A stretch of DNA of 29,741 nucleotides from a virus. The stretch lies in the IMG/VR virus record IMGVR_UViG_3300046698_000529, positions 1 through 29,741 of that record; one strand, given 5' to 3'. The translations under genes and the position numbers were made by a program. Every line of letters starts with the position of its first letter. Within the stretch, counting starts at the first letter, position 1. The notes under the pieces were generated by a model. That model worked only from the letters and a program-made list of their open reading frames with translations. It did no database searches and was not told the origin of the DNA. This document shows, piece after piece, positions 1-29,741 of the stretch.

Positions 1-395
1 TTAATGAAAAATTAATACTATTCACAGACTTAGTTGGGCGTACTATTATTGGTGAAGAAACTGTATCAGAACAACATGGTGAAGGTTCACCTTCATCTCG
101 TTGTACTACTTTATCAATTAAAAACCCAGCTATAATTCACATCCAACCTGTTTCTGGTAAACAAGGACAAATTCAAGTTCAGGTTTTGCCTTATTTGATT
201 CCTGAATTTATTACATCAAGTAAGCGAAGAGATCCAGTTATTTGGTATTTTAGTACTAATGGAATTAATATTCCACAAAATCTCGAAATTGACGCTCAAT
301 TAGTTAAGCAATATGATCGATTGTTTAATCCAACTCAAATAATTGTTCCTGATTCTGCACCAATTGTGAATCTTTTTGATTCTGATAAAAAATAA
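1..395 (+). CDS. Conserved phage hypothetical protein (5' partial)
   Basis: The reading frame is open from position 3 to the stop at 393-395 with no internal stop, so the gene enters from upstream and the TTG at 186 is not its start. About 130 residues are visible. They contain a run rich in beta-forming residues (TDLVGRTIIGEE, then NPAIIHIQPV, then a Gln-rich strand leading to VLPYLIPEF) and a polar tail. The look is that of small conserved proteins of unknown function in T4-like phages, but I cannot assign a function. It is followed after 15 nt by the next gene in the same direction. Confidence 0.7.
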   Translation, partial: NEKLILFTDLVGRTIIGEETVSEQHGEGSPSSRCTTLSIKNPAIIHIQPVSGKQGQIQVQVLPYLIPEFITSSKRRDPVIWYFSTNGINIPQNLEIDAQLVKQYDRLFNPTQIIVPDSAPIVNLFDSDKK

Positions 396-410
396 TAAAG
401 AAATAAACAT

Positions 411-674
411 ATGCATTATAAAAATGGCAGAAAAGCAAATAACGGTGACAAGATAATTTACATTCCAACTGGTTCTGAAGATCCTTTTTTGGGTGTTTTA
501 ATTAACGCTAAAGCAGAACAGGGAAGTGATTGTAATGGCTCAATCGTTCCTTTTCCGATTCAAGGTTGTCATTATGCAGATTTGAAAAACTGTTTACATA
601 TTGATGATATTGCAGCAGCAACTATTCCTGATACAACAATTGTGAGCGAAAGTAAAGTAATACGTGAACCCTAA
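411..674 (+). CDS. Small hypothetical protein (87 aa)
   Basis: Begins with the pattern YKNGRKANNGDKIIYI, followed by a Gly/Pro-rich middle and an Asp/Ile-rich end, which suggests a small beta-barrel-like fold. It has no catalytic motif, signal peptide or membrane segment. It lies 15 nt after the preceding gene and probably belongs to the same transcript. No Shine-Dalgarno is seen, and the upstream leader is nearly all A and T. Function not recognised. Confidence 0.65.
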   Translation: MHYKNGRKANNGDKIIYIPTGSEDPFLGVLINAKAEQGSDCNGSIVPFPIQGCHYADLKNCLHIDDIAAATIPDTTIVSESKVIREP

Positions 675-693
675 AAACCCTAAAGACTGTATA

Positions 694-771
694 ATGACAA
701 TGACGGAATTTCTTTCCGGAGCACAAACGTCAAATGAGTTTGAAGCTTTAATAGGTAAACATTTAAATTAA
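694..771 (+). CDS. Possible 25-aa micro-ORF before the zinc-finger gene
   Basis: An ATG at 694 opens a 25-codon frame (begins MTMTEFLSGAQ) ending with TAA at 769-771, only 3 nt before the next ATG at 775. It fills the otherwise empty 100-nt gap and has a plausible composition, with one hydrophobic and one polar face. There is no Shine-Dalgarno. It could be a translated leader peptide, a real micro-protein or chance. Confidence 0.3.
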   Translation: MTMTEFLSGAQTSNEFEALIGKHLN

Positions 772-774
772 CTT

Positions 775-975
775 ATGGCAACAAAAAGATATTGTGATTT
801 GTGTGATAATGAAGCACATGACTTAGTTGTAGTTGAAATGCGTGATGGTGAGCATCCTCATAATGGTTCAACTATGTATAAAGATGTTGACATATGTATG
901 AATTGTATAAGAAAAGTTAAAAAATTATATTCAGCAATGGAATATGATGATGCAGTATCTCTCTGTAAACAATAA
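775..975 (+). CDS. Small zinc-finger-like protein (66 aa)
   Basis: The protein has two CxxC knuckles, CDLC near residues 7-10 and CMNC near residues 41-44. They are separated by a polar loop with His residues, and a charged helix follows. This is the layout of a treble-clef or zinc-ribbon mini-protein that could bind nucleic acid or a partner protein. The gene ends 3 nt before uvsX and is probably co-transcribed with it. The exact role is unknown. Confidence 0.7.
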   Translation: MATKRYCDLCDNEAHDLVVVEMRDGEHPHNGSTMYKDVDICMNCIRKVKKLYSAMEYDDAVSLCKQ

Positions 976-978
976 TTT

Positions 979-2091
979 ATGGCAAAATCTAAAACCAATG
1001 ATAAAGAACTCCTTGCTGCATTTGAAGAGTTAGATAAAATCAATCCAGAAGCAACATTTCTTTCAGAATCAACACTATCAACGGTAGATTATTGGATAGA
1101 TACAGGGTGTGGTGCATTAAATGCCATTATTAGTGGAGATATTGTTAATGGTGGTATTCCTGGAGGTAGAATTACTCTTTTCTCAGGAGAGTCTATGTCA
1201 GGTAAAAGTTTTATTATTAACAAAATCTTAGCGAATGCACAAAAAGATGGATTATTTCCTGTAATTTTTGATAGTGAATTTGATAAAGATAAAGAAACAG
1301 TTGAAAATGCAGGACTTGATGCATCACGTACAAAATATGTACCTATAGGTACAATTGAGCAATTAACTTTACAAGTATGTAAGTTTCTTGATAGTGTTAT
1401 TGAAAAGAAATTAACAAAAAAATTCATTATTGCTATTGATTCTTTAGGAAATTTAGCCAGTGATAAGGAATTAACTGATATTGATAAAGGAAAAACTACT
1501 GGAGATATGGGTTTACGTGCTAAGGAAATTAAAAAATTCTTCCGTCTAGTAACATATAAATGTGCTAAAGCAAAAGTTCCTATGTTAATTTCTTTACATA
1601 TTTACCATGAACCAGCACAATTGTATCCATCCCTTGTTAAAAAAACTGGTGGAGGTGAAGGACCGATTTATTTAGCAACTGTTGGTATACAACTAGCTGC
1701 CCGAAAAGAAAAACAAGATGAAAAAAATGAACAAGACCAGATTCTTCCAGAAGGAAAATCATATAGTGGTGTAACTTTACGAATGTTAACAGTTAAAAAT
1801 AGATTTATTCCACCGTTTCTTGCAATTGAAAATTTTTTATCTTACAAAACGGGGTTGGATAAGTATTCAGGGCTTTTTGAAATGGCTGAAAACCATGGAA
1901 TTATTGTTAAAGATGGACATAGATATAATTTATTTGATGGAACTAAATTGGGATTTTACTCTGAATTCAGGCATAATGTAGATATATGGGAAAATAAAAT
2001 TATTCCTCCATTAAATGAGAAGATTAAACAAGCTTATCGGTATAATAGTGCTGTAGAACTACCAGAAAAACTTTTAGAACCAAAAGAATAA
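979..2091 (+). CDS. uvsX: UvsX-like RecA-family recombinase
   Basis: A RecA/UvsX-type strand-exchange ATPase for recombination-dependent replication and repair. The 370 aa compare with 391 in T4 UvsX. A Walker A motif GESMSGKS lies at about residues 70-77 and a Walker B strand IIAIDS ends near D154. The region around residues 205-230 (ISLHIYHEP, then the GGGEGP turn) matches the position of the DNA-binding loops. An N-terminal acidic/helical segment would be the polymerisation arm. The start ATG is 3 nt after the preceding stop with no Shine-Dalgarno, so expression probably relies on upstream transcription. It works with the gp32, gp41 and gp61 homologues encoded further along this window. 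Confidence 0.93.
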   Translation: MAKSKTNDKELLAAFEELDKINPEATFLSESTLSTVDYWIDTGCGALNAIISGDIVNGGIPGGRITLFSGESMSGKSFIINKILANAQKDGLFPVIFDSEFDKDKETVENAGLDASRTKYVPIGTIEQLTLQVCKFLDSVIEKKLTKKFIIAIDSLGNLASDKELTDIDKGKTTGDMGLRAKEIKKFFRLVTYKCAKAKVPMLISLHIYHEPAQLYPSLVKKTGGGEGPIYLATVGIQLAARKEKQDEKNEQDQILPEGKSYSGVTLRMLTVKNRFIPPFLAIENFLSYKTGLDKYSGLFEMAENHGIIVKDGHRYNLFDGTKLGFYSEFRHNVDIWENKIIPPLNEKIKQAYRYNSAVELPEKLLEPKE

Positions 2092-2098
2092 AAATAAT

Positions 2099-2551
2099 AT
2101 GAAAACAGTTAACCTCGGTTATATCCAAATGTCGGACTGGACTGGTGTAAAAACGTCAAGATTATTTCCTGATGAATATTACAAAGATCCAGAATGTAAA
2201 AAAGAATATAAAAAAGAAATTGAAAAGTGTGATAAAGATGAAATAATCCTACCAAAAGGTAAAACATACATATTAACAATTGATTATCCATTAACAACTC
2301 CGTTCAAGATTGAGTTTGATACAAAGAAGAAAGCATTAAATCGAAAAGAAGTTGTTAATTACATTGTTGAATGTTATAAGAACATCTATAAAATTGAAGA
2401 TGGAGGCAAGAAGGTACCAATGATTCCTGGAATGTATAATCGAATTACTACAAAAGGTCAGTTTGGTATTTGGGGTCATTGTTTAAGTGATTTAATATTA
2501 CACACATTGTATATAAATGGTAATAAATTAACAGTTAGTTGTGATTCTTAA
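2099..2551 (+). CDS. Hypothetical protein (150 aa)
   Basis: A Lys/Glu-rich first half is followed by a conserved-looking block IPGMYNRITTKGQFGIWGHC and a hydrophobic stretch near the C terminus. The IWGHCLSDL segment looks like a family signature, but I cannot name the family. It has no signal peptide or membrane helix. It follows uvsX by 7 nt in the same operon, and its stop is next to the following start. Confidence 0.65.
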   Translation: MKTVNLGYIQMSDWTGVKTSRLFPDEYYKDPECKKEYKKEIEKCDKDEIILPKGKTYILTIDYPLTTPFKIEFDTKKKALNRKEVVNYIVECYKNIYKIEDGGKKVPMIPGMYNRITTKGQFGIWGHCLSDLILHTLYINGNKLTVSCDS

Positions 2552-2552
2552 T

Positions 2553-2855
2553 ATGGAACAAGAAAGTATTAATTTAGAAGCTCATAAGTTAATTAATCTT
2601 GGAAAACATGGTGCGCGGAGAAAGGCATATGGTCATCCATTAGATGATTATAGTCGTTCAACAAGAACATTTAATGCACTTACAGGACATAAACTAACGC
2701 CAGAAGAAGGAATTATATTTATGATTTGTGTTAAACTAAGTCGTGAATGTAACATGCCTCGAAGAGATAATCGTTTAGATGGATGTGGATATTTTGGCTG
2801 TTTAGATGAAGTTATTAATGAGCGAGAACGACGTAAACCTAAAATAACAGAGTAA
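2553..2855 (+). CDS. DUF6378-like phage protein (100 aa)
   Basis: The sequence carries the pattern ARRKAYGHPLDDY, then LTPEEGIIFMICVKLSR, then RRDNRLDGCGYFG, in the order typical of the DUF6378 family of small phage/prophage helical proteins of unknown function. I prefer the ATG at 2553 to the upstream GTG at 2541: it lies 1 nt past the preceding stop and gives a normal N terminus (MEQES). No Shine-Dalgarno is visible. Confidence 0.72.
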   Translation: MEQESINLEAHKLINLGKHGARRKAYGHPLDDYSRSTRTFNALTGHKLTPEEGIIFMICVKLSRECNMPRRDNRLDGCGYFGCLDEVINERERRKPKITE

Positions 2856-2857
2856 TT

Positions 2858-3145
2858 ATGGATCCTTTAAAAGATGGAATTCATCAGAAGTATCAAATAT
2901 TACATACTGATGGTCGTCCTGTAGATACAGAAGCATTCTATTGGGTGTTAAGAATTGATGCTGGCGGTGAACCAAAACATATTTCTGCATGCAGGAAAAG
3001 CCTTAAGGTTTATGCTGATGAAATAAAGGCTACTTTACCAAAACTTGCTGACGAACTTTATGTGAAGTTAGCTGAGTTTGAACGAGTTGATAAGATTAAG
3101 ACAAAGATTAATGAATTAACTGCTCTTCTTAAACAGAAATCTTAA
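2858..3145 (+). CDS. Hypothetical protein (95 aa)
   Basis: Begins MDPLKDGIHQKYQILHTDGR, with a compact N-terminal beta part (YWVLRIDAGGEPKHI) and a C-terminal Lys/Glu-rich helix with heptad-like Leu/Ile spacing (residues 60-95). Small proteins with this start occur in many phages and are uncharacterised. It lies 2 nt after the preceding gene and 6 nt before queC. Confidence 0.65.
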   Translation: MDPLKDGIHQKYQILHTDGRPVDTEAFYWVLRIDAGGEPKHISACRKSLKVYADEIKATLPKLADELYVKLAEFERVDKIKTKINELTALLKQKS

Positions 3146-3151
3146 AATTTT

Positions 3152-3913
3152 ATGAAAAAGGCCGTAATTCCCGTCAGCGGAGGAATGGATAGTTCCATAC
3201 TTCTTTATTATGCTAAGAAAGAATTAGGCTTTGATCAAATTTTTCCATTATCATTTAATTACAAGCAAAGACATCACTGGGAACTTGGTTATGCTTCAAT
3301 TCAAGTAGAAAAAGCACAAGTTGAACCATATAAAGAAATAGATGTTTCCTTCATAAAGGAACTTGTAACAAATTCTTCACTCACAAATCAAGCAATAGAT
3401 GTACCTAAAACACAGTATATACAAGGACACCCACAACCATCTTCTCATGTTGCATTTAGAAATATGATATTCCTCTCAATTGCGTGTTCATACGCTGAGA
3501 GTGTTGGAGCTGATACTGTTTTTCATGGAGCTGCACAACTAGATACCCTTGCAGGACATTGGGACGGATCGAATGAGTTTCTCACTTCTATTAACCAGTT
3601 AATATCTCTTAACCGTCTTCATAAGATTAAAATTGAAGCGCCACTAATTAACAAATCTAAGAAAGAAATTATAGAGTTAGGTATTAAATTAGGAGTTGAT
3701 TTTAAGATGACTCATACTTGTTATGATCCGGTTCAAAAATTAATAGGTGTTACTGATTATACAAGCTGTGGATATGTAGATATATTAGCCTGCGGAAAAT
3801 GCCAAGCTTGCGGTGGAAGATTGAAGGGTTTTGTTGATGCTGGTTATAAAGATCCGAAGGAGTACGCAATAGAAATTCCGTGGAGTCAGTACGGAATTGT
3901 TAATACAATTTAA
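3152..3913 (+). CDS. queC: 7-cyano-7-deazaguanine (preQ0) synthase QueC
   Basis: QueC converts 7-carboxy-7-deazaguanine to preQ0 using ATP and ammonia, a late step of 7-deazaguanine synthesis. The PP-loop ATP-pyrophosphatase motif SGGMDSS is at residues 9-15. The YKQRHHWEL block and the RNMIFLSIACSYAE helix are both typical of QueC. The zinc site is visible as C190 followed by C214, C217 and C220 (ACGKCQAC) before RLKGF. At 253 aa it is longer than the usual 220-235, because about 20 residues with one extra Cys (C206) are inserted between the first zinc ligand and the CGKC cluster. In phages this enzyme supplies preQ0 for DNA modification. The stand-alone glutamine amidotransferase at 5322 is a likely partner. 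Confidence 0.9.
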   Translation: MKKAVIPVSGGMDSSILLYYAKKELGFDQIFPLSFNYKQRHHWELGYASIQVEKAQVEPYKEIDVSFIKELVTNSSLTNQAIDVPKTQYIQGHPQPSSHVAFRNMIFLSIACSYAESVGADTVFHGAAQLDTLAGHWDGSNEFLTSINQLISLNRLHKIKIEAPLINKSKKEIIELGIKLGVDFKMTHTCYDPVQKLIGVTDYTSCGYVDILACGKCQACGGRLKGFVDAGYKDPKEYAIEIPWSQYGIVNTI

Positions 3914-3917
3914 ATAT

Positions 3918-4229
3918 ATGAAAATACCAAAAAAAGTACAAGCTAGTGTAGGAACACAAATTAAACAACTCGAACAAGCAACCATAGATGGAATAGGTAA
4001 GTATAAATACCTTTCCTGCGAACGTGCTTATCAATTACTTGATGTATTTTGTCAATTTGAAGATAAGATTGATGAAGTAGAAACTGACCAGTTTGTTAAT
4101 CAGCGAGATTGGGAATATATTTGTAATACATTATATCATAATGAAGATATAGATTGTGAAATAGATATTCCACAATCTATTACTAAGTTTCTTGAACGAG
4201 TAATAAAAGAATACGAACTCTACTCATAA
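3918..4229 (+). CDS. Hypothetical acidic protein (103 aa)
   Basis: A mainly helical, acidic protein (for example FCQFEDKIDEVETD) with no recognised motif. The frame can be extended upstream to a TTG at 3897, inside queC, but the ATG at 3918 is 4 nt after the queC stop and gives a normal basic N terminus (MKIPKK), so I use it. The gene sits between queC and guaC and is probably co-expressed with them. Whether it takes part in nucleotide metabolism cannot be told from sequence. Confidence 0.65.
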   Translation: MKIPKKVQASVGTQIKQLEQATIDGIGKYKYLSCERAYQLLDVFCQFEDKIDEVETDQFVNQRDWEYICNTLYHNEDIDCEIDIPQSITKFLERVIKEYELYS

Positions 4230-4233
4230 GAAC

Positions 4234-5175
4234 ATGGACCCTCTACTATCATACGACAATATCTGTTTATATCCCAATCACTCCTGCTTAAAAAGCCGGA
4301 GTTTAGCGGATACAACAGCTAGTTTGTGTGGTTGGAAGTTTATATTACCAGTTGTTCCTGCTAATATGCAGGATGTAATTGATTTTTCAAACGCAGAATA
4401 TTTGTCTAAGTATGATTATTTTTACATCATGCATAGGTTTAATGGAGCAACCCCTAATTTTATTCCTTATGCTAATGAAAGAGGTTTTAAATTGATTAGT
4501 GTTAGTATTGGCACTAAAGATTATGAAAAGGATTTAGTATCTCCTGATTATAGGATTGATTTTATTACGATTGACGTGGCGCATGGGTTTCATGATAATG
4601 TTATTCCTGTAATTGAATATGTTAGAAGTAATTATCCTAAAGCTAAATTGATTGTAGGTAATGTTGCAACAAGAGAAGGTGTAAAATTTCTTACAGGATT
4701 AGGAGCTGACATAATTAAATGTGGAATTGGTGGGTCGCAAATTTGTACCACCCGCTTCAAAACCGGATTTCATGTTCCAACTCTTCAATCTGTTGTTTAT
4801 GCACAAGAAGCATTAAACGATATGAATTTACATATTCCTATCATTGCAGATGGAGGTGCAAAGCATTATGGCGATGTAGCAAAAGCATTAACAATGGGGG
4901 CTAGCTTTGTAATGAGTGGGAGCTGGTTTGCTTCTTGTATAAATTCTCCTGCTAAGATTAAGAATGGAAAGAAGATTTACCGAGGCTCTACTTCATTTGA
5001 GATGAAAGGTCATAATAATCATATTGAAGGTAAAACACTTGAATTAGATGAAGCAATAACTTATTCAGATCGCTTAATTGAAATAGAGCAAGCACTTCAA
5101 AGTTCTATTTCTTATGCTGGTGGTAAAGATTTATCTGCTTTTAAAAGTGTTAAATGGGGAAGGATTAATTTATGA
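4234..5175 (+). CDS. guaC: GMP reductase (Bacillus GuaC type)
   Basis: GMP reductase converts GMP to IMP and ammonia with NADPH. The 313-aa TIM barrel has VVPANMQ near residues 40-46, FYIMHRF, the strand IDVAHG, GNVATREG, and the catalytic loop GGSQICTTRFKTG with Cys171. The Lys-Thr-Gly after CTTR and the C-terminal SISYAGGKDLSA favour GMP reductase of the firmicute kind over IMP dehydrogenase. There is no CBS pair. It is a rare phage gene. It could rebalance purines toward A for an AT-rich genome, or tune guanine pools next to a deazaguanine pathway; both are inference. Its TGA overlaps the ATG of the next small ORF. Confidence 0.87.
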   Translation: MDPLLSYDNICLYPNHSCLKSRSLADTTASLCGWKFILPVVPANMQDVIDFSNAEYLSKYDYFYIMHRFNGATPNFIPYANERGFKLISVSIGTKDYEKDLVSPDYRIDFITIDVAHGFHDNVIPVIEYVRSNYPKAKLIVGNVATREGVKFLTGLGADIIKCGIGGSQICTTRFKTGFHVPTLQSVVYAQEALNDMNLHIPIIADGGAKHYGDVAKALTMGASFVMSGSWFASCINSPAKIKNGKKIYRGSTSFEMKGHNNHIEGKTLELDEAITYSDRLIEIEQALQSSISYAGGKDLSAFKSVKWGRINL

Positions 5176-5297
5176 AATATATTTACGTTTTCCGCCATGA
5201 ACCATCAGTTAGTACTCTTTATTTTGATTTTCATCCAAAGGTATTACCTCCTTCATTCTTGGGACGCAACTTTATATATGGAGAGAAAATACAATAA
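5172..5297 (+). CDS. Small coupled ORF (41 aa) after guaC
   Basis: The ATG at 5172 overlaps the guaC stop in an ATGA junction, the classic arrangement for translational coupling. The 41-codon frame begins MKYIYVFRHEPSVSTLYF and ends with TAA at 5295-5297. It is aromatic-rich and resembles no family I know. It accounts for the otherwise empty gap between guaC and the amidotransferase. Confidence 0.5.
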   Translation: MKYIYVFRHEPSVSTLYFDFHPKVLPPSFLGRNFIYGEKIQ

Positions 5298-5321
5298 ATT
5301 TGTAGAATATAAAAATAGTTT

Positions 5322-6002
5322 ATGTGTGGAATAGCAGGCAGTAATAATAAAGAAAAATTTCAAACTCTTTACAAACTAAATAGTGAAAGAGGAAATTTTG
5401 CTAGCAGTTTTATAATTAAAACAAAAAATCATCTATTTATTAGAAAAAATGAAGGAATTCCTCCTTTTAAGTTTGATGAAACGGATTCAATAGAACCTGT
5501 TGAATTTTTTGCCTTACATACACAAGCACCTACATCTTCACAAAGAGAGTGGTCTGAAGAAACAAGTCATCCTTTTCAAAGTAAGGATTGGCTCTGTCTT
5601 CATAATGGGATTTTGGTTAACTTTGAAGAACTAAAGCAACAAAACTTACCTAAACATACAAATCCTGTTGATAGCTCAATCATACCAGCCCTCTTACAAC
5701 AAAGAACAACTAATCGTGATTTATATGATCCAAAAAATAAGATTCCTATTGAAGTTATTATTGCACAAGAAGTAGAAAAACTAAAAGGAACATTTGCATG
5801 TTGGATTTATTACATTCCAACAGGTAAAATATACTTAATTCGATGTTCTAGTACTCTTTTTGCTAATAAAGATGGAAATTTTTCATCAGTTCAATTTGAA
5901 AATTCAGAATTAGTTGAAGAAGGATGGGTATTTGAAGTAACTAATAAGGGATTAGTTAAGTTAGTACCATTTGTGTTTAATTCTCCGTTTTTATCATTAT
6001 GA
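5322..6002 (+). CDS. Stand-alone class II glutamine amidotransferase domain
   Basis: An N-terminal-nucleophile glutaminase that would release ammonia from glutamine for a partner enzyme. Cys2 follows the initiator Met (MCGIAG), as this family requires. The motifs SERGN, HTQAPT (residues 66-71, the position of the glutamine-binding Arg loop, here Gln), HNG at 94-96 and DSSIIPALL near 117-125 follow in the usual order. The 226 aa cover only the glutaminase. The synthetase or transferase domain found in PurF, GlmS or AsnB is absent, so it must act in trans. Crenarchaeal and phage Gat-QueC proteins fuse such a domain to QueC, and queC lies about 1.4 kb upstream here. It overlaps the next gene by 4 nt (ATGA). 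Confidence 0.82.
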   Translation: MCGIAGSNNKEKFQTLYKLNSERGNFASSFIIKTKNHLFIRKNEGIPPFKFDETDSIEPVEFFALHTQAPTSSQREWSEETSHPFQSKDWLCLHNGILVNFEELKQQNLPKHTNPVDSSIIPALLQQRTTNRDLYDPKNKIPIEVIIAQEVEKLKGTFACWIYYIPTGKIYLIRCSSTLFANKDGNFSSVQFENSELVEEGWVFEVTNKGLVKLVPFVFNSPFLSL

Positions 6003-6679
6003 ATCATTTAATTGTTTGTTGTACAAGGGATAAATTTAGTATAACACCATTATCACAAAGTCTGGGACCTGAACCAAAATTTGGAAGTAACTCTTATTTT
6101 ACAACACAAATATTTGAACACAATAAACAAAATATAAGCTCTCGTTATAATCAAGTATTAAAAGAATATAAAAATAGTCCAAATTTTGATAGTCTTATCT
6201 TCATTCACGATGATGTTGAGATTGTTGATCCTTGTTGGTTAGAAAAATTAGAAGAGGCTTATAAAGAGTATGATATTGTAGGATTAGCGGGAGGATTAAA
6301 TCCAAAAATACAAGCCCCAATTTTATGGCATATTATGTGTGGTAAAGAAAATTGTTATGGAGCAGTAGGCCATTTTACTGATACAGGTGAAAGATTTTTA
6401 ACTTTATTTGGCCCTACACCACACCGAATCTGTGTGTTAGATGGATTATTTTTAGCAATAAATCTAAAAACAGTTGAAAAAACAGAATGGAAATTTCAAG
6501 AAGAATTCAACCGACATTGTTATGATATATCGGCTAGTTTATACGCTAACGAACTAAAATTAAAAATGGGAGTTTGGCCAATATCTGTATATCATAAATC
6601 ACCTGGTCTTAGAGATATAAACGATAAGATATTTTTAGATGATCAACAGAAATTCTTAGATAAGTGGATAAAGAAGTAA
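5999..6679 (+). CDS. Glycosyltransferase-like protein (GT-A fold)
   Basis: The strand LIFIHDDVEIVD (around residues 65-76) is a nucleotide-sugar-binding acidic motif of the type seen in family-2-like glycosyltransferases. It is followed by a GLAGG turn and a later VLDGLFLAINLKT acceptor-side block, and a late His lies in the PISVYHKS segment. At 226 aa it is a minimal GT-A domain without membrane segments, so it should be cytosolic. The ATG overlaps the amidotransferase stop, linking the two in translation. The substrate is unknown: modified DNA base, virion protein or host glycan are all possible. Confidence 0.65.
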   Translation: MNHLIVCCTRDKFSITPLSQSLGPEPKFGSNSYFTTQIFEHNKQNISSRYNQVLKEYKNSPNFDSLIFIHDDVEIVDPCWLEKLEEAYKEYDIVGLAGGLNPKIQAPILWHIMCGKENCYGAVGHFTDTGERFLTLFGPTPHRICVLDGLFLAINLKTVEKTEWKFQEEFNRHCYDISASLYANELKLKMGVWPISVYHKSPGLRDINDKIFLDDQQKFLDKWIKK

Positions 6680-6681
6680 CC

Positions 6682-6709
6682 TTGCTTCTACATCATCTTC
6701 ACTTATAAT
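6682..6709 (+). promoter_or_regulatory. Sigma70-like promoter for the helicase gene, leaderless spacing
   Basis: TTGCTT (6682-6687), 16 nt, TATAAT (6704-6709). The -10 box ends 7 nt before the ATG at 6717, so transcription should begin at or one base before the start codon. A C precedes the TTG, as in most of the other copies in this window. Confidence 0.7.
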
Positions 6710-6716
6710 AATCTTA

Positions 6717-8054
6717 ATGGTAAGTTCTACATTTCAACTCGATCATGATTATTTTGAACAAGTCATTCTCTATAAAGTTTTGACGGATGAAATGTACTTA
6801 GCTACTATTGTAGAGCATTTAGATCCTACTTACTTCAAAGATAAAAATAAACAATCAGTTATTACTCTCATTGCTGATTTCTATAAGAAGAGAGGAACTG
6901 TTCCAACTATTCCTGAATTAAAGTCTTATCTCACTACACCTGAACTTAAAAGTTCCTTTAAAGCTGTTGTAAGAGAATTTGAACAATTCAATAAAAAACT
7001 TAATGAAGATGAATTGTATGAAAATACTGAAAATTTTTTAAAAGAAAAAGCTGTTGCAGCAGCAATGTGGAAGATTATTGAAGAGAAGGAAAAAGGAAAG
7101 ATTGATTCTTCCCAAATTCTTCAGATGATGGAAAAAGCCTGTTCGTTGAGCTTACTTAAGGATCTCGGTTTCGATTATTTTAACAAAATTGATCAACACA
7201 TTGCTGATATTAACCGAGTAGACGCATATATTTCAACTGGATGGAAATGGTTAGATAAGAAATTAGGTGGAGGATTACTTCAAGATGGAAGAGCATTATA
7301 TGTTTTTGCAGGACAACCAAATATAGGTAAATCAATTTTCTTAGGTAACATTGCTGTAAATGTTGCAGAACAAGGTAAAACAGTTGTAGTAATTACCTTA
7401 GAAATGCCTGAACAAATATATGCAAGAAGAGTATCAGCAAAACTTTCAAAAATTCCTGTTCATAGTTTTCCAAAAGTGTCTTCTGATTTAAAAGATAAAC
7501 TTTATACATATAAAGTAAAACATCCCAATTCACGTCTTATTATAAAGGAATTTCCTCCTGCAACTATTACTCCTATTCAATTAAATACATATTTTAAAAA
7601 ACTAAAACAGATTGGTGTAATTCCAGATTTGATTGTGTTAGATTATTTGAATCTGCTTACTACTACGATTGGTAATAATTCATATGAAAAAATTAAACAT
7701 ATTTCTGAGCAGGTGAGAGCGTTAACCTATATTTATAAATGTCCGATTATTTCAGCCACCCAATTAAATCGCACTGGTGTTAATCAAACTGAACCCGGTA
7801 TTGAGACTACAAGTGAAAGTATGGGAACACCTGCAACAGCAGATGTAATGGTTAGTGTTTGGCAAGAAGATGAAGATTATGAATTAGGGATAATTAAGAT
7901 GAGTTTTGTAAAAAATCGATTTGGACCAAATTTTGGCACTTGTATAATGAGAATTGATTATCCTACATTATCTTTAACTGAAGAGGAACATAGTAACGAG
8001 ACTGATGAGATGATTTCTACGACCCAAATACTCAATAATTTAACATTATTATAA
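6717..8054 (+). CDS. 41: DnaB-family replicative helicase (T4 gp41-like)
   Basis: The hexameric 5'-3' helicase that unwinds the fork and works with the gp61-type primase. At 445 aa it is close to T4 gp41 (475). A helical N-terminal domain (residues 1-140, related to the DnaB collar) is followed by the RecA-like motor. Walker A is GQPNIGKS at about 199-206, TLEMPEQ is at about 227-233 (motif H1a), and Walker B DLIVLDYLNLL ends near D309. Downstream, ISATQLNRTG is the glutamine sensor loop (H3) and VKNRFGPNFG the arginine-finger region. It has its own sigma70-like promoter and no Shine-Dalgarno. Confidence 0.92.
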   Translation: MVSSTFQLDHDYFEQVILYKVLTDEMYLATIVEHLDPTYFKDKNKQSVITLIADFYKKRGTVPTIPELKSYLTTPELKSSFKAVVREFEQFNKKLNEDELYENTENFLKEKAVAAAMWKIIEEKEKGKIDSSQILQMMEKACSLSLLKDLGFDYFNKIDQHIADINRVDAYISTGWKWLDKKLGGGLLQDGRALYVFAGQPNIGKSIFLGNIAVNVAEQGKTVVVITLEMPEQIYARRVSAKLSKIPVHSFPKVSSDLKDKLYTYKVKHPNSRLIIKEFPPATITPIQLNTYFKKLKQIGVIPDLIVLDYLNLLTTTIGNNSYEKIKHISEQVRALTYIYKCPIISATQLNRTGVNQTEPGIETTSESMGTPATADVMVSVWQEDEDYELGIIKMSFVKNRFGPNFGTCIMRIDYPTLSLTEEEHSNETDEMISTTQILNNLTLL

Positions 8055-8057
8055 ATA
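8050..8057 (+). promoter_or_regulatory. T4-type late promoter box TATAAATA
   Basis: An exact TATAAATA, five nt (ACAAT) before the ATG at 8063. No TTG lies at the -35 distance. With T4 late spacing (the box at -13 to -6), +1 is the A of the start codon. The box overlaps the end of the helicase gene. Confidence 0.62.
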
Positions 8058-8062
8058 ACAAT

Positions 8063-8989
8063 ATGAAAACAGAAGGAAAGATGTTCGCCTGGATTGATGC
8101 GGATCTAGATGCAGCTGGTAGCCTATTAACGCTCACTTGGCTTTTAGGTAGTAAAGTACCATATAAAGTAACACCACAAAATACTTTCAGAGAAACATTC
8201 ATAGAATGGTCAAAATTAGAGGATGTTTCTACTTATGATAAAATCTTTATTCTCGACTTAGATGTTGGTAAACATTTAGATATTATAGATTTATCCAATG
8301 TAGTTGTAATTGATCACCACGAAACCCACCTGCCTTATAAAGATAATTATAAAAAAGCATTAGCAATTGTACAGGAATATTCTAGCACCTGCAAACTTCT
8401 ATATAAAACACTTAAGAAGCCAACAAAAGATGGTAAAACTTTAGATATATTAACTAATGAACAGAAATATTTTATTCTCTTAGTTGATGATTATGACAGT
8501 TTTCAATTTAAACTAAAGGAAACAAAATGTCTCAACACTTTATTTTGGAACTATCAAGGTGACCGTGTTCAAAAATTATGTGACCGATTTCCAAAAGGAT
8601 TTACTAGTTTTGATGAAACAGAGCAGAATATTTGTACATTCTATGAAAAGCGTTTTGCTCGAATAACAAGTGAATTACAGTTATTTACCGCAGAAATACC
8701 TATTAATGGAGTCAAATATAAATTTGTTGCAGTTTTTGCTACTGAATTTCTAAATGATATTGCTCAATATGCATTAGAAAGAACTAAAAATGACGTTGCA
8801 TTGGTAATAAACACAAAGACACAAAAGGTTAGCATTAGGAGATCTAAAACTAGTACTTTTGATTGTGCTAAGTTTGCAGAAAAAATGGGTGAGGGTGGAG
8901 GTCACCCTTTCGCGAGCGGAATGTTACTTTCAAATAAGGTATTATTGCTGTCAAAATTGTTCACTCCTTTCATAGAAAATCCCCTCTAG
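8063..8989 (+). CDS. DHH/DHHA1-family phosphoesterase (NrnA/RecJ-like)
   Basis: A 308-aa two-domain metal-dependent phosphoesterase. Metal-binding motifs are DADLDAAGS (residues 12-20), LDLDVG (64-69) and DHH at 84-86. A late VDDYDSF motif follows, and then the DHHA1 substrate-binding signature GGGHPFASG (278-286). This order fits small-substrate members such as NrnA, which degrade nanoRNA or 3'-phosphoadenosine phosphate; RecJ-like activity on ssDNA is also possible. In a phage it could recycle oligonucleotides from host nucleic acid. It lies 8 nt after the helicase gene and carries a late-type box, so its expression may extend into late infection. Confidence 0.85.
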   Translation: MKTEGKMFAWIDADLDAAGSLLTLTWLLGSKVPYKVTPQNTFRETFIEWSKLEDVSTYDKIFILDLDVGKHLDIIDLSNVVVIDHHETHLPYKDNYKKALAIVQEYSSTCKLLYKTLKKPTKDGKTLDILTNEQKYFILLVDDYDSFQFKLKETKCLNTLFWNYQGDRVQKLCDRFPKGFTSFDETEQNICTFYEKRFARITSELQLFTAEIPINGVKYKFVAVFATEFLNDIAQYALERTKNDVALVINTKTQKVSIRRSKTSTFDCAKFAEKMGEGGGHPFASGMLLSNKVLLLSKLFTPFIENPL

Positions 8990-8990
8990 G

Positions 8991-9018
8991 TTGATTTATC
9001 TTTTCCGGAAGGTAAATA
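8991..9018 (+). promoter_or_regulatory. Sigma70-like promoter, leaderless spacing
   Basis: TTGATT (8991-8996), 16 nt, TAAATA (9013-9018), then 5 nt to the ATG at 9024. The TTG has sometimes to be read as a possible start codon, but it fits the promoter better. A GGAAGG run at 9007-9012 lies too far from the ATG (11 nt) to be a convincing ribosome site. Confidence 0.55.
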
Positions 9019-9023
9019 ATCAC

Positions 9024-9317
9024 ATGACTGGGAAAAAACAAGCTTGTGATCCTACTTTTAACATTGTTGATAACGAACAAAAACATGCCTTTCTTAGTTT
9101 TTGTTCTTTTGTTTGTATAGCATATAATAAAAAACTTAACTTTGCAAATATTTTTATTCACATTCTCAAAGATGAAAGTTTACGTAAGTTATATATGAAG
9201 CTTTGCGGATTTGACTCTGAATTTGAAACAATTAAATCATTTCTTGAATATGGTTCTCCTCTTTATAAAAGTAAATATATCAAAAAATTCCTTAGTATGA
9301 ATAGAATAAGCTTGTGA
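9024..9317 (+). CDS. Hypothetical protein (97 aa)
   Basis: A mixed aromatic/basic protein with several Cys residues, mainly helical in look, and no recognisable motif. The start is set at ATG 9024 rather than TTG 8991 because the TTG is the -35 element of a promoter whose expected transcription start coincides with 9024. The stop codon (9315-9317) lies inside the -35 element of the next gene's promoter, showing how tightly the region is packed. Confidence 0.6.
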   Translation: MTGKKQACDPTFNIVDNEQKHAFLSFCSFVCIAYNKKLNFANIFIHILKDESLRKLYMKLCGFDSEFETIKSFLEYGSPLYKSKYIKKFLSMNRISL

Positions 9318-9340
9318 TTTAATTAAGCTTATTATATATT
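9312..9340 (+). promoter_or_regulatory. Sigma70-like promoter, leaderless spacing
   Basis: TTGTGA (9312-9317), 17 nt, TATATT (9335-9340), then 6 nt to the ATG at 9347. A C precedes the TTG. The -35 box overlaps the end of the upstream coding region. Confidence 0.6.
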
Positions 9341-9346
9341 TATTAC

Positions 9347-9583
9347 ATGAGCTTATTAACTGATTCAATTAAAAGTTATGGTGAAGGAGATACATCTACT
9401 AACAGAGCGTACTATAAAAATGCTGCCAAAATTTGTAGTCGTTTAATAACTTTAGAAGTACCATTAAATAGCAGACTTGCTATAGAATATGTTCGTCACC
9501 AAATTGAAGAAATTGTTAAAAAACAACAAGCATTTGATAAAGATAATACACCTAAAGAACAAAAACGTTTTGGGACAAGTTAG
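9347..9583 (+). CDS. Hypothetical protein (78 aa)
   Basis: A small helical protein with a basic, Gln/Lys-rich C-terminal third (residues 52-78). It has no recognised motif. It is the first gene of a unit running through the following 220-aa gene toward the ssDNA-binding protein. Its start codon sits at the predicted transcription start of its own promoter. Confidence 0.65.
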   Translation: MSLLTDSIKSYGEGDTSTNRAYYKNAAKICSRLITLEVPLNSRLAIEYVRHQIEEIVKKQQAFDKDNTPKEQKRFGTS

Positions 9584-9588
9584 ATTAA

Positions 9589-10251
9589 ATGACTCGTTTT
9601 ACTGAATTCATCTATAATACTTTTCTTCGAATTTCTCGTTCACGTCAAGGTAAACCATTTCGATATCGAAAAGATTTTTCTGAATTTGAAAAAGATCCTA
9701 ATTATGTTTATATAGTTAAATTAGAAAACTTTTTTAAACGATTTCCTCATATTAACATAGAAGAATATTTTGAAGCACCCTATTATGTTTACCCTGAGCA
9801 AACATATTATGGATTAGATTTTTATCTTTCACCAAAAGCAATCAAAGTTTATACAATCTTTAATAAACAACGAAATGATGCACTACCAGATTCAGATTTA
9901 CAATTAGATTTTATTAAACGTTCATTATTGTTTATCTACAATTTTTGTAAAGAACGAGATATCCCTCTTAGTGAATACATTTATAAGAAAAATAAGTTAT
10001 TTCCTGCTTTTCTTTTACACTTAAAAGAACATCAAATTTCAATTTATACACTGTTTGGATGGGATAAATTTGAAGAAGTATTTTCATCCCTTGATAAGAG
10101 TGAAGTTGAATTCATAATAGGCTACCTTTATGATAAACTTTCGACTTATCGCACTCAGTTTATTCAATCTACAAAAGCGAAAGTATTAGTCAAAGAAGGT
10201 ATAAAAAGATTAGAAAAACGTGTTGCAACTGCAGATTTAATGAATAAATAA
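9589..10251 (+). CDS. Hypothetical protein next to gp32; weak helicase-loader resemblance
   Basis: A 220-aa basic, aromatic-rich protein. It sits directly upstream of the gp32 homologue, a neighbourhood occupied by replication accessory genes such as 59 in T4. The length (T4 gp59 is 217 aa) and a C-terminal helical part (FLLHLKEHQISIYTLF, later YRTQFIQSTKAKVLV) loosely recall gp59. The resemblance is too weak to name the gene. I rate the coding call as firm and the functional hint as speculation. Confidence 0.7.
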   Translation: MTRFTEFIYNTFLRISRSRQGKPFRYRKDFSEFEKDPNYVYIVKLENFFKRFPHINIEEYFEAPYYVYPEQTYYGLDFYLSPKAIKVYTIFNKQRNDALPDSDLQLDFIKRSLLFIYNFCKERDIPLSEYIYKKNKLFPAFLLHLKEHQISIYTLFGWDKFEEVFSSLDKSEVEFIIGYLYDKLSTYRTQFIQSTKAKVLVKEGIKRLEKRVATADLMNK

Positions 10252-10304
10252 TTACAGATTAAGTAAATTACTAAATCTATAAAATACTAATACTAATAAA
10301 AACT
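10252..10304 (+). promoter_or_regulatory. AU-rich leader of the gp32 gene
   Basis: A 53-nt stretch of almost only A and T with an imperfect ACTAATACTAATA repeat directly upstream of the ATG. It has no Shine-Dalgarno and no stable hairpin. In T4, gp32 represses its own mRNA by binding an unstructured AU-rich region at the start. This leader could serve the same purpose, but that is analogy only. TATAAAAT at about 10279-10286 is a possible -10 element without a clear -35. Confidence 0.3.
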
Positions 10305-11177
10305 ATGAATACATTCAATAACGAAATGTTCGCATCTATCAAAGATGCCTTAACAAAAGAAAAATCCACATCAACTCTTAAGGATATACTCCGTACAGAG
10401 GTTGATCCTAAACCGTACATTGTACGCTTAATCCCTAACATTAAAGATCCAGATAAAACTTTCTTCCATTATTACAATCATGGTTGGGAAAGTTTTGCAA
10501 CCGGACAATTTGTGTCTGCTGTCAGTCCTACCACATGGAATGAACGTGATCCAATTGCAGAAACTCGGTTTAAGATTGCAAAGACTGGATCAGAAGAAGA
10601 AAAGGAAAAAGCAACTGCACTTAATCGAAAAGAAAATTGGCTTATTAATATTTTTGTTGTAAGTGATCCAAAACATCCTGAAAATAATAATAAGGTTAAA
10701 ATTCTTCGATTCGGTCGTCAATTACATAAAATTATCATGGAAGCAATTGAGGGTGATGATGCTAAAGAATTCGGAGAACGTATTTTCGATCTTACTGCTA
10801 CTGGCTGTAATTTAAGAATTAAAGCAGAAAAAAATGAAGGAAATTATGCTACTTATGTAAGTTCTAAATTTGTTTCACCTTCTGAAATTCCTGGATTAAC
10901 ATCAGAAAAGATTCAAGAAATTTATAATACTACATTTGATTTGACAAAAATCTTTACTATTAAAAGTTACGAAGAATTAAAAGATATGTTAGATCAACAT
11001 TACTATGCTTCTCCTAATACATCAACTAAGAAAGATAGTAAAAAAGAGCCTGTAAAAAAGGTAACAGATAAAGAAACAGCTACAGAAGATGATGTTCCAA
11101 TGGAAAAATCTCCTGTCCCTTCAGAAGAAGTCCTCGATGATAATAAAGTTGCAGAACTTCTTAAAGACTTAGAGTAA
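10305..11177 (+). CDS. 32: Single-stranded DNA-binding protein (T4 gp32-like)
   Basis: Coats ssDNA during replication and recombination. At 290 aa it is close to T4 gp32 (301). An N-terminal basic segment (residues 1-25) would give cooperativity. The core has YIVRLIPNIKDPDKTFF, the NHGW strand, RKENWLINIFVVSDP followed by PENNNKVKILRFG, and VSSKF, all matching the gp32 OB-fold order. The C terminus is a Lys/Glu linker ending in an acidic tail (DDNKVAELLKDLE), like the T4 partner-binding tail. The T4 zinc ligands are absent: the expected Cys cluster is replaced by SPTTWNERDP with no Cys. It is expected to interact with the UvsX, gp41, gp61 and RNase H homologues of this window. Confidence 0.9.
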   Translation: MNTFNNEMFASIKDALTKEKSTSTLKDILRTEVDPKPYIVRLIPNIKDPDKTFFHYYNHGWESFATGQFVSAVSPTTWNERDPIAETRFKIAKTGSEEEKEKATALNRKENWLINIFVVSDPKHPENNNKVKILRFGRQLHKIIMEAIEGDDAKEFGERIFDLTATGCNLRIKAEKNEGNYATYVSSKFVSPSEIPGLTSEKIQEIYNTTFDLTKIFTIKSYEELKDMLDQHYYASPNTSTKKDSKKEPVKKVTDKETATEDDVPMEKSPVPSEEVLDDNKVAELLKDLE

Positions 11178-11200
11178 ATCTCTTATTGTAACAAGCATTT

Positions 11201-11704
11201 ATGAATGAGATGTCTATCAAACCAGAAGATCTAGAATTAGTAGCAAATCTAATTGGATCAACATCTGGACAATTAAAAGCAATTGATAGTAATGCTGTAG
11301 ATGGTAGAAATTCACCTACATTTAAAGCTTCAAAATTAGATGCTCGTGCTGCAATTAAGGATGCAATTACAAGGATCGACCCGAATTCGGGTCGATCCTC
11401 TCGTGAAGAAATTGGACCATATCCTCCTCCAGGTTTTCCTCATCATGAGGAATTTATTAGAGCAACTCCTCCATCTATTTCTCAACAAACTTCTGTTGCA
11501 GCAACACAAATGGTAATAATTGATACTGCTACTGCTCAAAAAATTATTGAAGACTTAAAAAATTTACAACTTTTGTGTACAACTTTAAGTCAACAAGTTC
11601 TTCATCTTACATCAGTAGATGATAAAATTTCACGAGTTATAGAAAAGAGCTTGAAACAAGGAGTGAAATCTCTTACAATTAAGCTTAATGAACAAGTTGA
11701 GTAG
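11201..11704 (+). CDS. Hypothetical protein containing a palindrome-encoded loop (167 aa)
   Basis: An N-terminal helical part (IKPEDLELVANLIGSTS) and a C-terminal long helix (residues 110-165, coiled-coil-like) flank a Pro/Gly-rich linker (GPYPPPGFPHHEEF). The residues ITRIDPNSGRSSREE just before the linker are encoded by a perfect 28-bp GC-rich palindrome, so they may be a tolerated insertion in a flexible loop. I do not recognise the family. The gene follows gp32 by 23 nt. Confidence 0.68.
   Translation: MNEMSIKPEDLELVANLIGSTSGQLKAIDSNAVDGRNSPTFKASKLDARAAIKDAITRIDPNSGRSSREEIGPYPPPGFPHHEEFIRATPPSISQQTSVAATQMVIIDTATAQKIIEDLKNLQLLCTTLSQQVLHLTSVDDKISRVIEKSLKQGVKSLTIKLNEQVE
11372..11399. repeat. 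Perfect 28-bp GC-rich palindrome inside a coding region
   Basis: The arm AGGATCGACCCGAA is followed immediately by its exact reverse complement TTCGGGTCGATCCT. Sixteen of 28 bases are G or C, in a window that is strongly AT-rich. As RNA it would form a 12-bp stem with an AATT loop. It has no T-run after it on either strand, so it is not an ordinary intrinsic terminator. No second copy was seen in the window. Confidence 0.9.
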
Positions 11705-11707
11705 TTT

Positions 11708-12159
11708 ATGAATCAGAAGAAGTATTGGAAACAATACTACCAGAAAAATAAACAACACATTAAATTATTTCAAAGGAAATATTATAAAAATAATAAACAA
11801 CGCATTTTTTTAAGAAACAAAAAGTGGTTTAAAAAAATAGAAAATATGCATGCAAAGTGCGACGTCTTTGGGATAAAAATAATAAAGAAAAAATAAAAGG
11901 ATATCACCTTAAACACAATGTAGGAATTACACTCAAAGAATATAAAGAGTTATTACAAAAACAGAAAAATAAATGCTCATTATGTAATAAACCTTTTTCA
12001 GAGAAACAGATAAGAACAAGACCAGTTGTAGATCATTGCCATATTTCGTACAAGGTACGAGGAATCTTACATCAAGGATGTAATTCAATGATCGGTTTTG
12101 CAAAAGATAAAATTAATTTACTACAACAAGGTATAAATTATTTAAATAAAAATAGATAA
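11708..12159 (+). pseudogene. Endonuclease VII-like (His-Me finger) gene, frameshifted at an A7 run
   Basis: The gene reads in two overlapping frames. The first (from ATG 11708) encodes the repeated basic N terminus usual for these enzymes (KYWKQYYQKNKQ, then RKYYKNNKQ). The second (to the stop at 12157-12159) encodes ITLKEYKELL, CSLC, VVDHCH, KVRGILHQGCN and a C-terminal helix, matching recombination endonuclease VII and its free-standing homing relatives. Adding one A to the seven at 11831-11837 would join the frames into about 150 aa. It is therefore a broken gene, a sequencing error, or a product of slippage on A7. Such genes are typical selfish insertions between replication genes, here just before the clamp, whose ATG overlaps its stop. 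Confidence 0.75.
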
Positions 12160-12896
12160 TGAATATGTTAATCAATAACAAAAAAAGTTTTGTTACTAAT
12201 TTTCTAAATCCTATTAGTAAAATTAGTAACAGTTGTATATTAGATATTACAACTAAAGGAATGTCTTCATTATTAAACAATCAAGATGGTACATTAATTA
12301 TGTACAGTTTTTTTGATTATCCTAATGATTTGGCGCCAGTAAAATTAAATCTTCCTGATCTTAACCGTCTCATTAAAATTCTCAATTGTATTGAAACAGA
12401 AGATATCGAACTTAAAATTGAGTCAAATAATATAAAGTATACGTCAAAATCTATTCGTTTTACCTATCACTTATTACATGAAGGAATTATTCCTCAATGC
12501 CCTATCAGTGTCGAAAAAATTAAAGCAATTGATTATCAGACAAATTTTTATATATCTGCATCTACTTTAGTTGATATTGTAAAAAGTAGTTCATTTGTTA
12601 CTGATATTGAATCAACTAAAATTTATATATCAATTGAAGAAGGAGAAGTATTTGGAGAACTTACAGATAAATCACGTGCAAATGTTGATAGTATTAAATT
12701 AAAAATATCTGATTCTTTTAAGGGAATAGGTATACCAAAAGCTATACCATTGAAATATGAAACGATGCGTATAATTACAACATCAAGATGTGAAGGTGTA
12801 AATGTTTATGTTAATAATTCAAAGAGTGTTGTAACATATGACGTAACAAATGATAATGTAAAAAATCTTTATATATCATCAGGATTAACTGGATAA
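12159..12896 (+). CDS. 45: Sliding clamp, DNA polymerase processivity factor (T4 gp45-like)
   Basis: A trimeric ring protein that tethers DNA polymerase and, in T4, also activates late transcription. At 245 aa it is slightly longer than T4 gp45 (228). The two-domain beta pattern is visible: a first half with FVTNFLNPISKIS and VKLNLPDLNRLIKIL, and a second half starting near residue 125 with FYISASTLVDIVKSSSF and a long strand-rich tail. The late-type TATAAATA boxes found elsewhere in the window agree with a clamp-dependent late system. The start overlaps the previous stop (TAATG); a second ATG lies at 12165. Confidence 0.82.
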   Translation: MNMLINNKKSFVTNFLNPISKISNSCILDITTKGMSSLLNNQDGTLIMYSFFDYPNDLAPVKLNLPDLNRLIKILNCIETEDIELKIESNNIKYTSKSIRFTYHLLHEGIIPQCPISVEKIKAIDYQTNFYISASTLVDIVKSSSFVTDIESTKIYISIEEGEVFGELTDKSRANVDSIKLKISDSFKGIGIPKAIPLKYETMRIITTSRCEGVNVYVNNSKSVVTYDVTNDNVKNLYISSGLTG

Positions 12897-12900
12897 AATT

Positions 12901-13221
12901 ATGGCAAAAAATAACATTACAACAGCAGGGTATTTTATTAAACGACTTCGTGATAATGGATTTTATGTATGCCGTATTTTTGATGAGTATGGAATAGGTG
13001 ATCCTAGAAATTGGACTACATTAATTAATCCAGGTAGAGAATCAGTTTATATTACTTATTACACTAATAAGAATTCGTTTCAAGAAAGTTTATTTGAGTT
13101 TAATGATGGAGGATTAAGATTTCCGCGAAACTTTCAACTTAAAACTGAATCAATGGAAGTTATTATTAGTTATTTACTCCGGAAAGGAATAAGCAATGCA
13201 ACCAAAAAAACACAAACCTAA
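12901..13221 (+). CDS. Hypothetical protein (106 aa)
   Basis: A compact alpha/beta protein with a helix (GYFIKRLRDNGFYVCRIFDEY), the turn GDPRNW, a run of beta strands and a C-terminal helix. Conserved-looking but not recognised. It lies 4 nt after the clamp gene and overlaps the next gene by 26 nt; that gene's Shine-Dalgarno is inside this one. Confidence 0.65.
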   Translation: MAKNNITTAGYFIKRLRDNGFYVCRIFDEYGIGDPRNWTTLINPGRESVYITYYTNKNSFQESLFEFNDGGLRFPRNFQLKTESMEVIISYLLRKGISNATKKTQT

Positions 13222-13540
13222 TCAAAATAAAAAATCATTATCTGTTAAACCTCAAATAAGTAAAGAGCCTATTGATTTGATTAAAAATACACCAATTTCA
13301 GAGTTACCAGCAGAGAAAAAGACTGAAATTACTAACGAGCTTAATTCACTAAGTAATAACATTTCTGAATACCTAACAAGTTACTTGTTGATTGGACATA
13401 ATATGGAAGGTATTCCTATAACATTAATAATTGCTAAACAACAAAAAGATCTTGATGCATTAAATTATGCTTTGCATCGATTTATTCTTTTACAAGCATC
13501 AAAACCCTCAACTCCAGAAAATAATGCAACTCCGGATTAA
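13196..13540 (+). CDS. Hypothetical protein (114 aa)
   Basis: A basic, Lys/Gln/Pro-rich N-terminal tail (residues 1-30), probably disordered, is followed by a helical region (EKKTEITNELNSLSNNISEY) and a second helical block. It starts inside the preceding gene, behind AAAGGAA at 13183-13189, 6 nt from the ATG. This is one of the few clear Shine-Dalgarno sites in the window. Function unknown. Confidence 0.65.
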   Translation: MQPKKHKPNQNKKSLSVKPQISKEPIDLIKNTPISELPAEKKTEITNELNSLSNNISEYLTSYLLIGHNMEGIPITLIIAKQQKDLDALNYALHRFILLQASKPSTPENNATPD

Positions 13541-13901
13541 AAAATGGTTTAAAACATATAAACCATTTAATAGGGAATCATATGCTGTATCTCATGGTAT
13601 ATATTGTGGTGAATTCCTTATCTTTATGGAAGAAGAAGGAGAATATTTTAATTTTTTATCTCTTCCAAATATGTTGATAAGAGAAGTACCGAAAGATGAT
13701 TTTAGAAAAGGATTAGAAAATGCAATAATTGAACGTGTTGAAATAATTCCAAGAGCATATTATAAATTTTTACAAAAACAATATTTTAAATCAAAAAAGA
13801 AATCTTTTACTTTGACACAGAAACTTAACTCAAATGAAAAATCTAATAATAGACTCAAACAATCTCCTATATCGAATTTGGCACATAAACAAGTCAGCTA
13901 A
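13524..13901 (+). CDS. Hypothetical protein (125 aa)
   Basis: An N-terminal basic strand/helix (MQLRIKKWFKTYKPF) is followed by a small beta core (IYCGEFLIFMEEEGEYFNFL), a helix with ERVEIIPRAYYKFLQKQY, and a Lys/Ser/Asn-rich tail. The frame can be extended upstream to 13467 but would then overlap the preceding gene by 74 nt. ATG 13524 gives a 17-nt overlap and a better N terminus. Its 3' end overlaps the exonuclease gene by 68 nt, so the tail is probably little constrained. Confidence 0.6.
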   Translation: MQLRIKKWFKTYKPFNRESYAVSHGIYCGEFLIFMEEEGEYFNFLSLPNMLIREVPKDDFRKGLENAIIERVEIIPRAYYKFLQKQYFKSKKKSFTLTQKLNSNEKSNNRLKQSPISNLAHKQVS

Positions 13902-14730
13902 TTCAGATCCTATATTGATGTTTTTACGGACATTGCGATGTTATGTGAGAGATTTTGAACCAGATAATATCTATTCAGTATGGGATAAGAAATTATTAAA
14001 GCCTTCAACAAATTTTCGTAAAGAAATGGTTAATGTTGAATATAAGGCAAATCGTGATTATTCAGAGCTAGAAGAAATACATGCTAAAGATGATTTAATT
14101 ATGAGTATGCTTCAAGCTCTAGGTATTAAAATTATGTTTCCAAGAGTTATGGAAGGTGATGATGTTATTGCATGGTTAACACACAATCTTCCTGGTGAAA
14201 AAACTATAGTAAGTGTTGATCATGATTTTTTTCAACTAGTTAATGAGCAAACTTCGGTTTTTAGTCCTATAAAAAAGGTTTTAGTTGAACAATTTAATTT
14301 AGCAGAACATACAAAAGTAAATCCTAATTGCTTTATTCTCTTTAAAGCAATTAAAGGAGATGTTTCTGATAATGTTCCTGGATTAGAAGGATTTGGTGCA
14401 GTCAAATCAAAGAAATTAGCTGAAGGTTGGGAAACTTTACAAAACAAACTAACAACAGAACAAAAAGAAATTGTAACACGTAATATTAAACTTGTAGATT
14501 TGTCGTATGGATATAAGGTTTATCCAGAAGAAATAGAATCTTACAAGGGACAATTAGAAGAACAACAAAACATCCAGTTAAATATGAAAGAATTCAAGAG
14601 AATTTGTACCGAAAATCACATTGATGATATTGTATATGATTTTCTCAACTGGATTCATCCCTTTAGACATGATAATCTTTTGCAAGATAGTATTGTATCT
14701 TTAGCAAAAAGACTAAATTTAACAGTGTGA
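13834..14730 (+). CDS. rnh: 5'-3' exonuclease / RNase H (T4 Rnh-like, FEN family)
   Basis: Removes RNA primers and adjacent DNA from lagging strands. At 298 aa it is almost the length of T4 RNase H (305). Metal-ligand motifs occur in FEN order: IDSNNLLYR (N terminus), VEYKANRDYSELEE, EGDDVIAW, SVDHDFFQLV and KGDVSDNVPGLEGFGAVKSKKL, the last being the helix-hairpin-helix DNA-binding region. The C-terminal helical part would contact gp32. The start lies inside the preceding gene, with no Shine-Dalgarno, so translation is probably coupled. Confidence 0.9.
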   Translation: MKNLIIDSNNLLYRIWHINKSANSDPILMFLRTLRCYVRDFEPDNIYSVWDKKLLKPSTNFRKEMVNVEYKANRDYSELEEIHAKDDLIMSMLQALGIKIMFPRVMEGDDVIAWLTHNLPGEKTIVSVDHDFFQLVNEQTSVFSPIKKVLVEQFNLAEHTKVNPNCFILFKAIKGDVSDNVPGLEGFGAVKSKKLAEGWETLQNKLTTEQKEIVTRNIKLVDLSYGYKVYPEEIESYKGQLEEQQNIQLNMKEFKRICTENHIDDIVYDFLNWIHPFRHDNLLQDSIVSLAKRLNLTV

Positions 14731-14946
14731 ACTACCTAAAAATCACTCTCTAGGCTTCAGCGTAAATACACTTCTTTTTAGACACTTCAATGCTTGTGCT
14801 TTCAGATAATTTCTTATCTGCTAGACTTATTTTAGCTCTGTGCCTGTTATCGTCTGGAACAGACGATTAGATATTAAATTAATATCATTATAATTATTTA
14901 ATTCTTAAGTATGATTATTTTTATAATTTTTTAACATGTTTCATAG
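14731..14946 (+). ncRNA. Noncoding stretch with several hairpins (candidate structured RNA)
   Basis: The longest gene-free interval in the window and visibly less AT-rich in its first two thirds. Three inverted repeats are present. CAGATAA (14803-14809) pairs with TTATCTG (14814-14820). ATCGTCTG (14849-14856) pairs with CAGACGAT (14860-14867) across a GAA loop. A 17-bp AT-rich palindrome lies at 14870-14886. CTGTT (14844-14848) could alternatively pair with AACAG (14858-14862), which would exclude the second hairpin. A 26-codon ORF (14790-14870, MLVLSDNF...) spans the first two hairpins. It may be a terminator/leader region, a small RNA or an operator; it does not look like a tRNA. Confidence 0.4.
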
Positions 14947-14954
14947 TATAAATA
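14947..14954 (+). promoter_or_regulatory. T4-type late promoter box TATAAATA
   Basis: An exact TATAAATA followed by five nt (ACTAT) and the ATG at 14960. No TTG lies at the -35 distance. It has the same box-to-ATG distance as the copies at 8050 and 17593. Confidence 0.65.
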
Positions 14955-14959
14955 ACTAT

Positions 14960-15148
14960 ATGACATTAATTCAACCAAAACCAATGCAGTGCACAGCTTG
15001 TGGGACGACTGGAGTTCAACCTACCAGATTAAAGCAGGAAAGCCGTACACAAATAATTGTAGAAGCAAGATATGTTTGCCCTAAATGTAACAATTATTTC
15101 TTCCGAGGTATTATAAGCTGTATTGATAAACCAGCTCCTGCTAAATAA
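14960..15148 (+). CDS. Small zinc-ribbon protein (62 aa), late-type promoter
   Basis: Two CxxC knuckles, CTAC near residues 11-14 and CPKC near residues 40-43, make a four-Cys zinc ribbon in a basic, otherwise featureless protein. I start at ATG 14960 (MTLIQPKPM) rather than ATG 14936, because the upstream ATG lies 5' of the late promoter box and the 14960 ATG sits at its expected transcription start. It could be a nucleic-acid- or polymerase-binding factor; no family is recognised. Confidence 0.68.
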   Translation: MTLIQPKPMQCTACGTTGVQPTRLKQESRTQIIVEARYVCPKCNNYFFRGIISCIDKPAPAK

Positions 15149-15162
15149 TTTGGATACATTAC

Positions 15163-15190
15163 TTGTATTCATTTAATTTTGTATTATAAT
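15163..15190 (+). promoter_or_regulatory. Sigma70-like promoter for primase, leaderless spacing
   Basis: TTGTAT (15163-15168), 16 nt, consensus TATAAT (15185-15190), then 7 nt to the ATG at 15198. A C precedes the TTG. Confidence 0.72.
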
Positions 15191-15197
15191 ATCTTGA

Positions 15198-16253
15198 ATG
15201 GAAATACCACAAGATTATTTGATACAGAAATTTAAACAGATAGTATCTCATACTTCGTTTAATAAAATATCAAATGTGTATTTAGGAAGTTGTCCTGAAT
15301 GTAGAGATGGTAAATCAAAGAGGCGGCGTTTATATTATATTGTAAAAAATGATCGAGTTTTTTGCCATAATTGCCAAATTAACTTACCTATTATTACCTT
15401 TTTAATTCAGTATAGTCACCAAACATTCAAAGAGCTATTAGATGAAAGTAAAGAATATGACATACTGCCTTCCGATGTATCAAAAATTAATATTGTATCA
15501 CTAATAAAAAAAATTAGTCATACTCTTCCAGATGATTGTATTAATTTAACTGACAATGCTCAACTCAATTTTTATAAACATGATTTAGTTGTTCAAAAGG
15601 TATTAGAATATATTCATCTGCGAAGATTAGATACTGCATTATATCGACCTAAAACGTTTTGGTTAAGTTTGACTGATTTTATACATAAAAATCGATTAGT
15701 TATACCATTCTATGATGAGACAAATCAAATAGTGTTTTATCAGTCAAGAACTGTTATACCAGCTGAATGGAATGCTCCAAAATATCTATCAAAATCAAAT
15801 GGTGACCGGACATTATTTAATATAAACAAAATTGACTTAAGTTTGGATAAAATTTTTATAACAGAAGGTCCTATAAATGCATGTTTTCTTAAAAATTGTG
15901 TTGCGGTAGGTGGAATACAGGATGAATCAACATTTTCTCTAACACATATACAGGAAATGCAATTAAGTAAATATTTTGCGTATGAACGCATATGGTGCTT
16001 GGATTCTCAATGGATTGATGCGGCTAGTTATAGAAAAACACAGATTCTCATTGAGTTAGGATGTAACATGTTTATCTGGCCTGAAATCTATGGTAGACTC
16101 TTTAAAGACTTTAACGAAATGACAATAAAATTGAAGATTGATAGTATTCCACCTGATTTTATAATAAAAAACTCGTGTTCAGGAATGAGAGCACGAGTTT
16201 TGTTATCACAAATACCTAAACCTAAAAAGGTCTTACCCAATATAGCCACCTAA
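15198..16253 (+). CDS. 61: DNA primase (T4 gp61-like, DnaG/TOPRIM family)
   Basis: Makes RNA primers at the fork with the gp41-like helicase. The 351 aa compare with 342 in T4 gp61. The N-terminal zinc-binding domain has C32-x2-C35 (CPEC) and C56-x2-C59 (CHNC). The catalytic part has RLVIPFYDE, FYQSRT and YLSKSNG. The TOPRIM acidic motif is IFITEGPINACF (E223) and the WCLDSQWID strand has D269. It has its own promoter. The last 21 nt overlap, tail to tail, the end of the minus-strand gene at 16233, and a hairpin that reads as a terminator for the minus strand is embedded in its C-terminal coding part. Confidence 0.88.
   Translation: MEIPQDYLIQKFKQIVSHTSFNKISNVYLGSCPECRDGKSKRRRLYYIVKNDRVFCHNCQINLPIITFLIQYSHQTFKELLDESKEYDILPSDVSKINIVSLIKKISHTLPDDCINLTDNAQLNFYKHDLVVQKVLEYIHLRRLDTALYRPKTFWLSLTDFIHKNRLVIPFYDETNQIVFYQSRTVIPAEWNAPKYLSKSNGDRTLFNINKIDLSLDKIFITEGPINACFLKNCVAVGGIQDESTFSLTHIQEMQLSKYFAYERIWCLDSQWIDAASYRKTQILIELGCNMFIWPEIYGRLFKDFNEMTIKLKIDSIPPDFIIKNSCSGMRARVLLSQIPKPKKVLPNIAT
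16167..16202 (-). terminator. Intrinsic terminator for the minus-strand unit, inside the primase gene
   Basis: AAACTCGTG (16169-16177) pairs with CACGAGTTT (16192-16200); three inner pairs (one G-U) extend it to a 12-bp stem with an 8-nt loop. Read on the minus strand, the stem is followed by a run of six T, a standard intrinsic terminator 31 nt beyond the stop of the 16233-17138 gene. On the plus strand the T-run is shorter (TTTTG), so some bidirectional activity is possible. Confidence 0.72.
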
Positions 16254-17138
16254 CCACAATCGACGAAATCGATCATAACTTGGTTGACCATGATATGGTA
16301 AATTTACTGCTGTTATCGGAAATGTTAATGTTTGAGTTGTATTACTTACTGTTGCAGGTATACCTTCAATTAAACAAGTTGAAGACAACGTAATAACTAA
16401 AGTTGCTGCAAAATTACCTACAGCAGTTTCACCAACTTGGGCAGATAAACCTAATGTAAAACCAGTATTGGTAACTTTAAGAGGTAAAGATGCAAGATTT
16501 GTAGCATCGAGTGTCCAACATGCTCCTTCAGGCTCATATGGTGTTACATTATTAAATGTATAACCAGTAATAAAAGTTGTTACAGGTGAAGTAGTAGTAA
16601 AACCAATAGTAAGACCATCGTAAATTCCACTTGCGTTTGGTCCGAATGCAGACAATGATTTATTAATTGTTGAAACACCAGTATATGCTGATAATACAAC
16701 CGACGCTGTTGGACCATATGGTAAATCTACTGCTGTTAATGCAAATGACAATGTTTGAGATGTTGTTGTAACTGCCGATCTTGTCCATGCAGCACCAGTT
16801 AAACAAGTAGAACTTAAAGTAAAATCTAAAGTTGCTGCATAAGGACCTACTGAATATTCACCAACTTGAGCAGACAACCCTAATGTAAATCCTGTACTAG
16901 TAAATTGAAGAGGTAGAGATGCTAAACTTGATGCATCAAATGTCCAAATTGCTCCTTCTGGTGCATACGGCGTATTATTAGTAAAAGTATAGCCTGTTAT
17001 AAAAGCTGTTACTGGTGAAGCAAATGTAGTTACGATTGTAAGACCATCGTAAATTCCACTTGCATTTGGTCCGAATGCAGACAATTTATTGTTAATTGTT
17101 GAACTACCTGAATATGCAGATAATGTAATGAGTGCCAT
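16233..17138 (-). CDS. Beta-rich protein of two tandem 143-aa domains, probable virion or decoration protein
   Basis: The 301 aa consist of two copies of one domain with a 143-residue period. AFGPNASGIYDGLTI occurs at residues 21-35 and 164-178, and GFTLGLSAQVGE occurs in both. A short unrelated basic tail (residues 283-301) follows. The composition (Thr/Ser/Ala/Gly, almost no Lys or Glu) suits an extracellular beta-sandwich exposed on a virion, comparable in style to Hoc- or fibre-type decoration proteins, although no family match is claimed. The copies are near-identical at DNA level in places, so the duplication is recent. A late-type box (AATAAATA) lies 5 nt before the ATG. Confidence 0.75.
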   Translation of the reverse strand: MALITLSAYSGSSTINNKLSAFGPNASGIYDGLTIVTTFASPVTAFITGYTFTNNTPYAPEGAIWTFDASSLASLPLQFTSTGFTLGLSAQVGEYSVGPYAATLDFTLSSTCLTGAAWTRSAVTTTSQTLSFALTAVDLPYGPTASVVLSAYTGVSTINKSLSAFGPNASGIYDGLTIGFTTTSPVTTFITGYTFNNVTPYEPEGACWTLDATNLASLPLKVTNTGFTLGLSAQVGETAVGNFAATLVITLSSTCLIEGIPATVSNTTQTLTFPITAVNLPYHGQPSYDRFRRLWLGGYIG

Positions 17139-17143
17139 ATGAT

Positions 17144-17151
17144 TATTTATT
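17144..17151 (-). promoter_or_regulatory. Late-type promoter box AATAAATA (one mismatch)
   Basis: On the minus strand AATAAATA is followed by five nt (ATCAT) and the ATG at 17138. The spacing is identical to that of the exact TATAAATA boxes. Confidence 0.5.
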
Positions 17152-17167
17152 CTTTTTTATGTTAAAA

Positions 17168-17587
17168 TTATATACTTGTGTCAGCAGACATTAAATGTCC
17201 TTTTAAAGATTCTGCTAATCCGCTCAAATCTTGTGCAATACGAGAAATTTTCTTTGTTTCACTTCGTGCAATAGGTGAAAATACTGTATCACATTCTGCT
17301 GAATTAAGACGGCTTTGAATTGAATCACTATCTAATCCATTTAGCTTATCAACAAACTGTTCAACTTCAATAATCCATTGTTGCAACTGTTTCAATTGTT
17401 CAGTTGTTTGCTTAATCTTGTAATTCATTTCAGGATTAGGCGGAGTATCAAAAGTTCGAGGATTCGTTCCTGGTTCAAGTGTTTTCTGAAAAGCTTGTAC
17501 ATCTGTAATAGGTTCAGCAGATGTTTCTTCTATTTTTCTTGCCTCTGATACCAAGATATCTGTAAATTTACGTTCAAAAGTCACCAT
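17168..17587 (-). CDS. Hypothetical late helical protein (139 aa)
   Basis: A helical protein with a Gln/Leu/Ile heptad-like stretch (KIKQTTEQLKQLQQWIIEVE, about residues 56-75) and a second C-terminal helix pair, joined by a Pro-rich segment. It has no signal peptide or catalytic motif. The perfect late box 5 nt before its ATG suggests a virion or assembly role. It is first in a two-gene minus-strand unit that ends at the terminator near 16167. Confidence 0.65.
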   Translation of the reverse strand: MVTFERKFTDILVSEARKIEETSAEPITDVQAFQKTLEPGTNPRTFDTPPNPEMNYKIKQTTEQLKQLQQWIIEVEQFVDKLNGLDSDSIQSRLNSAECDTVFSPIARSETKKISRIAQDLSGLAESLKGHLMSADTSI

Positions 17588-17592
17588 GTAAT

Positions 17593-17600
17593 TATTTATA
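17593..17600 (-). promoter_or_regulatory. T4-type late promoter box TATAAATA
   Basis: On the minus strand TATAAATA is followed by five nt (ATTAC) and the ATG at 17587. It lies in a 38-nt divergent gap before the plus-strand gene at 17626. Confidence 0.65.
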
Positions 17601-17625
17601 CTATTTCTATTAAATATTTACATCA

Positions 17626-18006
17626 ATGAGCATTACATTTGATGATTTAATTAAAGAAGATACAGCTAGTGGAGGTGGAGGCGTACTTCGACCTCATCCA
17701 ATTACTCTATTAGACTTAGCTGGAATAGCAAGTAAGATACAACAAACAGATGGAACTGCACCTAAAACATTACCTTACCCAGGACAGTTTTTACTTGAAG
17801 AAATAGCAGATGTTTATATTGCTGCTGGAAAAGTACATGCACGTTTATTAGAGCTTGAAAAAAATGCTTTAGTTGCAAATAGTGTAACAGCAAAAAAGAA
17901 AATCCAAAGAGTTATTTGTTCACTCTACTCCATTAAAAAGCTTTGTAAAATTATGGGTACTCAACTTGATAGTCTTTCTATTGATAAACAAAAAGTTGGT
18001 TCATAA
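17626..18006 (+). CDS. Hypothetical helical protein (126 aa)
   Basis: A Gly-rich N-terminal segment (SGGGGVL) is followed by helices (FLLEEIADVYIAAGKVHARLL and KIQRVICSLYSIKKLCKIM). It is the first gene of a plus-strand cassette between two minus-strand late blocks. No clear promoter is seen in the short divergent gap. Function not recognised. Confidence 0.62.
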   Translation: MSITFDDLIKEDTASGGGGVLRPHPITLLDLAGIASKIQQTDGTAPKTLPYPGQFLLEEIADVYIAAGKVHARLLELEKNALVANSVTAKKKIQRVICSLYSIKKLCKIMGTQLDSLSIDKQKVGS

Positions 18007-18009
18007 AAT
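17981..18009 (+). promoter_or_regulatory. Sigma70-like promoter, leaderless spacing
   Basis: TTGATA (17981-17986), 17 nt, TAAAAT (18004-18009), then 5 nt (ACTAT) to the ATG at 18015. It lies within the end of the upstream gene. Confidence 0.45.
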
Positions 18010-18014
18010 ACTAT

Positions 18015-18461
18015 ATGGTACGTATTTTAATTTCATTACTAATAACATTATTTGTTAGTGTTGCTTTTGGTCTTAGTGCATACTTCTTTAAAATAACATT
18101 TTGGGGAACTACTATTTTTACATTTTTTCTACAAATTTTATTTTTTTATTGTTGGAATAGCTGGCAACAAACGAAATTACTTTTAAAAGCAGAGCTAATT
18201 GAAAATGAAAGAATAATTGAATTAGGAAAACAAGGAGCTGTTATTACGTGTGCATTTTGTAAGCATCCAAATTTTACACTTTTACGCTTTGATATTAATA
18301 ACGAATTAAAATGTGAAAAATGTAATAAGATTAGTTCAATTTACATTAATATTGAAGCAGTACAGCAAACAATACCTATTGCAAATATTCAAGCAGCACA
18401 ATTATCACAAGAACAAATGGATAAATTAGCAGATGATATAATAATTGAAAATAAACTATAA
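18015..18461 (+). CDS. Membrane protein with cytosolic zinc ribbon (148 aa)
   Basis: Two hydrophobic segments (about residues 4-24 and 30-47) make a membrane hairpin. A charged linker helix follows, then a zinc ribbon with CAFC at 79-82 and CEKC at 100-103, and a Gln-rich acidic tail. With both ends probably cytosolic, it could anchor a nucleic-acid- or protein-binding ribbon at the inner membrane. No named family is recognised. Its stop overlaps the next start (ATAATG region). Confidence 0.65.
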   Translation: MVRILISLLITLFVSVAFGLSAYFFKITFWGTTIFTFFLQILFFYCWNSWQQTKLLLKAELIENERIIELGKQGAVITCAFCKHPNFTLLRFDINNELKCEKCNKISSIYINIEAVQQTIPIANIQAAQLSQEQMDKLADDIIIENKL

Positions 18462-18940
18462 TGGAATTACCTAATCTACCAACATTTATACCAGAACGAA
18501 TTTTAGCTCTTCCACAAACTCGAGAAGCTTCTTCTATTCAACCAATAGGCGAACAACATACTTTTCCTGATTTTGAAGTTGCAAATAAAATAATTAGACA
18601 ACTTTGGGAAATTGGGAAATATCAATATAACGATGCATATAAAATTGGAACAAGTTATCATGGTCTTGAATTTGATGCGCCTTATATTGAATTAATATCT
18701 GCAGTTTTAAATCTTATTTTTACAAGTCTTAAGGAACAGTTATCAAAAAATATTACTGATATAGTTGAACGTCAAAAACAACTTATCATTATTAATTCAA
18801 TTCAAAAAATAACACAAGCTAATTTAGACTTGTTAAAGAATTTTGATTTACAAAATATTGATAAAAATATAATCTTAGCTACACTTTCAGGTTATATTAA
18901 TAACTTAACAGGTATTACAGTAGAAAAATTTAAAAAATAA
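18461..18940 (+). CDS. Hypothetical protein (159 aa)
   Basis: A Pro-rich N-terminal third (residues 1-40) is followed by a long helical region rich in Ile, Leu, Lys and Gln (residues 85-159), perhaps a coiled coil. It overlaps the preceding stop codon by one base, suggesting coupled translation with the membrane zinc-ribbon protein and possibly a common complex. Function unknown. Confidence 0.62.
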   Translation: MELPNLPTFIPERILALPQTREASSIQPIGEQHTFPDFEVANKIIRQLWEIGKYQYNDAYKIGTSYHGLEFDAPYIELISAVLNLIFTSLKEQLSKNITDIVERQKQLIIINSIQKITQANLDLLKNFDLQNIDKNIILATLSGYINNLTGITVEKFKK

Positions 18941-18943
18941 AGC

Positions 18944-18975
18944 TTGTAATTTATTAATTTATCCCTTATTATACA
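18944..18975 (+). promoter_or_regulatory. Sigma70-like promoter (short leader)
   Basis: TTGTAA (18944-18949), 17 nt, TATTAT (18967-18972), with TATACA overlapping at 18970-18975. The ATG is at 18984, 8 to 11 nt after the box. It shares the CTTG start of the other copies but allows a leader of a few nt. Confidence 0.5.
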
Positions 18976-18983
18976 TTTGTTAT

Positions 18984-19295
18984 ATGAAAGATGTAAAAGA
19001 AAAGGCTAAAAAGCTGTTTGTAAGAATTAACACACCCACTGATGATATTTTTCAAATGTCTGTATTTGAATATTCACGTTGGTTAACACTAATGGATGCA
19101 GTAGTTATTATTGATCGGGGTGCAAACCGATTAAAAATTGATTTAGATTCATCTCAAGTTGATTGGATTCAACCTATTGCAATTGAAAAGTATATTAGGA
19201 ATCGATACGAAGATATTCTAAATGATTTAATGCAAGATTCAGAGTTTTTAAAGGAGACAACATGTATTTCATTACCGGAAGTAAATTTACAGTAG
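18984..19295 (+). CDS. Hypothetical protein (103 aa)
   Basis: An alpha/beta protein beginning with a basic helix (MKDVKEKAKKLF), then a segment with WLTLMDAVVIIDRG and a C-terminal acidic helix (EDILNDLMQDSEFL). No motif recognised. The last 34 nt overlap the next gene, whose Shine-Dalgarno lies inside this one. Confidence 0.6.
   Translation: MKDVKEKAKKLFVRINTPTDDIFQMSVFEYSRWLTLMDAVVIIDRGANRLKIDLDSSQVDWIQPIAIEKYIRNRYEDILNDLMQDSEFLKETTCISLPEVNLQ
19251..19256 (+). promoter_or_regulatory. Strong Shine-Dalgarno AAGGAG for the 19262 gene
   Basis: AAGGAG with a 5-nt spacer to ATG 19262. It is one of the very few strong ribosome sites in the window, and it serves an internal cistron. Confidence 0.7.
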
Positions 19296-19585
19296 TATTA
19301 ACTACTCCACAACAAAAAACACATGCTGTTACAAATATTACTAGCAGTGTATCAACTAACAAACGCATAGATGAATTTGAGTGTGGAAAAACATACACTA
19401 TAGATTATATAAAATTTAATAGAGATAAAATTCCTCCTACATTTACATACAATTTTAGTAGTTCAAAAACTTCTATATTTAAAAAAGAATTTACAACTAC
19501 TGCTATTGCAGATGAATATATTAGTAAATTATCTAATATTATTTTACCAGATTATAAAAATTTCTATCAAAAGAGAAATGATTAA
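19262..19585 (+). CDS. Hypothetical protein (107 aa)
   Basis: Thr/Ser-rich, beta-strand-forming first half (YFITGSKFTVVLTT, CGKTYTIDYIKF) and a C-terminal helix. The start is fixed by the AAGGAG at 19251-19256. Function unknown. Confidence 0.6.
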   Translation: MYFITGSKFTVVLTTPQQKTHAVTNITSSVSTNKRIDEFECGKTYTIDYIKFNRDKIPPTFTYNFSSSKTSIFKKEFTTTAIADEYISKLSNIILPDYKNFYQKRND

Positions 19586-19589
19586 TAGT

Positions 19590-19733
19590 ATGAAAATATT
19601 TTTTGGTTATATTCGCCAATTTGTTGAAATTTTGTTTGATTCTGATAAGACATCAGATAGATTATATGTTTTAATTAGCTGTAGGAACCATATACATCGT
19701 CTACACCACCCGCAGAATTGTAATCAAATATAG
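19590..19733 (+). CDS. Small ORF (47 aa), 3' end antisense to a late gene
   Basis: Begins MKIFFGYIRQFVEILFDSD, a plausible amphipathic start. From about residue 28 onward the sequence (SCRNHIHRLHHPQNC) is read from the antisense of the minus-strand gene that ends at 19675. An alternative ATG at 19578 would add four residues. This looks like a small gene whose original end was lost at the boundary between cassettes, or a chance extension. Confidence 0.4.
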   Translation: MKIFFGYIRQFVEILFDSDKTSDRLYVLISCRNHIHRLHHPQNCNQI

Positions 19734-20376
19734 TTCGCGCATAATCATCTGCTGATTCACCTGGATAAGCTTTTACATTAGTAGGAGGATTTTCACCTCC
19801 AGATAATCTTCCAAAGAAAGTATTATCATATACTTGATCAGTAGCTGCTTCTGCACTAACTCCAGGCTCAAAGGTATATTCATAACGTTTGGCTTTGATT
19901 AACCAAACCATGTGCGCCATTAATTGATTAGTTTGAGTTATCTCTTCATCTAAACGTTCTGTAATCTCAAACATTTTACCATTCCTACCACCAGGTCGGT
20001 CTTCACCAAATTCAGATAATTGAAATACATCACCTGATTTAGGTTCTGCACTAAGACCAAACACATCACGAAACCCAGTAATAGGAATAACCATAGTAGT
20101 AAAATCATCTCCTAATAAAGCCCATTGAGAAAACATTTGTGTTTGACTTAAATTTACTAAAGCTATGATGGGTAAAGGATCAGAAAAAACTGCAGGCGGA
20201 TCTTCCCCATACGACGCGTCCATTCCAGATAAAGAAAAATTACTTACATAATACAATATCTGTTGTCCGTATTGATTACATTGTTCAGTCCACCAGATAT
20301 TAAACAAAGCTACTTCACATCCAGTAACACTTTTATCTAGATAACGAACACCAGTTGTATAAAAATTACTTGACAT
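19675..20376 (-). CDS. Virion neck-like protein (possible T4 gp14 counterpart)
   Basis: A 233-aa acidic protein with no membrane segment. Segments recall the order of the gp14 neck (head-completion) family: ILYYVSNFSLSG, YGEDPPAVFSDPL, the EPKSGDVFQLSEFGEDRPGG region, FEITERLDE, and a strand ending YEYTFEPG. A GD..F.L... FEI... sequence after a GEDP segment is what I base this on, and it is a weak match. I choose ATG 20376 over GTG/ATG 20403 because it removes most of the overlap with the LRR gene upstream. It is the last gene of the minus-strand virion block. Confidence 0.6.
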   Translation of the reverse strand: MSSNFYTTGVRYLDKSVTGCEVALFNIWWTEQCNQYGQQILYYVSNFSLSGMDASYGEDPPAVFSDPLPIIALVNLSQTQMFSQWALLGDDFTTMVIPITGFRDVFGLSAEPKSGDVFQLSEFGEDRPGGRNGKMFEITERLDEEITQTNQLMAHMVWLIKAKRYEYTFEPGVSAEAATDQVYDNTFFGRLSGGENPPTNVKAYPGESADDYARTIFDYNSAGGVDDVYGSYS

Positions 20377-20378
20377 AA

Positions 20379-21809
20379 TTATTTTTCTTTTGTTAAGCAC
20401 CATCCACCTAAACTAGAATTCCAATGTAGTTTTATTCCTGTTTTACCTAGAAGACGTGATTGATCTTTTCCTGCGTTTCGAATATCATACTTTTGAGAAA
20501 TATATCCTAAATCTTGTGGAGTAAGAACTCTTGTTGCATCTCCTTCTTTTCTGCCTCTTAAATCTTCTACTTTTTCATTATCTGAAGGATCTATCTTATG
20601 CATAGTAGGAACAAGATTTTGATGTAATCTTGTTTGCCCAGTAAATCCACGTTGTTGACGTGTACCTCTTTTCTTTTTAAAGAAGTCTTTAAAGCTTATT
20701 ATTCCTTGAGAGGCTATTTCATTTAATATATTTTCAAATGCTTCAGTTATATTTTTCTTCTTCATTTTTTGATTTTTATAAAATTGTGTTAATTTATTAA
20801 TTTCAGCTTGTTTTAATTTTGGATTGCTATGACAGAAAAAACTTTTTCCTACCTTTGAAGGTGCTCCTTGAAGTGACGTGAGCTGATTGTAAGAACAGAA
20901 AAAACCTCCTCCTACCTCCGAAGGTGCTCCTTGAAGTGATGTGAGCTGATTGTCAGAACAGTAAAAATCACCTCTTACCTTCGAGGGTGCTCCTTGAAGT
21001 GACGTGAGCTGATTGTTAAAACAGTTAAAAACTCCTCTTACCTCCGAAGGTGCTCCTTGAAGTGACGTGAGCTGATTGCTAGAACAATCAAAATATCCTT
21101 CTACTTTTCCAAACTTAAATGGAAGCTCCTTCAGCTTCATTTCAGATAGATTTACATCTCCATCTATATCTACACTTCCATCAGGATTAATAGTGTGCTT
21201 GTGCTGTAATAGCCATTTATCCCAATCCATTTCATTTGTGAAAATAATATTTTTCGGAATGTTATACTGCTTTAACAGTGCAGTGAATTTTTGCACTGAA
21301 ATTATTTCATCTAATTCATTATATACTTCTTTAGAAGAATTATTCTGATAAACGGCCACAGCTAATTTATGTGTATTATTCTTCGGTAATATGAAGTAGA
21401 ATTTTGTACCCTTCTCTGTATAACTCTTCCAGTGCTCAATAACATTTCCGCTTATGCACCATTTCGTCCCTGCTCCGTATTTCTTCGATGCTTCAAAAGT
21501 GTTAGGGCAGACAATCGTGCAAAATTCATTCTCAAATACTCTTTCAACATCTCCTTCTGTACGTTTAATAGCAGACTTCTGTTCGTGTTTTTTGCTTTTA
21601 CTATCAACAAAAGCTTTAAATTCGTTGAAAGGCTTCTTAATCCATGGAGAAATATCTGCTTCTGATCCTTTTAGAAAGTTACGTTGTTTTAATATCTTGA
21701 ATGTGTCGATGTATTGTTCAATAGTATCAGTGTTTGCTTCTTCTTTCCAGTGAGTGAAAGCATCATCAAAGACAGATTCAAGAAGATAAAAATTTTTAAA
21801 GGTGTACAT
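20379..21809 (-). CDS. Three-part protein with four 21-aa leucine-rich repeats (476 aa)
   Basis: N-terminal part (residues 1-235) contains FCTIVCPNTFEA and KYGAGTKWCISGN, a Cys/Trp motif I have seen associated with phage LRR proteins but cannot assign. Residues 239-327 hold four near-identical repeats of 21 aa with the core NQLTSLQGAPSxV, encoded by 63-bp DNA repeats. The C-terminal part (345-476) is basic, with RKEGDATRVLTPQDLGY and HWNSSLGGWCLTKEK. The repeats suggest a binding surface that can vary by recombination. The gene sits between the tail spike and neck-like genes, so it is probably late, either virion-bound or directed at a host protein. Confidence 0.75.
   Translation of the reverse strand: MYTFKNFYLLESVFDDAFTHWKEEANTDTIEQYIDTFKILKQRNFLKGSEADISPWIKKPFNEFKAFVDSKSKKHEQKSAIKRTEGDVERVFENEFCTIVCPNTFEASKKYGAGTKWCISGNVIEHWKSYTEKGTKFYFILPKNNTHKLAVAVYQNNSSKEVYNELDEIISVQKFTALLKQYNIPKNIIFTNEMDWDKWLLQHKHTINPDGSVDIDGDVNLSEMKLKELPFKFGKVEGYFDCSSNQLTSLQGAPSEVRGVFNCFNNQLTSLQGAPSKVRGDFYCSDNQLTSLQGAPSEVGGGFFCSYNQLTSLQGAPSKVGKSFFCHSNPKLKQAEINKLTQFYKNQKMKKKNITEAFENILNEIASQGIISFKDFFKKKRGTRQQRGFTGQTRLHQNLVPTMHKIDPSDNEKVEDLRGRKEGDATRVLTPQDLGYISQKYDIRNAGKDQSRLLGKTGIKLHWNSSLGGWCLTKEK
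20866..21117 (-). repeat. Tandem 63-bp coding repeats (LRR array)
   Basis: The motif complementary to AGTGACGTGAGCTGATTG recurs every 63 bp (the CTGATTG core begins at 20883, 20946, 21009 and 21072). It encodes four 21-residue leucine-rich repeats. The high DNA identity between units points to recent expansion and potential copy-number change. Confidence 0.88.
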
Positions 21810-21835
21810 TTTATAACTAATTTAACATATTATGA

Positions 21836-24800
21836 TTAATAATTTGAATTGACTGGATATTTATAGCCAAAAACTTCAACAAGAGTTAGACTTCCTTTCA
21901 AAGGCTGTAAAAAGTCTTGATAAGCATAATACTGAGAACCATTACCTGTTGTATAATTTGTATTAGTAATAAGATCTATTGATATTCCTAATGATGGAGG
22001 AAGTATTGAACTCATTCCCCACCCTGTACCATAATTCATAGCACTCAAACTATTGTTAACTGTTTGAATTGTTGAAGGTGCATTATTTAAAAATGGATAT
22101 ATAATATTACCATCAGTAAATTGTTGATACCAAATAGTATTATAAGTAGTATTGATTTGACTATTTGATAAATACCATAGAATTGCATTAGATGTATATC
22201 CCTTAGTACGTAATGCTAAAGTAAGGTAAGGTGTTGAAGGTGTTATGTTAATTCCATTAGTTCCACTACTCCAACTAGGATAAATAGGAGCATATATACG
22301 AACACCTGTGATAAGATATCTATAATTTGGATCTGAAGGAAAAATTTCCCAACCTACTTTTATATATGTAGCATTACTTCTTGATGTTGCTCTTGAAGGA
22401 AGAGGTGGTGTTACAATAACTGTTTGTTGATCTATTACTGCAACAACTTCATAAATTTCAAGACCAAAAAGTGGACCAACATATGCTAATTTATCACCTG
22501 GATATAAACAAGATAGAAGATCATTAGCTCCTGCACTCAAAATTCCTGGTGTAAATGTTGTAATAGTAGGATTGCTTTGTAATCCTGTTGGTGTTGTTTG
22601 AGCTTTTGTCCATAATAATCCAGTTAAAACTTGACTATTACCTTGACCTGAAAGTTTATATGTTTCATAATTTAACCTTCTAACATTTCTAATAGGTTCA
22701 CCACCATATGGTGAAAATTCTGTATTAGTAATAAATTTACGTCCTTGACCAAAAGTAGGTATAGTACCATATCCACTTCCACCTGATAAAACAGTTACTT
22801 TAGTTACTTGTCCATTATTAAGTTCTGGAAGTAAAACTGCTCCAGATCCTCCTCCATCATTTGGAATAGCAAAAGCATTTGGAGGAAGTATATATCCTAC
22901 ACCACCATCTAAAACATTAACTCGTGCAACAGATCCATTTTGTATATAACCCCGTGCTCGAGCACCAGTCCCTAATACTAATTGTCCTGGTTGCCCAGTT
23001 ACAAATTCAACTCTTAAACCACTTGTATTACCATAACTATTATTAACTGTTATTTCGAGTTTATTAATACCATTTATTAATAAATTAGTTGTATTTATAA
23101 TAAATGGATTAGCAGACGGTTGATCCATATATGATGGACGTAGTAATATTAATCCGGTAGAAATACCATTAATAGTAACATTAACAATTTGATCATCACA
23201 AGTCCAAGCTCCTGTTATATTTTGAATATAATTAGCATTATTATTAACTGTAAAAGATAAACTATAAGTAAAAGTAGCAGTGTTTGGAAAGATTTGAGCT
23301 TGAGCAGCATGAAGTATATTTGACGGTGAAATCCACTGAGAATTTGGACCATTAGATGCCCATTGAGATAGATTACTAAATGTCCAATTTTGACCTACAA
23401 AAACTGAAAGAGCTGGATTATATGTAGTATTGGTTTTATTAATATTCCAATGTTGTTCTTTAGAACCTTGAGTTGCGAGAGATCCATCATCATTTACACC
23501 TGTGTTGTATAAACCAGAAAGCGCAGAGGTTGTAGCTGCAGAAATGTTACTAACAAATAGTATATCTACTCCTTCATTGTAATGTCTTAATTCATCGTTA
23601 TTTTCAATCCAGAAATGATCATCTCCTAATTTTAAATGACCATTGTCTACCATACTTGAAGAAGAAACTATTCCTCGATCAAAAGCTACTTCTTCATATC
23701 CAGAATATAGATCTTGATCAGGAGCAAAATCAACTAAAGTAGGAATACATAGTCCATTTGATGTATAATTTTCTTGTCCATCATCCCTATAACTGATAGT
23801 AATAGGGATGTTTTCAATATTAACATAAACATCTGTGTAAACAATATTATTATATGAAAGTACTCGTGCACGAGTTACACATGTAGAACCCAATGTATCA
23901 AATTTGTTTACCTTTATAAATCCAGTTTCAGTTGTGTTATTAAAATTAACATCAAAGTTAGTTGATTCATACAAAGAAGCAATTGATAAATTTGTAATTG
24001 CTTGACCACTTTGTGAAGTAAAAATAGTATACCAACCTGCACTTAATGGTATAAATTGTGCAGTAGATGTATTAATCGTTTTGGTAGATATGATTATATC
24101 TTGCGGAGATGCATTTGTATTTAAAGCACTATAATAAAAAGGAATAGAAGTTTGTAATGCACTTAATGTTTGACTAGGAATAAAATAATTTATTATATTA
24201 TCTTGAATAATATTATTACAGTTGTTTAAAGTTAATCCTTCAATACAAATTACAGGAATTTTGGTAGTATCTTGAGTAGAAGAAAGTGTAAGAAAGTTAG
24301 TAGAATAAACTCCATCACCATTAAAGATACAATTTTGTATTTTTAAATAAGGAGCAGTATTTACTGCTGATAATTGAGGAATATTCCAAAGAATAGCACC
24401 ATTACTATAACTACCTGAAAGTGATATATTTTTTAGATTAATATTTGATGCTTCATTTTGTAGCCAAATAGCAGTTGAATTAACTGCATCTAAATTACTA
24501 TTGAAAATAAAGCAATTTTCAATATTAATTAATCCAGTTTCACTATTTTGGTTAGCTAATGGCTGAATTTTTATACCTATACCTCCACCGTAAATTGCAA
24601 CATTACTAATTATAACTCCTCTGCTAGAATCATTAATAGTTAAAGCAGTATTTGGTATATTTGCAATTGTATCTAACTCATATCCTTGAAAATAAAAGGA
24701 TAAATTTTCAATAATAAATCCACTATCAGTAGGAATAAATCCTATTGGTCCTGCAGTAGTAGATGCAACAGTGGTCATTATATCCTTTGTAATACCCTGT

Positions 24801-25654
24801 GCCATAAAGATAGAAGTATTATAAGCAATACCTTCACCACTAATTTTTATATTTGAAGGAACGTATAAAGTATTACTAATTAAATAATTTCCACTTGTAA
24901 AAACTAATTCAAGAGCCCAACCATAACTCATTGCTGATAATGCAGCTTGAATAGAAGCTGTATCATCTGTTAATCCAGTGCCTTGTGCACCCCACATTTT
25001 AACATTAGGTTGTTCTCCATTTAAGAGTCGAATCCAACGTCCTGACATACCGATCATTGCAGTCGGACAAATAACAGAACCTCGATCATCTGGTAAAGTT
25101 GAAGTAGAATTCCATCTGAATAGGCCGCCTCCTCTATCGTTTGGATTATAATAGCCTAAGACTTCTGCTGCAGCTCCATCAACTACAATTTCTGCACTAA
25201 TTAATGGATTTAGCAATGTAAGAGCAGCAATATTTTGAACGTTAAGAACTACTGCACCAGAAATATATCCTAATGCCATCAAATCCCAATAAGCACTACC
25301 TGATACAGGTGTTACTCCTGTACTCGAACTTAAAGAAACAAAAGAAGAACCATTATAATAGACTACATCATATTGTGTATATTCGACAGCGGGATTATAA
25401 GTATCTTTCCAAACAAATCTTATTCTTCCTAAATCTGTTGAAGATAAGGTAGTACTACGGGAATACATAGTATCATGTAAATCACCATTAGGATCAATAA
25501 AAAAGGTATGATAAACAGATGAAAAACTATCTACAAAATCAGCTACAGATATATTGTTTGATGCTGAAGCAGTTTCCAATATTAATAAATCATCAGGATA
25601 AGCAATTGTTACTGGAGGCAATTCTCGAACTAAAAGTGCATTTTTTGAGTACAT
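21836..25654 (-). CDS. Large tail spike/fibre with carbohydrate-binding and beta-helix regions (1272 aa)
   Basis: A receptor-binding type virion protein. Residues 88-128 have the CBM5/12-like pattern (YTQYDVVYYNGSSFV ... YWDLMA). Residues 217-240 are the start of a pectate-lyase-3-type right-handed beta-helix (VKMWGAQGTGLTDD, followed by many Asn/Ile-rich short strands to about 480). A jelly-roll-like segment lies at about 750-886, and two GGxGY repeats (ARVNVLDGGVGY and KVTVLSGGSGY) at about 900-970. The N terminus would attach to the tail. Enzymatic cleavage of host polysaccharide is possible, but catalytic residues cannot be told from sequence. A late-type box lies 10 nt before the ATG. 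The gene is first in its minus-strand unit. Confidence 0.83.
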   Translation of the reverse strand: MYSKNALLVRELPPVTIAYPDDLLILETASASNNISVADFVDSFSSVYHTFFIDPNGDLHDTMYSRSTTLSSTDLGRIRFVWKDTYNPAVEYTQYDVVYYNGSSFVSLSSSTGVTPVSGSAYWDLMALGYISGAVVLNVQNIAALTLLNPLISAEIVVDGAAAEVLGYYNPNDRGGGLFRWNSTSTLPDDRGSVICPTAMIGMSGRWIRLLNGEQPNVKMWGAQGTGLTDDTASIQAALSAMSYGWALELVFTSGNYLISNTLYVPSNIKISGEGIAYNTSIFMAQGITKDIMTTVASTTAGPIGFIPTDSGFIIENLSFYFQGYELDTIANIPNTALTINDSSRGVIISNVAIYGGGIGIKIQPLANQNSETGLINIENCFIFNSNLDAVNSTAIWLQNEASNINLKNISLSGSYSNGAILWNIPQLSAVNTAPYLKIQNCIFNGDGVYSTNFLTLSSTQDTTKIPVICIEGLTLNNCNNIIQDNIINYFIPSQTLSALQTSIPFYYSALNTNASPQDIIISTKTINTSTAQFIPLSAGWYTIFTSQSGQAITNLSIASLYESTNFDVNFNNTTETGFIKVNKFDTLGSTCVTRARVLSYNNIVYTDVYVNIENIPITISYRDDGQENYTSNGLCIPTLVDFAPDQDLYSGYEEVAFDRGIVSSSSMVDNGHLKLGDDHFWIENNDELRHYNEGVDILFVSNISAATTSALSGLYNTGVNDDGSLATQGSKEQHWNINKTNTTYNPALSVFVGQNWTFSNLSQWASNGPNSQWISPSNILHAAQAQIFPNTATFTYSLSFTVNNNANYIQNITGAWTCDDQIVNVTINGISTGLILLRPSYMDQPSANPFIINTTNLLINGINKLEITVNNSYGNTSGLRVEFVTGQPGQLVLGTGARARGYIQNGSVARVNVLDGGVGYILPPNAFAIPNDGGGSGAVLLPELNNGQVTKVTVLSGGSGYGTIPTFGQGRKFITNTEFSPYGGEPIRNVRRLNYETYKLSGQGNSQVLTGLLWTKAQTTPTGLQSNPTITTFTPGILSAGANDLLSCLYPGDKLAYVGPLFGLEIYEVVAVIDQQTVIVTPPLPSRATSRSNATYIKVGWEIFPSDPNYRYLITGVRIYAPIYPSWSSGTNGINITPSTPYLTLALRTKGYTSNAILWYLSNSQINTTYNTIWYQQFTDGNIIYPFLNNAPSTIQTVNNSLSAMNYGTGWGMSSILPPSLGISIDLITNTNYTTGNGSQYYAYQDFLQPLKGSLTLVEVFGYKYPVNSNY

Positions 25655-25664
25655 GTTATATAAT

Positions 25665-25672
25665 TATTTATA
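25665..25672 (-). promoter_or_regulatory. T4-type late promoter box TATAAATA (short leader)
   Basis: On the minus strand an exact TATAAATA lies 10 nt before the ATG at 25654. The predicted leader would be about 5 nt, slightly longer than at the other late boxes. Confidence 0.55.
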
Positions 25673-25692
25673 CAAAAAATAAAGTAAAGCAC

Positions 25693-25720
25693 TTGAATTC
25701 TGGTAAAAAACTGTTAATAT
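25693..25720 (+). promoter_or_regulatory. Sigma70-like promoter, leaderless spacing
   Basis: TTGAAT (25693-25698), 16 nt, TAATAT (25715-25720), then 6 nt to ATG 25727. A C precedes the TTG. It lies back to back with the minus-strand late promoter in a 72-nt divergent gap. Confidence 0.62.
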
Positions 25721-25726
25721 GTAATA

Positions 25727-25918
25727 ATGATTAGTGTTAAACCAGATAAGAATGTAGTTGTTCCAAAATATGACCTTCTTTCAGAAGGCTGTGATCCAAC
25801 AATGTGTAATACGAGTTATAAGCCAACTACTACTTCTACCATGTTACTAATTTTTGTTGCTATATTTGCAGGAATTTCAATTGTAATACGAATAATGTAT
25901 TGGTGGATTGGAAAATAA
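25727..25918 (+). CDS. Small single-pass membrane protein (63 aa)
   Basis: A polar N-terminal half with two Cys residues (GCDPTMCNTS) is followed by a hydrophobic helix at about residues 38-58 (MLLIFVAIFAGISIVIRIMY) and a short basic end. The shape is that of a small phage inner-membrane protein. Holin-like or exclusion roles are possible but unsupported. It heads the plus-strand glycosyltransferase cluster. Confidence 0.65.
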   Translation: MISVKPDKNVVVPKYDLLSEGCDPTMCNTSYKPTTTSTMLLIFVAIFAGISIVIRIMYWWIGK

Positions 25919-25921
25919 AAT

Positions 25922-26716
25922 ATGAAAATAGGAGTAGGCATTTGCACCTATAATAGGCAATTAATGTTTGAGAAGACATTACAATCTATTGTTCAGAATT
26001 TATCAGCTGATTATGAATTTGAAATTGTAATAGTTAATGATGGTACACCTTATCCTGATTCTTCTTATAAAGGTGCTAATCATGTTATTCAAAATCAAGA
26101 GAATATAGGAGTTGGTAGAAGTAAAAACAAGCTCTTTAAACATTTAATATCGAAAAACTACCAATACTATTTCATTATTGAAGACGATATTTTAGTTTTA
26201 TCTTCTGAGGTTTGGAAGAAATATATTGAAGCAAGTAAGGTAAGTGGTATTCAACATTTCAGTTTTTTTGGACACGGTCCAATGAATTTTTTACCAGATA
26301 AGAAAACACCAAATCCGCGTTTGATTGTTAATTACACCAAAGAAATTGGAATAGCACTATATTTACATAGTATTGGTGCATTTAGTTTTTTTACAAAGTA
26401 TGTTTTAGAAAAAGTTGGATTACATGATGAATATTTTATCAACTCAACAGAGCATATTGAATTAACAAGACGAATTGAATTAGCAGGCTATACCACCCCA
26501 TTTTGGAATTTTGCTGATATTAAAGATTCTCAATTACAACTTTGTGAACAGGCTTGCTCAGAAGTAAACTCTACTATCAGACCACGTGCCGATTGGAAGG
26601 TTAATATAGCTCGAGGCTGGGAATATTTTAAGCAGAAGTATGGTTGTTATCCAACAGAACTTCCTGATACACCTCAAGAAGAAGTAATTAAGGTTTTAAA
26701 ACAACTAAAGAAATAA
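25922..26716 (+). CDS. Family 2-type glycosyltransferase (264 aa)
   Basis: The GT-A start IGVGICTYNRQLMFEKTLQSI, the strand IVIVNDG (nucleotide-binding Asp) and YFIIEDDILVL (EDD metal/sugar motif near residue 88) follow the family-2 layout. A later HIELTRRIELAGYTT segment holds the position of the catalytic base. It has no membrane helix. It lies 3 nt after the small membrane protein. The acceptor is unknown; virion protein, DNA base or host surface glycan are all possible. Confidence 0.78.
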   Translation: MKIGVGICTYNRQLMFEKTLQSIVQNLSADYEFEIVIVNDGTPYPDSSYKGANHVIQNQENIGVGRSKNKLFKHLISKNYQYYFIIEDDILVLSSEVWKKYIEASKVSGIQHFSFFGHGPMNFLPDKKTPNPRLIVNYTKEIGIALYLHSIGAFSFFTKYVLEKVGLHDEYFINSTEHIELTRRIELAGYTTPFWNFADIKDSQLQLCEQACSEVNSTIRPRADWKVNIARGWEYFKQKYGCYPTELPDTPQEEVIKVLKQLKK

Positions 26717-26718
26717 AC

Positions 26719-26746
26719 TTGCATTTAACTTACTTCTAGTTAATAT
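26719..26746 (+). promoter_or_regulatory. Sigma70-like promoter, leaderless spacing
   Basis: TTGCAT (26719-26724), 16 nt, TAATAT (26741-26746). ATGs follow after 1 nt (26748) and 7 nt (26754). Only the second fits the expected transcription start, so it is taken as the start codon. Confidence 0.6.
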
Positions 26747-26753
26747 TATGTAT

Positions 26754-27518
26754 ATGTCACAAATTGCTTTGTTGGTTCCAACTCGTAATAGGCTAAATTT
26801 ACAACTTACATTAATTAGCTCAATTATTACAACTGTAAAAGACATTAATAATGTAACACTCTATTTTGGTGTTGATAGAGATGATCCAACACGAGAGATA
26901 ATCTATAAAATAGCTAATGCTATCCCGTTCGTTAAAATTATTGATATTGAACCTAAAGGTAAACAAACGAACATCCATGAAATTTGGAACAAACTTGCAA
27001 ATATTTCAACTGAAACTATAGTGAGTATGGTAGGTGATGATTTTATTTTTAAGACTCAAAATTGGGATGAAAAGATACTTGAGGAGTTTAATGAGCAAAA
27101 CTTACCATCTGATAAAATTAAATCTGTTTATTGTTGGGATGGTCAACGTGGTGGTGATCTCGCTGTGAATATTTTTACTCACCGTGAGTATTTAAAGTAT
27201 AATGATGGAAAATTTTTGTCTGAAACCTATTTGCTTAATTGGAGCGATCAAGATATTGATGTAATATTTAGGGCATTAGGAAGATTAAAATATAGAGGAG
27301 ATATAGAAATATTTCATAACCATTATGTATTTGGTGGGAGAAAGATGGATGAAACAGCTATAAGAATGTTAGAGCGAGATGGAGATAAATCTCAAACTGA
27401 TTTAAAATGGGGTCCAGCTGAACCAGAGCGAGTTGAACGAGTTTTAAAAATTGCAAAAGCTATTGGAGTAACACCTAATTTTAAAGAGGGTAAATTCTCT
27501 GAAAAATATTGGAACTAA
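26754..27518 (+). CDS. Glycosyltransferase-like protein (254 aa)
   Basis: Starts SQIALLVPTRNRLNLQLTLI, a GT-A N terminus. The strand VTLYFGVDRDDP and the motif TIVSMVGDDFIF (GDD near residue 95) are the nucleotide-sugar and metal sites. LNWSDQDIDVIFRALG near residue 165 is in the region of the acceptor base. The start at ATG 26754 instead of 26748 follows from the promoter. It lies between another glycosyltransferase and a sugar-nucleotide enzyme, which supports a role in glycan synthesis. Confidence 0.72.
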   Translation: MSQIALLVPTRNRLNLQLTLISSIITTVKDINNVTLYFGVDRDDPTREIIYKIANAIPFVKIIDIEPKGKQTNIHEIWNKLANISTETIVSMVGDDFIFKTQNWDEKILEEFNEQNLPSDKIKSVYCWDGQRGGDLAVNIFTHREYLKYNDGKFLSETYLLNWSDQDIDVIFRALGRLKYRGDIEIFHNHYVFGGRKMDETAIRMLERDGDKSQTDLKWGPAEPERVERVLKIAKAIGVTPNFKEGKFSEKYWN

Positions 27519-27536
27519 TAACTACATTTGTAAATA
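27509..27536 (+). promoter_or_regulatory. Sigma70-like promoter, leaderless spacing
   Basis: TTGGAA (27509-27514), 16 nt, TAAATA (27531-27536), then 5 nt to the ATG at 27542. The -35 lies at the end of the preceding gene. Confidence 0.5.
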
Positions 27537-27541
27537 AAAAT

Positions 27542-28501
27542 ATGAGTAAAAAATTGTTAATAACAGGAGGATCTGGATTCCTTGGAAAACAACTTGCATT
27601 AGCATTAAAAAATGATTATGAAGTGTGTATTACAGGTAGAAATAATAAACGTTTACAAGAGGCACAAAAATTAACAGAGTGTGAATGTAGACCAATGGAT
27701 GTTTCTTCAATTGAATCAATTAGAGATGTATTTAATGATGTTAAACCACATATTATAATCCACGCTGCTGCTACAAAATTTGTTCCTCTTGCAGAAATAT
27801 ATCCAATGGAATGCGTAGATATTAATATACATGGTAGTCAGAATGTTGCACGAGTTGCAATAGATCAATCTATTCCAATTGTTATTGGTATTTCAACAGA
27901 TAAAGCATCTCCACCTGTTCAAAGTATGTATGGTCTTTCAAAAGCAGTGATGGAACGATTATTTTGTAATATTGACGGTAAAACGGAAACATATTTTACT
28001 TGTGTTAGATACGGTAATGTTGCATGGTCGACTGGTTCAGTTTTACCTATATGGAAAGAACGAAGTTTAAAACAAGAATCATTAAATGTAACAGAACCAA
28101 ATATGTACAGATTTTTCTTTACTGTTAATGAAGCGGTAGAATTAGTATTAACTGCTTTAAATAATATTTTAGACGTACATGGAAAAATATTAACACAAGA
28201 AATGAAAGCAGCATCATTATTACGTATTCTTACTACATGGCAAAAAAATAAAGGATGCCACTATAATGTAACAGGTAGTAGACCTGGTGAAAGAATAGTA
28301 GAATATCTTATTGGTAATACAGAGATAGATAATACAGAAAAAATTATGTTTCAAAACAATATTATACCACATTATCTTATACATCCCAATCAAAAAGTAA
28401 AACAGCCATTATTGAATATTATTTCTTCCGAAAATACAACTCAATTGACAGATGGGGAAATTTTAAATCTTATTAATCACAAATCACAAAATTTTAGCTA
28501 A
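27542..28501 (+). CDS. NDP-sugar dehydratase/epimerase of the PseB/CapD type (319 aa)
   Basis: A short-chain dehydrogenase-fold enzyme acting on nucleotide sugars. The NAD(P)-binding loop GGSGFLGKQ is at residues 8-16, and IIIHAAATKFVPL follows. GISTDKASPPVQSMYGLSK has the TDKA and Y-x3-K arrangement typical of UDP-GlcNAc 4,6-dehydratases/epimerases (PseB, CapD, polysaccharide biosynthesis family) rather than GalE. VRYGNVAWSTGSVLP is the matching substrate loop. At 319 aa it has a single soluble domain without the membrane part of long CapD. It would supply a modified sugar to the flanking transferases. Start at 27542 is set by the promoter; the upstream in-frame TTG at 27509 is its -35 element. 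Confidence 0.8.
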   Translation: MSKKLLITGGSGFLGKQLALALKNDYEVCITGRNNKRLQEAQKLTECECRPMDVSSIESIRDVFNDVKPHIIIHAAATKFVPLAEIYPMECVDINIHGSQNVARVAIDQSIPIVIGISTDKASPPVQSMYGLSKAVMERLFCNIDGKTETYFTCVRYGNVAWSTGSVLPIWKERSLKQESLNVTEPNMYRFFFTVNEAVELVLTALNNILDVHGKILTQEMKAASLLRILTTWQKNKGCHYNVTGSRPGERIVEYLIGNTEIDNTEKIMFQNNIIPHYLIHPNQKVKQPLLNIISSENTTQLTDGEILNLINHKSQNFS

Positions 28502-28504
28502 AAT

Positions 28505-29101
28505 ATGGAACCAATACTTACAATATCAGTTTGTTCATTATATAGAAGAGAAGCATTTCTTAAGAGACTAAAAAATTGTCTTGCTCCTCAATTGCCAAAA
28601 GATAACTCAGTTGAAGTATTATGTAGTATTGATAATGGTGAATCTCATATTTCTATTAAACGTAATACATTATTACATGCAGCAAAAGGTAGATGGGTTT
28701 GCAGTATAGATGATGATGATTTAGTACACCCTGAATATATTAGTAAAATTCTTGATGCACTTAAACAGGATCCTGATACTGTTGGATTTTCTCTTATTAT
28801 GACAGTTGACGATAAAAATCCAGAAAGATCATACCATTCAATTAAATATAAAACTTGGTTTGATAAACCTAATGAAAAGAATCCAACAAAAAATGATTAT
28901 TTTAGAAATCCAAATCATTTGAATCCTGTTAGACGGGAAATTGCACAACAGATTGGATTTAAAAATAATACTCTCACTGGTGATGATTACAGTGATAGAT
29001 ATTACTCTGCAGGAATACTTCCAATGTTAAAAACAGAAGTGTATATTGATGAACCCCCAATGTACTATTATTTAGTTAGATCTGAAAAATACGCAATTTA
29101 A
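28505..29101 (+). CDS. Family 2-type glycosyltransferase (198 aa)
   Basis: Starts LTISVCSLYRREAFLKRLKN, a GT-A N terminus. VCSIDDDDLVHPEY (DDDD near residues 74-77) is the donor/metal motif, and the late LTGDDYSDRYY (near residue 160) is in the position of the catalytic acid pair. It is shorter than usual, so a minimal domain. It follows the PseB-like gene by 3 nt and closes the cluster. Confidence 0.75.
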   Translation: MEPILTISVCSLYRREAFLKRLKNCLAPQLPKDNSVEVLCSIDNGESHISIKRNTLLHAAKGRWVCSIDDDDLVHPEYISKILDALKQDPDTVGFSLIMTVDDKNPERSYHSIKYKTWFDKPNEKNPTKNDYFRNPNHLNPVRREIAQQIGFKNNTLTGDDYSDRYYSAGILPMLKTEVYIDEPPMYYYLVRSEKYAI

Positions 29102-29111
29102 TAAAATCAGC

Positions 29112-29139
29112 TTGATTTCATTCAAATAACTACTATAAT
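29112..29139 (+). promoter_or_regulatory. Sigma70-like promoter, leaderless spacing
   Basis: TTGATT (29112-29117), 16 nt, consensus TATAAT (29134-29139), then 5 nt to the ATG at 29145. A C precedes the TTG. Confidence 0.7.
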
Positions 29140-29144
29140 ATAGT

Positions 29145-29741
29145 ATGTATAATTTGAAAGACATATCAGAACAAATCTTGTTAGAAACGTTGAAAGACAT
29201 ATCAGAACAAATCTTGTTAGAAACGAGATTAGGTATGACTCCTATTAGACAAACTACTCAAAAGGTAGTTGAGGTTCTAAAAGAATATAACATACCTTGT
29301 GAATTAATTGGTGGGTATGCAGTTCACTTATATGGATTTTCTCGGTTTACAGATGATACAGATTTTATTGTGAGTCAAAGAGAACAAGCAAAAGAGATAT
29401 TAACCGGAAATGGATTTAAAGCAATTCCTGGTAATAACATGACAGTTGTTGATAAACAAACAGGTGTAAGTGTTGATTTGCTTGAACAAGGTAAAAAGGA
29501 TTCTAAAAATTCTCTTCCTTATCCTAATATAGAAAATCATGTTAATATTTTAGGTATTCCAACAATTAACCTTTTTGAATTGATTGAATTGAAATTAGGT
29601 ACATATTTAGCAGCAGGAATCAAAAGATTACAAGATAAGACTGATGTAACTAAACTAATAATAATACAAAAATTACCAGGAAATTTTCTTGATCAAAGTA
29701 AATATCCTAATGTTATTGTTGAATATAAACAAATCTGGAAA
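29145..29741 (+). CDS. Nucleotidyltransferase-like protein (3' partial)
   Basis: An open frame of 199 codons runs to the window end. The motif CELIGGYAVHLYGFSRFTDD followed by TDFIV is the GG...DTD signature of minimal nucleotidyltransferases, of the kind found in AbiEii/MNT-type proteins and small aminoglycoside-transferase relatives. A third Asp candidate is in GVSVDLLE. The substrate cannot be inferred. In antiphage or TA-type pairs such enzymes AMPylate or nucleotidylate a target. The N terminus contains an exact duplication (LKDISEQILLET twice, residues 4-27). The gene has a consensus promoter of its own. Confidence 0.75.
   Translation, partial: MYNLKDISEQILLETLKDISEQILLETRLGMTPIRQTTQKVVEVLKEYNIPCELIGGYAVHLYGFSRFTDDTDFIVSQREQAKEILTGNGFKAIPGNNMTVVDKQTGVSVDLLEQGKKDSKNSLPYPNIENHVNILGIPTINLFELIELKLGTYLAAGIKRLQDKTDVTKLIIIQKLPGNFLDQSKYPNVIVEYKQIWK
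29154..29225 (+). repeat. Exact 36-bp tandem duplication at the start of the nucleotidyltransferase gene
   Basis: Two identical 36-bp units (29154-29189 and 29190-29225) are in frame and encode LKDISEQILLET twice. No base differs between the copies, which points to a very recent duplication or an assembly artefact. Confidence 0.92.

Follow-up and report, generated by a model that had tools for sequence, protein, structure and literature searches.

The viral genome fragment analyzed here (29,741 nt, hereafter "the window") encodes, on one strand, the predicted 7-cyano-7-deazaguanine (preQ0) synthase QueC and a stand-alone protein predicted to be a class II glutaminase (Gat), and we consider it probable that the two are subunits of a single glutamine-dependent preQ0 synthase whose product enters phage DNA as preQ1. 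The pair is conserved across many viral loci, it is akin to both halves of the fused Gat-QueC enzyme, and its relatives carry the rest of the pathway.

Gene Content of the Window

An earlier note on this DNA had described QueC and an isolated glutaminase about 1.4 kb apart on the same strand. Both are present, at 3152–3913 (+) and 5322–6002 (+), and 1,408 nt separate the two ORFs. The note's list lacked three genes in and beside this interval, namely a GMP-reductase-like gene (4234–5175), an unassigned ORF (3897–4229) and a glycosyltransferase (5999–6679). The features considered are as follows.

979–2091, + strand: UvsX-like recombinase, a neighbor that marks a conserved replication block (phrog_97, E = 4e-55)
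3152–3913, + strand: predicted QueC, preQ0 synthase, 253 aa (PF06508, TIGR00364, SGGxDS, four zinc cysteines)
3719–3811, + strand: enlarged zinc region of QueC, Cys190 to Cys220, C(x)23CxxCxxC (alignment with seven phage QueC)
3897–4229, + strand: unassigned ORF between QueC and the GMP-reductase-like gene (ORF list)
4234–5175, + strand: GMP-reductase-like (IMPDH/GMPR family) protein, 313 aa (PF00478, E = 6e-49)
5322–6002, + strand: Gat, predicted stand-alone class II glutaminase (Ntn hydrolase), 226 aa, Cys2 as catalytic residue (motifs, PHROG, family profile, fold)
5999–6679, + strand: glycosyltransferase, GT-A type (PF13712, E = 2e-9)
6717–8054, + strand: gp41/DnaB-like helicase, a neighbor (tblastn to T4-like DNA primase/helicase genes)

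The ORF at 3897–4229 had zero Pfam or PHROG matches, and the Pfam scan of 10 window proteins around the pair yielded no second amidation enzyme, in agreement with the earlier description. Counts of promoter-like (21 vs. 28.9 in shuffles) and terminator-like sequences (3 vs. 2.1) between positions 2500 and 8100 showed no clear excess and are uninformative on operon structure.

QueC scored above the cut-off of PF06508 (E = 2e-53) and of TIGR00364 (152.4 bits, cut-off 150.3), and keeps both the phosphate loop, SGGxDS, and the four cysteines of the zinc site, the latter at unusually long spacing. Cys190 and the CxxCxxC motif at 214–220 are retained with 23 residues between Cys190 and Cys214; the loops are shorter in the seven aligned phage QueC, which confirms the enlarged zinc region noticed earlier. 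The CxxCxxC motif is missing from 36 of 128 distinct QueC sequences, and some of these may therefore not be ordinary preQ0 synthases.

As had been read from the sequence, Gat has Cys2 and no synthetase domain; its start is Met-Cys2, it contains an HNG oxyanion motif, and an Asp occupies the Asp123 place. It matched phrog_12378 (E = 7e-19) and fell below the Pfam gathering scores (GATase_6, E = 2e-4, 21.8 bits vs. 27; GATase_7, 20.6 vs. 25), both of which the homolog from phage pf16 exceeded (39.9 and 32.6, respectively). The Gat family profile matches the GlmS glutaminase 4amv (E = 1e-4), and the fold of a Gat relative matches the GlmS glutaminase domain with a Z of 22. Counted over distinct sequences, with a weak Listeria-contig match lacking QueC (L010) omitted, Gat sequences have HNG in 127/127, the Asp motif in 126/127 and, by a crude start call, an MC start in 114/127. 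Where GlmS has its glutamine-binding Arg73, 103 of the 127 distinct Gat sequences have Gln and 23 have Arg; the window protein has Gln, so its use of glutamine is not certain.

Relation to Fused Gat-QueC

Both window proteins align to halves of the Gat-QueC of phage 9g (hhalign probability 96.4 for Gat and 99.1 for QueC), and both are matched by the fused Gat-QueC family phrog_10428. Since Gat resembles the N-domain of the 9g protein, the proposed name "split Gat-QueC" is a fair one; the deoxyarchaeosine product that had been proposed along with it is not supported, as discussed below. The fused form, found in Crenarchaeota and in phage 9g and its relatives, has two domains homologous to the window pair, with Gat at the N-terminus of one polypeptide, whereas the window has two genes with Gat downstream; no QueC-Gat fusion occurred in the 150 loci holding both. 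Split glutaminase/synthetase enzymes such as archaeal GMP synthase likewise comprise an ATP-pyrophosphatase subunit and a separate glutaminase (PMC13329287, partial text). The glutaminase of archaeal GMP synthase is class I (PF00117), whereas Gat is class II.

Conservation of the QueC–Gat Pair

Scans of viral contigs with the window Gat or QueC as single proteins returned no relatives, whereas eight-sequence alignments did find them. Excluding a copy of the window (L001) from all counts, QueC was present in 71 of 80 uncultivated-virus loci retrieved with Gat, and the remaining nine stop at a contig edge; Gat homologs consistently occurring without queC, which would have spoken against the pairing, were thus not what we found. 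In the reciprocal set retrieved with QueC, 72 of 80 loci contained Gat. Overall, QueC was found in 150 of 160 loci holding Gat, on the same strand in 150/150 and upstream in 149/150, with a median gap of 43 nt. Gat matches were also found in 55 phage records, nine of which were opened; QueC lies beside Gat in eight of these and not in L010. In the annotated isolate loci opened that contain a family member, gat lies directly 3′ of queC in 8/8, and in six of the eight the two genes overlap by 1 nt as annotated (TGATG/ATGA-type). The association of QueC with Gat is far beyond chance. A scan of cellular genomes with the Gat alignment gave no matches; it used a single narrow pattern and does not imply absence from cells.

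Several results count against the two-subunit preQ0 synthase, the Gln at the Arg73 place and the CxxCxxC losses among them. Three QueC loci (L163, L164, and L169) are without Gat, and a read-through QueC-Gat structure model reached a pTM of only 0.56 and so does not directly support an interface. The distance-matrix similarity of QueC and Gat (r = 0.71) equaled that of Gat and the helicase (r = 0.71) and is not specific to the pair.

Pathway Genes in Related Phages

Because the window is only a 29.7-kb fragment, the rest of its 7-deazaguanine pathway has to be taken from relatives, and its own phage presumably has the remaining genes. The earlier note had named folE, queD, queE, and dpdA as genes to look for, and relatives do carry them, the last as a DpdA-type transglycosylase, together with queF. 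The relatives' QueF has the residues expected of a nitrile reductase (NADPH motif, thioimide Cys, and His): the NADPH motif occurs in 86/86 distinct sequences, and 84/86 have the Cys and His motifs. The relatives' transglycosylase is DpdA-like with a TGT barrel fold, as judged from an AlphaFold model (pLDDT 90.3, pTM 0.89) for which all 50 Foldseek matches listed were TGT (best E = 1.3e-8) and which aligned to DpdA 7ui4 with a Z of 17.5. The Pfam TGT family (PF01702) had no match in 50/50 records, among them KVP40; since it misses the known DpdA2 of that phage, a negative result with PF01702 is worthless for the transglycosylase question. Another candidate transglycosylase (c17, ∼410 aa, beside the DNA polymerase) was rejected, with an hhalign probability of 0.1–0.2 against DpdA2 and a PHROGs assignment as glycosyltransferase.

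In one record (G029), which holds one of the two loci with QueC nearest to that of the window (56%), the genes queC, gat, glycosyltransferase, dpdA-like, formyltransferase, kinase, queF, and GMPR-like lie on one strand. The DpdA operon of Flavobacterium phage immuto is similar, with a transglycosylase 45% identical to that of the window relatives followed by a formyltransferase, a thymidylate-kinase-like protein, and QueF. Immuto and Campylobacter phage CP220 have QueC and the same DpdA type as the window relatives, and a profile search found no Gat in either, so Gat supplements QueC and does not belong to the DpdA chemistry. In Campylobacter phages this DpdA type accompanies complete replacement of guanine. 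The cluster of Schizotequatrovirus and Vibrio phage nt-1 (FolE, QueD, DpdA2, QueF, QueC) has the QueC-Gat order of the window, with Gat annotated as "hypothetical protein." The window clade differs in having another transglycosylase (∼270 aa, DpdA-like, phrog_19058) in a separate operon, a glycosyltransferase gene that runs into the gat stop, and the conserved gene order UvsX-QueC-Gat-helicase.

The product of 4234–5175 matched the NCBIfam GMP reductase PRK05458 (E = 8e-82) with 275 bits, under the equivalog cut-off of 344, and is therefore named GMP-reductase-like only; its nearest solved structure is the GMP reductase 1ypf (E = 2e-62). Members of this family lie between QueC and Gat in five other loci and in the dpdA-queF operon of 8/80 loci. 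In the window, gat and the glycosyltransferase gene share 4 nt (ATGA) at the gat stop codon. Among loci with both genes the two are on the same strand in 125/125, with the exact 4-nt overlap in 74. Both the GMP-reductase homolog and the glycosyltransferase recur with the pathway. The GT-A gene comes after QueC-Gat in two distinct arrangements of the genome. It is conceivable, though quite improbable, that DNA of the window clade contains glycosylated preQ1, made from glutamine-fed preQ0 by way of preQ1, DpdA-type insertion, and GT-A glycosylation.

Proposed Mechanism and DNA Product

In the mechanism that we favor, the N-terminal cysteine of Gat would split glutamine, and Gat, bound to QueC, would pass the ammonia to it. 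QueC would then convert 7-carboxy-7-deazaguanine, with ATP and this ammonia, to preQ0. In the relatives, QueF would reduce preQ0 to preQ1, and the DpdA-type base-exchange enzyme would swap guanine for preQ1 in the phage DNA, probably as a shield against restriction. The ammonia from Gat would accordingly be spent on preQ0 and not carried onward to archaeosine.

Such an onward step defines the first alternative, a split archaeosine synthase in which QueC and Gat make preQ0 and then add ammonia to its nitrile, placing deoxyarchaeosine (dG+) in DNA. The fused 9g Gat-QueC, to which both halves are homologous, makes dG+ and, with DpdA, puts it into plasmid DNA (PMC6884629, partial text); this counts against our preferred explanation, as ammonia could take that step here too. 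Isolates with the split pair point the other way. DNA of Vibrio phage 6E351A, with the gene order queD-folE-TGT-like-queF-queC-gat, contains dPreQ1 at 15% of dG (PMC12028318, partial text). Some dG+ does occur in the DNA of nt-1 (44 per million nt, a trace of 0.02% of G), but its main modification is dPreQ0, five times more abundant (PMC6884629, partial text). The nt-1 cluster that we opened has the same QueC-Gat pair, no annotated QueF, and an ArcS homolog (PF17884, E = 2.5e-12) that could make the dG+. KVP40 and pf16 also have the pair, and PF17884 detects no ArcS in them. Phages with the split pair usually carry QueF (15/42 records, mostly fragments). In published measurements relatives of the window pair contain dPreQ1 or dPreQ0, as opposed to mainly dG+. 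On this evidence we consider the archaeosine route unlikely. Deoxyarchaeosine, the product first suggested for this phage, is not supported by these isolates; the accompanying wording "another 7-deazaguanine" covers the likeliest product.

It is also doubtful that Gat serves something other than QueC, as an amidotransferase acting in later base decoration or in the sugar chemistry that the glycosyltransferase carries out, with adjacency to queC reflecting a shared pathway only. The frequent exact gat/glycosyltransferase overlap and the unexceptional Gat-QueC distance correlation would fit such a role. However, gat directly follows queC in KVP40, nt-1, 6E351A (6E35.1a), and pf16, in whose loci no glycosyltransferase of the PF13712-type family was found, and Gat-QueC fusions occur naturally. 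A QueC repurposed to attach a deazaguanine to another molecule, like Cap9 or QatC and with Gat as helper, would accord with the repurposed members of the QueC superfamily (PMC13329287, partial text), the CxxCxxC losses, and the long zinc loop, but is highly improbable given the TIGR00364 score, the intact SGGxDS and four cysteines, and the complete pathway context in relatives.

Implications

In the portions of the literature covered, no phage is described as having a stand-alone Gat next to QueC. A two-subunit preQ0 synthase would give a proposed function to the "hypothetical" Gat protein of KVP40, nt-1, and their relatives, which sits in a cluster with measured DNA chemistry and is omitted from the published gene lists in the texts available. 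It raises the testable question of whether a dedicated glutaminase makes QueC glutamine-dependent, and the further question of what sets archaeosine vs. preQ1 as the outcome for one pair of domains in its fused and its split form. More broadly, a pathway for the replacement of guanine in DNA is encoded in full by a large group of aquatic phages known from uncultivated-virus sequences.

Gene Content of the Window

The window, a 29,741-base IMG/VR virus record that is itself fragmentary, carries a set of T4-like replication genes encoding a UvsX-like recombinase, a DnaB-like helicase, a DHH phosphoesterase, a 5'-3' exonuclease and a primase. The features considered here are as follows, the positions of QueC and Gat having all proved exact on re-check:

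3152-3913, + strand: QueC, within the T4-like replication genes
Between QueC and the GMP-reductase-like (GMPR-like) gene, + strand: unnamed gene from the open reading frame list
4234-5175, + strand: GMPR-like gene, between QueC and Gat
5322-6002, + strand: Gat (stand-alone class II glutaminase), within the T4-like replication genes
5999-6679, + strand: glycosyltransferase, within the T4-like replication genes

Conservation of the QueC-Gat Pair

A tblastn search of 50,697 phage records with the window Gat (E ≤ 0.01) matched 55 records (49 Vibrio phages, two Pseudomonas phage pf16 records and four Listeria-labelled contigs). In eight of nine inspected records (pf16, 2.275.O, KVP40, nt-1, 1.081.O, F86, D491s and 6E35.1a) queC is followed by a directly adjoining gat; QueC was absent from the ninth, a Listeria-labelled contig (L010). 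Record 6E35.1a (MW824377.1) also has a second, partial QueC-family match outside the cluster (217758-218003, E = 5e-10). Viral contigs were then searched with an alignment of eight Gat proteins (86 relatives, 80 kept) and one of eight QueC proteins (80 loci). QueC was found in 71 of the 80 Gat-fetched loci, and in the other nine the contig stops within 3.5 kb of Gat in the direction in which QueC would lie; Gat homologues consistently lacking queC, which the earlier note had counted against a split enzyme, are not what these loci show. Gat was present in 72 of the 80 QueC-fetched loci; five of the remainder stop at a contig edge, and in three (L163, L164 and L169) Gat was not found beside QueC.

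With all searches pooled, 150 of 160 loci with Gat hold QueC, on the same strand in every case (150/150), and the proposed pair is thus real and conserved. QueC precedes Gat in 149 of the 150, with a median gap of 43 nt, and no fused Gat-QueC occurs among them. More than 100 nt separate the genes in 68 of the 149 pairs, and the wide spacing of the window is common in its clade. In nine loci of a second group (L037, L042, L053, L055, L057 and L061-L064), the two genes share a reading frame and are separated by 21 nt and a single TAA.

Relation to Fused Gat-QueC

The family of the phage 9g fusion, phrog_10428, is matched by QueC and by Gat of the window, and the description of the pair as a split Gat-QueC in the earlier note is fair. 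The Gat family profile aligns with residues 1-183 of 9g Gat-QueC (probability 96.4, E = 1.3e-9) and QueC with residues 253-457 (probability 99.1). A chain modeled from the second-group locus L055, with queC-gat read through the intervening stop, formed two well-folded domains (pLDDT 87.2), one matching QueC (Foldseek 2.3e-14) and the other the GlmS glutaminase (Foldseek 1.1e-11; Z 22). From the alignments and this model, homology of both proteins to the parts of fused Gat-QueC is firm. A QueC-Gat complex is putative, the mutual placement of the domains in the read-through model not being confident (pTM 0.56).

Pathway Genes in Related Viruses

Fragments make up nearly all of the 42 related records; QueD was present in 27 of them, FolE in 23 and QueF in 15 (one only below the family cut-off). 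Two window-like records exceed the others in size, G045 (230 kb) and G032 (157 kb), and each encodes FolE, QueD, QueE, QueC, Gat and QueF. G045, a T4-like phage record, also encodes a tubulin/FtsZ-like protein (22426-23532) with a weak PhuZ match (phrog_4733, E = 6e-4).

The QueF operon of the relatives includes a PurN-like formyltransferase (PF00551), a kinase and a ∼270-aa protein that the Pfam TGT profile did not match. The model of this protein (pLDDT 90.3, pTM 0.89) hit TGT in 50 of 50 Foldseek matches listed (best E = 1.3e-8), and superposed on the archaeosine TGT 1iq8 (Z 18.2, 238 residues, 3.1 Å) and on the DNA preQ0 insertase DpdA 7ui4 (Z 17.5, 232 residues, 3.3 Å). It is 45% identical to the annotated DpdA of Flavobacterium phage immuto and to a CP220 protein. 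This DpdA-like family is phrog_19058 (e.g., G045:226049-226882; loci L208-L287), with at least 536 viral-contig stretches. Loci fetched with it carry QueF in 78 of 80 cases and the kinase in all 80; among the related records it occurs in 13 of 42, and QueF accompanies it in 11 of the 13. Its gene is flanked by FolE and QueF and precedes QueC-Gat in loci such as L079, L081, L083, L090 and L165, which is the position of DpdA2 in KVP40; in nt-1 the gene for DpdA2, identified as YP_008125322 in PMC6884629, is directly upstream of queC. Related record G029, whose QueC is 56% identical to that of the window, has on one strand QueC, Gat, glycosyltransferase, DpdA-like, formyltransferase, kinase, QueF and GMPR-like genes.

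Of the genes sought by the earlier note, folE, queD, queE and a dpdA-type gene are found in relatives (G045, G032, G029 and others). The window fragment itself has none of the pathway genes beyond QueC and Gat (FolE, QueD, QueE, QueF, DpdA-like), and we infer from the relatives that its own phage has the rest of the 7-deazaguanine pathway.

Recurring Neighbor Genes

A GMPR-like gene separates QueC from Gat not only in the window but also in five further loci (L094, L096, L099, L122 and L123), and in eight of 80 loci one lies inside the dpdA-queF operon. It thus recurs in phage 7-deazaguanine operons, in the QueC/Gat or the formyltransferase/QueF interval, and is also present at G032:129061-130032. 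One idea is that the enzyme might dispose of GMP formed from guanine freed by base exchange.

The glycosyltransferase, of GT-A type, shares the strand of Gat in all 125 loci with both (alignment A4), with an exact 4-nt overlap of the two genes in 74. It adjoins the helicase in one layout; in the other, that of the second group, QueD-QueE lie upstream and DUF366 downstream. It may decorate the base, hence a bolder and unlikely reading in which the DNA would contain a glycosylated 7-deazaguanine. A second glycosyltransferase (phrog_7162, GT-B type) is also conserved in these phages, where it neighbors the DNA polymerase. The DUF366 protein is likewise conserved (G045:12268-12849, G032:114791-115375, two further related records, G010 and G017, and 25 second-group loci, where its gene adjoins the glycosyltransferase); its closest solved structure is 2ddz (E = 6e-6), and it is possibly a base-decorating enzyme.

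Proposed Role of Gat

In its simplest role, Gat would make QueC glutamine-dependent. Phages immuto and CP220 have the same DpdA type and QueC, and a profile search found no Gat in either, so Gat is optional, as expected of an ammonia-supplying subunit. We somewhat favor the prediction that QueC and Gat form a glutamine-dependent preQ0 synthase feeding preQ1 into DNA. Our confidence goes no further because the residue equivalent to GlmS Arg73 varies among 127 distinct Gat proteins (Gln in 103, Arg in 23), Gat distances correlate no better with those of QueC (r = 0.71) than with those of the helicase (0.71), and the CxxCxxC motif, kept in the window QueC, is lost in 36 of 128 distinct QueC proteins. 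QueC proteins without this zinc motif, including those of L015, L016, L017, L138 and L160, mostly keep SGGxDS.

The Modified Base

The NADPH motif of the reductase is present in all 86 distinct QueF proteins of the relatives. Record 6E35.1a, which is Vibrio phage 6E351A, has the gene order queD-folE-TGT-like-queF-queC-gat. PMC12028318 reports that 15% of dG in this phage is a 295-Da nucleoside, dPreQ1, and attributes the modification to FolE, QueD, QueE, QueC, QueF and DpdA; its main text nowhere uses the term "amidotransferase". The KVP40 modification-gene table of PMC8056088 lists 0120, folE, 0122, 0123, 0124 and 0284 and omits 0125, which is Gat. For nt-1 DNA, the values given in PMC6884629 are 232 dPreQ0, 72 dADG and 44 dG+ per million nt; nt-1 has an ArcS homologue (PF17884, E = 2.5e-12), and the same search gave no match in KVP40, pf16 or 2.275.O.

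In the isolates with the pair whose DNA has been measured, then, the principal modified base is preQ1 or preQ0. The deoxyarchaeosine put forward in the earlier note is an unlikely product, the main 7-deazaguanine being dPreQ1 in 6E351A and dPreQ0 in nt-1. The conserved QueC-Gat pair represents Gat-QueC in split form, within a pathway whose kind is already known, and preQ1-type DNA is likely.

Follow-up and report, generated by a model that had tools for sequence, protein, structure and literature searches.

The analysed window, a stretch of 29,741 nucleotides, is a fragment of an uncultivated phage of the T4 superfamily. It carries the T4-type replication genes UvsX, gp41, gp32 and gp61, and relatives also contain gp43, gp23 and gp55 (a gp55 homologue is present in 9 of 11 records). 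The helicase gene at 6717–8054 is gp41-like (PHROG_19 match, E=7e-77), the gene at ATG 15198 encodes the primase gp61 (PHROG_47 match), and ATG 8063 opens a DHH-family gene. The genes are arranged in co-directional runs, with several promoters located inside short intergenic gaps.

A first-pass annotation of this DNA had described nine plus-strand sigma70-like promoters ending 5–7 nt before an ATG. Boxes are present at all nine places, and seven of them are sigma70-like at this distance. We scored them with a −35/−10 matrix trained on 147 abutting promoters of relatives, with the window excluded from training. The strongest, at 29112–29147, combines −35 TTGATT (29112–29117), a 16-nt spacer and −10 TATAAT (29134–29139) with 5 nt to ATG 29145, and its 13.9 bits exceed the score of all 1027 control ATGs. 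Five more sites rank as strong: 17981–18017 (TTGATA 17981–17986, 17-nt spacer, TAAAAT 18004–18009, 5 nt to ATG 18015; 11.6 bits), 6682–6719 before the helicase gene (TTGCTT 6682–6687, 16-nt spacer, TATAAT 6704–6709, 7 nt to ATG 6717; 11.4 bits), 15163–15200 before the primase gene (TTGTAT 15163–15168, 16-nt spacer, TATAAT 15185–15190, 7 nt to ATG 15198; 10.3 bits), 9312–9349 (TTGTGA 9312–9317, 17-nt spacer, TATATT 9335–9340, 6 nt to ATG 9347; 8.3 bits) and 25693–25729 (TTGAAT 25693–25698, 16-nt spacer, TAATAT 25715–25720, 6 nt to ATG 25727; 8.2 bits). The site at 26719–26756 has medium support (TTGCAT 26719–26724, 17-nt spacer, AATATT 26742–26747, 6 nt to ATG 26754; 5.8 bits). Only spacers of 16 and 17 nt occur, as proposed, but realignment gives six and three of them, respectively, instead of seven and two.

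A tenth plus-strand promoter, at 18944–18986, had been placed 8–11 nt from its ATG, and its better −10 indeed lies at the far end of this range (−35 TTGTAA 18944–18949, −10 TATTAT 18967–18972, 11 nt to ATG 18984; 8.7 bits). This gene probably has a short leader rather than a leaderless transcript, and we counted the site as weak. Two further places had escaped earlier attention: a probable plus-strand promoter at 14898–14938 (TATAAT 14922–14927, 8 nt to ATG 14936; 9.0 bits) and start 775, possibly another promoter-abutting start.

The remaining two of the nine sites, before ATG 9024 and ATG 27542, are weak as sigma70 boxes (4.6 and 1.5 bits) and better fit a late type, with TAAATA at 9013–9018 (feature 9013–9026, plus strand) and 27531–27536 (27531–27544, plus strand), each followed by 5 nt and the ATG. 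The same 5-nt spacing is found at three late-type starts not listed before: TATAAATA at 8050–8065 on the plus strand (TAAATA 8052–8057, ATG 8063), AATAAATA at 17136–17151 on the minus strand (TAAATA 17144–17149, gene 16233–17138, start 17138) and TATAAATA at 17585–17600 on the minus strand (TAAATA 17593–17598, gene 17168–17587, start 17587). Revised starts at 9024 (instead of TTG 8991), 26754 and 27542 (instead of TTG 27509) are reasonable, not proven. The proposal that promoters abut the starts is supported, but "early" is too narrow a term, since a class with TAAATA, 5 or 6 nt and ATG abuts starts as well.

In T4, the late box TATAAATA is read by the gp55 sigma factor, and TAAATA stands 27–28 nt before the ATG of late genes. 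In every relative of the window phage, TAAATA occurs at a distance (d) of 5–6 nt (e.g., 19/90 in relative G006). The box also stands before some sheath, tube and portal genes, at variable distance, and is assigned to late genes only in part.

As the first-pass annotation had predicted, the motif is enriched over shuffled sequence and mostly found at gene starts: the strict pattern TTG-N19/20-TANNNT-N5-7-ATG has 10 plus-strand matches in the window, compared with 3.06 in dinucleotide shuffles (maximum 9 among 200); seven of these matches coincide with gene starts (6717, 9347, 15198, 18015, 25727, 26754 and 29145). Window scans for TANNNT-N5-7-ATG or TATAAT-N4-9-ATG alone revealed no enrichment, so that detection requires the −35 box and the gene-start position. 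In the out-of-sample matrix test, 8 of 42 window gene starts reached at least 8 bits, while 0.49 were expected from the 1027 other ATGs; at a threshold of at least 6 bits, gene starts differed from other ATGs with a Fisher P of 1.3e-4.

The abutting arrangement recurs throughout the clade of relatives and is missing from cultured T4-like phages. In near-complete relatives (196–211 kb), the distance between −10 box and ATG has its peak at exactly 5 or 6 nt, with TTGACA 16–17 nt upstream of the box. In G004, TATAAT (at most one mismatch) is found at exactly d=5 in 44 of 253 genes, compared with roughly 4 at each position farther upstream; the peak of TTGACA is at exactly d=28. Joint −35/−10 boxes precede 39 genes of G004 at d=5 (1.5 expected) and, at d=6, 25 genes of G001 (1.3 expected) and 12 of G006 (0.7 expected); arrays of related small genes account for some of the signal in G004 and G001. 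Independently of gene calls, ATGs downstream of promoter-like sites spike at d=5 in G004 (46) and at d=6 in G001 (26), G002, G003 and G006; the same scan gave no spike in T4, HTVC008M, Melnitz, P-HM1 or RM378, and the comparators (T4 and Pelagibacter, Methylophilales, cyanophage and Rhodothermus phages) all lack the abutting spacing. Two further locus sets agree, with peaks at d=6–7 around gp41 (26 and 18 of 374 starts) and at d=6 around gp32 (43 of 524 starts). The gp43 start has an abutting promoter of at least 9 bits in 5 of 7 genomes; abutting promoters also precede many further gp43 relatives, with the protein conserved from residue 1, and uvsX and gp61 orthologues in several relatives. 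Overall, a strong sigma70-type box abuts only about 20% of promoter-proximal starts, compared with 5% of internal starts, and a late-type box abuts about 17% of promoter-proximal starts.

Shine–Dalgarno (SD) sequences precede mostly 1–8% of starts in the clade, operon-internal ones included, which is near background; in the controls T4, HTVC008M and Melnitz, the figure is 45–55%. The promoter-abutting starts lack an SD, as had been noted. The second initiation mode proposed alongside, with SD sequences serving cistrons inside operons, is rejected because these rates are near background: operon-internal cistrons have SD-like tetramers in 8% of cases, and the SDs cited at 13196 and 19262 are at chance level (2/41 starts, 2/41 in a control stretch). 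What survives of that two-mode scheme is its leaderless half. Since the promoters adjoin the start codon, promoter-proximal genes are expected to yield transcripts with no leader or almost none.

The bases around the start point in the same direction. At late boxes with d=5, a pyrimidine directly precedes the ATG in 91–95% of cases (background 54–60%), and at d=6 an A does so in 53–70%, so that a purine stays the sixth base after the box. This step tracks the late-box distance and would place the RNA +1 at the A of the ATG or one base earlier. For sigma70-type boxes with d=6–7, the initiator-base preference is weak or absent.

Judging from these sequence patterns, we consider it probable (roughly 0.86) that promoter-proximal genes, both early and late, are transcribed as leaderless mRNAs in a phage lineage that sets its promoters against the start codon. 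Early and replication genes would be served by sigma70-type promoters (TTGAnn-N16/17-TATAAT) ending 5–7 nt before the ATG, and late genes by the T4-type box TATAAATA at an equal spacing of 5–6 nt. The first nucleotide used by the polymerase would be the A of AUG or its neighbour, and ribosomes would have to start on the 5′-terminal AUG because the genome is essentially devoid of SD sequences. Downstream cistrons, which also lack an SD, probably depend on read-through and coupling at A/T-rich, weakly structured starts; RNA structure is weaker around starts than in mid-gene.

Three other explanations deserve consideration. The A/T-rich stretch before the ATG might be a translation signal of a Kozak-like kind, its likeness to a −10 box being compositional. 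The genome is A/T-rich, internal starts are A/T-rich too, with T at −1, and there is a precedent in Bacteroidota, which lack SDs and prefer A at −3, −6 and −11 to −15 (PMC7366714). Composition alone would hardly pair a TTGACA-like box at a fixed spacer of 16–17 nt with a peak at a single exact distance, however, and the signal is enriched at promoter-proximal starts and missing from the equally A/T-rich T4 and HTVC008M, which makes this explanation very improbable. The abutting promoters might instead be real but secondary, with the main transcripts leadered from upstream promoters and leaderless translation minor. Co-directional gene runs and the placement of several window promoters in short intergenic gaps would suit such an arrangement, but the tandem small genes of G004 and G001 each have their own abutting promoter and no SD is available to serve a leadered transcript, so we regard it as quite unlikely.

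A minor but real possibility is that the transcripts carry a very short leader (1–4 nt, or up to 6–7 nt at d=10–13) and are translated independently of an SD. Late sites at d=6 favour A at −1, so that their RNA would begin with AAUG, and some relatives have gp43 promoters at d=10–13, indicating short leaders there; the modal spacings of 5 and 6 together with the pyrimidine at −1 nevertheless favour the A of the ATG as +1.

The leaderless reading can be extended, tentatively and at somewhat less than even odds, to a large aquatic T4-superfamily lineage without leaders or SDs, in which leaderless mRNA is the default for promoter-proximal genes from both host-sigma early and phage-sigma late promoters. 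As an exception, some members of this lineage would keep a leader and a consensus SD at the major capsid gene, giving two routes of ribosome recruitment with the strong one used for the capsid. The results suggest that regulation of the T4 type can be reorganized on the basis of leaderless mRNA, for early and late promoter classes alike, and they tie promoter position to translation mode. In practice, abutting promoters provide a sequence-only rule for gene and transcription starts in widespread uncultured phages, a group in which gene starts are otherwise called blindly.

The host would be a bacterium that uses sigma70-type promoters and can cope with leaderless mRNA devoid of an SD. The trained −10 matrix reads TATAAT (A at position 5 in 97/147), and the TAnnTTTG −7 box of Bacteroidota sigma-A promoters (TTTG/TAnnTTTG) was not found. 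UvsX alignment against GTDB genomes returned only one irrelevant Omnitrophota match, and comparison of the phage-encoded bS21 with PDB ribosomes indicated no host phylum.

Leaderless mRNA is already known, and phage examples reportedly include lambda cI transcribed from PRM and Thermus phage P23-45, whose mRNAs begin at the AUG. To our knowledge, such reports are confined to single genes or a different family of phages and do not extend to a clade of the T4 superfamily that combines the two promoter classes. We found no leaderless T4-like phages in the openly licensed literature, and a whole phage lineage built on leaderless mRNA appears undescribed in the searchable literature.

Among known systems, the Far-T4 phages are uncultivated aquatic members of the T4 superfamily (PMC4360716), as are the relatives described here, and their hosts are predicted to be Bacteroidetes (PMC7198788) or, for the most part, Flavobacteriales (PMC13037479). 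The one Far-T4 isolate, RM378, was also the sole Far-T4 reference compared; it lacks abutting promoters, and it is ruled out as a close relative by the better cyanophage and pelagiphage matches of the gp23 capsid protein and polymerase of the relatives, which are at most candidate members of the Far-T4 group. In Deinococcus-Thermus, the −10 region (TANNNT) lies about 6–7 bp before the ORF and the mRNA is leaderless; about one-third of D. radiodurans genes are of this −10-adjoining type, with transcripts assumed or shown to be leaderless (PMC12340547). The phage lineage resembles these bacteria in having a TANNNT-type box directly before the ORF and, by prediction, leaderless transcripts. It differs in that the bacteria also use SDs on other genes, whereas the phages lack SD usage, have a clear −35 box and contain a late-type class at equal spacing. 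With T4, the lineage shares the early (sigma70) and late (gp55, TATAAATA) promoter elements, the gene repertoire and, in relatives, a gp55 homologue; but T4 sets its late boxes 27–28 nt before the ATG and provides half of its genes with an SD, whereas the lineage described here places them at 5–6 nt and uses none.

The window, a virus record of 29.7 kb (G+C 30.7%), carries a replication gene set of the T4 type, with genes for UvsX (979–2091), the gp41 helicase (6717–8054), gp32 (10305–11177), an exonuclease (13834–14730) and a gp61-like primase (15198–16253). UvsX and gp41 match those of the closest cultured phages at only ~27–37%; many uncultured contigs, the largest 195–211 kb, come closer, matching gp32 at up to 60% and gp41, across most of the protein, at up to 54–55%. 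In a midpoint-rooted gp41 tree, in which some branches are long, a 100/100 branch sets the window and its relatives apart from T4, cyanophage P-HM1, pelagiphage HTVC008M, Methylophilales phage Melnitz and AG-345-P14. The window also contains a gene whose N-terminus resembles QueC-type queuosine genes (3152–3913) and one resembling GMP reductase or IMP dehydrogenase (4234–5175), as read from the sequence. A 476-aa protein (20379–21809, minus strand) is similar in its mid-portion to pieces in very large phages (735 kb uncultured phages, Lak phages) and Vibrio phages.

Promoters abutting the start codon are a clade-wide feature. In the 196 kb relative G004, 44 of 253 starts have a TATAAT-like hexamer ending exactly 5 nt ahead of them, a frequency ~10 times that at positions further upstream. 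The peak for TTGACA-like hexamers lies exactly 28 nt before the start, corresponding to a 17-nt spacer. Joint −35/−10 scoring with the E. coli consensus, with expectations from other ATGs, gave 39 starts at a box-to-ATG distance of 5 nt in G004 (1.5 expected); the peak lies at 6 nt in G001 (25 versus 1.3), G006 (12 versus 0.7), G002, G003, G005 and G007. The signal was seen in further deduplicated sets of loci and was recovered independently of gene calls, starting from promoter-like sites. The matrix used for this last test had been trained on sites of that kind, whereas the joint consensus test is independent of such training. Some of these promoters serve small early-type genes, partly repeated and arranged in arrays in which every gene has a promoter of its own. 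The abutting promoter is found again at gp43 orthologues; as conservation of these proteins begins at residue 1, their ATG is very likely the true start.

In the window, the boxes proposed in the first-pass annotation are present, and the plus strand has 10 matches to the strict motif (3.06 in shuffles), seven of which are gene starts. A matrix trained on the relatives, excluding the window, scores 8 of 42 gene starts at ≥8 bits (0.49 expected from 1027 other ATGs), with the 29145 site above all control ATGs. At 18984, the best −10 box sits 11 nt upstream. The boxes claimed at 9024 and 27542 do abut the ATG, but as sigma70 sites they are weak; because both have a perfect TAAATA-N5-ATG, we group them with 8063, 17138 (−) and 17587 (−).

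All clade members show a peak of the late-type TAAATA box 5 or 6 nt before the start, and 9 of 11 records encode a homologue of gp55 (the exceptions are the window, itself a fragment, and a partial contig of 76 kb); thus, both promoter classes abut the start. If transcription begins a constant number of bases from the late box, the initiating purine should follow the box, not the ATG. At 5 nt, a pyrimidine precedes the ATG in 91% of cases in one set (background 60%) and in 95% in a second, separate set (background 54%); at 6 nt, an A does so in 53% and 70%. Because the purine tracks the late box, these data support a predicted transcription start at the A of the ATG or one base earlier. At sigma70-type sites, the preceding pyrimidine is strong at 5 nt (81–97%), weaker at 6 nt (64–76%) and absent or unclear at 7 nt.

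Most members have Shine–Dalgarno (SD)-like tetramers at 4–8% of their starts (G009, 1%; G006, 16–17%), which matches or comes close to the level at control positions. RNA structure is weaker around starts (−2.5 kcal/mol) than mid-gene (−4.2 kcal/mol). Internal cistrons reach 8%, barely above background, so the SD mode proposed within operons fails; 19262 (AAGGAG), whose gene overlaps the adjacent one, may be one genuine case. A notable exception is gp23 (major capsid), whose conserved leader in part of the clade, including G002, G003 and several relatives, combines an inverted repeat with a CCATAGGAGG-type SD (consensus AGGAGG; upstream regions at L144:14979, L160:15776 and L280–L359). Nearly no other gene has such an SD. 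Of 65 distinct gp23 leaders, 36 contain an SD-like tetramer.

Bacteroidota sigma factors recognise TAnnTTTG, a box not shown by the clade promoters in the relatives-trained matrix. Far-T4-like phages, a group that may include this clade, have been linked by prediction to Bacteroidetes (PMC7198788) and mainly to Flavobacteriales (PMC13037479), and Bacteroidota lack SD sequences (PMC7366714). But leaderless mRNAs make up only 5.5% in F. psychrophilum (PMC9723704) and short leaders ~3.7% in B. thetaiotaomicron (PMC7366714), and TAnnTTTG is missing. Either the clade infects bacteria outside the Bacteroidota, or its phages depart from their host's rule. Three relatives encode ribosomal protein bS21 (L142:7052–7213, L150:14233–14376, L155:1101–1226), and comparing these sequences revealed no host signal. 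G004 carries 28 tRNA genes inside ~8.5 kb (within 20001–40000).

A more distant gp43 group mostly has SD sequences and promoters 22–34 nt upstream. A few of its members (L249, L251, L256, L260, L264) also have a −10 box 6–7 nt before the ATG; the arrangement may thus have more than one origin. Leaderless mRNAs and −10 boxes adjoining the reading frame have been described (PMC12340547); in the openly licensed literature searched, we found no earlier description of a T4-superfamily clade that lacks SD sequences and in which promoters of both classes abut the start. SD-like tetramers reach 49–55% in T4, 45–52% in HTVC008M, 54% in Melnitz and 22% in P-HM1. No abutting peak was seen in these four phages, AG-345-P14 or Rhodothermus phage RM378. 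In all six, promoters are located at a greater distance from the start than in the clade; T4 late boxes, for instance, stand 27–28 nt before it, against 5–6 nt in the clade.
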